Of a stretch of 64,000 bases of DNA, positions 1 through 64,000 are shown one piece after another. The translations under genes and the position numbers were made by a program. The notes under the pieces are model-generated. The model searched no databases. It saw only the letters and a list, made by a program, of their open reading frames with translations, and was not told where the DNA came from. The stretch is from Pomacea canaliculata (Eukaryota; Mollusca; Gastropoda; Architaenioglossa; Ampullariidae). Location: positions 28,928,392 to 28,992,391 of the forward strand of contig NC_037596.1 in assembly GCF_003073045.1 (NCBI RefSeq), read 5' to 3'. The number at the start of each line of letters is the position of its first letter. Position 1 is the stretch's first letter.

Positions 1-151
1 ATTTGAACTCAAGGGGCAGCGTTTATACTAGAAGAAAGTTGAGTCCAAGATATCCCCCACTCCAACTCCCACACGCAAACACACATATCTTTAAAAATAG
101 ACAAAACATGTTATAATTTAGTGTCACTATCGCATTGATAAATATTCTTAC

Positions 152-2110
152 ACTGGAAGCATATGACGCCAATGTCCAGTTTCCTGCAAGATTCACTGTC
201 CGTAAGTTGGTCACAGTCGAGGATGCTGGTCTCTTCCCCCTTGCAAGCAAATTGAACCATTAGCTGCTGGGACTGACTTTGTCCAAATAACGAGCCCGGC
301 ATAATGGATGCTTCTTCACTACAGATCGCGGTAAAAGAAACATAAGAATGCAAGATTTGTTGTGCATTTATTAAATAACAGTTTTTGAATATATAGATTT
401 ACATACACATAGTCATGCTTATATCAGTATTTACATAATTTATCTTATACATTTATAAACACTGACACATTTAAGAAATAGATACAATGTAACGAGTCAT
501 TTATAATATGTTCGTATTATTAAAAACAGTTAAAGCTCTCCATCGTCTAATCACTTCTCTAAGACTTACTGTGTTGGGTGTATGTCTGTGTGTCCTTTGA
601 GCTGATGATTATGTGTGTAAAAGTAATTCTTATTTCTATTAATCATTAGCGACAGGTGTTTTTATTTAATTTTTTTTATTCAATAACTTTTTTTTTCAAA
701 AAACTTTCTTACATTGGAAGACCGAGTTGTCTACAAACAACTTTCGGAAAATTGTCGTCAGGGACACACACTGTGAACCACTCACTTCCTAGTTGTAGTT
801 CTACTCGACCTCTGTCAGTTAATTGTGAGCCTGTCAAACGCACTTGCTCTCGTTCTGTCAAAATATGTTTTCATTATTTCAGTACATTTCATCTTAACAA
901 CGAACGTATTAGACTACTTAAAAAACGTATCTAATCATTCAAAATTTGTTCAGTACAGGTTTACAAACAGATGATTATAAAAACACTCTTGAAACGAAAA
1001 AAAAAGGAAAACATCATAAATACGGTCGGTGCAGATAATTCCGACGTCCTCGTCATGCTTGCAGTTGTGTGTGTACAGTCCTCTGTGTTGACATTGGAGT
1101 AGGTCAGTCTCTGACCCTTGACACCTCACGTCATCCAATAGAATTGAATCTGAGCCTTGTCCATACATTGATGATCTCACAGCCAGGGATCGAGCGCTGT
1201 CAGAACAACGAAAATGCACCGTAAAGTAGTAATTACTAGTTATTTAATATTTTAAGCAATTGAGATCCAACAAACTTAAGATTATTGAAGTATATTGAAC
1301 AGGCTTTTTTTTCGCTTTTTCCACAGTCATTTACACTTTAGCAGTCAGGGACTGTCAAGTTCAGAAGGCAATAAAGACAAAGGTAAAGACTATAAAGACT
1401 GAAAAAGACATACAGGTTTTTGCAAATTAGTTTTTTGAGTCGGAAAGATTAATAATTTTTACTTTGGCCTCACAGCCACCAAAGCATACAAGTAGGACGC
1501 ATGACTAATTTAATACATATGATTAAAACCATCTTTACTTAACAGGTTGTAGTTCTAAACAAAACTGTCATTATCATATGTTTCTTGATTGATATTAATA
1601 GTCGTAATTACCAAATATTATTTTACCCTAAAAGTAAGACGCTAAAGCTATTTTGGGTGATAACAGTTCAGACACGGATGACCATTCTACCCCATCATGG
1701 TTGCCATCCAGAACTTTCTCTGCATGGTTTGACTCGATCTTTTTTTCCATGTTCCCTGAAGACTAGTTCAAGACCAAGTGTCATACCGAACAACATCAGC
1801 TTTTTGATTGTTTACTTTTCCAAGAAGGTTTCATCGTGTTTAATAAGAAGAAACCTTAGGATGTATGGAGATATTATACAGCAGATACATAAAAGCTGTT
1901 AATGACAAATAAAATAAGTATAAAGATAAAATTATACAATTAAAATCACTCACGTGTTGAAGCCCAGCATCCTACAGGCCACCTCTGCCTCTGTTTTTCC
2001 GAATCTGTCGTCGCACACTGTGCTCCATGCTCCATTGTGTAAAATTTCTAGACGACCTTTAGATGTCTCCGAGTTATTTGTCCCTTGTACTAAACGTGCC
2101 TTCAGTCCAT
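152..2110 (-). CDS. SRCR-domain protein, internal exons of a partial gene
   Basis: Four exons can be joined on the minus strand with matching phases: 1954-2110, 1024-1196, 713-854 and 152-318. They encode two consecutive scavenger-receptor cysteine-rich domains. Domain 1 opens with RLVQG, then [17 protein letters not shown] and CRMLGF, and continues in the next exon with [15 protein letters not shown], a DLLQC stretch and [13 protein letters not shown]. Domain 2 has [24 protein letters not shown], then a more divergent second half with EETSILDC and LDIGVIC. Each domain is split by an intron at its middle. The exon starting at 2110 begins inside a codon, so more exons lie upstream, and the last exon ends in a GTAAGA donor, so the gene continues beyond the left edge. 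SRCR proteins are secreted or membrane receptors in immunity and adhesion. Which type this is cannot be told without the ends. Confidence 0.8.
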
Positions 2111-3138
2111 CTGACAAATAACAGGATTTATGTACTACTCAACCAAATAGTTCTGAGGTCAGGTCTACAGTAACGAGAAAATGTCGTTGATGCAGACTTT
2201 TATTGTCTAATATCTATCTTGTAAATCATTCTTAAAAGCTCAAACCTTGTGGAGAAATTGTAAACGGTTTGGTTGTAACGTAGTTTTATTTAAAAGTAAA
2301 AGCTTTTCATGTAGTCAGTCTTAACTATAACGGATAAATGAAAATGAAGCTCAAGCTGGCTCCCACTCTTCTGAGGTACAAGAGTATTTCGAGATGTGTC
2401 CTATTAAGAAGACTATTAAACAAAAACAAGTCTGCCATTTTAAAAATATTTCTCAAATCAGAAGTTTTTGACTATTCTCCTGTTTTTTGCTGAGATATGG
2501 AAGAGGTGTGTGTTGCCTTTTTCCTATCAAATCACTCGCATGTTGATATTCCACCGCGTAACACATCAGATTAGATATACTTGCCTTGTAATCTTCATTT
2601 CACAGATATACAGTGTCACAAAATTGTTATCCCTAGACATTGTTGATATACTTAAATACTACCAATCTAATTTCTTTATTTTTCCTATATTAACTTAAAG
2701 TAAACCTTCCGTGTGTCAATATGATGCCACAAACCAAAAGAGTTATAAACACAATGGTGAAAACCCTGTCTGCGGTTACTTACCTACATCCTTAAGACAA
2801 AGTGCGAGCAAAAAGCAAGTGGCCAGCAGTGTCAAGTCCATGTTGTCAGATGTCGGTCATCGACAGAAACGTCCAGAACACGACAAGACTTCGGAGGACG
2901 ACTGCGGTATTTAAGGCTTTAGACGTGACAGGGAAGGAAACTTTAGTGAGAAATACGGCATTTCATTGGCTAGAAGGATGGATGGGCGCGCATCTTGGAG
3001 AGTCACTGCTGGTTAGGTCCACAAAAATAGAATATGGAAAAGTACTTTGTTTGTTATCTCGAGTGTTGGCATAGGAGAAAGGGTTAGTTGGAAATGTGCA
3101 GGAAAGGAATTGAGGATGATGAGAGAGAAGGGAGACAC

Positions 3139-3210
<72 letters not shown>

Positions 3211-5510
3211 AATGGGTCACATACCGCATAAAGGTGGAAATCAGACGAGACAAACCAACAGAGGTGTCCTGTTCCCCCCGTCGGTCTATGTAGTCCATCC
3301 CTTATCCTCCAGCAGCTTTGTCACACAAGCCCTGGGTATGCACAGAGAAATGGAGAACCCTCAACGTGTTTATGTTATTTAAAGGTTTTATTATTTTGTA
3401 TGTAGAAACAAACAAATTGTCAGTCGTAATGAGAAGCCTTTTCCATAACACTTACTTAGATGAGGTCTGTGACCTGTGCAGAATATTGGCTTCTACAACA
3501 AGAAACAAGGGATCTGTTAATTAACACCATGAGTAAGACTGCAGTGATAGAGGTAGTTATCTAAATGTATTGAGAATAATTTTGAGAGCGAAAAGGGAGA
3601 AAAAAAGGGGGAAAAGAGAGTGTTGTTGTAAGAACCTGATCTGCACAATGAAGCTAAGTAAAATACAAAGTGGGTTGTTTACAAGTCTCACTAAGTGAAA
3701 GTTAGTAACTTATCACACGCTAACAATTTGGCGAGATGGCAGCTTGTATTCTTAAGGCGGCAGGATCACCCAGAATGGTTGAAAAAAATTTTTTTTCGAT
3801 TATAGTAACTTAAGATGAGTCATTTTATTCATAAATCTTTTCTCTTTCAGAGGGTAAGTTAAACTTTTGCCAGAGCTATGTAGTTTTTTAGATAAATGCA
3901 TCTATACAGGGTAGGGGTGGCATGTCAGAATGCTCCAAAATGGTGGAAAATAACATTCAGTCACCTGCAGCATGACACACAAATAATAACCGCTCCCAAT
4001 ATAACTTCTAAATAATAATTACTCCCTACTTCCGTGCACCTCCGCCAAGTTGAAAGCATGGCTTTGTGATTGCTTGTATTCTTATGTATGGGATATAGCG
4101 AGATATCAAATTATAAAGACCGAGAGAGATGTAAAAGTTGTTAGCAGACCAGACACATCCCCTCTGTTTTCCTAAAAAAAAATAAACTTCATCATTAGAA
4201 AAAAAACAGGATGTGCCTTGTTTGGTGATTTTTATCTGTTCGACTATACCTCCGGTTTGTTCCTTATTGGGCTTGAGAGCCTGTTTCCTTTCCCCTTTGG
4301 CGACTACAATGACTTTCTTCCGCCAAACTTGTCCTACGATGCTCATGTCACACATCCAAAATAAAGGCGCTCTTAAACTTTTTCAAAACGAAACACAATA
4401 AAAACAAATATTTCACACATGCTACCATTGGTAATGACATTAAAGAATGTTGGTCTATGTCATACAGCACCGTGGAAACTTCTCTAAAGAGGATAAGCTG
4501 GGTTCCAATTACAGTACCATTTTAAGTGCATTAGGTATTTGTTAAGAAAAGGTGACTGTAAATAAATGTAATGCATAATAAAGAAATAACAGTTTCACAT
4601 TATATATTGTGGTTTACATATGTTTATGCCATTTCTACTTTTTTTTAAAAGCAAGCCTCTAAATACAGGAAGCGCTAAGGATGGGGTGCATATTTGTGTG
4701 AATGTGTGTGTATTAGTGTGAGTTTAGTTTGTGTATGGTCTCTTGGAAGAAGGGAGAAGGTTGAGACCAAATCGACATCACATTTAATGTCATTTAGGAC
4801 ACAAAGAACTGAAAAAAGATGTTAAGTTTGATAGCGAGGAAATCCGTGTTGCTATCACAGGCAACCATCATGTCTAGCAGAAGAGTGAGAAGTGCTCCTC
4901 TCTCATGAACTGATCATGTATGCTTGCAAAGTGCAAAATATATATGTGATACTCTTAGCCTTTTTGGGTGTTAGTGAGTTTAAAATAATGGAGACCAAAA
5001 AAATTAATAAAGAGAAGATTTATAAAATAGAAAAGTTATGTAATTAAAATGCCATGTGCTGTTTTAACGAAATCACTCATTGAGACAGCTGATAGTCATG
5101 ATACTCTCAATCTTACAATGTGCGGAACACTACACGGTCACTAACATAAAATTTAAGTAGGTAGACTCATAAAAACATCGGATTTCTTCTGGCTGTAGTG
5201 GTTTATTATTTATCCCCTGTTTTTGATTATATTCAAGTTAATAAAACAATCATACAGGTATCTGGCACAATAAAACATTCAAGATGTTCAGCTCATTATA
5301 AGTCATGTTTTGGCTCATAATGCGGACTATGTTATAACCCCAAACTGCATATCTGAGACTTGCAAAAATAACTGTATCTTTAAAATCATATTTAAATAAC
5401 ACAAGAACACACAAAATTGGATGGTTAATTTTTTTTTTATTTTTACTAAAGACGAGCAAGCTGGTAAAGGATGAAGAGATGAGATAACAGTAGGTCAATA
5501 GTGTCTACGT
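2111..5510. other. intergenic or intronic stretch, no recognisable gene
   Basis: No exon could be supported here. The open frames are short and contain low-complexity sequence; the longest owe their length to the trinucleotide repeat near 3.15 kb. Upstream exons of the SRCR gene may lie within it but none was recognised. Confidence 0.5.
3139..3211. repeat. compound trinucleotide microsatellite (CTG)n(ATG)n
   Basis: About seven CTG units run directly into about sixteen ATG units. The tract creates artificial open frames on both strands (poly-Leu/Met on plus, poly-His/Gln on minus). Confidence 0.95.
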
Positions 5511-5712
5511 CAGACTTGGGCAAAGGCCGGCCCGCGGGCCGGATCCGGCCCGCCTCCTGTCTCTGACCGGCCCGCCCACTGGCCCGCCAGCCTGTATATA
5601 TATACTATGTATACAGTATTGGGTAAAACTGAGTTAACTATATTAGTCCGGCCCTCTAAAACAATCCCCATTTCTCATGCGGCCCCTTGGGAAAATTAAT
5701 TGCCCGCCCCTG
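5511..5712. mobile_element. short hAT-like MITE, GC-rich ends
   Basis: A 202-bp element starts CAGACTTGGGCAA and ends TTGCCCGCCCCTG, giving imperfect inverted ends. It is flanked by GTCTACGT on the left and ATCTACGT on the right, a 7/8 match to an 8-bp target duplication as made by hAT transposases. The left end carries repeated GGCCCG motifs in otherwise AT-rich DNA. It has no coding capacity. Confidence 0.7.
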
Positions 5713-8700
5713 ATCTACGTGATGCCAGAAAAAAATCAGGAAGTTCAAAAGAGCACAAACAGGACGCATCTTGTTAGATTACTTTGGAAGATAGCGACTG
5801 GGTTCACTTGAGTTTGAAAGATCGAATCCGGATCCACTAGAGGTTGTCGACAGTACAAGACAGATGATGATGATGATGATGATGATGGCGACGACGACTT
5901 TCTCTTCATGTTGTTTCTTCAAAAATTCTGCAATTATTTCACTAAAACAACTGTAATATATGTTTATTATTCTCATCAGTTTTTTTAAACATTTCTTCGA
6001 TAACATTTTACGCCATTTTGCAGGGGTTGTTTCTTTTGCATCGCGTAGCCTTTTCATGTTCTTGTCCAGACGACGTTCAGCAAAAATGTTAACAGCCACG
6101 GTTACCATCGATCAAACACTTTCCCAATAACTAGGTAGCACATATTAGTTATAAATATTTCAGTAATTAATGACCATTTTGTATCAACAAAACATCTACA
6201 GCTTCTTCGTGTTAAAATCTCCGGCTTCTCAGTTTAAAAAAAAAACTTTAAACGGATTTAAGCTAATTTACTGTTTGTAGCTCTTTCACCAAATTTCCAG
6301 GTCCTTAAGTCACGCTCTGTTGCTGTAATATATTATCGTCAGCCAGATTTTTCCAATAGAAGATTAAAAGCCGTTTGGAGTTTCTGTACCAGTTGTTTGT
6401 TCACTAAAGAAATAGAAGAATAAGATACAAATAGCTGTCAGCACGTTTCTAGTATAGAATTATAGTAAAATAGGAATTTGTGTAAAGAATTAACGACGAC
6501 TTGAAATGACATGTAAAGTTTATTGATTTTAATGTATTGATTGAATAAAGTGTGTAAAAAAGTTAAGGGTGTATTTAGAATAGACAATTCACCAAGCACA
6601 AGTCAAAATTCAGTTTTCAATGAAAGTGTTTAATTTTATTGTTTACAAAACTCCTTACTAGTTTCATCCTACTACTAGGAGTTTCCTCACTGTCTGTCAA
6701 TAGTTTCTTCCAAATGCTGAAGGGACAAGGGAGCTGAGTACGGTTTTAGAGGTTTGTTTCCGCGTTTCTTTGTCCAAAAAACTAATTCATTGATGGCTGA
6801 ACAGCCACAGAGCCAACAGTCTTCTTGGCCACCGACCGAGGTCCATGCACACCAACAGTAGTCGCAACGATGTGGAGTGTAACAGGACAGTCTGTCCTCT
6901 CCAGACAGCCCCATCGTGAAGAGATATCAAAGTTTGACCAATTTTCAGTCCATCAGTACAGTGTCTGCATCCTGGTCTGTAGCGGGGGTTAGAATCACTC
7001 ACACGGTGGTTTGTCTGCTTCAGGTCAGTTCTTGATACACATGACCACGATGAGTGGTAAGTACAAATCAAGATCATTCAATATAAAGTTTTGCACTCCA
7101 CTTTAAAAAAGCGAATAAGGCAAAATCATACAACACACCATAATAATGGAGTAAATGACACTTGTGAAAGCAGTATAACCAGGCAAATCGATGTCAGAAT
7201 AACCATAACCATGATAAGAAATGTCAGTAAAGTCTGCTTTGGGCGATTGTAAAACATTAAATTACACGGATTTAGCGAAAGACCACAAAATGACAATACT
7301 AGCTACTAGATTATGTATCTTATCTACTCATACACACAGGACAATGGCAATGTGGCGGCAACATGTTCATAGGAACCCGACTAAATAATTAGCTTCATAA
7401 GATCATAGCTGATTGAATATAATTATATTAGATGCAAGTGAATAAATGAGTCAGTTGCGGGTACAATTTGCTTAATATTACTAATTATTATTAATATTAC
7501 GGCTGCTGGAGGAGTCACGAGGTAGATACACGCTGCTGCTTCCGTTTCCGACTTTCTTTGTACCCCGAGTACCATCAGCCACCTTGTGGCTGACCTCCCC
7601 TTTAATTGCCAATATCCTCCATCACCACAATTAATCCAGGACAACAACAGCGCACGCAGATTGTCTACAATACCAATCAACTTCATCCTATTGCCAGGGC
7701 GTTTAAAGCGAATTCCTACTGAAGGTAATCCACAACCCCATCTCCACCGCAGACAAACTGCTAGAAACATATACATGATTTTGGGCCAGGCAGAAACACA
7801 ATCCTTATTATCTTCAATTGTCGCATCTGAATAAAATAAATGTACATGTTCTAGAACTTCATTAAAGGTGTTTGACATGGAGTGGTATCAGGGGTTTTGG
7901 AATCTATTGTAAAAATGTTGAAGGGGGCTTCATTGATGCCATCAGAGCCCTATGCAAAAAGCTTAACGAGCGCTGTTCTACTGGATAACCTAACCCACTT
8001 CACACTTTCATTAGCTGCAATGGGAGGCCCACATGCAACATATGCTTTGCACACAACATAGAATACAAAGGGCAAACAGTCAAGTATAAAAACTTTCTAA
8101 GATACCAACTGTGCAAATTTGTATGGAGTGGAATAAATAGCAAAATCATTAACGGCATTATGGACAACAGCCAAGCACAGACATATATATATATCCACAA
8201 AGTACCAAAATGTCTTCACAACAGGCCTCCGCATTACAATCATAACACCAAAAGTTGTGACAGCGAGGCTCTACAGGACTTAGTTAAGATCACTATCATC
8301 GTTGCCACCAGCAACAGACAGAATAACGACCACGTAGTTATCATCCTTCGGTATAGATGTGAGACTCTGCTCGCCGATACTGGGAAAGTTTGCTCAGTTA
8401 TGAAAGTCACAAAAGTAAAAACAAAACAAGCGCTAGTTACAAAATAAATATAAGGCAAGTGGTGCAATACAAAAAAATTAAATACACAAGCTACATGTAG
8501 ACCATCTTCAAACACACCTACTTCCTCACACACCCATGTACGGACACAGCTGACTGGTCAGCTTTTCTTGAGAAGCTGGACTGTGCAGGGTCAAAACAGG
8601 ACAATTTTCTGACAATTTTCAAGTGACATAAGGAAGCTAAGTCTCTTTACCTCAAAGCAATCACTCTAAAACATATAATGAAATGATGTTCACACTGTTC

Positions 8701-9818
8701 TTATCATGGCCAGGCAGACGGACTGTACAAGTCAACACAGGAAACAGATGAAAGACTTTTAAGGTCCCCGCCCAACTCAGTGCCAGTTCCAGCGGACTTG
8801 TACAAGATCCCGTCAGCTGATACCAGTTAAAGGATGTATATCTGCATAGATGTATATTTATGTGTGCTCTAAGAATAGCACACATCCTGTGGACGGTTTA
8901 TAGTGCTGTTGCTTGGAGACAAAGACCGTATGAAGGTTTAGTGAGAGGTCGAGTCGGCCCCTACAGCCTGGAGTGAATCTGTACAACAAATTTACTGCCA
9001 TACATAATCACACCAGACACAGAATTCAGACAAGAAGGTGTTGGGTTTCTGTCCCTAGCAACCGTCACTAACCTCTAAGCTTCAGACATCGTGTCTATGA
9101 TTTACTACATATCCGGAACGCGTTGTCCTGTCAACCTCAATCTGAAACCAAATTAAATCGTAAACAGACGACAGTTACATCTAAGATATCTACATTCTTC
9201 AGAACATAGAGGATAAGCACAGGTTATCTCTATTCTATTTTTTTTCATACTATTCTCTCACACTCGATTACAAATTTAATTAAAAGGGCAAAGTTTGTAA
9301 ATAAGTCGTTATCACACAATTGCACAGTTCATTACCGTTGAGTCCACAAACCAAAGTACTGATAATGTCTACTGATAATGCTAATGTACACCAGTGTAGC
9401 TCAACATATAACATAGGTCAGCAGTGACAGTGGGATAGGGTGAGGGATGGAGAGAAGGAAGACAGTCTGGTTTTGTCGATGGTGTACATTGGCAAACCCC
9501 AGACCGTGTTGTACATCTACCGTCCTTTCCATTGTCTTAACTCTTTCTGAACTTGTCCGAAGTCACAATTCTACTGTTGACTGAGTGTCTAACATGTCTT
9601 ATTACACTCTGTCCACAAATACATTACTTATTAATACCGTCCTTCTCTACTCTAGGCTATATGACTAGTAACCAGAAAGGCGAACTATTACAAAACTCAT
9701 TTAATGTATTAATAAAAGATATCAACTGCTGTATAACTCTAAATGAGATGTACAGAGTCTCACTTAACACATGATTATACACACCATGGAGGCTTGTGTT
9801 CGGGTAGGAATGGGGTAT
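5713..9818. other. unassigned intergenic stretch
   Basis: A (GAT)n microsatellite lies at 5863-5887. Minus-strand open frames at 6687-6914 (cysteine-rich, with CDYCWCAW and CWLCGC) and 7423-7878 match no family I recognise. The first could be a terminal exon, since an AATAAA lies downstream on the minus strand near 6.63 kb, but no splice model could be completed. Nothing else could be supported. Confidence 0.4.
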
Positions 9819-10215
9819 GTCATGCTCGTAGTTCCAAATGCTCATGGGTTTCTGTCTCTTCCAGACTTTTCTATCAGTTTACATATGCCGTGTATGGCAA
9901 TTGTATAATTTTGTCTTGGGTTTAATATTTAGCGAAGATTCCATGCAAACAAATTAAGCAGTGTGGCAATGATGCTCTCGTGCGCACCAGATTCCCTCAC
10001 TGGCATCTGCATGTTTATTTGTTATGCTCTTAGTTCCAAATGCTCATGGTTTTCTGTCCCTTCTAGACTTTTCTATATGCCGTGTATGGCAATGGTATAT
10101 TTTTGCTTTGGGTTTCATATTTAACGAAGCTTCAATACAAACAAGTTAAGCAGTGTGGCAATGATGCTTTCGTGCTCACCAGATTCACTCACGGGCATCT
10201 GCACGTTTATTTGTT
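9819..10215. repeat. tandem duplication of a 0.2 kb segment
   Basis: Two diverged direct copies lie head to tail: 9819-10020 and 10021-10215. Shared landmarks in order are TAGTTCCAAATGCTCATGG, CCGTGTATGGCAA, AAGCAGTGTGGCAATGATGC and GCATCTGCA. No coding function is evident. Confidence 0.85.
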
Positions 10216-11442
10216 ACAAATAGAAACTAACCCTGTCTCATGCAGGCCCTGTCTATGTCTACTTCAATATCTATCTAAGTATCAAAATATAGACAGGGCT
10301 TGCAGGAGACACCTGCTGACTTGTGTCCAAACTAGAACTAACCTCAGTCTGCTATACACGCTGACTAAGGGTGGCTCGCAACTCAATGAACAAAAAGTCA
10401 AAAAGAAATAAAAGCATGCGTTCCTCTTAGGAGAAACAGCTAGAACTAGAGAAAGAAGGTTGTTTGTGGACGTGTACTCACGAAGTTATCTCAGTCGTGA
10501 ATGTTTAATCAACAAATTTTACTGACTATGAAAAGGACGGCGACAACATGTGGACATGACATCTTCACGCAGGTCTCTACAAGAATGACAAACCTTGATC
10601 TACAATCCCCGTTCTTTCAATTCACAGATGTTCCAAGCGAACAGAAATTACTTCTTTATGTGATTGGTACAAATATGTTTCACTTCTGGTGGAAGGGCCA
10701 TCTAGACACATCTTCCAGAGCCGGTTCTCAAAGTCCAATCTACCCGTTGTGTTGGTATCTACTGTCGCTCTCATCTCTGACTACCCAAATAAAGCTGTAA
10801 CAATTTTTAAGTAGATTGACAGGTGTATTTTTAAAATCGTTTTTACTCTGAAAACTAATTAAAATCAAGGAATGCGACACAAATTTCAAACAATCTCCAA
10901 TCTTTTGTATAATAACGAACATGATTACAGTGAAGCTCTTCCTGACTTTGTTCGTTGTGTGACGAGCACTTTCTTGTCTTGAATGCCTCAAAGACTCAGG
11001 AAAGGATTTTCTACTTTTGGACGAACAGTTATCAGTATTATCTATGATGATATCATCGAGGTAGTCGACTGTTACATATAGGTACTATCTGTGATAATAA
11101 GCAGCGGACGCAAGGCCTTTTTGGAGCAGGTCAAGTACCTGGCGATCTCGTGTCTGCTAGTAACAGTCAGACGTGCGCAACAAAAACCACAGGTGAAGAT
11201 GTGGGAGAACCAAAGAACCAGGCATCTGGACACAGCCTTTTGATGTAGCCAGGCAAGAGCTTGGTGATAGAACTTCTGCCAAAGGACAGAGGATCATGAT
11301 TGGATGATGTGGAGGGGAATGAGACAGTGACGCCGCGCACCTATGTCCAACCGCGAAGCAACGTCCTGAATACATAGCAGCATGTTTACAAAAAATATAA
11401 ATAAATAAACAAACACAGCAATGTGCTATTACCCTATATTTT
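10216..11442. other. intergenic stretch downstream of the GPCR gene
   Basis: No gene was recognised. As the receptor gene is on the minus strand, its 3' untranslated region should lie at the right end of this stretch. Short open frames here show no domain. Confidence 0.5.
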
Positions 11443-12543
11443 CTAAGAAAAGATGCCAGACTTTCGATATCGACTAATGGTTGAGCACGAAAACCCGAAT
11501 AAAGCAAAGACGTCTTTTCTAAAGCGGGTGGATCTGTTGAAATAAACATAAAAACTGACCGAGCTGTTAACATACGAGAGATGAAAAGTGGTTATTAATA
11601 AAGTCCACAACAAATAATAGTAACGTCCGTCAAAAGAAAATCCCTCTACCTCCAAAAATGAGGCCAAGTAGACTACTATCCAGGGTATGGTGGTTAGTAT
11701 GTAGACACAGGAGACCACTACAAGCATCTTGGTCAGCGCCGTGTGTTGATGACTTTGACCTTTGTCCTTACTGCGGATTACCTGTTCCCTCCACGTCATG
11801 GCGGCTCTCAGCTTGACCACGGTCAGGACGGTGGACACACACGTCACTAGAAAGGTTGTTAACGGCAGTACACACATCATCACAATACTTTCCAGGATAT
11901 TGAAGAAGGCTTGATTCTCCGTGTACAAGGCAGAAGCTACAAGAACAAATTTGGAGGAGCCGTTATTAACTCTATTAACCACAAACCTTGCGGGTGTTGT
12001 GAAAAAACCAATTTGAGTAAAACAAACAATGAAAATCATGATAACCGCCATGTTGCGACTGCTGATCAAAGACGTCGCCTTCAAAGGAAACACTACACAC
12101 AGGCACCGCTCTACGGCTATCACCATGGTGATGCATCCGGAAGCACTTCGAAATCCGTGATTGACTCCAGCAATGAAAGCTAGCAGGAGGTCGTAGACAC
12201 CTCCGTACCTGACGGGGTCCACCTGCCCCAGGTAGTAGCCGACACTGTAGGCCATGGAGACGAGAAGGAAGCACAGGTCCACCAGCGACAGCGCCAACAG
12301 ACACACGTTCATGCGGTCCCCGAGTCCCTGGCGCCAGAACACCACACAGCTGATGATGTTGGACGGCACGCCCACAACAACAACAACAACAGGCTTGACA
12401 ACACAGTGCAAGACAAACAATGTCAGTTGGTAATCTTGCATGGACAAGATTTCCAGAGAGTTGCCCCATCGTGCAGAACTTGGACTGGCTGTTTTAAAGG
12501 TGGTATTGTTCATCATTGTGATATTTTCTGAGCTTTTATTCAA
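11443..12543 (-). CDS. class A (rhodopsin-like) seven-transmembrane receptor, orphan, chemoreceptor-like
   Basis: A single uninterrupted exon encodes 366 residues with seven hydrophobic segments. The extracellular N-terminus carries N-glycosylation sequons (N2, N7, N12/N13). Helix 1 contains GVPSNIISC with the conserved Asn at 62. Helix 2 has LSLVDL with the conserved Asp at 89. Helix 3 ends in E145-R146-C147 in place of DRY. Helix 6 has TTIPW with Pro at 287. Helix 7 has NSSVSFYVY where NPxxY is usual. No Cys sits at the expected top of helix 3 and the second extracellular loop has none, so the usual disulfide is missing. An intronless structure and the GVPSN...FWRQGL helix 1 border resemble molluscan chemosensory and peptide-receptor expansions; the ligand is unknown. 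The start was chosen as the first Met of the open frame, ahead of the sequons. Confidence 0.88.
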   Translation of the reverse strand: MNKSSENITMMNNTTFKTASPSSARWGNSLEILSMQDYQLTLFVLHCVVKPVVVVVVGVPSNIISCVVFWRQGLGDRMNVCLLALSLVDLCFLLVSMAYSVGYYLGQVDPVRYGGVYDLLLAFIAGVNHGFRSASGCITMVIAVERCLCVVFPLKATSLISSRNMAVIMIFIVCFTQIGFFTTPARFVVNRVNNGSSKFVLVASALYTENQAFFNILESIVMMCVLPLTTFLVTCVSTVLTVVKLRAAMTWREQVIRSKDKGQSHQHTALTKMLVVVSCVYILTTIPWIVVYLASFLEVEGFSFDGRYYYLLWTLLITTFHLSYVNSSVSFYVYFNRSTRFRKDVFALFGFSCSTISRYRKSGIFS

Positions 12544-14887
12544 TTATTATATAAATTTGTATTTGTATGATGTATTTTTTTTTACTCTGAGCGGGTATTA
12601 TATTTAACTGTTATACACTTTTATGGACAATTCCATAACCTCGTCCAGCAAGAATTTTGAAAATGGAATGGTTGGTCTTTGTAAGGGTTGAAATGAGATT
12701 TGTTCCCAACAGATGCGACAATTAATTTTTCTTACTGTTCGATCGTGTTCATAACAATGTTCATTTTTTTCAAATTAACTGCTAGTAAATATTAATTTTA
12801 CAATATCGATATTATTAACTTGATCTCGTGTTTTAATAATTACTCAATGAAAATAATTGGAAAGTATAATGACTGCTTTGCCGACTTTGTTTCTTTACAC
12901 CTGTAAGCCCGTGTTCTCGACTCGACACATCTAACACCTGTAGCCTTTGTCCATCGTCACCCCCCTGACAACACTTTCCCTCATAAAGTCCACAAAGTAT
13001 GGCGATGTAGATGTTTGACTGTTGGCAGACTTTTATCACATGGCAACAGCTTACTTCCAAGTCCTGGACATCTGGGCGACAGTCGCTCCACTCGCCCTTC
13101 TCCCCCTTAACACATCACCTACAGTGCGAGCACGAATTCATTTCAACATCTAATCACCGGGTATTCATACATACCCGGGTTTTATTTCCTTCTGACCGGT
13201 AGGTAAAATTATTCTCACAGAAAACAGTAAAGTGTGTTTTTATATTCTCGTGGCGACATTTAGTATTAATCAAGTAGGAGTGTGTAAAAAATACTAAGTG
13301 AGTGCTTTTTTTTTTTAATCTATTTCTTTTTTTTAAATTAAAGGTTGTTTAAACATGCAACATTTTGCAGTAGGCGGAATTTATTTATAATAAATATTCC
13401 ATTTTTTTTACCTTTTTCTCAAGACTGAAGAAGTCGTGTTAACTATAAAACCATAAAAAAAGAGGACATAAATTTGAAATCTTCGTTGCTGGGATTTCTT
13501 ATTTTTTACACTGATTTCCTCCAAGTATGATTTCATTTTAAAGGTTTTTTACGGGGCTATCTTTGCCTAATTAGTGGAGCTGCAAATCATGATTAGGAAA
13601 AAGCATTTCCTGTTGACATTCCGATGTTTCAGCTTGTGTGTGTGTGTGTGTGTGATTCTCTGCATTTTTTTCTGATTTTAATTATGAGCAGTAGTTCCTG
13701 GATTCATTGATCTTAAGCAGCTAGGTAGCTTTATTTAAAATAAAAATCATTTTATCTACAAAAGAAGTGTGTACACACATGCAAATACAAGACCAAACAA
13801 AGAGATAAAACGATTTCTTTGTGTTGGTGGCTTTTTGGTTTTGTTTTTTAATCTAATTTGTAGACAGTTTTATCACGGGATGCAACCTGTAAGTCGATAA
13901 GTAAGATAATTTTTTCGATTTACATTATTTTCTATTGCAAGAGTGCAGGTGTTGTCTTTTAAGTCTGGGTGTGTATCAACTACTAAAGTAAACTATCTTG
14001 AGCTGTGTTGAGTTGTGACCAGCAGTCAAAATGCCATAATAACATGTTAGTAAAATATATGATTGAAACCAAAAATATACCCTGAATTTACCAAGTATTA
14101 CAACTACATCACACAAATTTTTAATTATTTTTGGCAAAATACAGTGTCATGGATGTAAACATTCAGTGACTCATCATGTCGAATCTGCTACTTGTATATG
14201 TCATGTGATAGCTAGTACAGAGCTATAGTGTGGGTGTCGAACTCTTGCATGCCCGCAAGTCGAGCAGACACGCAGGCGGACGGACAAGCGCAGGGTAGAT
14301 CACAGAGCTGAATTGCTGCCCAACATTTTGTCCATCGAAAGAAAAAGACGGTTGGTGTCGGATCGCTAAAGGAAGGAGGGTGGCGATGGCTAGTAGGTCG
14401 AGCAGTCCCGGGTCCTAAATCATTGCCGGAGAGGACAGACCAGCCGGGTAGAGATGGGGGAGGGAAGAGTGATTGATGCAAAGCAATAAAGGGGCAGTAG
14501 CCTGCTTAACGGGCATCTATCAGTGGAGGTTAGACAGATGACAAGACAACGACCACTCTATAGAAATGTTGGGCACCACAAGTAAGTTAAGGGTAAATCA
14601 AGTTTTCTAAAACGTAAATGTCCGTAGTTGTCTTAAACTAGAATTGAACAAAGCTTTAACAAAAGTCTGCTAAAGGTTGTTCAGATTCAAATTTATTTCA
14701 GCCTTTTGCATAGAGTTTACATCATGAAACCCTTTAAGGCCTGCACTTGGTGATATTAATCCAAAGCTATTAACACCAGAATGCAGTCGTCATTGATTAA
14801 GAATGTTATTCTTTACTATAGTCGGTTGCTAATATCTTCGAGAAAGATTTTACATTTATATGTAGACTCTTGCATGTAGGTCGTCCT
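12544..14887. other. intergenic stretch between GPCR and EF-hand array
   Basis: AT-rich DNA with a (GT)n run near 13634-13653 and a GC-richer patch at about 14.2-14.5 kb. Just downstream of the stop codon of copy A, around 14.69-14.80 kb, lies a diverged version of the block found after the stop codon of the other copies, with AATAAA on the minus strand near 14.69 kb. No gene was recognised. Confidence 0.5.
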
Positions 14888-17377
14888 TTATTTGTTGATT
14901 AAGGCCTTCGTGTCTTTGACAAAACCATTCCAAATCTGAAAACATTAAAATATAATCACGTGACTAAACAGGATACTCATTACGTCCAATGTAACTGCTT
15001 CCCACCATTAAAGATAATTGTCTTTCTAGTAAATTTACTTAACTACTTATTTTTTGATTGAGCAAAGTAACGACGGAGCTGACATTTAAGTACCTGTGTA
15101 AGTGTCATTGCGTAGAAAGAGGGAAGGAAAGAGGGAAATGTTCATTAGGCACGAGCGAGATTTCTTTCCAGGGAAAACCATGTGGTTTTTTGTTTGGAAT
15201 GGAAGTACATTGTTCGTGACACCAGTCACTATCTCAACTTTTTTTATCACGCACATGCAAGCACGCGTTTATTAGTTATCTACCCAAATAAGTAGTTACT
15301 CGCCAGCTACTCTATCTAATTATTGCACACAAAGAAACAAGTACATGCACGAAATCACTAACTAGTCAAGCAGGGTCTTACTTTTAGTCCATTTCTTTCG
15401 AACTCTTCTCGTGAACTTTCCCCGTCACCTGGAAATTTAAATATACAGACATATGAAAAACAGTTGAACACTTTGATATTATTGTAGCTGAGAGAAAAAT
15501 AACAACGGATTTCCAGTTAAAGTGCTAAAGTAATTATTCTGGTTCATAGTATTATATAGATGCTGTTCTAGTGAACCTTACAAACATTTGGGTTGAGAAT
15601 GATAACACTGACCGTCAGAGTCCATGCTCTTAATAATGAAAAGAGAAACTGATTGATCGATGACGCCGTCCTCATTGCCGTCCAGCTTTTCGTAGTGGGT
15701 AGAGCATCCCTGGGCATAGATTGGGGTCATTGGACAGAGAGGATTAGCCATGTACTCCAAAAGACTGCCTGCGAACAAAATTTGTAAATAAATGGCATTT
15801 TTATAACACACATTTTTTTCCTTTTCTTACGAGTTAGGTTTCTTTTATACTAGACAGGTGTAGTCAAGGCAACCACCTACTGTAACCTTCCACGCACTCG
15901 ACCGGCTGAATGAAAAGTGTAGTCAGCTCGTATAGAAAATATAGAATCTTAACAGAAAGACTAAGGAAAACAATTAAGCTAAAAAATCTCATACCAATTT
16001 GCTTAATTTAGAAGTCGTGTATCTGCAAGCTTTCTGACAAATCATTATAAGTATATATAGTAATTGCATGTCTTTCTTAAGAAGCATTTTGTAGTATTAA
16101 AATAAATTTGCTAACTCGAAATACATAGTAAAGTAACAGTTTTATTTCTTTGGTCAACATATTTTTGCTTCTTTACCCATTTGGGAGCATGAATGTATGT
16201 TTGTATCATAATTGACATACCGTGGCTTTGTTGAAAGCCTTTCATAAAAAAAGAATAATAAACTATGTATGCTATGCGTGTTCTCGCGCGCACGCCACAC
16301 AGACAAAGGTGTTCGCTTATTCTTTGTGAATCGCTGTAGCTTTATGTTATACATGGTTTTTGTTATTTGTAAAGGACTCACATTCAATAAATTTGCCTGG
16401 ACAACGTTTAGGAAAATAGTTCTGTGCTTTTAGAAAAAAAAAAATCACTAGTGACTGTGTTCAACAATTCTCAAGGATCTAGCCGCCTAGGTGTCTCATT
16501 ATCTGTTTGGGTTTTTTTTTTCATTTTTACAAAGACCACAGGGGAGGGAATGACTTGAAGCTACAAGGTCTTGTAGGAAATGAAATGTGTCCCCCAAACA
16601 CGTCAAATACCTTAAACATTGAAAATATTAATGTTAACTCTTTAACTCCGTGTTGTGCTAAACGTATAGACTACATGTTACTCAACGTATAGAATGTATA
16701 TATCTCGCGTGAGCATGCATTATTATGTAGAAAACTATTTATAGCCTAATAATATAAACACAAAGACTAATAAATGGATTATCAGTTAAGGTAGCATGTG
16801 AATGTAAGAGTCCGTAAGACTGTCCATGATGATGATGATGATGAGGAGGAGGAGGAAGATTTTAAGAGCTACAATAACAAAAGCATCAACATATTACCGT
16901 TGATGTCTCCTTTGTTGAAACCAGCCTGTAATTCGTTCTGCTGGAGCTTACCATCGCCGTCAAGGTCGATAGTGATGAAGCCATCTTGTCTGCTGGCGCT
17001 CTGCCTGAAAGTATTGACCATTGCTTGTCCTTTCTTCATTCATTAAGTCGACCTCTTATCTTTAAATATAAGGTTCTCATTTTTTTAAATTTTAAATACT
17101 GAAAACAATACATTGTAAAATCATTTACTGAAAGGTTGTAGGGTAAACCTAATTATGTTTTGTGTCCCTTGTATTGGCCCTCATTACATTTAATTTGTTC
17201 CATATGACAACATTTGATGTGACTATTTTCTAAATCTTGTCAGCCATCTTCTGTCTACCGTTATGTAAAGACTATAAGTAAATCCGTCTTTGTTTTTATT
17301 ACTTCTTCCATTGTTGGCAATTAAATTAACGCTTACCCATAAAAAGCAGCAAGAAGACAAAGGGTAAACATCTTCAT
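14888..17377 (-). CDS. secreted EF-hand protein, copy A
   Basis: Five coding exons join in frame: 17337-17377, 16898-17004, 15613-15768, 15382-15428 and 14888-14935, giving 132 residues. Exon 1 is a signal peptide, MKMFTLCLLAAFYG, one Leu shorter than its relatives. EF-hand 1 (DLDGDGKLQQNE) is complete. EF-hand 2 is damaged: exon 3 begins GSLLEY where other copies have GDGYISLSE, an in-frame loss of 12 nt. EF-hand 3 (DGNEDGVIDQSV) lacks the final acidic residue, as in all copies. EF-hand 4 (DSDGDGESSREE) is complete. The last exon gives IWNGFVKDTKALINK. The exon 3 donor is GTCAGT instead of GTGAGT. This is the most divergent copy and sits at the array edge. It is probably an extracellular calcium-binding protein; tissue role unknown. 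Confidence 0.83.
16824..16860. repeat. intronic GAT/GAG tract of copy A
   Basis: A (GAT)n(GAG)n run lies about 40 nt inside intron 2. On the transcribed strand it is a pyrimidine-rich CTC/ATC tract. Equivalent tracts occur at the same place in every copy. Confidence 0.85.
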
Positions 17378-17548
17378 GATGCCACTGTAATAAAAATATG
17401 CATCAATAAAAGTCTATTGTTTGATATGATTAGCTTGCATGGCTTAAATGTGGCTAAGCATGTATCTTCTTGTGGCAAAAATCTTGAACCTCACAGAAAA
17501 TTTATACAACTCTAAATTTCATAACAAACACAGATTGTTATTACTCAC

Positions 17549-17640
17549 AGCTGGATGCAGATAATGAACCGGGCAACTCTCAGTCCTGAAATCGTGGTGT
17601 GGCGAATGAATACGACAGGAGAAAATATGTACTTTGCTTC
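17549..17640 (-). promoter_or_regulatory. promoter and non-coding exon 1 of copy A
   Basis: Read on the minus strand, GCAAAGTACATATTTTC (about 17621-17637) is a weakened form of the TATA element seen in the other copies. It is followed by a non-coding exon ending at 17549 with a GTGAGT donor. The matching acceptor (TTATTACAG) lies a few bases upstream of the ATG at 17377. Confidence 0.6.
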
Positions 17641-17738
17641 GCAGCTAACAGATCAATAAGTATTAGGATTGATGACACAAATATTTCCCCATCTGTTTTT
17701 TTTTATGTTTGAAGTTGAGAGGTAGGAGCTGCTGAGCT

Positions 17739-18184
17739 ATGAATCGACGTGTGCGGACGTTTCGCCGCTGGACGTTTCGGAGTCGGACGTTTTGCCGCAT
17801 TATGTCAGAGAGAGAGAGAGAGAGAGAGCTTACTTACTTCTCAAAGAATGAAAGTAACTACTAGATTACAGAATAATTCTTTATTTCAAACAAATTTTAC
17901 ACACAGACTTCACAGACAGTTCACTTTGATTGTCACAGATTATGCGCAACAGCTTTGAGAAAAAACATTGATGCAATGGCGAGAGAAATGTGTGAGCTAA
18001 CGGTTCACATGAGGAGGGATAGTGAGAGAGAGTTCACTGATACATTGATACAATGGCGAGAGAAATGTGTGAGCTAAGGGGCGTCACACACTTGACTTCG
18101 GCTAAAGGTCCCGCGTGAAATGCCGAAATGAAGTGCCCCGCGCCGAAACGTCCGGCGGCGAAACGTCCGTGTACCATGAATCGA
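17739..18184. mobile_element. MULE-like MITE with 9-bp target duplication
   Basis: The element proper is 17748-18175, bounded by the exact 9-bp duplication ATGAATCGA (17739-17747 and 18176-18184). Its ends are inverted: GCGGACGTTTCGCCGC on the left and the complement of GCGGCGAAACGTCCG on the right, followed by further copies of the GGACGTTTCG motif inside. The centre contains an (AG)n run and a direct repeat around CGAGAGAAATGTGTGAGCTAA. A 9-bp duplication is typical of Mutator-like elements. The paralogous site near 52.66 kb reads GAGCTATGAAGCGAAG without insertion. It has no coding capacity. Confidence 0.82.
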
Positions 18185-20918
18185 AGGTGAACGTGAAGGT
18201 AAACCACTTAGGATTACTACAACCATAATTAAGCGCTCAGACAACATTGGTATTAGCAAGTTCACAACTTTACAAAAAGAAACCTACAAATGTGAAATGT
18301 ACAAAAAAATTTTAAAATTAATGATTGCGGATGTCTTCAAATACTTGTATTTTTTGCATGTTCAAATTGTGTAGGTAGAAAGCTTAATTTTCTATAAAAA
18401 TAGTGGAGTAATGTTAGAACTTTATGCTGTTTTTTCTTTATAACATTGAACATGTTCTTAAATGCATTGATGTTTTCTTTACATAGTATGTTTTTGGGTT
18501 TACCCCGTCGTGACATTCAGAAAAAATAAAAAAATAAAAACCACGGTAATCACTGGTCAAGCAGTTTTACAACGACCGGCTCACAGAGCAAACAATTCCT
18601 CAACAACAGATGTTATGTATCAAAAGGTACTACAAAGATGGATTAAACGGCTTTCTGTTGACTTTCTATGCATGCCTCTGTGTGGCAACATGTGCACCTT
18701 ATAATGTTCACCTCTGTGGTCTTGATGTTTATGATCATCCGTTAAAAATAAAGTTTAAGCTCAAAGACCGATCTGAGAACCGAAGCTGTTTTGTACATTT
18801 CTTTTGTCTGATAATCAAATAGAGACAATATGCATGTGTGTATCTGTGTAGTAGTAGTAGTAATAGTAGTAGTAGAGGAGGAGGAGTAGTAGTAATAGTA
18901 GTAGTAGTAGTTAGAGGAGGAGACGGAGTAGTACAATAAATAAAAAATTGGTATACTGTACACTGTGCTTTTTCAAAAGTTTATTCTCTGGTATTTGCAT
19001 AGGGTTAGTCGTAGACATATCAAGCCAATTGAACATTACCACAGAAGTAAGTATCCTGTTTGAAACCTTCTAAGCTGCAAATGAAAACTAAATGTTGATG
19101 GTCGGGTCGGGTTTCCATTCCTACACAACATGACCGTCAGTGAGGATGTAAACTCATAAGCCCTTCACACGCTTAGGGGATTAAATATTTTCTGAACTTA
19201 CTGCACCTAAGCGTGAAATAATCATTGTCATGCTCTGTGGAGTCGACATTTATTAACGCCAGTGAAATTCATGGAGCTTAAACTCCATTCCTGATGGAAC
19301 GAGCGAGTTTAATCTTATTAACTAGCAGTGCACGAACAAAGCAGTAAATGCTGTTTTTATCTACTAATCCCATTAAGACGATACACACGTGTGCATATGT
19401 GTGTGCTTATGTATTGTTTGTTAGCTCGTGTGTGTATTAGTTTATTCTTTGTGCATGTGCTTGTAAGTGCGAACGCTAGTATCTTTTAATTAAATATGGT
19501 CTCCGCTTTTTTGTTCTCAGCCATTTCTTCTCTTTGTTAGTGCATCTGTTAGTACACCAAAGAGTACATTTGTTGACACGCTTAATCGTACATTTTAGTA
19601 CACTTTATGGTACTTTTGTTAGTATACGTAGCAGTACATTTGATAGAACAAATTATAGTACATTTGTTAGTATCCTTAAAAGTACATTTCGTAGTCTACT
19701 TTAAAATAAAGTTGTCAGTACACTTAATAATAATACATTTCTTAGTATACTTCATACTTCAATTGTTAGTATAAAGTAATAAATAGTAATCTGTTAATGT
19801 AATAGTAATCTGTAATATTACATTTATTAGTATTTCTAAAACTACATTGTTTAGTTAGGTTAATAGTACAGTTGTTAGTATACCAAATAGTAATTTGTTC
19901 CTACACTTAAAAGTACATTTATTAGTGTGCTTAATAGGATACTTGTTAGTAAAGTTAATAGTATGTTTGGAAGTATAGATAACATTACATTTGACTGTGT
20001 AGTGCCTTTGAAGCTACCTCTGTGCTTCATGACTCCTGGGGTCTTGGAGTGCACAGGACTCAAGGAAAATATAAAAAAAAATTCCAGCAAAGTATTTTTT
20101 GAACTCGTGAGTTACCTGACCAGAGTGAGCATCGCTTAAAGTGTTCAAGAAGAAAATTATTAACACGTGCTTGAGATTTTTATAATATTTTTAGATGGTC
20201 AGCTTAATATAATATGTGGCAAGGCATCTTGCCCTTCACAGGCACACACACACACACTCAAACTTAAACACACAGGCAATCATACACCCGCAAGATAAGT
20301 TTTAACCACAAACTTTACATATACTAATTCTTACACTCACACATTCTTTTACGCACACACACACACACAAGACAAACTATTACATGCACAGGATCACTTC
20401 CACACTCACACGTGAAAGTTAACAACCATAATCTTGCATGTACGTCTCTATGTGTGTGTATGTCATTCTTTTCTTGAAAGTACCCGAATTAAGACTAGTG
20501 AAAGGCTTTTTGGTTTTGACTTTTTCTTTGTAAGTGTAAGTAATTTTTCTATCATGTGAGAGTGTGCGTGAGTGTTTAAATTATCACAAATATAAAGAAG
20601 ATTGTTTCTGCTGTGTATGTGTGTGTGCCCATGGCTGGAGGGTTGGAAAAAAGAGAATTTTTAGTCACGTCCTTACAATGCACAACAAGAACATTTATGA
20701 TGTTGTAAAACATTTCAAATTTACTTTTAATCCATTTGCCTATCGTTTCCATCATGAACCAGCTGAAGGCCTTCACTTGGTGATACCTCTCCAGATCTTT
20801 CAACACCACAAAGCAGTCGTGTGTAATTAAGAATGTTATTATTAATTATTGTCGGTCTCTAATATCTTTGAGATAGATTTTACATTTTATATGTAGACTC
20901 TTGCATGTATGTCTTCCT
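18185..20918. other. unit spacer between copies A and B
   Basis: Contains a (TAG)n microsatellite at about 18847-18920, the upstream block with CTCCATTCCTGATGG, a 24-bp minisatellite and CA-rich tracts. The 3' end carries the block that follows the stop codon of copy B. No independent gene was recognised. Confidence 0.6.
19541..19975. repeat. degenerate 24-bp minisatellite
   Basis: Diverged units based on AGTACATTTGTTAGTATACT, about 24 bp per unit, run for roughly 430 bp. Because 24 is divisible by three, the minus strand has an accidental open frame with an eight-residue period (for example NILLTLLT, SILLSTLI). The same repeat recurs in other units near 34.62-34.76, 35.31-35.40 and 56.27-56.50 kb. 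Confidence 0.8.
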
Positions 20919-23148
20919 TTATGGATTGAGTAAGGACTTGGTTTGTTTGGCAACACCATTCCAAATCTGAAAACATTAAAGTATAATCACGTGACCATGC
21001 AGGATTCTTATTAATTCCGATGTAACTGCTTTCCCCCCATTAAAGCTAATTATCTTTCTTTTAACTTTACTTAACCACTTATTGTTATACTTGAGTTCAT
21101 CCACACACATAATTACTCACCAGCTACTCCATCTAACTATTGCGAACAGAAAAGAGAAACTAGTACATGCACGAAATCACTAACTATTCAAGCATGGTCT
21201 TACTTTTAGTCCATTTCTTTCGTTTTCTTCGCGTGAAATTTCCCCGTCACCTGGAAATTTAAATATACAGACATCTTAAAAACAGTTGAACACTTAGATA
21301 TTACTGTAGGTGAAAAAAAAAACTATCAACGGATTTCCGGTTAAAGTGCTAAAGTAATTATTCCGGTTCATAACACTCACCGTTAGAGTCCATCATCTTC
21401 ATAACGGAAAAAGGAACTGATTGATCGAGGACGCCGTCCTCATTGCCGTCCAGCTTGTCGTAGTAGATAAAGATCCCCATGTTAGGCACCAGTGGCATCG
21501 AACTAGCAAAACTACTTATGTGCTCTGAAAGACTGACATAACCATCGCCTGCAAAAGGGATTTGTAAAATCGACATTTCTTTATTAAGAAATAAACGACT
21601 GAGGAAAAAAATAAACCTAAAAACTGATATATCCATTGCCTGCAAAAGGGATTTGTAAATTGACGATATTTTTAATTTTGAAGGAAAGACTGAGAAAAAA
21701 AATTAACTTAAAAAGCTGAGACCAATTTACTCAACTTGAAATACATTCATCCGCAAAGTTTCTCACAAATCAATGTATGTATGTACAGTTATTTTATGTC
21801 TTTCTTAAGAAGCAGTTTATGATAGTAGAATAAATTTACTGTATTAAAATACACAGTAAAGTGTCATTTCTATTGTTAACAGATTTTCTTACTTAACCTT
21901 CTTGTGAGCATTAATGTATGTTTGCCATAATTAACATACCGTGTCTTTGTTTGAAGGTTTTTTATAAATAGAGGAAAATAAACTATATATTCTGTGCGTG
22001 TTTACGCACGCGCTACACATGAGATAGGTGTTAACTTCATTTTTGTTCTGTGAAATTCTGTAGATTTATGTAATACGTGGTTTTTGTTTTTTGTAAAGGA
22101 ATTACAATCAATAGTTGTGTGTGGATAACTTTTAGGAAAAAAACTCTCTAGTGACTGTGTTGCACAATCCGCAAGTATCAAACCGCCTTGGTGTGTTTTA
22201 CTTACTATTTATTTTAATTTTTGATGTACTTTAGTTGCTTTAACACATACTTTATTAAGACCATAGAGGAGGGAATTACTTGAAGTGACAAGGGCTCATA
22301 CGAAATAAAGTCTGTCCCAAAAAGATATCAAATACCTTGGTCATCGAAAATATCAATATTCATCCTTTCACTCTACCATCATTGATGTGCTAAATGTCTA
22401 GACTACATATTACTCAACGTATACAGTGTATATTGCTCGCGCGTACATGTGTAACTATCATGCCTTAAAAACCTATCTATAGTCTAATTATATACAGTTC
22501 AAATGACTGAAAATCGATTACAAGCGAATCTAACCCTCCTTAAGACTGTCTATGATGATGATGAATAGGAGGAGGAGGAGGAGGAGGTGGAAGAGGAGGA
22601 GGACAAGGTTGAGGATGATGATGAGGAGGAAGAGAAGGAGAAGGAAGAGGATTTTAAAAGCTACAATACCAAAAGCATCAACATATTACCGTTGATGTCC
22701 TTTTTGTTGAAATCAGCCTGTAATTCGTCCTGCTGTAGAGCGCCATCACCGTCAAGGTCGATAATGCTGAAGTAATCGTCGCTGTTGGAGTTCTCCCTGA
22801 AAGTATTTACCATTCCTTGTCCTTTCTTCATTCATAAAGTCGACGTTTTATCTTTAAATATAAGTTTCTCCTTTTTTCAATATTTGTTTACTTCTTAGTT
22901 AAAGGTTGTCTACAGGTACTGTCATGCTGCTAATTCTAGTTGTGGTACCAGTTTGTAGTGTTCATCCCTTGTTAACAAAATATAAATGACAGAAAACAAT
23001 ATATTGTAAAATCATTTAATTTAAAGTTGTAGCGTAAAACTAATTCTATTTTGTTTCACTATTATTATTTATTCCATTGTTAATTTAATTAAATTAATGC
23101 TTACCCATAAACAGCAGCAAGAAGAAGACAAAAGATAAAAGTCTTCAT
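20919..23148 (-). CDS. secreted EF-hand protein, copy B (intact)
   Basis: Exons 23105-23148, 22690-22796, 21381-21548, 21204-21250 and 20919-20966 join in frame to 137 residues. The signal peptide is MKTFIFCLLLAAVYG. EF-hand 1 is DLDGDGALQQDE. EF-hand 2 is DINGDGYVSLSE, assembled across the exon 2/3 junction. EF-hand 3 (DGNEDGVLDQSV) lacks the position-12 acid. EF-hand 4 is DSNGDGEISREE, assembled across the exon 3/4 junction. The tail is IWNGVAKQTKSLLNP. All splice sites are GT-AG. The coding part is complete but the usual promoter is truncated by a mariner-type fragment, so expression may depend on another start further upstream. Confidence 0.86.
22553..22651. repeat. intronic GAT/GAG tract of copy B
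   Basis: Nearly 100 bp of imperfect GAT and GAG triplets, a CTC/ATC-rich tract on the transcribed strand, just inside intron 2. Confidence 0.85.
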
Positions 23149-23508
23149 AATGCAACAAGCCTTTTTTTCCCCTGTAATAAAAAATACAATAATGTATTTT
23201 AAAGGTTTTTTTATGTTTCCACTTTTAATATTCAATTATTAAAAATAGAATTTAGCAGATATATACGCAAGCACATGCATGCAAATGTACGCACATGTGC
23301 GTATGAACTTGAATATACACATACACATATGCACATATACATATACACATTAAAATATATAATCACTTAAAATCCATTATTTTCTATGATACGATTTCGT
23401 GACTTAAATGTAGTTAATCGAATATCATCCTATGGCAAAACTTTGTAACCTCACAGAAATTTTTTGCAACAGTAATTATCAGAACAAATAAATATTATTT
23501 TTGCTTAC

Positions 23509-23587
23509 AGCTGGATTCAGATGAGGAACGTGACAACCCTCGGTGCTCAAATCGTGGTGTGGCGAATGAAGACGAGAGAAGAAAATA
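23509..23587 (-). promoter_or_regulatory. non-coding exon 1 of copy B with truncated promoter
   Basis: The exon ends at 23509 with a GTAAGC donor as in the other copies. Reading upstream, the conserved sequence stops at GAAAATA, inside the TATA element, where a foreign fragment begins. The roughly 330 bp normally lying between TATA and the CTCCATTCCTGATGG block are absent. Confidence 0.7.
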
Positions 23588-23705
23588 CAGTGGTACCTCG
23601 ACATACGAGTGCCCTAAGATACGAGTGTATTGAGATACGAGCCGCCAAGCAAGCGATATTTTGTTTCGAGATGAGAGCAAGATTTGAGATACGAGGATAC
23701 GAGCG
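23588..23705. mobile_element. mariner-type terminal fragment
   Basis: Begins CAGTGGTACCTCGACATACG immediately after a TA dinucleotide, a terminus typical of Tc1/mariner-related elements and their MITEs. It carries repeated GATACGAG motifs. The right side ends at a TA but lacks a matching inverted terminus, so the element is truncated or the insertion was accompanied by deletion of host DNA. Confidence 0.65.
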
Positions 23706-23952
23706 TAAACTCCATTCCTGATGGGACGAGAATGTCTAATCTTATTAACTAGCAGTGCACGAACAAAGAAGTAGATGATTTTTTTTATCTAATAATCACA
23801 CTACAGCGAAATATACTTATGCATATGTGAGTGCTTATGTGTTAGCTTGTTTCTTAGTGCGTGTGTGTATTAGTGCATTCTTTGTTCATGTGTAGGTGAG
23901 TGCGAACGATAGTATCATTTAATTAAATATCGTCTCCACGTTTTTGTTTGGG

Positions 23953-24290
23953 CAGTGGTTCTCAAAGTGTGGTCCGCGGACCACTAGTGGTCCCTGGGCA
24001 TAAGTCAGGTGGTCCGCGGCTGACAGTCAATATGTCACCAAAGTGATGTTTAAAGTGATGCATTTCTCGCATTAACATTTTAATTACAAAGAACGAAGTA
24101 CGTAGTTTATTGGCAACTTATTACTATACTACTGTCACAAAAGGACATTTAGATTTGAATTAAAATGAAACAAATGCGGCAATTTAAATTTGAAATTCAT
24201 AGTACAGAGTTATTTTTAGGCCTTGGTGGTCCGCCATAGTTTTTATTTAAGTAAAGTGGTCCGCGGTCCGAAAAACTTTTAGAACCACTG
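23953..24290. mobile_element. hAT-like MITE, copy 1 (complete)
   Basis: A 338-bp element begins CAGTGGTTCTCAAAGTGTGG and ends with the complement, TTTTAGAACCACTG. Both ends carry GGTCCGCGG motifs. Ends of this kind are widespread in hAT-derived MITEs. A clear 8-bp target duplication was not found. It has no coding capacity. Confidence 0.75.
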
Positions 24291-24639
24291 CCCTACAGTA
24301 TTCTCAATTGAGATCAGAACACGGGATGCTACTCTCCGATTTCATTCTCATTTCGTTTAAACCTCTGTCGTGGTTTTAACTTCTTTTTGTCACTGTCACT
24401 GTTCTTCTTGCAGTCTGTTATGACTTTAATTCCAAAATTAAACTCTAAAAATAAAAATATTTGTTGGGTACCAAGCTCAACTGTATGTATGTTATACACG
24501 AATTCCTCAAGTTGTCTGCAGGGGTTAGTTTATGTTCAAATATTTTTAATTTTAGAAAATAGCAGTATGAACATTGTGAGCTAACGTATATATTAATTTT
24601 TTTTACATCTTACAATGTACTTACTGTTTGAAATAGAAG

Positions 24640-24712
24640 CAAGTCAGTTGTACCAAGGGAACTTGGGTTGTGGTGTGTGTGGTCAGTAGATGGCAGGGCC
24701 AAATATATACTG
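24640..24712 (-). promoter_or_regulatory. promoter-like segment 1 upstream of copy B
   Basis: Read on the minus strand, AGTATATATTTGG (about 24699-24711) resembles the array TATA element. It is followed by about 60 nt of exon-like sequence and a potential donor GTAAGT near 24.63 kb. It belongs to a segment of about 500 bp repeated near 26.6 kb. It could serve as the working promoter of copy B; this is inference. Confidence 0.4.
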
Positions 24713-25135
24713 TGATTCGTGAAAAAGAGATTTATAACTTAAGACTAAGCTTGTCATAAGGAAAACATCTACTGCTTTTAAACTGTAAGTAAATGTGACT
24801 AGCGAGGAGGCGTTTTACGATAAAATCAAGGAAATCTCATGATGGATGTGAAGAAGTGGTGAGGATTATTAATTACCCAGCAATAAAACCACGTATTTAC
24901 TTTTAAATTTCAGTGAATTAACGATTTTTTTTCTGAATGTCTCTATGTCCCTTTGTGTATGTGTAGGCGTCAGGCAGGGGAGGCAATAAGCCGCGTCGTG
25001 GCAAGTGTCGAGTTGCCGGACTTGATCCTTACAAGTACACACATGGCGCTTAGCATTTATGTTTTCTTTGGTGCAGGTGTATATGCTGAGGTTGTAGAGG
25101 CCAATATCATGTGCGTCTAACAACAGTTTAATAAC

Positions 25136-25182
25136 TACGACGACGACGACGACGACGACGCTGCTGCTGCTGCTGATGATGA
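25136..25182. repeat. (ACG)n(CTG)n(ATG)n microsatellite
   Basis: Consecutive ACG, CTG and ATG triplet runs. Confidence 0.9.
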
Positions 25183-25287
25183 TGGCGAAGTCCACTCCAG
25201 TTCTTACGTAGCATAGTAAGAAACGATAAAAGTTATACGTTTTAAGTACTCACTGAAAAACGAAAAGTAGAAATCAAAAAGTGAAAG

Positions 25288-25289
<2 letters not shown>

Positions 25290-25326
<37 letters not shown>

Positions 25327-25341
25327 ACAACAACAACAACA
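25290..25341. repeat. (CAA)n microsatellite
   Basis: About sixteen CAA/ACA triplets with one interruption. Confidence 0.92.
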
Positions 25342-25913
25342 CACGCTGTCTTACTCTCCCTATCTGTCACTCTATCACAAACACAGAGAGATACACCTCT
25401 TTATAAGTAAAGAACGCAGTAAATGCTGACGGTTGTTCAAAAATAATCTTTTTTTTCACAGAAGTTCAACAATAGTCTTTCTTACTTTTTTTCTTTAGAG
25501 CTGGAATTAACATTTCACTCTAAGAAATTATATTAATGATGTTTACGAAACTTCTAGTTTTCTGTGTTTAAATGTACTTCCCGTTTAAGGGGTAGCTCAA
25601 TTTTATATCTTGTGTCTTGTATGTCTATCCTATTATGCTGTATACCCAGCAGATAAAAGTTGTATTTGATGAAATGTTTTCTAAATGTCCGTTTGTCACT
25701 CTTTAGACTTTAGTCGTCTACTCTCTTAGTCAGAAATCGTCCTTCTAACAAACCACTAGGTATCAAAACATTTACTAGAAACCAAAACAAATTATTTTAC
25801 ACATGATTCTACAAGAAGGTCGACTAAAGATATATAAAATGACTTTTTTCTCAAAAACCTGCTCCCAACATTTACGGTGGTCAATGAGATTTGTCTAACT
25901 TAAGCTTATGCTG

Positions 25914-26150
25914 CTCTAAAGGAGTTGAGCCTCTTTAGCGATTATTGCAAAAGCCTCAGTGAGACAAGAGAATAAAACCTAAAGCATACAGAATATAAAA
26001 AAGGATTATATGATAGGAAACAATACTCTGAAGGAGTTGAGCCTCTTTAGCCATTATTGCACGAAACAAAAGCTTCAATGAGACAAAAGAATAAAACCTT
26101 AAGCTTGTAGAATATAGAAAAACGAGACAATGTGATAGGGATCAAAACAG
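25914..26150. repeat. tandem duplication of about 115 bp
   Basis: Two direct copies begin CTCTAAAGGAGTTGAGCC (25914) and CTCTGAAGGAGTTGAGCC (26027) and share CTCTTTAGC, AGACAA and AATAAAACCT. No function is evident. Confidence 0.85.
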
Positions 26151-26577
26151 AAAATTTAGAAAAAAAAGACATCATGTGATAAATAACAAAGCAGAAAATT
26201 ATTGCAAAATTTTTGTTCTCGGAGATGCTGAGCTTCGTTATGTTTGCCGAGGATAAAGGGAGGTAAGGACAACCTAACTAGCAGCCAGCTTTGAGTTTTA
26301 CTTCCCTTTTTGATTTTAATTAGATAAATAATTAAATAAATAATTTAAATGATATAAACAGAATTTGTTAAGAACTTATTTTTGGATTGTTAACTTGGTT
26401 TTTTTTTAATTAGTCTTGGTTTGATTACTTCCCTTAGACTATAACAACAGCGGCATGTCCATCAGATGATCTCAAGAAATATTTCTTGGTATACATGTTT
26501 AGTCAGGTAACTGCAGCTAATGTATCATACAAATTAATTTGGTATTAGTTAAGTTTTTTTATCTTACAATATATTTA

Positions 26578-26670
26578 CCGTTTGAGGAAGAAGTAATTCG
26601 ATGGAACCAAAAGAACTCGGGTTGTGATGTGTGTACGGTCAGTAGATCGCGGGACCGAATATATACTTTG
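26578..26670 (-). promoter_or_regulatory. promoter-like segment 2
   Basis: The minus strand reads CAAAGTATATATTCGG (about 26656-26671), nearly the array TATA element, then about 75 nt to a potential donor GTAAAT. Flanking sequence up to about 27.08 kb matches the 24.56-25.07 kb segment, including GTCGCTTAGCAT versus GGCGCTTAGCAT. No coding exon was found downstream before promoter-like segment 1. Confidence 0.4.
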
Positions 26671-27255
26671 ATTCCTGAGGATCAAACCAATAAATCAAGA
26701 CGAAGCTTTTATATATAAAATATCTGCTGCCTTGTAATCTGTAAGTAGGTGTGACAGGTGACAGTGTGCTGTAATAAACACAAGATTATCCGATGATGTA
26801 TGAGAACACGTGGTGAATGTTTCTCTGGGAAATAATCTGCACGTGCTGGCAAACGATCTTCCATCAATGTATCTTATTATTTATTTGCACACTTCAGTGA
26901 ATTCACGAATCTGTTACTTGAATTGATCTGCAGCAGGTCTATTCACAGTGTGTGTCTGTTGTTGTTTGTGTGTGTAGGCTTCAGGCAGGGGAGACAACAA
27001 GCCGCGTGGTCTCAAGTGTCGATTTGCCGAACTTGATCTTTAGACGCACACACATGTCGCTTAGCATTGCATGCTGTAATTTTCCCTTCTTTACTGAAAT
27101 CCCTTATCCTTAAGACCACTACCTTAGTTTTTCTTCAGTTTATTTCTAATTTAAGGTTCTGGCGAGTCGGTTTATTTAGTTTTGGAGTGAAGCCGATATG
27201 CTTAATAGGAACATCAGATCGTCTGCAAACATGAGAATGAACAGTTCAACTAGAC

Positions 27256-27511
27256 CAGTGGTTCTCAAAGTGTGGTCCGCGGGCATCAGTCAGGTGGTCC
27301 GCGGCTGACAGTCGTCATATGTCACCAAAGTGATGTTCAAAGTGATGCATTCATCGCATTAACATTTTAATTACAAAGAACGAAGTACGTAGTTTATTGT
27401 CAACTTATTACTGTACTACTGTCACAAAAAGACATTTAATTTTGAATTAAAATGAAACAAATGCGGCAATATAAATTTAAAATTCATAGTACAGAGTAAT
27501 TTTTAGGCCTT
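27256..27511. mobile_element. hAT-like MITE, copy 2 (truncated)
   Basis: Matches the element at 23953 from CAGTGGTTCTCAAAGTGTGG to TTTTTAGGCCTT, where it stops and CA-rich unit sequence begins. It lacks the last 70 bp and about 20 bp near the left end. Confidence 0.8.
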
Positions 27512-28081
27512 AACACACACACAACACAAACTAGTACATGCACAATATCACTTCCACACTAACACGTGAAAGTTAACAACAATAATCTTGCATGTACGTC
27601 TCTATGTGTGTGTATGTCATTCTTTTCATAAAGGGCACACATTAAGACTAAAGAAAGGCTTTTTGATTTTGACTAAGAAATAGCTCAATTTTTCTTGTGT
27701 AAGTGTAAGTCGTTTTTCTATCATGTGAGAGTGTGCGTGAGTGTTTAAATTATCACAAATATAAAGAAGTTTGCTTCTGTTGTGTATGTGTGTGTGCCCA
27801 TGGCTGGAGGGTTGGGCAAAAAGAGAATTATTAATCACGTCCTCACAATGCACAACAAGACCCTTTATGATGTTTTAAAACATTTCAAATTTACTTTTAA
27901 GCCATTTGCCTATCGTTTCCATCATGAACCAGCTGAAGGCTTTCACTTGGTGATACCTCTCCAGATCTTTCAACACCACAAAGCTGTCGTGTGTAATGTT
28001 ATTCGTAATGATTGTCGGTCGCTAATATCTTCGAGAAAGATTATACATTTTATATGTAGACTCTTGCATGTATGTCTTCCT

Positions 28082-30325
28082 TTATGGATTGAGTAAGGAC
28101 TTGGTTTCTATGGCAACACTATTCCACATCTGAAAACATTAAAATATAGTCACGTGACCAAACATGATTCTTATTACGTCCGATGTAACTGCTTCCCCCC
28201 ATTTAAGCTAATTATCTTTCTATTAACTTTACTTAAGCATTTATTTTATACTTAAGCTCGAAAATGAACAAATTAACCACGGACCTGACGGTAAGTACCA
28301 ACGAAGAAACTTTCCATCATTGCATAGAAACAGAATGAAAGAGGGAAATGTGCATTAAACATCGGGAGATGCTTTAAGGGAAAACCATGTAGTTTGTTGT
28401 GTTTGAAATGGAAATACATTGTTTTTGACACAAGTCACTATCTCGACTTCTTTATCACACTCATGCAAGCACGCTTTTATTGGTCATAAACTCACATAAT
28501 TAGTTACTCACCGTCTACTTCATCTGATTATTGCGAACACAAAAGTGAAACTAGTATATTCACGAGATCACTAACTATTCAAGCATGGTCTTACTTTTTG
28601 AATATTTCTTTCGAACTCTTCGCGTGAAATTTCCCCGTCACCTGGAAATTTAAATATACAGACATCTTAAAAACAGTTGAACACTTTGATATTACTGTAG
28701 GTGAGAAAAAAAACTAACAACGGATTTTCAGTTAAAGTGCTAAAGTAGTTATTCTAGTTCATAGTCTTATCTAGATGCTGCTCTAGTGAGCCTTACGGTG
28801 CAAAGATTTAGGTTGAGAATGATAACACTCACCGTCAGAGTCCATGATCTTTATAACGGAAAGAGAAACTGATTGATCGATGACGCCGTCCTCATTGCCG
28901 TCCAGCTTGACGTAGTAGATAAAGGACCCCATGTTAAATAACAGTGGCCACGAACTAGCATAACTACTTATGAACTCCGAAAGACTGATATATCCATCGC
29001 CTGCAAAAAGGATTTGTAAATTGACGATATTTTTAATTTTGAAAGAAAGACTGAGGAAAATAATTAACCTTAAAAAGCTGAGATCAATTTACTCAACTTG
29101 AAAAACATTCATCCCCAAAGTTTCTAACAAATCAATGTATGTATGTACATTAATTTTATGTCTTTCTTAAGAAGCATTTTATGATACTAAAATCAATTTA
29201 CTATATTGAAATACAAAGTAAAGTGTTATTTTTATTGTCAACAGATTTTGTTACTAAACCTTCATGTGATCATTAATGTATGTTTACCATGATTAACATA
29301 CTGTGTCTTTGTTTGATGTTTTTTTTAAAAATAGAGAAAATAAACTATATATTCTATGCGTGTTTTCACGCGCGCCACACAGGAGATAGATGCTAACTTC
29401 ATTTTTTTCTGTAGATTTATGTGAAATTTTGTAGATTTATGTAATATAGGTTTTTGTTTTATTTGTAAGGAGCTACAATTAATAGTTGTGAGTGGACAAC
29501 GTTTAGGAAAAAAACTCTCTAGTGACTGTGATGCACAATGTGAATTAATCATGCCTTAAGAACCTATTTATAGTCTAATAATATACAGCTCAAATGACTT
29601 ATAAAAATGATTACAAGCGAATGTAAAGCTCCACAAGACTGTCGATGATGATGAGGATGAGGAGGAGGAGGAGGAGGAGAAGGAGGAGAATGAAAAGGAG
29701 GAGGATTTTAAAAGAAACAACAACAAAATCATCAACATATTACCGTTGATGTCTTTTTTGTAGAAATCAGCCTGTAATTCGTACTGCTCAAGAGCGCCAT
29801 CCCCATCAAGGTCCATAATGCTGAAGACATCTTCGCTTTTGGAGTTCTCCTGAAAGTATTTACCATTCCTTGTCCTTTCTTCATTCATAAAGTTGCCGTT
29901 TTATCTTTAAATATAAGTTTCTCCTTTTTTCAATACTTTTTTACTTCTTAGTTAAAGGTTGTCTACATGTACTGTCATAGTGCTAACTCTAGTTCTGGTA
30001 CCAGTTTGTAGTGTTCATCCCTTTTTAACAAAATATAAAATACTGAAAACATTATATTGTAAACTCATTTAATTTAAGTTTGTAGTGCAAAACTAATTCT
30101 ATTTTGTTTCCCTTAAATTGGCAATACCTACATATAATTTGATCCATATGACAACATCTGATGTGACAATTTACTCAATCTTGTCAGCCACCTTCTATGT
30201 ACCGTTATATAAAGACTGTACATAAATACGTTTTGTTTTTATTACTTCTTCCGTTGTTAATTTAATTAAATTAATCCTTACCCACAAACAGCAGCAAGAA
30301 GAAGACAAAAGATAAAAGTCTTCAT
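28082..30325 (-). pseudogene. EF-hand protein, copy C, frame broken at exon 1/2 junction
   Basis: The five exons are recognisable at 30282-30325, 29744-29849, 28833-29000, 28595-28641 and 28082-28129. Exon 1 gives MKTFIFCLLLAAVCG with a GTAAGG donor. Exon 2 is 106 nt instead of 107: the acceptor reads TTTCAG followed by GAGAAC where other copies have GGAGAAC. This shifts the frame, loses the EF-hands, and meets a TAA in exon 3. Without that one-base loss the exons would encode DLDGDGALEQYE, DINGDGYISLSE and DSDGDGEISREE loops. The non-coding first exon lies far upstream because a hAT element is inserted in the first intron. A consensus error at this one base is a real alternative to pseudogenisation. 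Confidence 0.75.
29643..29706. repeat. intronic GAT/GAG tract of copy C
   Basis: GAT and GAG triplets with AAG interruptions, at the same place inside intron 2 as in the other copies. Confidence 0.85.
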
Positions 30326-30507
30326 AATGCAACAAGCTTTTTTGCCCCTGTAATAAAAAAATACAATAATGTATTTTAAAGTACAATGTATTTTTGTTGT
30401 GTTTCTCCTTTTAAAGTTCGATTAGTGAAAATTAGCTTTTAGCAGATGTATACGCAAGCACATGCTTGCACATGTACGCTCAGGTGAGTATGAACTTGAA
30501 TATACAC

Positions 30508-32817
30508 CAGGGGTCTCAAACTCAATTTACCCGGGGCCACTGGAGGCAGAGTCTGGATGAGGCCGGGCCGCATCAGGTTTTCCACAAGAAAAGCTCTTAC
30601 AAAAACATTCCAATGTTATCAAATGTCTTATTTTTTCATCTTAATTTGTGTTAAAAATAAAAATAAAATTAACAAATTCAAAGAAAAAAAATAAATCAAT
30701 TAGTAATAAATGAATAAATTGAAAATTAAAAATATATAATATATACAGCAATATAGAAGACTGAAGAAAATATAGTTGCTGACCAGAGAAATGTAATTAT
30801 TATTATTCAGATTCAAATGTCTGTATTAGCATTTCTTTAACATTTAACTTTCTGAACATGAATGGAACATTGAACATAAACTGTTTTGAACATGGCTTCT
30901 TCTGCCTACTTCTTGCTGCTAGAGGTCTGGCAGCGCTTACTCTCACATAGCGAGCCACATTTGGCTTAAGGAGGAAGCAGTTGAGACCCTCAGTACGGCT
31001 TGAAGATGTTCATCAGTAAGTCTGGATCTGTACTTGGACTTATTGAAGTTCAAGTAGAGAAGAGCTTTTCGCACAAGTATGTGCTCCCAAAAAAGACACA
31101 TGGTCCCGCTTGAAACATTCGAGAAAGCTCAGGGAAGCTAGGGGGCAATTCTCTCAAAAATTGCCCGAGCTTGTCCGCTTTTCCACTCACCTCCCTGAAC
31201 TTGGCTTTGAGTTCAGAGTTGCACTGCAGGTCAATGAGCCCATTTGAAGCACAGGAGGAGCATCTTGTACATAAAAGGAGTAGGGTCCTCAAAAATTTGA
31301 ACTGTGGTGTTCTGTGCGTCTTTGAAATCCGCAAATCTGTGATCGAATTCCTCCTGTAGCTTCAAAATGAATCCACATACTCTTCACCGCTGAACGGTGT
31401 GCCTGCATCCATGAGTGCCTTGCATGCTGAGAAATGGCAAAGGTCTGTCTGAGAAAGTTGGGCTTTAATAACATAAGTTTTGTAGAGAATGCTCTCACGT
31501 TGTCATAGGCAACACTGACAAGTTGCCCCTGACCTTGTAGCTTCTTGTTCAGTACGTTAAGCTCATGTGTCATATCAACCAAAAAAGCTAAGTCCATGAG
31601 CCATTTTGGATCACTTAGCACAGGAACAGCAACCCCATCTTTCTCCATGAAGGCTTTCACTTCGGCTCTCAACTCAATCTCTTCAATATGTTTCCCCTGC
31701 TGACCCAACGTACCTCGGTGAAGCAGAGCACATCCCCATATTCTGACTCCATTTCCTCTAAAAAAGCACGAAACCTTCTGTGCTTTAAGCCCCTGGATCT
31801 GATTTGGTTTGATACATTTCACAACGAAAGACATCACATTGTCAAACTTCAGGCATTTGCTGCAAAGGGCCTGCTGATGAATAATGCAGTGCAGAGCAAT
31901 GGCCTCCTCCACACCTTCCTCTTCCAGTTTGTTTGTTTTTTTTTTGTTTTGTTTCTTTTTTGAACAAGTGCCACCAGTCCTCCCTGTCATTGATGGCGCT
32001 CCATCAGTTGTTATTCCAACAAACCTCCTCCAAGGCAAACCGGCATTCTCAATGGCATCACACAGCTGGTGAAATATCTCCTGAGCTGTGGTCTGGCCAT
32101 GCATTGGAATCACTGAGAGCAACTCCTCTATGACTTCAAAAGTGTCATCAACACCGCGGACAAAGACTGCGAGTTGGGCAGTGTCGGTGATGTCTGTGGT
32201 CTCATCAAGAGCGACTGAGTATACAATATGAAATAATATATATGAAACATTTTGCTTTCTCACACAGTTGATCATAAATGTCACCTGGACAGGTCAGAAA
32301 ATGCGCTCTGCTACGGTGTTGGCAGAAAGGCTGATGTTGCTAAACTGACCTTTCTTTTCTGGACAGACAATTTTTGCAGCCTGTAATATGCACATTTTTT
32401 AAAAATTCACCTTCTTTGAATGGCTTTCCTGCTTTAGCAATCATCTCACTAACCACGTAGCTAGCTTCGACTGCTGCGTCATTCTCTTTGGTTGCTTTCT
32501 TAAAGAAATTTTGTTGCCTCAGTAGATGTGTTTTAAGATTAGCAACCCGGCTGACTCTCTCATCTCCCTGGTATTTTGCATACTCCTCAGTATGTCTAGT
32601 TGTGTAATGATGTTTCAAATTGTATTCTTTGTGCACTGCAACTTTCTCTGTGCAAATAAGACACGTTGGGCTGCCTCTGTGGGAGCGAGAGAGGAGAAGA
32701 TATAACAGTATCAAACTCGGGCCGCACTAACATGAAACTTTGATATTGAGGTGGGGGCCGCAAACTTTTGTCCGGCGGGCCGCAGTTGGCCCGCGGGCCG
32801 CGAGTTTGAGACCCCTG
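30508..32817 (-). mobile_element. hAT (Charlie-like) DNA transposon in intron 1 of copy C
   Basis: The 2310-bp element has identical 16-bp inverted ends CAGGGGTCTCAAACTC and a perfect 8-bp target duplication ATATACAC (30500-30507 and 32818-32825). Copy B has the empty site near 23.31 kb (GAACTTGAATATACACATAC). The coding strand is minus. Extra GGCCGCGAG-type motifs lie at both ends. Confidence 0.93.
30930..32714 (-). pseudogene. hAT transposase remnant, GTF2IRD2/ZBED-like
   Basis: An N-terminal part at 32340-32714 has CLICTEKVAVHKEYNLKHHY followed by TRHTEEY, a BED-like zinc-finger pattern (C..C...H....H). The catalytic core lies at 31289-32284 with ALDETTDITDTAQLAVFVRG and GITTDGAPSMTG, and a helical region with ALHCIIHQQALC. 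The C-terminal dimerisation region follows near 30.93-31.12 kb, with STYLCEKLFST and, further on, a SRLTDEHL-type stretch. The parts are in different frames and separated by stops, and a lysine-rich low-complexity insert interrupts the core, so it is not functional. The resemblance to GTF2IRD2 and ZBED5 type domesticated Charlie transposases is from recognition of motifs. Confidence 0.8.
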
Positions 32818-33022
32818 ATATACACATACACATATGCACATATACACATAGATACATATGCACATTAAAATGTATTATCATGTAAAATCAATTGTTTTCT
32901 GTGATAAGATTGCGTGGCTTAAATGTAGTTAAACGAATATCGTCCTATGGCAAAGCTTTGCAACCTAACAGAAATTTTTTCAACAGTAATTATCAGAACA
33001 AATAAAGATTATTTTTGCTTAC

Positions 33023-33107
33023 AGCTGGATTCAGATGAGGAACGTGACAACCCTCGGTGCTGAAATCGTGGTGTGGCGAATGAAGACGAGAGAACAAAAT
33101 ATATACT
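33023..33107 (-). promoter_or_regulatory. promoter and non-coding exon 1 of copy C
   Basis: The minus strand reads CAAAGTATATATTTTG at about 33097-33112 (TATA box), then a non-coding exon of about 50 nt ending at 33023 with GTAAGC. This is the intact array promoter, although its gene is frame-broken. Confidence 0.7.
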
Positions 33108-33942
33108 TTGCTTCGTGGTAAAGAGATCAATTGAGATTAGGATCGATGACTAAATCTTATCAAGCCAATAGACCATATTAACAGAAGAAAATATTCTCTT
33201 TGAACTTTCCAAAGTTCCAAACGAAAACTAAATGTTGATGGTCAGGTTTCCCTTCTTACACAACATGACCGAGTCAGTGAGGATGTGAACTCATAAACCC
33301 CTCAAAAGCTTGAGGATTAAGGTGTAGTGACCTTACATATTGTCTTAGCTTACTGCTGCCCACATGTTTGTGAAATAAATGTTGTCATGCTCTGTGGAGT
33401 TGATATTTATGGTCGCCAGTCACATGTACTGAGCTTAAACTCCATTCCTGATGGGACTAGTGTGTTTAATCTTATTAACTAGCAGTGCACGAACAAAGCA
33501 GTAGATGGTGTTTTTATCTTCTAATCACATTAAGACAAAATACACGTGTGCATATGTGTGTGCTTATGTGTTAGCTTGTTTGTTAGTGCGTGTGTGTGTT
33601 AGTGCATTCTTTGTGCATGTGTTTGTGAGTGCGAACGCTAGTATCATTTAATTAAATATCGTCTCCACGTTTTTGCTAAGGGATTAACTTGCGTGTGTGT
33701 GTAGGTCCCCTGTCTACAGTATTTTGTACACTGACACTTATTTGTGTATAGATGTCAGGGCTATTTGTCTCACAACCACTCACACACCAAGAGTAGGGAT
33801 ACGACGTACCTAGCGAACCTATGATAAACGTAGACCACAACAAAGACGAAATGAGCGGTACCAATAAGCAGTTTAATAAAAATGCAGGAAAAAACAAGAA
33901 ATAAAAAGGAAATTAAAGAAATTTTTTTACGCATACACATGG

Positions 33943-34131
33943 ATTGCTCGCGCTGATCTATATTTGTTCATGTGAGAGTTTGGAATGTTTGATTTTTTAT
34001 TCCTATCAGTATTATTTTTGTGGCTAATAAATTAGTTTTGTTTTGTTTCGTGAATATTGTCTTTGTGATTTCTTTATGGTCTGCGCTCAGTTGAGGTTAA
34101 ACTGGCTTCGTTGCGTTCATGCGACAGTTAG
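33943..34131 (+). repeat. unit spacer segment with LTR-like 3' features
   Basis: Shares GCTGATCTATATTTGTTCATGTG, TCCTATCAGTATTATTTTTG and TAATAAATTAGTTTTGTTTTG with 56090-56277. It contains an AATAAA and is GC-richer at its right end. It may be an old LTR end carried along with the unit; no LTR pair was identified. Confidence 0.35.
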
Positions 34132-34162
34132 TATCTTTAATATTTCAGTTGTTAGTATAAAG

Positions 34163-34610
34163 CAGTGATGCCCAACCTTTTTCGGCCTGCGGGCCATATA
34201 CATTTTCGACATGCATGTCACGGGCCGCTTCACTGCAAAAATACAAAAAAATAAAAAAAATAAAGCAGATACAATTTTTATTAGAAACAAGTTGTACTTA
34301 CCATTAATTATGTAGTAATTAGTGGGATATTTGAAGTTGTTTACCCGAATCCAATTTCTGAATGTCCCGCCTCATCGTAGAGACACCAAGTCGGAGCACT
34401 GAATCGAAATGTTCGTCCATCGAAAAAAAGATTGAGAGACGTCACTGCATAGGAATAAATACTTCTTCTTCCCTTTCTTTCGTTATTTTTAGGTCTTTTT
34501 TTTATTACTAACATGCCGATTTCCTGCACTGTGGGCACAAGTTTCGCCGGCCGGATGGCACCGCGTCGCGGGCCGGATATGGCCCGCAGGCCGTAGGTTG
34601 GGCATCCCTT
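34163..34610. mobile_element. hAT-like MITE between copies C and D
   Basis: Starts CAGTGATGCCCAACC and ends in the complement of GGGATGCCCAACC, with GC-rich CGGCCTGCGGGCC repeats at both ends. The flanks GTATAAAG and TTATAAAG match at 7 of 8 positions. Empty paralogous sites read TTAGTATAAAGTAATAAATAG near 19.77 and 56.30 kb. Confidence 0.82.
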
Positions 34611-34757
34611 TTATAAAGTAATAAATAGTAATCTGTTACTACACCGAATATTACATTTATTAATATTTTAATAGTACAATTATGAGTTAGGCTAATAGTA
34701 CAGTTGTTAGTATACCAAATAGTAATTTGTTCCTACACTTAAAAGTACATTTATTAG

Positions 34758-35313
34758 CAGGGCTTCTGCTTACGCAAAAAATTGCGTACAGTACGCATTA
34801 GAAGTTCGGAGGACACCTTCAATTTTCGTCAATGGGGTCCCAGGGGACCCCTTCAAATTTGGGCGAAGAACAGATACAGAATTGGGTAAGTGTAGTGTCT
34901 GACGTCGTAGCCCAACCTACTGTTGTCGTCTGCTACAAAGTGAGAGTAACTTCCCTTCCACTGAGATGTTTCCCTTACCAGGAAGAGTTCCATTAACCTA
35001 TTTCAAAGATGTCGTTGACAGCGTGGTTAAAATCATCTTCTCAGAAACGTAAAGAAAGTGAGCACCCCAAGTACAGTGAACTCATAAGCTCATCACAGAT
35101 GCTTGCACATACTTCATGGCACAGAAATCTCGCCGCTTCTGACTAGACATTACAGTGCTTTGTGTGACTGAAAGGCAGTTGAACAAAGTAGTTGATTTGT
35201 TGGGGTTTTTTTTTCAACTTTATAAAGGGACCCCTTAGAGTTAGCCTGGGACCCCTTAGAAATCTGAAGAAGGGTTTGGGACCCCAAAGAATTTAGCCTT
35301 AGCAGAAGCCCTG
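34758..35313 (+). mobile_element. non-autonomous DNA element with transposase N-terminal remnant
   Basis: Inverted ends CAGGGCTTCTGCTTA and (complement) CAGGGCTTCTGCTAA bound 556 bp, flanked by ATTAG on both sides. The empty site is near 19.92 kb (ACATTTATTAGTGTGC). Inside, a plus-strand frame from about 35.01 kb begins MSLTAWLKSSSQKRK, which looks like the start of a zinc-finger hAT-type transposase, and the rest is deleted. The short flank duplication is unusual for hAT, so the superfamily is open. Confidence 0.65.
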
Positions 35314-36328
35314 ATTAGTATGCTTAATAGGATACTTGTTAGTAAAGTTAATAGTATGTTTGGAAGTATAGGTAACATTACATTTAAGTATGTAGTGCCT
35401 TTGAAGCTTACCTTGTGCTACAGGACTCAAGGAAATTAAAAAAAAAATTCCGGCAAAGTATTTTTTGAACTCGTGTGTTACCTAACCAGAGTGAGCATTG
35501 CGTAAAGTATTGAAGACAAACGGTATTTAAAAAAAAAAATATTCACACGTGCCAGAGCTTTTCATAATTTGTTTAGATGGTCAGCTTAATATAATACGTG
35601 GCAATGCATCCTGCCCTTCACAGGCACACACACACACACACTCAACCCTAAACACACAGGCAATCATACACCCGCAAGATAAGCTTTTAACCACAAACTT
35701 TACAAATGCTAATTCTTACACTCACACGTTCTTTTACGCACACAAACACACACACACACACAAGACAAACTATTACATGCACAACATCACTTCCACACTC
35801 ACACTTGAAAGTTAACAAACATAATCTTGCATGTATGTCTGTATGTGTGTGTATGTCATTCTTTTCTTAAAAGTGCCCGAATTAAGACTAGTGAAAGGCT
35901 TTTTGATTTTGACTAAGAAATGGCTCACTTTTTCTTGTGTAAGTGTAAGTAATTTTTCTATCAGATGAGAGTGCGCTTTAGTGTTTAAATTATCACAAAT
36001 ATAAAAAAGTTTGCTTCTGTTGTGTATGTGTGTGTGCCAATGGCTGTAGGGTTGGGCAAAAAGAGAATTATTAATCACGTCCTCACAATGCACAACAAGA
36101 CCCTTTATGATGTTTTAAAACATTTCACATTTACTTTTAAGCCATTTGCCTATCGTTTCCATCATGAACCAGCTGAAGGCCTTCACTTGGTGATACCTCT
36201 CCACATCTTTCAACACCACGAAGCAATCGTGTGTAATTAAGAACGTTATTATTAATGATTGTCGGTCGCTAATATCTTCGAGAAAGATTTTACATTTTAT
36301 ATGTAGACTCTTGCATGTATGTCTTCCT

Positions 36329-38602
36329 TTATGGATTGAGTACGGACTTGCTTTCTTTGGCAACACCATTCCAAATCTGAAAAAATTAAAGTATAATCAC
36401 GTGACCAAACAGGATTCTTATTACGTCCGATGTATCTGCTTCCCCCCATTAAAGCTAATTATATTTCTTTTAACTTTACTTAACCACTAATTTTTATACT
36501 TAAGGTCATCCACCCACATAATTAATTACTCACCAGCTACTCCATCTAGCTATTGCGAACACAAAATAGAAAATAGTATATTCACGAGATCACTAACTAT
36601 TCAAGCAAGGTCTTACTTGTAGAATATTTCTTTCGAACTCTTCGCTTGAAATGTCCCCGTCACCTGGAAATTTAAATATACAGACATCTGAAAACCAGTT
36701 GAACACTTTGATATAATAGTAGGTGAGAAAAAAACTAACAACGGATTACCAGTCAAAGTGGTAAAGTAATTATTCTGGTTCATAGTATTATCTAGATGCT
36801 GCTCTAGTGAACCTAACAGTGCAAAGATTTGGGTTGAGAATGACAAAACTCACCGTTAGAGTCCATGATCTTCCTAACGGAAAGATAAGCTGATTGATCG
36901 ATGACGCCGTCCTCATTGCCATCCAGCTTGTCGTAGTAGATAAAGGCCCCCATGTTAAATTCCAGTTGCCACAAAACTACATAACTCACTTATGAACTCC
37001 GAAGTAGACTGATATATTGTCCATTGCCTGCAAAAGGGATTTGTACATTTGACGATATTGTTTAATTTTGAAAGAAAGACTGAGAAAACAAATTAACTTA
37101 AAAAGCGCTAAGACCAATTTACTCAACTTTAAAAACATTCATTCGCAAAGTTTGTCTTAACACATCAATGCTATGTATGTCTGGGTAGTTATTTTGGTTT
37201 GGTGTGATGTCTTTCTTAAGACGTAGCATTTTTGATAGTAGAATCAAATTTACTCCTGTATTGAAATATTGTCAACAGATGTTTTTACTTAACCATAATT
37301 AAGTGTTTGCCATAATTAACATACCGTGTTGTGGCTTTGTTTGTTTTGTAGGGTTTTTATAAATAGAGAGAAAAATAACTATATATATTCTGTGCGTGTT
37401 TTCGCTCGCGCCACACATGATGATAGGTGTTAACTTCGTATTTTGGTTCTGTGAAATTCTGTAGATTGGTATGTAATACGGTGTTTTTTTTTTTTATTTG
37501 TAAAGGAGTTACAAACAATAGTTGGTGGCGTGACAACTTTTAAATATGAAAAGACTCTCTAGTGACTTGTGTTGCACAATCCCGCAAAGTATCAAACGCC
37601 TTGGTGTGTTTTGTTTTTTTGACTTACTATTTATTTTTTTTGCATTTGTTTGATGTACTTAGTTGGCTTTACACAGTACTTTATTAAGACGTCATAGAGG
37701 AGGGAATTACGTGAAGTGACAAGGGGGGCTCCTACGAAATAAAGTCTGTCCCAAAAAACATATCAAATACCTGGTCATCGAAAAGTATCAATGTTCATAT
37801 CTTTCACTCTACCATCATTGGATGTGCTAAATGTCTAGACTACATATTACTCAACGTATACAGTGTATATTGCTCGCGCGTACATGTGTAACTATCATGC
37901 CTTAAAATCTATTTATTTATAGGCTATTAATATACAACACACATGACTGATTAAATGGATTACAGTGAATGTAAGCTCCGTAAGACTGTCGATGATGGAG
38001 CATAATGATGATGATGAGGAGGAGAGACGGAAGAGGAAGAGAAATATGAAGGAAGAGGATTTTAAAAGCTACAATAACAAACAAAAGCATCAACATATTA
38101 CGGTTGATGTCATTTTTGTTGAATATCAGCCAGTAATTCGTCCAGCTGCAGAACGCCATCACCGTCAAGGTCCCACAACGCTGAAATCTTCGCTGTGTGG
38201 AGTTCTCCGAAAGTATTGAACCATTCCTTGTTCTTGTATACAGGTACTGTCATATTGGTAATTCTAGTTCTGGTACCAGGGGCTTTGTAAGTCCTCTCTT
38301 GTTAGCAAAATATAAAATACTGAAAACAATATATTGTAAACTCATTTAATTTAAGGTTGTAGTGTAAAACTAATTCTATTTTGTTTTCCTTAAATTGGCA
38401 CTAACAACATATAATTTGATCCATATGACAACATCTGATGTGACAATTTACTCAATCTTGTCAGCCACCTTCTATGTACCGTTATATACAGACTTTACAT
38501 AAATCTGTTTTATTTTTATTACTTCTTCCATTGTTAATTTAATTAAATTAATGCTTACCCACAAACAGCAGAAAGAAGAAGACAAAATATAAAAGTCTTC
38601 AT
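36329..38602 (-). pseudogene. EF-hand protein, copy D, multiply frameshifted
   Basis: Exons are recognisable at 38559-38602, about 38102-38208, 36854-37027, 36617-36663 and 36329-36376. Exon 1 (MKTFIFCLLLSAVCG), exon 4 and exon 5 (IWNGVAKESKSVLNP) are clean. Exon 2 has several indels, and its acceptor AG is lost (CTTTCGGAG). Exon 3 is 174 nt against 168, from three insertions that create an early TAA before the frame is regained. The TATA element is interrupted by an extra C (about 39101-39112). Surrounding non-coding DNA from about 36.95 to 39.62 kb shows similar scattered small insertions, so part of the damage may be sequencing error. Confidence 0.72.
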
Positions 38603-39617
38603 AATTCAACAAGCTTTTTTGCCCCTGTATTAAAAAAATACAATAATGTGTTTTAAAGTACAAGTATTTTGTTGTGTTTCTCCTTTTAAATATCAATTAG
38701 TGAACATAGCTTTTAGCAGATATATTACGCAAGCACATGTTGGCAAGGGGGTTCACGTCCTTGAACATTGCACATACGCATACACATACACATACACATA
38801 CAAGTATACACACATACCCATATTGCACACATACACATATACATACACACATACACATATACACATTAAAATGTATAGAATCTATTAAAAGCGCATTGTT
38901 TTTCTGTGATAAAGATTGCGTGGCTTAATGTAGTTAACGATATCGTCTATGGCAGACTGTTGTACCTCACTGATATTTTTTTGCAACACTAATTTTCAGA
39001 ACAAATAAAGATTATTTTTGGCTTACAACTGGATTCAGATGAAGGAACGTGACAACCCTCGTTGCTGAAATCGTGGTGTGGCGAATGGACGAGAGAAGAA
39101 AATATCATACTTTGCTTCGTGGTAAGAGATTTCAATTGAGATGTTAGGATCGATGACTAAATCTTATCAATGCCAACTAGACCATATTAACGCAGAAGAA
39201 ATATCCTTTTTGAACTTTTCTAAGTGCAAATGAAAACTAAACTGTTGATGGTCGGGTTTCCTCTCCTACACAACATGACCGAGTCAGTGAGCGATGTGAA
39301 CTCATAAGCCCTTTCAAAATCTTGAGGATTAATGTGTGGTAGTGACTTACATAGTTGGCTCTTAGCTTACTGCTGCCCACCTGTTTGTGAAATAAATGTG
39401 TCATGCTCTGTGGAGTTGATATTTGGGTCGCCAGTGACATGTACTGAGCTTAAACTCCATTCCTGATGGGACGAGCGTGTTTTTTTATTAACTGCAGTGC
39501 ACGAACAAAGCAGAGATTATTTTTTTAATCTAATAATCACACCAAGACGAAATACGAAATAAACGTGTGCATATGTGTGTCCTTATGTGTTAGCTTGTTT
39601 GTTAGTGCGTGTGTGTA

Positions 39618-39867
39618 TGTCACGGACCGTCCGCGGACACGCGCATTCTTTCCACAAACCAAAATATTCTGATCGCTTGAGGGTGGTCGTACCTTCTTAG
39701 AGGCACGAATAATTATTCAATTCAAACACAATTTTAAATGAAACAAAGGCAAAGTATCAACAATCATAGATTCACTCCTTCATTCGCCACACAAGATATA
39801 TTACCAATATATTATCATTCATCCAACGTACTATTAAGGTTAACAATAAAATTGATTCCCATAAATA
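39618..39867. other. unassigned segment left of the LINE
   Basis: Foreign to the unit: the array sequence stops at GTGCGTGTGTGTAT and TGTCACGGACCGTCCGCGGA follows. TGTCACGGA occurs again at 39871, inside the start of the LINE-related sequence. It could be part of an LTR or the LINE 5' region. No decision is possible from one copy. Confidence 0.3.
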
Positions 39868-41739
39868 TTGTCACGGATGAAGATAGCTTTTATGCAAGGA
39901 GACAAACAGAAAGTGAAAGAAAAGGAGAAGGAGTTCAGGGCAAAGGCAAGAACGGCTAGAGTGGAATACAGAAAGAAGGTAGAAAAGCAATTAATTGAGG
40001 GCAACGCAAGAGATGCTTGGAAGGGCCTGGACACCATGATGGGTAGAGAACGCAAGACACAAAGAGTAAAGTGTGATGACCCAGTGTCATTTGTTAATGA
40101 GCTCAACACTATCTACGCGCGGTTTGATGTGAGAGACTTCAGCAATGAAGCAGAAGATATCTGTTCTTCACTGTCGGCAGCCACTGTCACCATCTGTGAG
40201 GGAGATGTCAGAATTCTCTCTCATGTGAACCCACGTAAAGCCCTGGACCTGACCACGTGAGAGGCAAAATACTCAAAGAGTGTGCTAGTCAGCTGAGTGG
40301 TGTTTTTACCAGACTTTTTCAGCTCTCCTTGACTCTCATAGTGTCCCCGCGTGTGGAGAACATCCACAATAATACCAGTGCCAAAGAAGCCTCAATGCTA
40401 CCAACTTGAAAAGACTTTCGACCTGTGGCTCTCACGTCTGTTGTGGCCAAATGTTTGGAGAGAGTTGTGGGAAGATTGTTAATCCCCACCATGGCTGATC
40501 GCCTGGATCCTTTGCAGTTTGCCTACAAGCCACGCAGGGGGGTGTCTGATGCAACTCTCACGCTGTTAAATGCTATCCTACAACACTTGGACACTTCTGG
40601 CACCTAAGTTCGGGTCCTGTTCATGGACTTTTCCAGCGCCTTCAACACGGTCCAGCCACACCTTCTTGTACAGCGCCTACTAGACCTGGATGTCAACACT
40701 GGCCTAGTTCTATGGATCAGATCATTCCTGAAGGACCGACCACAGAGGGTGGGTCTCAGAGTTCCACCGACAGGTACTATAGGGTCCAGCAGCTCGTCTG
40801 ACGGAGTTTATTTGTCAGTGGATGGAGTGATTCTGTCAGATGAGCAGATCCTCAACACGGGTATCCCTCAGGGATGTGTGCTTTCCCCCATCCTGTTCTC
40901 TGTATATACAAATGGGATTAGTATTAACAGTGCTATTCTCAAACTTGTTAAATATGCAGATGACATGGCCCTTGTGGGCTGCCTGGAAGACGAGCAGTCC
41001 CTGTCACAGTACCTGGCCTGTGTGGGGGAGCTGGAGGAGTGGTTTGACCGCAGCTTTCTGGATCTGAACGTTGAAAAAACGGAGGAGATGGCCTTTGGAC
41101 GAGCCTACGAAGGAAGATGGCACAACCCCTCTCTCCCCCACCACTCCAAATCAAGGGACAGCAGGTTCAGAGGGCTGCTGTGTTTAGGTACCTTGGTACA
41201 GTGATCGACGGGAGGCTCTCATTTAGTGATCACGTGAACCAAGTGTACAAAAAGGCCCAGCAACGGCTGTACCTTCTGAGGAGACTTCGCAGCTTCGACG
41301 TCAGCTCTGGGTGATTGAGACTGTGTACAGGTCTCTTGTTGAGAGCATCCTCTCATTCAACATCGCTGCCTGGTATGGTCACCTACTAGTCAAAGACAAG
41401 GCAATTCTGGCCAGAATCATCCACCAGGCGAATAAAATTATTGGTCAAGCACAGCTGCCACTTTCTGACTTGTACCTTCATGCAGTCAGAAGGATGGCAC
41501 ATAACATCATTTCGGACCTGAAACACCCTCTCCACACCAGCTTCCAGCTGTTGCCCTCAGGCAGGCGCTATAAGGTACCACGCATAAGGAAAGCTGCCTA
41601 CCAGAGGTCCTTCGTGCCAGCAGCCATCACCATCCTAATAAAGGCACAAGGACTCAGGAGGAATCAAACAGAGACTGAAGAAGAGAGAGTGCTGACATCT
41701 ATTGTCAGCCATCACCTCGTGTGTCATTCTTGTCAATGA
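39868..41739 (+). pseudogene. non-LTR retrotransposon ORF2, reverse transcriptase, broken
   Basis: Segments in shifting frames reproduce the C-terminal half of a Jockey/CR1-like ORF2. A basic linker (39868-40260) includes WKGLDTMMGRE and the start of a KALDLTT stretch. Finger and palm regions follow with VALTSVVAKCLERVV, DPLQFAYKPRRGV and MDFSSAFNTVQPHLL. NTGIPQGCVLSPILFSVYTN comes next, then the catalytic VKYADDMALVG (YADD at 40953-40964). The thumb and C-terminal segment has LRRLRSF and LSFNIAAWYG. At least three frame changes or stops separate these pieces, so no complete enzyme is made. The endonuclease half is missing, as expected for a 5'-truncated insertion. Confidence 0.85.
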
Positions 41740-42039
41740 CATTTTCTGGACGCAGCCGCGCGGTAAAGTTGAAGAAATTGAACAAATAGCAAAATAAACA
41801 ACTGATCAATGCGTACGTGTCATCTACGGTGTCACCGATCACCGCAACTAAAAAATATATCCATGGTATTCATATTGCCATGGCATAGCGTCGCACGAAC
41901 TGTTTCATCCTACACTTTGTGCGAGTTTGTTGCCTGTCTCGCGGTAAGTCGCTGCGATCTGCGCGGTTCGGACACGATAGGGACTGTCATTTCTGGTACT
42001 GTCATCTGACACCACAGACACTGTTACTTCTGGCACCAC

Positions 42040-43160
42040 AGGCATTGTCACAAGAGTTCTGTGGTGATGGTTTGGAAGAGTAGCATACCACCCTGGCGTT
42101 TCCTCTTCACTGTCGTCATCCTGAAGGTATGGCGCCTCCGCAGTTGAATGTCCTTTATCTTGGAGTATACAAATGATCGTCTAGGTACACAAGAAGGACT
42201 GAAATTATAAAGTTCGGCATGGTGGTCTGCATTAACCTCTGGAAAGTGGCTGGTGTGGACGTCAGACCCATTGGCATCCTGGAACGGGCGTGTTGCCAGC
42301 GGCCCTAGCCAGTCCTTTTGTTGACAATGTCTTCTCAAGATGAGCTTCATGCACGGCTGCCTGTACTGCTGCGCCACATCTGCGGTAGAGTCCATTATCC
42401 GATCAAGGACGTTCTTCCCTAGTAGAAGCGACACGCGCCTCTGCGCTCACTTGTGACCATCGACCAGGTCCTTGACCACCAGGATAGGAACGTCCTCAGA
42501 CGCTGGCAGTAAACATGTCCACCACCGGCCACTCCTGAGTTTGTTTTAGCTGTAAGTCCTGTATGTGCCCTCGTGCCCACTCGTCAGTGACCGTCGTTAC
42601 CTCACTGCCGGTGTCGAGCAACGCCAACACTCAACTGCCATAAATGACAACCTCCGCCGTCGGACACTTTCCAGTCAGGCCAGCTACACTTTATTTCCCT
42701 GTCATCCTGTTACGGAAAACGGGGGCAGTCACTTTCCCTGACCGGTCGGGCTGCAGTCCTCCGAGATGGTGTCAATCCCCGCCACTTCGACGCTCTGCGC
42801 CGCCTTCTACCTCGCCTGCTTAAATTCTGAAGCTTCGTGGCGTATTCGTCGACCACCTCATCACGTTGCTGTGGCACTGATGTCGACATCTTTCCGTTCG
42901 CCGTACGCCTCCACTAGGACACCCAAGATCTTTCTCGGCGTATCTCTTGCGTCATGCGGAAGCATCATAACTCGACGTCTGCAGGTCCTCCAGCGAGCTC
43001 AAAGATGTAACCACGAGCCGCATTCTGACACATCGGGTTTATGGCGAGAGCTAACTCTACCTCTGTTTCAATCTCGTGGACAATCGTTGGTCACCGGCAA
43101 ACTACTGAAAGCGGACTAACTAGTATGCTCGTAGAGCCTCTGCCCACCCCAACGGATAGC
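42040..43160 (-). mobile_element. gypsy-like LTR retrotransposon fragment (gag and protease)
   Basis: On the minus strand, gag-like stretches with ELALAINPM and DEVVDEYATKLQ are followed by a protease region with LLDTGSEVTTV (DTGSE at 42601-42615), then SLLLGKNVLDRIMDS. The reading is interrupted by stops and frame changes. It lies between the LINE coding part and the LINE 3' end, so it inserted into the LINE or was joined to it. LTRs were not identified. Confidence 0.7.
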
Positions 43161-43458
43161 ATCATGGTCCTCTCTATGTACTAATCTTCTGTCGTGGGCT
43201 TCTGCCCGTGATGAACAAATGTTTCTTTTTGTTCAGCAGTGCTTTTAGGCCCTTGGTCACCCAAGGTTTGTTGTTAGGATAAACATACACTGCTTTGATG
43301 GACTGGTGCAATCAACACTATTTTACTCCTCACTTTTACTCCTAACTGTGTGTTAAATGTCTGTATGGGTATGTAAGCAAAGACAAATTTCTGCCCTGGG
43401 TCTCCTGGGCAGACAATAAAGTCTGTTTTGATTTGATTTTGATTTGATTTGATTTGAT

Positions 43459-43977
43459 GGTACTACCTATTTCCCTTATTTCAAATATGTACAAACAAGG
43501 AAACGTGTAGTGTAATTAGCATATGATCGCTCGCATCAATAGTATGGAAAGAAGGTGCTTAAAATATTTTAAGATGTGATGCTTACAATGCTCTGTTTTC
43601 GCTCAAACATTCTGAATATACTAAACATATTAATATTTATTTTAGCACAGTTATATTCATTCTAATTTTTTTAAAAATAAATATCACAAGTCTGTGTTCA
43701 CGCACACAAGGTAGTTTCTTAAACTAAAATGGAACACATCGGAAATATATTAAACTGCTTTGAAGAGCATCATCCCATTGCTGGTGACAGTCTATCACTC
43801 TATGCATCAAGATAAGTTAAAAAATCTTAGTTCCATGGCATTTCCTCTGTCGCGTGTCGGCGATTGTGCTGTCATCCTTGTGTGCCTCCCATACTGAGCT
43901 GGTCCATCGTTAGGTGTTTTCTTCACGCTTTTGTCCCCTCTTCGTCTTACGTCTTGCGCGCGCGCACAGCTTCCTTG
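43459..43977. other. array unit spacer fragment
   Basis: Matches 54.59-55.15 kb and 61.83-62.23 kb in order and orientation (for example GAAACGTGTAGTGTAATTAG and GCTGGTGACAGTCTATCAC). It shows that the LINE and the next element both lie inside one array unit. No gene was seen. Confidence 0.7.
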
Positions 43978-45017
43978 CCCAGATAGCATGCAAACGTTTT
44001 AAAAACGTTTTAAAAACGTTTTAAAATGTTTACATAAAAAGTTTTAAAAATGTTTGCAGAAAATGTTTTTAAAACGTTTATCATGCACATCAAAGTAATG
44101 TTTTTAAAACGTTTTCTGCAAACATTTTTATAACGTTTTTCAAATGTTTTTAAAACGTTTTATAAACATTTTTCTGTAAAACATTTTAAAAACATTTAAT
44201 AAATATTCATATGTAAACGTTTTTAAAACGTTTTTAAAATGTTTTTTAAACCTAATTTAAATGTTTTGCATGACACATTTTTAAAACGTTTATAAAATGT
44301 TTTTTTAAACTAATTTAAATGTTCCACATTTCACACATACTTTCTGCAGTTTCACTTCAAACATGGCAAAAAGGATGTACAGAGAAGATTTTCATTTGTT
44401 TTAATTAAAACATATTTCGTGTCGTTGGGAATAAACCCAGGAGACATTTACATTATACAATAGCAAGTACAAAATGGTGACCATTTGTGATAAAAATGAA
44501 TAAATGATACTCAAAAAAGAGAAAAAAGAATATGAATTAATTAAACACCGACAAATCAATGCATAGGATTTTTTCTTAAATTAATACTTTTAAATATTTC
44601 AATTGCAAATACTTAAAGGTGAGGTGGTGCGGCACTGTGCTCCGTGCAGAGTGCCAAGGAATAATTAAACTAAAACTACACTTATAGACCTTTAGATTTA
44701 CAAAAAACAGTGAATTGTAAATACAATTGGATGATGTACAAAATACACCAAAAAGTACAGTTACCCTGTTGTAGATAACAACATGCACATTATCATCTCT
44801 ACCTTTATACAAGGGACATATCATTCCAATTAATTAATAATATGAGAATTTCCATACCGTAAAATAAGGCTGAACAATTAAAAGTTCATGTATGTCTGGT
44901 AAAGCGGCTTTACGAAAAATGCACTTAGAACACTATCAGATCCACATGCCTTCATTTTAACATACTAAAACCTTCTTATATGTAATTATTAGATATCTCA
45001 AATATGAGACATTGTTG

Positions 45018-45422
45018 CTAAATATCAGCAAGCGTCCAATTAGGGTCAAGAGTGGCTTGGTGATAAGCCTGATGTTCCTTATGCAGCAAAGTTAGGCATA
45101 CATGCCAGTGTAGAGGAGTAAAAGGAGGCAAAAGCACAGAAGTGTTATATGTGGGAGACAGCTCTTGAGCGTGGGGGAGAGCCAGTGACAAAGGACTGTC
45201 AGGACTGCCTGCTGTTGCCGTTGGAAGCGAATGGCTATGTGACCAGTACTGGCATTCGGCGGCTGTAGGTGGCATTGCAGTCATCGTAGACATTACATGT
45301 ATATCTCTAGACTTCTCTGTCGCTGGGAGAGGAGTCGTCGCTCTCTGATGCGGATGGCAGCTCGGGCGGGAAGGACGACGGACAGGTGGAACAGCACTGT
45401 CTGCTGAAGCATTGGTCTCCAC
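45018..45422 (-). CDS. hypothetical 134-residue open frame inside the TIR element
   Basis: An uninterrupted frame, rich in Pro, Ser, Thr and His, with no recognised domain. It lies downstream of the DUF4806-like exons on the same strand and could be part of that gene's last exon or of a second gene. A codon or homology test would be needed to call it coding. Confidence 0.25.
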   Translation of the reverse strand: METNASADSAVPPVRRPSRPSCHPHQRATTPLPATEKSRDIHVMSTMTAMPPTAAECQYWSHSHSLPTATAGSPDSPLSLALPHAQELSPTYNTSVLLPPFTPLHWHVCLTLLHKEHQAYHQATLDPNWTLADI

Positions 45423-45847
45423 TCTGTGATGGCTCCTGCACTAAATTTATCGGAAGCCTCCATACACCCACGGTTCTTCCGTACAGCTTCTGCAGATAGC
45501 GAAAATGGGATTTGTAGATTAAAGAAGTGCTACAGGTTTATAGATTAAAGATGGACTAAAGACGTCTCACACTATACATATTGTTTCAGTTTTATGGTGC
45601 TTATGCTTGTTCCCCATGTCTTTCCGTTTTTACGCTAGTTTCACCCATAGAAGCACAATTAATACTGACAAGAGCTACAAATAATTTTCAACTGTAGAGC
45701 TAACAATGAAAAATGTCAATTCATGTTATACAAAAATAAGCACTTAGATCTGCACTTCTCTTTTTTGTCAAAGTATGTGTAGACAATATATCATATATCT
45801 ATATCTTTAATAATAATATACACTAACATTTATACATCATCACTTAC

Positions 45848-47992
45848 TGTAGATCATGGCCTGCACCTTCAGTCCCTTGAAAGCACACATCTCTCCCTTT
45901 TGTCCTTTCCAGTTATAGTTCCGAGCAATCCTTGTTGGTCAGGAGTCGCCGCATGATTCTTTTCGCACAATCCTTTGCATTCGTTTCTACCCACACAGGA
46001 GAGGCTTTTGACTTGCAATATCTTTAGAAGACAAGAAACATATCTGTCACGTAGGCCACACATCATAAACAAGAAAGGGTGTAGTGAAAATATACATGGC
46101 TTTAATTATTTACAATTCAAGGGCCATACAAAAATTATAAACTGAAAACTTTTCACAAAAAGCTGAACATTTAATGTTTCCTTCCCAATAACCATAAGTT
46201 TATGAGGCTGAAACCCTTTGAAACTGGATTTAAAATTTGACTTATTGTGTTCCACACTATATATGTATGATAGATTGACAAGAACTGATCATTCTCAAAT
46301 GAATTCCCTATAAAAACATAAGTTTTTCAAAAATGTCAAGCTATGCTTTAAAATTCCCCTAAATTATTACAGATTATCATTTCAATCATGGCTTTAACAA
46401 TGACATCTGCTTTACGTACGAGTAATTCATGAAAGGAATCATCATCAAGGCTCCAACATCATCCAGTTCCAACAGCTCTTGCTGTGTTCTAATCGGAAGG
46501 ATCAAATCTTCTGGCAACATTCAGGCATCCTTTGCTGGAGCAGGCTGGTCTTTGCTTATCAGTGAATGAATCACCATATCTTTTACTTCCTGTAGCATCA
46601 ATTTCAATTCTCTGTCTTGTTTCAGAATGAACAAGGCAAATGCTGCAACAATATGAACATAGCACTGTGAGCAAAAGTGGACAATTAACTTTTATAGGTG
46701 AATGAAGCCAATCAACGGTGATTTGGGAGGCAGTAAGAAACTTGTATAACCAACACTATGTTCAACATGAGATTGTGAAAGGGAATTCACAACAAAATTA
46801 AATAGGCAAAACAAAAATCAAGAAAAGTTACCCATAATATAAAATTGTCTGAATTACCTTCATTAGACACTCTCTGGGTACCGCCATTTACTGCTGCAGC
46901 TGTGAGGTCTGTCCCCTCTTGTACTCCTTGCTGAGAGTCACTACGTTGGTCACTGGGGTGCTCACGTCGTGGGGGGAATATTCTGGTGGTTAGTGCATTT
47001 ACCTGTGGGCATAAACGCTTGTTTTCCACTTGTGGTTGCAATGAGTCTGGCAATGGTCCTGCTGGCACTGCTGGATGCACTGATTTCCATCTAAAGTCGT
47101 CTTCTTCCTCCTCGTCTGGGCTCTCTAGCCCTAACCTAATTAACAAGCATACCTAATAATAAGTGTGCAGTGAAATGACAATTATGAAAATTTAAGAATT
47201 TCTGGAGTAAAAGATTTAAGAAATAAAATAATAAATAATTCCTAGGCTATACCTATCATAATATCAATATTACCCTCATGAAAAATTGAAATGAACTGCA
47301 ATACTGAAATCTGTACTGATCTTGTAAGTTGTTCTCCCAAACCTAGGGTTTCCTAATCCCTGTCATTCTATAACTCAAACAAGACACAATGTGACTACTT
47401 GTTTCTCTTCCTCTTCCGATCTTTTCAACCTTTAGTGCTGTCATCATCTGATGTATCCAAGTTTGATGTATACTGGCTGTTTTCCACTTTTCGTCTGGCA
47501 ACCAAATACTCATCTGAAAGGGTTATTATTTTGTGAAGTTATAATAAACATCGAGAATAATGGCATGCAATGCTTTACCACACAATATGAATTTCACATG
47601 ACAAAATCAGTTAACTGTCTGTTCGCTGAGATGTTAATGGTCATGTGGCTGTATGTTCCAGTCTGTAACCACAATAAACCCTAAGCAAGGTCTGCGTGGA
47701 CTAAAGACACTAACACTACCTTAAAACCTTTACAAAATAAATATGAACAATACTTTTTAAACTTTATCAAGAGACTGACCACAGAAATATTAACAGGCTG
47801 ACGAAGTCATCAAACATCTAATCTCTATAATATACATATATATATGACAATGAGTAAAAAAAAGTATAAAGGACCCTTTGAACCCAAAATGCAAACAGCT
47901 TGAAGAGTCCAGGTATGTCTATTGGCAGAGCTCCCTCCTGAAGGTGTTTGTGTCAGCTCACTTGGTGGCCAGTATGCTAACCGTTTCGCGTG
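45848..47992 (-). pseudogene. DUF4806-like gene inside the TIR element, decayed
   Basis: Exon-like segments with splice signals lie at about 47876-47992 (RLAYWPPSELTQ, then W-T-L and ILG, like the N-terminal region of these proteins), 47003-47146 (acidic ESPDEEEEDD), 46416-46642 and 45848-46021. The third encodes LMLQEVKDM and LPEDLILPIRTQQELLELDD, interrupted by an in-frame TGA at 46521-46523. The fourth has AKRIMRRLLTNKDCSEL and, after a one-base frame slip, YNWKGQKGEMCAFKGLKVQA. That pair is the signature of the DUF4806 domain, whose molecular function is not established. The order matches the family. The nonsense codon and the frame slip make the gene non-functional, unless they are sequencing errors. 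Confidence 0.65.
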
Positions 47993-48325
47993 CTGAAAAA
48001 TAAACAATCCTCTATGAACTCTTACCAGGGAGGCTAACTGTGTGTCTTTATGGGAGTGTTGGACGTTTGACTTCATCTGTCATATTTCCGTCAGAGATTA
48101 TGACTGCATAAATTTTTATACACTGTTATACTCAAGGAACTATGGTAAATACAGGGAGGATAGCATGAATCTTGTTCAGCTGAGATAATGATTGTATTGA
48201 CTGCAGTTTGCTTCTGTGGCATGCAATGTTATAATGTCACGTTATTTAATGTTAGTAAAACTCTATCATCCTTAACGTAAATTTTAAGAACATGTAACAC
48301 AAATTTACACCATAATGAGAAATGA

Positions 48326-48715
48326 TTACACAATACCAGTGGTACCATTGAGATAACGGTTTAGCAATGAATTCAAGCAAGCAGTTATTACAGGATGCTT
48401 TTGTCGCAACAAGGCAAGACGTACTGAAAGTGAACTGTTGAATGTTAAATGTTGCGACCCAAGTATGCCAACTGTGTGGCCAAATCTGTATCTGTTTTCA
48501 CTGTCGCTGTCTGAAGACATCGCTGAATCAAACTGATCATCAATATAATCTTCAAATTCACTAAAATTAGATTTCACAACATCATCATCATTATTTTCAT
48601 CCAAATTGTATTTAGTCGGTAAATATTGCTGGCGTGATGTTATCGCTGAGAGTTCTGGTGTCTGCTGGTTCGAACTGTTATTAATTTGACTCTGTAGATC
48701 TAAAACTGTGAGCAC
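48326..48715 (-). CDS. hypothetical 129-residue acidic protein, TIR element cargo
   Basis: An open frame starting MLTVLDLQ with an acidic middle (ENNDDDVV, FEDYIDDQF, SSDSDSE) and a C-terminal LSVRLALLRQKH...LLNRYLNG segment likely to be helical. No family was recognised. It is upstream of the DUF4806-like exons on the same strand and could be a first exon or a separate element gene. Confidence 0.4.
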   Translation of the reverse strand: MLTVLDLQSQINNSSNQQTPELSAITSRQQYLPTKYNLDENNDDDVVKSNFSEFEDYIDDQFDSAMSSDSDSENRYRFGHTVGILGSQHLTFNSSLSVRLALLRQKHPVITACLNSLLNRYLNGTTGIV

Positions 48716-49560
48716 CTTCTCTACGACACTGGATCGTGAATGTTTGTGACAGTGTGTATTGAATACATCTTTCTTCTTTCAGTTCTGCCAACTCTGCTTC
48801 TACAAGTTTTATTAACTTTTCTCCGCTTCGTCCAGTAGGACGACATGATGTGAACTATCAGTTGCCTTAACGTGTTAGATTATGTACGAGCGCTCAATTC
48901 AGAAAGTAAACTTTGACACATCACACCCAATAAGCAGACATTAAATGTGTGTTGTACTAGAACACGGTATATAGCGTTTTATAATTAAGAACCTGCAGTA
49001 CGTGTGTGGTAAACAAAGAGAAAAGATTACAACCTTGGTTTTCAAACATACAGTACATCAGCAGAGAAAATGTCGCGCCGCGTGGAATCATGGGAGTACG
49101 TGCATCCACAAGAAGAATAGCAAATGTTTAGTTACGTAGCATTGATGTTTTAAAAACTGCAATGATTTTAAACTATCAAACCTAGTCATACGACAAATAT
49201 AACAAAGTCTTTAAAAAAGCTTTTTGGTGAGGATTTTCAGTATCTACACCGTGGACTGGCTCTAAAATTCCATAGGAGAAGCGAATGCCGGCAAATCAAA
49301 TAGTGACGTCTTTTAAAAAATTACGTCATGACGCGCAGCCATAAAGGTTAACATTGTAACGTTTATAAACATTTATTTAACATTTTGTTTTAAATGTTTA
49401 TTTTCAACATTTTAAAAATGTTTTAAAATGTTTTACTTAAAATGTTTTTTTGGTAAATGTTTTTAAAATGTTTTTAAAACGTTTTATCTAAAACGTAAAC
49501 CTTATTACAACCATGTAAACGTTTTTAAAACGTTTTTAAAATGTTTTCATGCTATCTGGG

Positions 49561-50183
49561 TAATACTTAGACTCACACATTCTTTTACGCACACACAAAC
49601 ATACACACAAGACAAACTATTACATGCACAGGATCACTTCCACACTCACACGTGAAAGTTAACAACCATAATCTTGCATGTACGTCTCTATGTGTGTGTA
49701 TGTCATTCTTTTCTTGAAAGTGCACACATTAAGACTAGTGAAAGGCTTTTTGATTTTGACTAAGAAATGGCTCACTTTTTCTTGTGTAAGTGTAAGTCTC
49801 ATGTGTTTGTCTCATGTGAGAGTGTGCCTGAGTCTTTAAATTATCACAAATATAAAGAAAATTGCTTCTACTGTGTATGTGTTTGTGTGTCGCCATGGCA
49901 GGAGGATTGGGAAAAAAGAGAATTTTTAGTCAAGTCCTCACAATTCACAACCAAACCCTTTATGATGTTTTAAAACATTTAACATTTACTTTTAAGCCAT
50001 TTGACTATCGTTTCCATCATGAACTGGCTTAAGGCTTTCACTTGGTGATACCTCTCCAGATCTTTCAACACCACAAAGCAGTCGTGTGTAATTAAGAATG
50101 TTATTCTTTATTATTGTCGGTCGCTAATATCTTTGAGAAAGATTTTACATTTTATATGGAGACTCTTGCATGTATGTCTTCCT
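49561..50183. other. unit sequence downstream of copy E
   Basis: CA-rich tract followed by the conserved block that lies after the stop codon of each minus-strand copy (here about 49.93-50.09 kb). It is presumably 3' untranslated or flanking sequence. Confidence 0.55.
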
Positions 50184-52065
50184 TTATGGACTGAGTACGG
50201 ACTTGCTTTCTTTGGCACCACCATCCCAAATCTGAAAACATTAAAGTATAATCACGTGACAAAGCAGGATTCTTATTACGTCCGATGTAACTTCTTTCCC
50301 CCATTAAAGCTAATTATCTCTCTTTTAACTTTACTTAACCACTTATTTTTATACTTAAGTTCATCCACACACATAATTAGTTACTCACCGGCTACTCCAT
50401 CTGATTATTGCGAACACAAAAGAGAAACTAGTACATGCACGAAATCACTAACTATTCAAGCATGGTCTTACTTTTAGTCCATTTCTTTCGTGCTCTTCGC
50501 GTGAAATTTCCCCGTCACCTGGAAATTTAAATATACAGACATCTTAAAAACAGCTTAACACTTTGATATTACTGTAACTGAAAAAAAACTAACAACGTAT
50601 TTCCAGTCAAAGTGCTAAAGTCATTATTCTAGTTCATAGTATTATCTAGATGCTGCTCTAGCGAGCCTTACAGTGCAAAGATTTAGGTTGAGAATAATAA
50701 CACTCACCGTTAGAGTCCATCATCTTCATAACGGAAAGAGGAACTGATTGATCGACGACGCCGTCCTCATTGCCGTCCAGCTTGTCCATGTAGATAAAGA
50801 TCCCCATGTTATGCACCAGTGGCACCGAACTAGCATAACTACTTATGTGCTCTGAAAGACTGATGTATCCATTGCCTGCAAAAGCGATTTGTAAAATTGA
50901 CATTTCTTATTAAGAAATAAACGACTGAGGAAAAAAATCAACCTCAAAAATCTCAGACCAATTTACTCAACTTGAAATACATTCATCCGCAAAGTTTCTA
51001 ACAAATCAATGTATGTATGTACAGTTATTTTATGTCTTTCTTAAGAAGCATTTTATGATAGTAGAATAAATTTACTGTATTGAAATACACAGTAAAGTGT
51101 CATTTCTATTGTCAACAGATTTTGTTATTTAACCTTCTTATGAGCATGAATGTATGTTTACCATAATAACATACCGTGTCTTTGTTTAAAGTTTTTTATA
51201 AATAGAAAATAATAAACTATATATTTCATATCACACAGGAGATATGTGTTAACTTCATTTTTTTCTGTGAAATTCTGCAGATTTATGTAATACATGGTTT
51301 TTGTTATTTGTAAAGTAGTCACAATAAATAGTTGCGCGTGGAGAAAGTTGAGGAAAAAGGAGGAGGAGGATGATAATAATGAGGATGATAACGGGGATGA
51401 GGATGATAATGATGATGATGAGGAGGAGGAGACGGAGGAGAATGAGAAGAAGGAGGCTCTTAAAAGCTACAATACCAAAAGCATCAACATATTACCGTTG
51501 ATGTCCTTTTTGTTGAAATCAGCCTGTAATTCGTCCTGCTGCAGAGCACCATCGCCGTCAAGGTCGATAATGCTGAAGAAATCTTCGCTGCTGGGGTTCT
51601 CCCTGAAAGTATTTACCATTCCTTGTTCTTTCTTCAGTCATAAAGTCAACGTCTTATCTTTAAATATAGGTTTCTCATTTTTCAATACTTTTTTACTTCT
51701 TAGTTAAAGGTTGTATACAGGTACTGTCATGCTGCTAATTCTAGTTTGTAGTATTCATCCCTTTTTAACAAAATATAAAATACTGAAAACAATATATTGT
51801 AAAATCATGTAATTTAAGGTTTTAAAATAAAACTAATTCTATTTTGTTTCCCTTAAATTGGCAATAACTACATATAATTTGATCCATATGACAACATCTG
51901 ATGTGACAATTTACTCAATCTTGTCAACCACCTTCTATGTACAGTTATGTAAAGACTGTAGAGAAATCCGTTTTGTTTTTATTACTTCTTCCATTGTTAA
52001 TTTATTTAAATTAATGCTTACCCATAAACAGCAGCAAGAAGAAGACAAAAGATAAAAGTCTTCAT
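50184..52065 (-). CDS. secreted EF-hand protein, copy E (intact)
   Basis: Exons 52022-52065, 51496-51602, 50708-50875, 50472-50518 and 50184-50231 join in frame to 137 residues. The signal peptide is MKTFIFCLLLAAVYG. Loops are DLDGDGALQQDE (EF-hand 1), DINGNGYISLSE (EF-hand 2, across exon 2/3), DGNEDGVVDQSV (EF-hand 3, no acid at position 12) and DSNGDGEISREE (EF-hand 4, across exon 3/4). The tail is IWDGGAKESKSVLSP. The closest relative in the array is copy B (both have SEHISS and MKMMDSNG). Promoter, splice sites and frame are all intact, so this is the best candidate for a working gene and a good reference for the family. Confidence 0.88.
51353..51445. repeat. intronic GAT/GAG tract of copy E
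   Basis: GAG, GAT and AAT triplets over about 90 bp in intron 2, the longest such tract with copy B. Confidence 0.85.
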
Positions 52066-52478
52066 AATGCAACAAGCCTTTTTGCCCCTGTAATAAAAAT
52101 ACAATAATGTATTTTAAAGTATTTTTGTTATATTTCTCCTTTTAATATTCAATTAATGAAATTAGCTTTTAGCAGACATATACACAAACACATGTATGCA
52201 CGTCGTACACGGGTGCACGTCCTTGAACACACATATACACAAACACACATACCGATATACACACATACACATACACGCATACACACAAACACACATACAC
52301 ACATACACATATACACATTAAAATGTATATAATCATTTAAAATCCATTTTTTTCTATGATAAAATTGCGTGGCTTAAATGTAGTTAAACGAATATCGTCC
52401 TATGGCAAGACTTTGTAACATTACTGACATTTTATGCAACAGTAATTATCAGAACAAATAAAGATTATTTTTGCTTAC

Positions 52479-52562
52479 AAATGGATTCAGAAGAGGAACG
52501 TGACAACCCTCCGTGCTGAAGTCCCGGTGTGGCGAATGAAGACGAGAGAAGAAAATATATAC
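52479..52562 (-). promoter_or_regulatory. promoter and non-coding exon 1 of copy E
   Basis: The minus strand reads CAAAGTATATATTTTC at about 52551-52566, then a non-coding exon ending at 52479 with a GTAAGC donor. The intron acceptor before the ATG is ATTACAG, about 20 nt upstream of the start codon. Confidence 0.75.
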
Positions 52563-53819
52563 TTTGCTTCGTGGTAAACAGATCAATTGAGATTAGGATC
52601 GATGACAGAAAATTCCCATCTCTGTTTTCATCTTTGTAAATGGCAGGTAAAAGCTGCTGAGCTATGAAGCGAAGATGATCTACTCGCCTAGGATAATTAA
52701 GTGCTAAAAAAACACTGGTATTAGCAAGTTCACAAGTTTACAAAAGAAATCCACATTTTCCTTTTATAACATTTAACGACATTTTAAATGTATTGTTGTT
52801 TTCTTTGCATAATGTGTTTGTGCGTTTGTCTCGTAGTTACATTCTAAAAAATTAATAGAACATGTGATTCACTGTGTCTCTGTGTATTAATAGTAGTAGT
52901 AAGAGTAGTAATAGTAGTAGTAAAATAAAAAAGAAATTCATTTGTTGCACATCATGCTTGTTCAATAGTTTATTCTCTGGAATTCGCAAAAGGGTTGGTT
53001 GTAGAATATCAAGCCAATAGATCATATCCGCAACAGTAAATATCCTCTTTGAACTCAGAATTCTAAGTTGCAAATGAAAACTAAATGTTGATGGTCAGGT
53101 TTCCCTTCCTACACAACATGACCGAGTCAGTGAGGATGTGAACTCATAAGCCCTTCAAAAGCTTGAGGATTAAGGTGTAGTGACCTTACATATTATCTAA
53201 GCTTACATAAATGTTGTCATGCTCTGTGGAGTTGATATTTATGGTCGCCAGTGACATGTATTGAGCTTAAGCTCCCTTTCTGATGGGACGAGTGTATTTA
53301 ATCTTATTAGCTCGCAGTGCACGAACAAAGCAGTAGATGGTGTTTTTATTTAACAATCACATTAAGACGAAATACACGTGTGCATATGTGTGTGCTTATG
53401 TGTTAGCTTGTTTGTTAGTGCGTGTGTGTATTAGTGTATTCTTTGTGCATGTGTAGGTGAGTGCAAACGCTAGTGTCATTTAATTAAATATCTTCTCCAC
53501 GTTTTTGTTAGGGGATTAACTTGCGTGTGTTTGTAGGTCCCTTGTATACAGTATTTTATACACTGACACTTATTTGTGTATAGATGTCAGGGCTGTTTGT
53601 CTCACAACCGCTCACACAGCCAGAGGAGGGACACGACGTACCTAGCGAATTCTGATGAACGTAGACCACAACAAAGACGAAATGAGCGGTTAAATGAACA
53701 GTTCAATAAAAATGTAGGAAAAAAACAAGAAAGAAAAAGAAATTAAAGAAATACTTTTACGCGTACTCGCATATGCAAGAAATCCAGGGATTGCCCAATA
53801 CACCTTAGAAGAGGTAATG

Positions 53820-54400
53820 AGAGATGCTGGAAAGGGAGATAATAAAAAAAACGCCAAACACCAGCAAGCACTGCGGCACAGTACTGTCAGAGTTCTTGCC
53901 CCTGAGGCCTTTAGGCGTGACGTTAGATGTAGACACTGTGTACTCTGTTGACACTGCTTTCTTCACTTTCTGTGTCCTTACTTGGCTCTCTGCCGCTGAC
54001 CATCACTGGAATGTCTGACAGATGTGTGCAGGACCCTTTGCTAGTCCACAATTCACACGAAGAAGGACAAGACGACGAAGGTGACGGAACAAAGAAATGA
54101 AGGGAGGACGAAACGAAGAAAGGTTGAGATTCCACACACGCAGGGGCGGAGAAGTCGAAGAAATATGATGAAAATGAAGAAACGAACCGACAACAATAAC
54201 CAGGATAAGGCTGACAAGATCACGGGAGAATACGGAGAATGTGAGAAGGTGGAAGAAGAAAAAAGGATGATAAGAGTGACAAAGTCGGGAGACGATGCTC
54301 ATGATAAACCAATGATTAGTGTGGACTAAACAAAAAGATGAAGAAACAGTACAAACAACAAATAAAATAGAAGTAAGCCTTCAGGTAGTCAGTAGAGATA
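53820..54400. repeat. spacer segment duplicated at 61.07-61.60 kb
   Basis: Shares GAGATGCTGGAAAGGGAGAT, AGAGTTCTTGCCCCTGAGGC, AAGGTGACGGAACAAAGAAATG and GGATAAGGCTGACAAGATC-like sequence with the second copy. Both strands have open frames of 70-130 residues, but they differ in frame and length between the copies, which argues against coding. Confidence 0.6.
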
Positions 54401-56269
54401 ATTTTCGTTGAAACACCGTTTTCGAGCCCAGCAAAGCAAAAATATGTATGAGGCAGAGTCATGCCTGACACTGATTGATACTATAGAATTATTTATACAC
54501 ACATTCACTAATATTAATATATGCATATATATGCAACTTGTAGTGGTCCTTCAATATGTACGTAATATTTGTTAGGAAAACTAAAGGACTTTACTCGATG
54601 GTACTACATATTTCCCGTATTTCAAATGTTTAAAAACCATGAAACGTGTAGTGTAATTAGCACATGATAGCTCACATCAATAGTATGTAAAGAAAAATGG
54701 GAGGTGCTTAAAATATTTTAAGATGTGATGCTTACAATGCTCTGTTTTAGCTCAAACATTCTGAGTATACTAAACGTAATAATAATTATTTTAGCACAGT
54801 TATATTTATTCTAAATCTTTTTTTTAAATGAATATCACAAATCTGGGTTCATCCACACAAGGTAGTTGCTTAAACTAATATATAACACATCCAAAATATA
54901 TTTCACTTCTTTGTAGCGCATCATCCCACTGCTGGTGACAGTCTGTCACTCTATACCTCAAGATAAGTTAAACAAATCTACAGTTCCATGACATTCCCAC
55001 TGTCGCGTGTCAGCGATTGTGCTGTCATCCTTGTATGCCTCCCATACTGAGCTGGTCCATCGTTGGGTGTTGTCTTCACGCATTTGCCCTCCCCCCACTT
55101 TTTTTCTTCTTCTCTTCGGCTTCCGTCTTTGCGCGCGGACAGCTTCCTTGATGCGTCATTTTACTTTTTCCTTCTTTGACGTCAGGGTAGTCGTCATCAA
55201 GTAACAGACGGTGCTGGACCGTGGCCATGACAGTCAGAGTTTTTCATTTTGTATCGACCGATCTGCCACAAGTCGTTTTGGGTGAGTAGAGATCCATTCT
55301 TTCGGGTTCCACACCATTCTAGTCTGTAAGGGGCTTTGGGTGGCGGTGGAAGTGCAAGTGAGAGAATCCTTTTATGTTCAAAGCCATAGTCCGATGTTTG
55401 ATTGCAAGACTTGTACTTTGTTAGGTTAACGTTGCCGGGTCGCGACGCTTGTAGCGCGTAGACTAGTAGACTAGTAGACTAGTCCGATGGTTAGATACAT
55501 GTATTTTTGTGAAAATATTGTTTTAAAAATTGAGCAGTTTCAGGATACGCCTGAGGATTGTATGAATTGTTTTATCTACAGGCTTATTTTTCGTTCTTCT
55601 TCACTCTTCCACCTGTTGTTGTTTTTGCTCCTCCTTAGTGTCACCGTGTCTTCACATACTTTGTTTGTATTACTGTCCGTCTTCCTGTCGAGCGTCCACC
55701 ATGCACCCTAATCATCATCTCGTCGACGCCTGAACCCACGTCCCTGCTTCACCAGTGTTCGGAAAGGGCTTCGGTTGAGTACCTAGAGCAGGAACCTTCG
55801 AGCAGGAGCTTTCGTTGCCAGTGGCCGGCCCACACCATCGCACCTGGGCAAGAGGAGAAAAGGGGGACTGGCTGGACGAAGGGACAGAGAGGGGTGTGGG
55901 ACGTTGTTAGAGCGGCAAGCAAGGCCAGAGGACGGGCTGCCGTCTGTGGACACCTTCAACGGACATCTAAACTGTCACCCCGCAGGTCATGCGGGTTATG
56001 TATTGTATATACGGTGACTGAGACTCACGTGTGCACAAGGCAATTGTTTTGTCTTATTTTTATTTATCTATTTTTTGTTTGTTGGATTGCTAGCGCTGAT
56101 CTATATTTGTTCATGTGGGAGTTTAGAATGTTTTGATAATTGATTCCTATCAGTATTATTTTTGTGTCTAATAAATTAGTTTTGTTTTGCTACGTGAATT
56201 TTATCTTTGTGATTTGTGTGTATGGTCTGCGCTCAGCTTAGGTTCGACTCGCTTCGTCGCGGTCACGCG

Positions 56270-56500
56270 ATACTTAGTATACTTAATACTTCAGTTGTTA
56301 GTATAAAGTAATAAATAGTAATCTGTTACTACACCGAATGTAACATTTATTAGTATTTTTAATAGTACATTTATTAGTTAGGCTAATAGTACAGTTGTTA
56401 GTATACCAAATAGTAATTTGTTCCTTCATTTAAAAGTACATTGATTAGTATGTTTAATAGAATACTTGTTAGTATAGTTAATAGTACGTTTCGAAGTAGA
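56270..56500. repeat. 24-bp minisatellite, unit E/F copy
   Basis: The same degenerate TTAGTATAC/AGTACATTT repeat as at 19.54 kb, again producing an eight-residue periodic frame on the minus strand. Confidence 0.78.
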
Positions 56501-57467
56501 AGTAACATTACATTTGAGTGTGTAGTGCCTTTGAAGCTACCTTTCTGCTTCATGACTCCTGGGGTCTTCGAATGCACAGGACTCAAGGAAATTAAAAAAC
56601 AAAAATTTCGGAAATAGTGTTGTTTGAACTCCAGTGTTTCCTGACCAGAGTGAGAATCGGTTAAAGTGTTCAAGACGAACTTAAAAAAATTATTCACACC
56701 TACCAAAGTTTTTTTTTATTTATTTAGATGGTCAGCTTAATATACTATGTGGCAATGCATCTTGCCCTTTACAGGCACACTCACACACACTCAAACCTAA
56801 ACACGCAGGCAATCATACACCCGCAAGATAAGCTTTTAACCACAAACTTTACATATACTAATTCTTACACTCACACATTCTTTAACACACACACAAACAC
56901 ACACACAAGACAAACTATCACATGCACAGGATCACTCCCACACTCAAACGTGAAAGTTAACAATCATAATCATGCATGTGCGTCTCTATGTGTGTGTATG
57001 TCATTCTTTTCTTGAAAGTACCCGAATTAAGACTAGTGAAAGGCTTTTTGATTTTGACTAAGAAATGGCTCACTTTTTTGTGTAAGTGTAAGTAATTTAT
57101 CTATCATGTGAGAGTGTGCGTGAAAATTATCACAAATATAAAAAAGACTGCTTCTGCTGTGTATTTGTGTGTGCCAGCTGCTGGAGGGTTGGGAAAAAAA
57201 GGAGAATTTTTAGTCAAGTCCTCACAATGCACAACAAGACCCTTTATGATGTTTTAAAACATTTCAAATTTACTTTTAAGCCATTTGCCTATCGTTTCCA
57301 TCATGAACCAGCTGAAGTCCTTCACTTGGGGATACCTCTCCAGATCTTTCAACACCACAAAGCAGTCGTGTGTAATTAAGAATGTTATTCTTTATTATTG
57401 TCGGTCGCCAATATCTTCGAGAAAGATTTTACATTTTATATGTAGACTCTTGCATGTATGTCTTCCT

Positions 57468-59642
57468 TTATGGATTAAGTACGGACTTGCTTTCTTTGGC
57501 AACACCATTCCAAATCTGAAAACATTAAAGTATAATCACGTGACCAAGCAGGACTCTTATTACGTCCGATGTAACTGCTTCCCCCATTAAAGCTAATTAT
57601 CTTTCTATTAACTTTACTTAACAACTAATTTTTATACTTAAGTTCATCCACCCACGTAATTAGTTGCTCACCAGCTACTCCATCTAACTATTGCGAACAC
57701 AAAAGACAAACTAGTACATGCACGAGATCACTAACTATTCAAGCATGGTCTTACTTTTAGCATATTTCTTTCGAACTCTTCTCGTGAAATTTCCCCGTCA
57801 CCTGGAAATTTAAATATACAGACATCTGAAAACCAGTTGAACACTTTGATATAATAGTTGGTGATAAAAAAACTAACAACGGATTACCAGTCAAAGCGCT
57901 AAAGTAATTATTCTAGTTCATAGTATTATCTAGATGCTGCTCTAGCGAGCCTTACAGTGCAAAGATTTGGGTTGAGAATGATAACACTCACGGTTAGAGT
58001 CCATGATCTTCATAGGCGGAAAGAAAGCTGATTTGATCGATGACGCCGTCCTCATTGCCGTCCAGCTTGTCGTAGTAGATAAAGGCCCCCATTTTAAATT
58101 CCAGTGACCACGAACTAGCAAAACTTTTTATGAACTCCGAAAGACTGATATATCCATCGCCTACAAAAGGGATTTGTACATTGACGATATTTTTAATTTT
58201 GAAAGAAATATTGAGAAAAAAATTAACTTAAAAAGCTAAGACCAATTTACTCAACGTGAAAAACATTCATCCACAAAGTTTCTAACAAATCAATGTATGT
58301 ATGTACAGTTATTTTATGTCTTTCTTAATAAGCATTTTATGATAGTAGAATCAATTTACTGTATTGAAATATTGTCAACAGATTTTGTTACTTAACCATC
58401 TTGTGAGCATGAATGTATGTTTACCATAATTAACATACCGTGTCTTTGTTTGAGAAAAATAACCTATATATTCTGTGCGTGTTTTGGCACGCGCCACACA
58501 TGAGATAGGTTTTAACTTCATTTTTGTTCAGTGAAATTCTGTAGATTTATGTAATACGTGGTTTTTTTAATTTGTAAAGGAGTTACAATCAATAGTTGTG
58601 CGTGGACAACTTTTAAGAAAAGACTCTCTAGTGACTGTGTTGCACAATCCGCAAGTATCAAACCGCCCTGGTGTGTTTTACTAACTATTTTTTTTTTTTT
58701 CATTTTTGATGTACTTTAGTTGCTGTAACACAGACTTTATTAAGACCATAGAGGAGGGAATTACTTAAAGTGACAAGGGCTCCTACGAAATAAAGTCTGT
58801 CCCAAAAAAGATATCAAATACCTTTGTCATCGAAAATATCAATGTTCATCCTGTCATTCTAACATCATTGATATGTTAAATTTCTAGACTACATATTACT
58901 TACCGTATAAAGTGTATATTGCCGAACGTACATGTGTAACTATCATGCCTTAAAATCTATTTATTTGCTATTAATATACAACACACATGACTGATAAATG
59001 GATTACAAGTGAATGTAAAGCTCCGTAAGACTGTCGATGATGGAGCATAATGATGATGATGAGGAGGAGGAGGAGGAGACGGAGGAGGAAGAGAATGAGG
59101 AGGACGAGGATTTTAAAAGCTACAATACCAAAAGCATCAACATATTACCGTTGATGTCCTTTTTGTTGAAATCAGCCTGTAATTCGTCCTGCTGCAGAAC
59201 GCCATCACCGTCAAGGTCCGCAACGCTGAAGAAATCTTCGCTGTTGGAGTTCTCCCTGAAAGTATTTACCATTCCTTGTTCTTGTATACAGGTACTGACA
59301 TATTGGTAATTCTAGTTCTGGTACGAGTTTGTAATGTCCATCTTTTGTTAGCAAAATATAAAATACTGAAAACATTATATTGTAAACTCATTTAATTTAA
59401 GGTTGTAGCGTAAAACTAATTCTATTTTGTTTCCCTTAAATTGGCAATAACTACATATAATTAGATCCATATGACAAAATCAATTTACTCAATAGTGTCA
59501 GCCAGCTTCTATGTACCGTTATATACAGACTGTACATAAATCTGTTTTATTTTTATTACTTCTTCCGTTGTTAATTTATTTAAATTAATGCTTACCCACA
59601 AACAGCAGCAAGAAGAAGAAGACAAAAGATAAAAGTCTTCAT
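57468..59642 (-). pseudogene. EF-hand protein, copy F, frameshift in exon 3
   Basis: Exons lie at 59596-59642, 59149-59255, 57992-58160, 57755-57801 and 57468-57515. Exon 1 gives MKTFIFCLLLLAAVCG with one extra Leu. EF-hand 1 is DLDGDGVLQQDE and EF-hand 2 DINGDGYISLSE. Exon 3 is 169 nt instead of 168 because of an extra base around CATAGGCGG (near 58.01 kb). Translation then ends at a TAA five bases before the donor, removing EF-hand 4 and the tail. The last base before the donor is also changed, so Gly at loop position 4 would become Arg. The promoter and all splice sites are intact. It is a recent pseudogene, a truncated product, or a one-base consensus error. Confidence 0.76.
59040..59110. 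repeat. intronic GAT/GAG tract of copy F
   Basis: GAT and GAG triplets at the conserved place in intron 2. Confidence 0.85.
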
Positions 59643-59799
59643 TAATGCCAACAAGCTTTTTGCCCCTGTATTACAAAAAATACAATAATGTATTTTAAAG
59701 TATTTTTGTTATGTTTCTCCTTTTAATATTCAATTAGTGAAATTAGCTTTTAGCAGATATATACGCAAGCACATGTGGCAACGGGTTCATGTCCTTGAA

Positions 59800-59814
59800 C
59801 ATACACATACACCC

Positions 59815-59895
<81 letters not shown>

Positions 59896-59900
59896 TACAC
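59800..59900. repeat. (ACACAT)n microsatellite
   Basis: About fifteen hexamer units in the first intron of copy F. Shorter related tracts sit at the same place in copies B, D and E, and in G as the complement. Confidence 0.93.
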
Positions 59901-60110
59901 ACATACACATATCCCCATATACACACATACACATATTACGCTATACACATTAAAATGTATAAAATCTATTAAAAGCCATTGTTTTCTATGATAAAATTGC
60001 GTGGCTTAAATTTAGTTAAACGAATATCGTCCTATCGCAAGTTTTTGTAACCTCACTGAAATTTTATGCAACAGTAATTATCAGAACAAATAAAGATTAT
60101 TTTTGCTTAC

Positions 60111-60195
60111 AAGTTGATTCAGATGAGGAACGTGACAAACCTCCGTGCTGAAATCGTGGTGTAGCGAATGAAGACGAGAGAAGAAAATATATACT
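60111..60195 (-). promoter_or_regulatory. promoter and non-coding exon 1 of copy F
   Basis: The minus strand has CAAAGTATATATTTTC at about 60183-60198, then the non-coding exon ending at 60111 with a GTAAGC donor. Confidence 0.72.
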
Positions 60196-62490
60196 TTGCT
60201 TCGTGGTAAAAAGATCAATTGAGATAAGGATCGATGACTAAATCATATCAAGCCAATAGACCATATTAACAGAAGAAAATATCCTCTTTGAACTCAGAAT
60301 TCTAAGTTGCAAATGAAAACTAACTGTTGATGGTCAGGTTTCCCTTCCTACACAACATGACCGAGTCAGTGAGGATGTGAACTCATAAGCCCTTCAAAAG
60401 CTTGAGGATTAAGGTGTAGTGACCTTACATATTGTCTAAGCTTACTGCTGCCCACATGTTTGTGAAATAAATGTTGTCATGCTCTGTGGAGTTGATATTT
60501 ATGGTCGCCAGTCACATGTACTGAGCTTAAACTCCATTCCTGATGGGACTAGTGTGTTTAATCTTATTAACTAGCCGTGCACGAACAAAGCAGTAGATGG
60601 TGTTTTTATCTAACAATCACATTAAGACACGTGTGCATATGTGTGTGCTTATGTATTGTTCGTTAGTGGGTGTGTGCATTAGTGTATTCTTTGTGCATGT
60701 GTAGGTGAGTGCGAACGCTAGTATCATTTAATTAAATATCGTCTCCCCTTTTTTGTTAGGGGATTAACTTGTGTGTATTTGTAGGTCCCTTGTATACAGT
60801 ATTTTAAACAGTGATACTTATTTGTGTATAAATGTCAGCGCGATTTGTCTCACAATCGCTCACACAGCCAGAGGAGGGAAACGACGTACCTAGCGAACCT
60901 ATGATGAACGTAGACAAAGAACAAAGACGAAATGAGCGGTGCAAATGAGCAGTTTAATAAAAATGTAGGAAAAAAACAAGAAAGAAAAAGAAATTAAAGA
61001 AATACTTTTACGCATACAGGCACATGCAAGAAAACCAGAGATTACCCCACACAGCAAAGAAAAGGTAATGAGAGATGCTGGAAAGGGAGATAATTTAAAA
61101 AACCGCCAAACACCAGCACGCACTGCGGCACAGTATTGTCAGAGTTCTTGCCCCTGAGGCCTTCAAGCGTAACGTTAGATGTAGACACTGTGTACTCTGT
61201 TGACACTGTATGCTCACTGGAATGTCTGACCGATGTGCGCATGGACCATCTGCTGGTCCACAGTTCACACGACGAAGGACAAGACGACGAAGGTGACGGA
61301 ACAAAGAAATGAAGGGAGGATGAAACGAAGAACGGTTGAGATTCCACACACGCAGGGGCGGAAAAGGCGAAGAAATATGATGAAAATGAAGAAACGAACC
61401 GACACAACAACCAGGACAAGGCTGACAAGATCACGGGAGAATACGAAGAATGTGAGAAGTTGGAAGAAAAAAAAAGGATGACATGAGTGACAAAGTCGGG
61501 ATACGATGCTTATTTTTCCTATTTTTCCACTAAACCATTGATTAGTGTGGACTAAACAAAAAGATGAAGAAACAGTACAAACAACAAATATAATAGAAGT
61601 AAGCCTTCGGGTAGTCAGTAGAGATAGATTTCACAAAGTGGTTCATTGAAACACCCTTTCGAACCCAGCAAAGCAAATTATGTATAAGGCATAGTCATGC
61701 ATGACACTGATTGATACTATAGAATCATTTATACACACATTCACTAATATTAATATACATATATATCCAACTTGTAGTGTCCTTCATTATGTACGTAATA
61801 TTTCTTAGGAAAACTAGAGGACTTTAGTCGAGGGTACTACATATTTCCCGTATTTCAAATATGTACAAAGAAGGAAACGTGTAGTGTAATTAGTATATGA
61901 TAGCTCACATCAATAGTATGGAATGAAAAATAAAAAGTGCTTAAAATATTTTAAGATGTGATGCTTACAATACTCTTTTTTACCTCAAACATTCTGAGTA
62001 TACTAAACATATTAATATTTATTTTAGCACAGTTATATTCATTCTGAATCTTTTTTAAAATAATATCACAAATCTGTCTTCACCACAGAAGGTAGTTGCT
62101 TAAACTAAAATGGAACACATCGAAATATATTTAACTGCTTTGAAGAGGCATCATCCCACTGCTGGTGACAGTCTATCACTCTATGCCTCAAGATAAATTA
62201 ATTAAAAAATCTCCAGTTCCATGACATTCCCACACCACGCGACCTAAACATAAGAAATCATTCACTTTATAATTTTTGGTACATTCCACATATGTGGATT
62301 TCTTTTGTAAGGTTGTGAACTTGGTAATACCAGTGTTTTCTTAGCACTTAATTATGGTGGGAATAATCCTAGGTGACTAGTTCAACTTCGATTTGTAGCT
62401 CAGCAGCTCTTACCTGCCAACTACAAAGATGAAAACAGAGATGGGAATTTTCTGTCACCGATCCTAATCTCAATCGATCTGTTTACCACG
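60196..62490. other. shared upstream region of divergent copies F and G
   Basis: From the F promoter to about 62.23 kb the sequence runs in normal unit orientation (CTCCATTCCTGATGGG block, charged segment, ATTAAGTGC-type spacer). Right of about 62.23 kb the sequence is the complement of the upstream region found near 52.62-52.76 kb. No gene was recognised. Confidence 0.6.
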
Positions 62491-62495
62491 AAGCA

Positions 62496-62580
62496 AAGTA
62501 TATATTTTCTTCTCTCGTCTTCATTCGCCACACCACGATTTCAGCACCGAGTGTTGCACGTTCCTCTTCTGAATCCAGTT
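62496..62580 (+). promoter_or_regulatory. promoter and non-coding exon 1 of copy G
   Basis: GCAAAGTATATATTTTC lies at 62493-62509, with the exon starting about 25-30 nt later and ending at 62580 before GTAAGC. The intron runs to the acceptor ATTACAG at 62919. Confidence 0.75.
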
Positions 62581-62941
62581 GTAAGCAAAAATAATCTTTA
62601 TTTGTTCTGGTAATTACTGTTGCATAAATAGTCAATGAGGTTACAAAGTTTTGCCATAGGACGATATTCGTTTAACTACATTTAAGCCACGCAATCTTAT
62701 CATAGAAAACAAGGGATTTTAAATGATTATATACATTTTAATGTGTATATGTGTATGTGTGTATATGTGTATCTGTGTATGTGTATGTTTAAGGATGTGA
62801 ACCCGTTGCCACATGTGCTTTGGTATTACCTGTAAAAACTAATTTCACTAATTGAATATTAAAAGGAGAAACATAACAAAAATCTTTTAAAAATACATTA
62901 TTGTATTTTTTTATTACAGGGGCAAAAAAGCTTGTTGCATT

Positions 62942-63521
62942 ATGAAGACTTTTATCTTTTGTCTTCTTCTTGCGGCTGTTTATGGGTAAGCATTAATTTA
63001 ATTAAATTAACAATGGAAGAAATAATAAAAACAAAACGTATTTATGTACAGTCTTTACATAACGGTACATAGAAGGTGGCTAAAGAGATTGAGTAAATTG
63101 TCACATCAGATGTTGTCATATGGATCAAATTATATGTAGTTATTGCCAATTTAAGAGAAAAAATACAATTAGTTTTACGCTACAACCTTAAATTAAATGA
63201 GTTTTCAATATATTGTTTTCAGTATTTTATATTTTGTTAAAAAGGGATAGACATTACAAACATGTACCAGAACTAGAGTTAGCACTATGACAGTACCTGT
63301 ATACAACCTTTAACTAAGAGATACAAAAGTATTCAAAAATGAGAAATTTATATTTTAAGATAAAACGTCGACTTTATGAATAAAGAAAGGACAAGGAATG
63401 GTAAATTCTTTCAGGGAGAACTCCAACAGCGAAGATTTCTTCAGCATTATGGACCATGACGGTGATGGCGCTCTTGAGCAGTACGAATTACATGCTGATT
63501 TCTACAAAAAAGACATCAACG
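62942..63521 (+). CDS. secreted EF-hand protein, copy G (5' part, inverted)
   Basis: Coding exons 62942-62985 and 63415-63521 are on the plus strand. The rest of the gene lies beyond the right edge; exon 3 is expected several hundred bases further by comparison with the others. The signal peptide is MKTFIFCLLLAAVYG and mature sequence begins ENSNSEDFFS. EF-hand 1 is DHDGDGALEQYE, followed by a linker and KKDING, the first four positions of EF-hand 2. Exon 2 resembles copy C (EQYE and DFYKKD), so G and C are closest relatives, and G has the base that C has lost. The promoter is intact. It is the only copy in this orientation. Confidence 0.82.
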
Positions 63522-64000
63522 GTAATATGTTGATGATTTTGGTATTGTAGCTTTTAAAATCCTCTTACTTCTCATTCTTTTCCTCCTCCTTCTCGTCATC
63601 ATCCCAATTATCATTATCATCCTCCTTCTCATCATAGTCATCATGATTATCCACCTCATTAACATCATCGACAGTCTTGTGGAGCTTTACATTCACTTGT
63701 AATCACTTTATCAGTCATTTGAGCTGTATATTATTAGACTATAAATAGGTTCTTAAAGCATTATAAATTCACATTGTGCAACACAATCACTAGAGAGTTT
63801 TTTTTCCTATACGTTGTCCCCGAACGACTATTAATTGAAACTACTTTACAAATTACATAAACCATTTATTACATAAATCTACAGAATTTCACAGAAAAAA
63901 ACATGAAGTTAACACCTATCTCCTGTGTTGCGCGCGCGTTAACACGCATAGAATATATAGTTTATTTTTCTTTATTTATAAAAGGCTTCAAAGAAACACA
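63522..64000 (+). other. intron 2 of copy G, cut by window edge
   Basis: Contains the CTC/ATC pyrimidine-rich tract (about 63563-63660) and unit intron sequence (for example the complement of ACTCTCTAGTGACTGTG). Exon 3 is not reached. Confidence 0.7.

Follow-up and report, generated by a model that had tools for sequence, protein, structure and literature searches.

Introduction

Calmodulin-type proteins lack a signal peptide and space their loops regularly, at close to 36, while CREC proteins (calumenin, reticulocalbin) carry some six EF hands and finish in an HDEL-like C-terminus. Lanmodulin, a small exported protein of the bacterial periplasm, has as its hallmarks four EF-hand motifs, a distance of 12–13 residues between neighbours and a proline at position 2 in one loop or more (PMC10232371); its binding is picomolar and lanthanide-selective. 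In the golden apple snail, Pomacea canaliculata, secreted calcium binders are described from the egg capsule and the perivitelline fluid (PMC13394694, PMC13336756), and a figure of the capsule study depicts the capsule calcium-binding proteins with EF hands (PMC13394694). Here we compare these systems with a secreted EF-hand gene family of the same species, starting from a 64-kb stretch of its genome (C7:28928392-28992391, the window).

Results

The window carries seven copies of the gene, running from position 14888, the last base of the copy 1 stop codon, to the window end (Table 1). Copies 1–6 lie on the minus strand with five coding exons each; copy 7 is inverted, stands head-to-head with copy 6, and is truncated by the window end after exon 2. 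Given that the copies resemble one another in matching blocks at 73–93% identity, with E-values down to 0.0, and that the spliced copies 1, 2 and 5 equal their RefSeq predictions letter for letter, the seven-copy array of the original prediction is confirmed. All seven copies are present, but only copies 1, 2, 5 and 7 are intact, the last when completed beyond the window, and copies 3, 4 and 6 are frameshifted in the assembly; the indels of copy 4 may partly be assembly error. A conserved block upstream of the coding exons, with a GT donor in seven of seven copies and a TATA-like box in six, probably includes a sixth, non-coding exon 0, so that the five shared exons first proposed hold for the coding part of copies 1–6 but probably not for the whole gene. 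Neither Rfam families nor tRNAs were found in the 64-kb window.

Table 1. Gene copies, upstream blocks and inserted sequence in the window (window positions)
Feature	Position	Strand	Exons, signals and state
Copy 1	14888..17377	-	Exons 17337-17377, 16898-17004, 15613-15768, 15382-15428, 14888-14935; intact, = LOC112569372
Copy 1 promoter-like block and putative exon 0	17498..17698	-	TATA-like GTACATATTT at 17632, donor GT 17548
Copy 2	20919..23148	-	Exons 23105-23148, 22690-22796, 21381-21548, 21204-21250, 20919-20966; intact, = LOC112569365 isoform X2
Copy 2 putative exon 0 block	23458..23658	-	Donor GT 23508; TATA-like box not found
Copy 3	28082..30325	-	Exons 30282-30325, 29744-29849, 28833-29000, 28595-28641, 28082-28129; reading frame broken at exon 2 start
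Copy 3 insertion, ~2.3 kb	30471..32818	-	Between exon 1 and exon 0 (intron 0); transposase-like open frames 31289-32293 and 32340-32726
Copy 3 promoter-like block and putative exon 0	32974..33172	-	TATA-like box 33106, donor GT 33022
Copy 4	36329..38602	-	Exons 38559-38602, exon 2 end 38102, 36854-37027, 36617-36663, 36329-36376; broken, several small insertions/deletions
Copy 4 promoter-like block and putative exon 0	38976..39181	-	TATA-like box 39110, donor GT 39026
Copy 5	50184..52065	-	Exons 52022-52065, 51496-51602, 50708-50875, 50472-50518, 50184-50231; intact, = LOC112569364 isoform X1
Copy 5 promoter-like block and putative exon 0	52429..52628	-	TATA-like box 52562, donor GT 52478
Copy 6	57468..59642	-	Exons 59596-59642, 59149-59255, 57992-58160, 57755-57801, 57468-57515; exon 3 frameshift
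Copy 6 promoter-like block and putative exon 0	60061..60260	-	TATA-like box 60194, donor GT 60110
Copy 7 promoter-like block and putative exon 0	62432..62630	+	TATA-like box 62498, donor GT 62581
Copy 7	62942..64000	+	Inverted; in-window exons 62942-62985, 63415-63521; = LOC112569362

The encoded proteins are about 13 kDa and acidic (mature-chain pI 4.05–4.40 in the six tested), with an MKTFIF...-type signal peptide on an exon of its own, a hydrophobic N-terminal exon judged by eye to be of signal-peptide type. Sixteen of the 18 family proteins were compared in one alignment (A2); P0006, with an alternative acceptor, and the mis-spliced P0010 were excluded from it and likewise from A1. Loop starts in the array proteins are spaced 20/36/20, and 8/24/8 residues separate the loops in 15 of the 16 aligned proteins, with 8/23/8 in the remaining one. 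In all 16, the 12th residue of loops 1, 2 and 4 is acidic (E or D), in contrast to loop 3, where it is acidic in none and V, A, I or L stands instead. Loop 2 of P0011 (copy 1) is four residues short in the alignment. In copy 5, four of the five listed Pfam EF-hand models score above their own cut-offs. The same loop-cutting intron and 20-residue loop spacing recur in ten paired genes of groups B–F, one of them read by eye. Extracellular calcium binding is a well-supported prediction, and the description of the family as secreted, EF-hand, molluscan and array-expanded is borne out by the Pfam scores, the RefSeq identity and the genome-wide distribution given below; of the four EF-hands proposed, three are canonical, but the third lacks the acidic 12th residue.

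A single exon-3 query matched at least 57 places genome-wide, with 49 on C7, four on C6 and four on C11; 48 of the 49 places on C7 fall within 1.17 Mb. The seven-copy array of about 49 kb, although present as predicted, is a small part of its family. Intact relatives beyond the window copies are L003, L005 and L008, and the family shows a birth-and-death pattern with block duplication; the exon-3 tree covers 28 places less four, of which two carry in-frame stops, another starts unreadably and the last has a terminal stop. In a sister block, copy 3 matches L002 at 96.2% and copy 2 matches L005 at 92.5%. The sister block might conceivably represent the alternative haplotype, but to us the divergence looks older than that of alleles.

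RefSeq lists 12 gene numbers for P. canaliculata between LOC112569335 and LOC112569372 as "uncharacterized protein", with one product named "calmodulin-4-like"; these entries are the array genes themselves, annotated as predictions without function. The isoforms of LOC112569343 include several separate copies. A literature search with the gene identifiers returned no paper, or just the citing paper. The egg protein XP_025102048.1, which reportedly originates from Sun et al. 2019, was placed by accession-number interpolation at about LOC112568808, some 530 gene numbers from the array block, with errors of 53–90 on five left-out anchors. The 18 close relatives found were all Pomacea; one of the searches behind this set scored 7981 candidates, with 120 of 209 matches listed. 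Given that the search depends on shared five-residue words, and that groups C–H of the P. canaliculata genome itself were not recognised among the named matches listed (120 of 209), a restriction to Pomacea cannot be claimed.

Substitutions are unevenly distributed along the proteins. Across six intact copies, dN/dS was 2.13 outside the loops (CI 1.17–5.62) and 0.49 inside them (CI 0.18–1.71, which includes 1), values that rest on six paralogues with few synonymous changes, non-independent pairs and no model of gene conversion, and that exclude copy 1 (divergent, gapped) and L002 (exon-2 donor not found). The non-loop value was 1 or less in 32 of 5000 bootstraps, and the contrast between loops and the rest was reached in 44 of 5000 permutations. 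Whole-protein dN/dS did not differ from 1, and the sister pair of copy 2 and L005 had a dN/dS of 0.18. Within and between subfamilies, loops were more conserved than the remaining residues (0.88 vs. 0.72, 0.75 vs. 0.67 and 0.53 vs. 0.18). Copies 2 and 5 differ by zero gaps in 414 coding bases, against 4.5 expected from introns.

Discussion

We favour, with a probability of roughly 0.6, the explanation that this is a large, fast-turnover family of small acidic secreted calcium-binding proteins, serving as extracellular calcium buffers or carriers with a diversifying surface outside the loops. The signal peptide would bring each protein into the secretory path, and the mature chain carries its four EF loops as two fused pairs with 8 residues between the partners of each; three of the loops look calcium-competent and the third is degenerate. 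Tandem and block duplication would have produced the at least 57 exon-3 places, chiefly in one 1.2-Mb stretch, with dosage as the presumed cause of expansion. The proteins would most likely act outside the cell in a calcium-rich secretion, and the surface beyond the loops would diversify meanwhile. We counted against a calcium-carrier role that three of the seven window copies are broken, that loop 3 is degenerate and loop 2 of copy 1 shortened, and that whole-protein dN/dS is about 1 and the confidence interval for the loops spans 1.

The carriers may be egg proteins, which is a special case of the same explanation: calcium binders of the perivitelline fluid or calcified capsule, made in the albumen and capsule glands, would load calcium carbonate in aerial eggs or keep it stable. 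We regard this as possible, though more doubtful than probable. The capsule study counts seven calcium binders in the egg capsule of P. canaliculata, with most capsule-protein genes high in the albumen or capsule gland (PMC13394694); in Pomacea, one calcium-binding protein of the perivitelline fluid exceeds a TPM of 10,000 (PMC13336756), and according to a review aerial layers, unlike Marisa, have a calcium-binding protein potentially used for eggshell calcification (PMC13203566). The 18 close relatives, all from Pomacea, point the same way. However, given that the offset of XP_025102048.1 far exceeds the errors of interpolation, this capsule protein is probably not a member of the array block. 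Secretion from mantle or foot, with calcium bound at the growing shell or in mucus, would also suit an acidic secreted EF-hand protein, and the capsule study counts 12 capsule proteins common to the shell (PMC13394694); we nevertheless consider a shell-matrix or mucus role quite improbable.

The excess of non-loop over loop dN/dS and the birth-and-death pattern with block duplication would also be expected of recognition proteins, in which calcium would do no more than lock the scaffold and a diversifying surface would face a partner that itself changes, be it a pathogen, a sperm or an egg. This seems unlikely to us, given the small set of non-independent paralogues, the few synonymous changes, the unmodelled gene conversion and the low dN/dS of the copy 2/L005 pair. 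An array in decay that no longer has a function would explain the three broken copies, the whole-protein dN/dS near 1 and the insertion in intron 0 of copy 3, but four window copies and three relatives elsewhere are intact, substitutions are split unevenly between loops and the rest, and the copy 4 indels may also reflect assembly errors; we hold decay to be very improbable.

The family is unusual for its closely packed calcium loops and the fast change outside them. If the secreted calcium binders favoured here are made for aerial eggs, the array would offer a genomic handle on the move of egg-laying onto land and on post-laying capsule calcification in apple snails; if they are unrelated to eggs, a major invasive pest still possesses a little-studied secreted family that is diversifying and has at least 57 exon-3 places. 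The contrast of conserved loops with changing surfaces yields clear expectations for assays of binding and of partners, and the 8/24/8 layout provides a testable animal case of fused EF-hand pairs comparable to lanmodulin.

Calmodulin-type proteins share with the array proteins the canonical residues of loops 1, 2 and 4, but the calmodulin match P0014 has loop starts at 36/42/36, in contrast to the 20/36/20 spacing and the N-terminal signal-peptide-type exon of the array. The four loops, and aligned C-termini whose last residue is P, K, A or D, with none HDEL-like, likewise separate the family from CREC. Lanmodulin resembles the family in being small and exported, with neighbouring loops unusually close, and it ranked third in Foldseek with the top target-normalised TM-score (0.48) among the 50 matches listed. 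The array loops 1-2 and 3-4, 8 residues apart, form what we read as lanmodulin-like fused pairs, and the array proteins fall within the looser search rule of one pair under 14 (PMC10232371). Lanmodulin, however, has 12–13 residues between EF hands throughout. Beside its four EF motifs, the array proteins have four loops, of which the third is degenerate in 16 of 16. Proline at loop position 2 occurs in none of the four intact window copies (P0001, P0002, P0005, P0011) and in two of the 16 family proteins (P0122 and P0123, both in loop 4). We claim no homology; independent evolution of a lanmodulin-like EF-hand fold in an animal family, with EF2-EF3 and EF1-EF4 packing, metal-induced order, diversifying surfaces and a megabase array, is a proposal that we regard as improbable.

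Internal duplication of a 56-residue unit was considered but is not claimed, given that its signal in the non-loop residues is weak, with 478–2773 of 5000 shuffles reaching the score in six proteins. The loop spacing of this two-loop unit does recur at an offset of 56, and the introns within loops 2 and 4 (introns 2 and 3) share both place and phase.

A tandem array of secreted EF-hand genes

The original prediction of seven small secreted EF-hand gene copies in ~49 kb was borne out by exon-by-exon matching. Six of the copies run on the minus strand; the seventh, at the right end, is inverted. The family had been put forward without a recognised name and with a tentative shell, mucus or egg-fluid role; RefSeq does already predict these genes, as uncharacterised. 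Once spliced, copies 1, 2 and 5 are exactly identical to the family proteins P0011 (LOC112569372), P0002 (LOC112569365) and P0001 (LOC112569364), respectively, the copy 5 protein matching isoform X1 of LOC112569364 of Pomacea canaliculata over 137 residues, while copy 7 together with DNA beyond the window end gives P0005 (LOC112569362). Small insertions and deletions break copies 3, 4 and 6, and copy 3 has a ~2.3 kb insertion with transposase-like frames between exons 0 and 1.

Each gene has five coding exons. Exon 1 encodes the signal peptide and ends in phase 2, exon 2 encodes EF1 and the first part of loop 2, exon 3 the remainder of loop 2, EF3 and the first part of loop 4, exon 4 the remainder of loop 4, and exon 5 the short C-terminal tail. 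Loops 2 and 4 are interrupted at an identical position, in phase 1, by introns 2 and 3 respectively. An upstream block with a splice donor, common to all seven window copies, and an acceptor-like site immediately 5' of the start codon imply a predicted non-coding exon 0 upstream of the coding exons. A TATA-like box lies upstream of six copies, in plain form in copies 3, 5, 6 and 7 and as variants in copies 1 and 4; copy 2 was the only one of the seven in which none was found. CACATA/TACACA simple-repeat tracts lie upstream of copy 6 (59789-59900) and copy 5 (52221-52320).

The mature chains are 118-123 residues long with a pI of 4.05-4.40 (six proteins tested). Copy 5 passes the cut-off of four Pfam EF-hand models, and its loops start at 28, 48, 84 and 104. 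Of 16 aligned proteins, 15 have linkers of 8, 24 and 8 residues between loops and the other has 8, 23 and 8; in all 16 the 12th residue is acidic at loops 1, 2 and 4 and is V, A, I or L at loop 3. Close loops are common among such EF-hand matches: a profile search brought up 108 further EF-hand proteins, and 66 of them had some pair less than 14 residues apart, but the 20/36/20 loop spacing occurred in none of the 108. In our judgement the family consists of EF-hand proteins whose fused-pair layout is unusual and whose genes form a very large array.

Extent and annotation of the array

The window corresponds to C7:28928392-28992391 of the 440 Mb assembly (24 contigs). A single exon-3 query against this assembly matched at least 57 places at E <= 0.001, counts from such a search being lower bounds. 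Contig C7 (30,920,076 bases) holds 49, of which 48 lie between 28.29 and 29.46 Mb and one at 26.44 Mb; C6 has four near 27.89 Mb and C11 four near 4.53 Mb. The window and the query-matched loci L001-L032, less four loci overlapping the window, hold 28 distinct exon-3 places in eight sequence groups (A-H), most with splice acceptor and donor at identical points. A tree of 32 exon-3 peptides, with 56 columns only, strongly supported groups A, C, D, E and G and left many forks unresolved. For ten genes (groups B-F) exon 2 could be matched with its exon 3, and the spacing from loop 1 to loop 2 was invariably 20 (nine computed, one by eye). In group G, on C11, the middle linker is shorter by four residues.

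A neighbouring block of eight copies (28.853-28.906 Mb) parallels the orientation of the window's seven, its last copy being likewise inverted. Given this parallel and the best partners across blocks (copy 3 with L002, 96.2%; copy 2 with L005, 92.5%), we read the two as a probable block duplication followed by local change, L003 and L008 being without a comparable single best partner. Elsewhere on C7, two runs of four family exons each, at 29316120-29334953 and 29425106-29439714, repeat at an offset of ~105-109 kb, a pattern suggestive of either a further block duplication or an uncollapsed haplotype.

At least 12 RefSeq gene numbers, spanning LOC112569335 to LOC112569372, are represented among the protein matches listed. 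Under LOC112569343, RefSeq seems to combine several distinct tandem genes, since its isoform X6 is the gene at L008 and exon 3 of isoform X7 is that of L002 (by eye); its isoforms P0003, P0006, P0008 and P0009 have products differing along their length. In the literature searched, six RefSeq identifiers of these genes gave no match, nor did any paper carry the prefixes LOC1125693 or LOC1125694.

Selection and candidate function

The best-supported reading is that the family comprises predicted secreted calcium-binding proteins that have been amplified and are diversifying outside the loops. Aligned over 414 coding bases, copies 2 and 5 show no gap, where their introns would predict 4.5. Over the whole protein dN/dS is near 1, at 0.88, 1.15 and 1.66 for pairs among copies 1, 2 and 5 (none significant) and 1.25 (CI 0.75-2.44) for the six intact copies (2, 5, 7, L003, L005 and L008). 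In these six, dN/dS was 0.49 (CI 0.18-1.71) in the loops and 0.47 in the signal. Mature protein outside the loops reached 2.13 (CI 1.17-5.62; 32 of 5000 bootstrap replicates did not exceed 1), a regional estimate from small counts and non-independent pairs, with gene conversion outside the model, all of which weighs against reading it as excess change. The closest pair, copy 2 and L005, also counts against such an excess (dN/dS 0.18). When columns were permuted between loops and rest, 44 of 5000 permutations reached the observed contrast. Fixing at 1 one codon-model parameter, unnamed in the output and taken as omega, cost 5.4 log units of fit in the rest and 0.2 in the loops.

A candidate egg role for the family is attractive in view of published egg proteins that bind calcium. 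P. canaliculata egg-capsule proteomics lists seven (PMC13394694), perivitelline fluid is reported to contain one with TPM above 10,000 in Pomacea (PMC13336756), and a review describes one of aerial layers as potentially involved in eggshell calcification (PMC13203566). The named egg-capsule protein XP_025102048.1, placed by interpolation from seven accession/gene-number anchors in PMC8533556, falls near LOC112568808, ~530 numbers before the array block, whereas the error on five left-out anchors was 53-90; it therefore probably lies outside the array.

Other features of the window

Further open frames and exons of the window
Feature	Position	Strand	Evidence
Rhodopsin-like seven-transmembrane receptor open frame, 366 codons	11443-12543	-	7tm_1 (49 bits) and Srw (46.7 bits) each exceed the cut-off
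Scavenger-receptor cysteine-rich (SRCR) exon, first	950-1243	-	
SRCR exon, second	111-398	-	Slightly under Pfam cut-off
Reverse-transcriptase frame, in the wider spacer that separates copies 4 and 5	40608-41204	+	RVT_1, 67 bits
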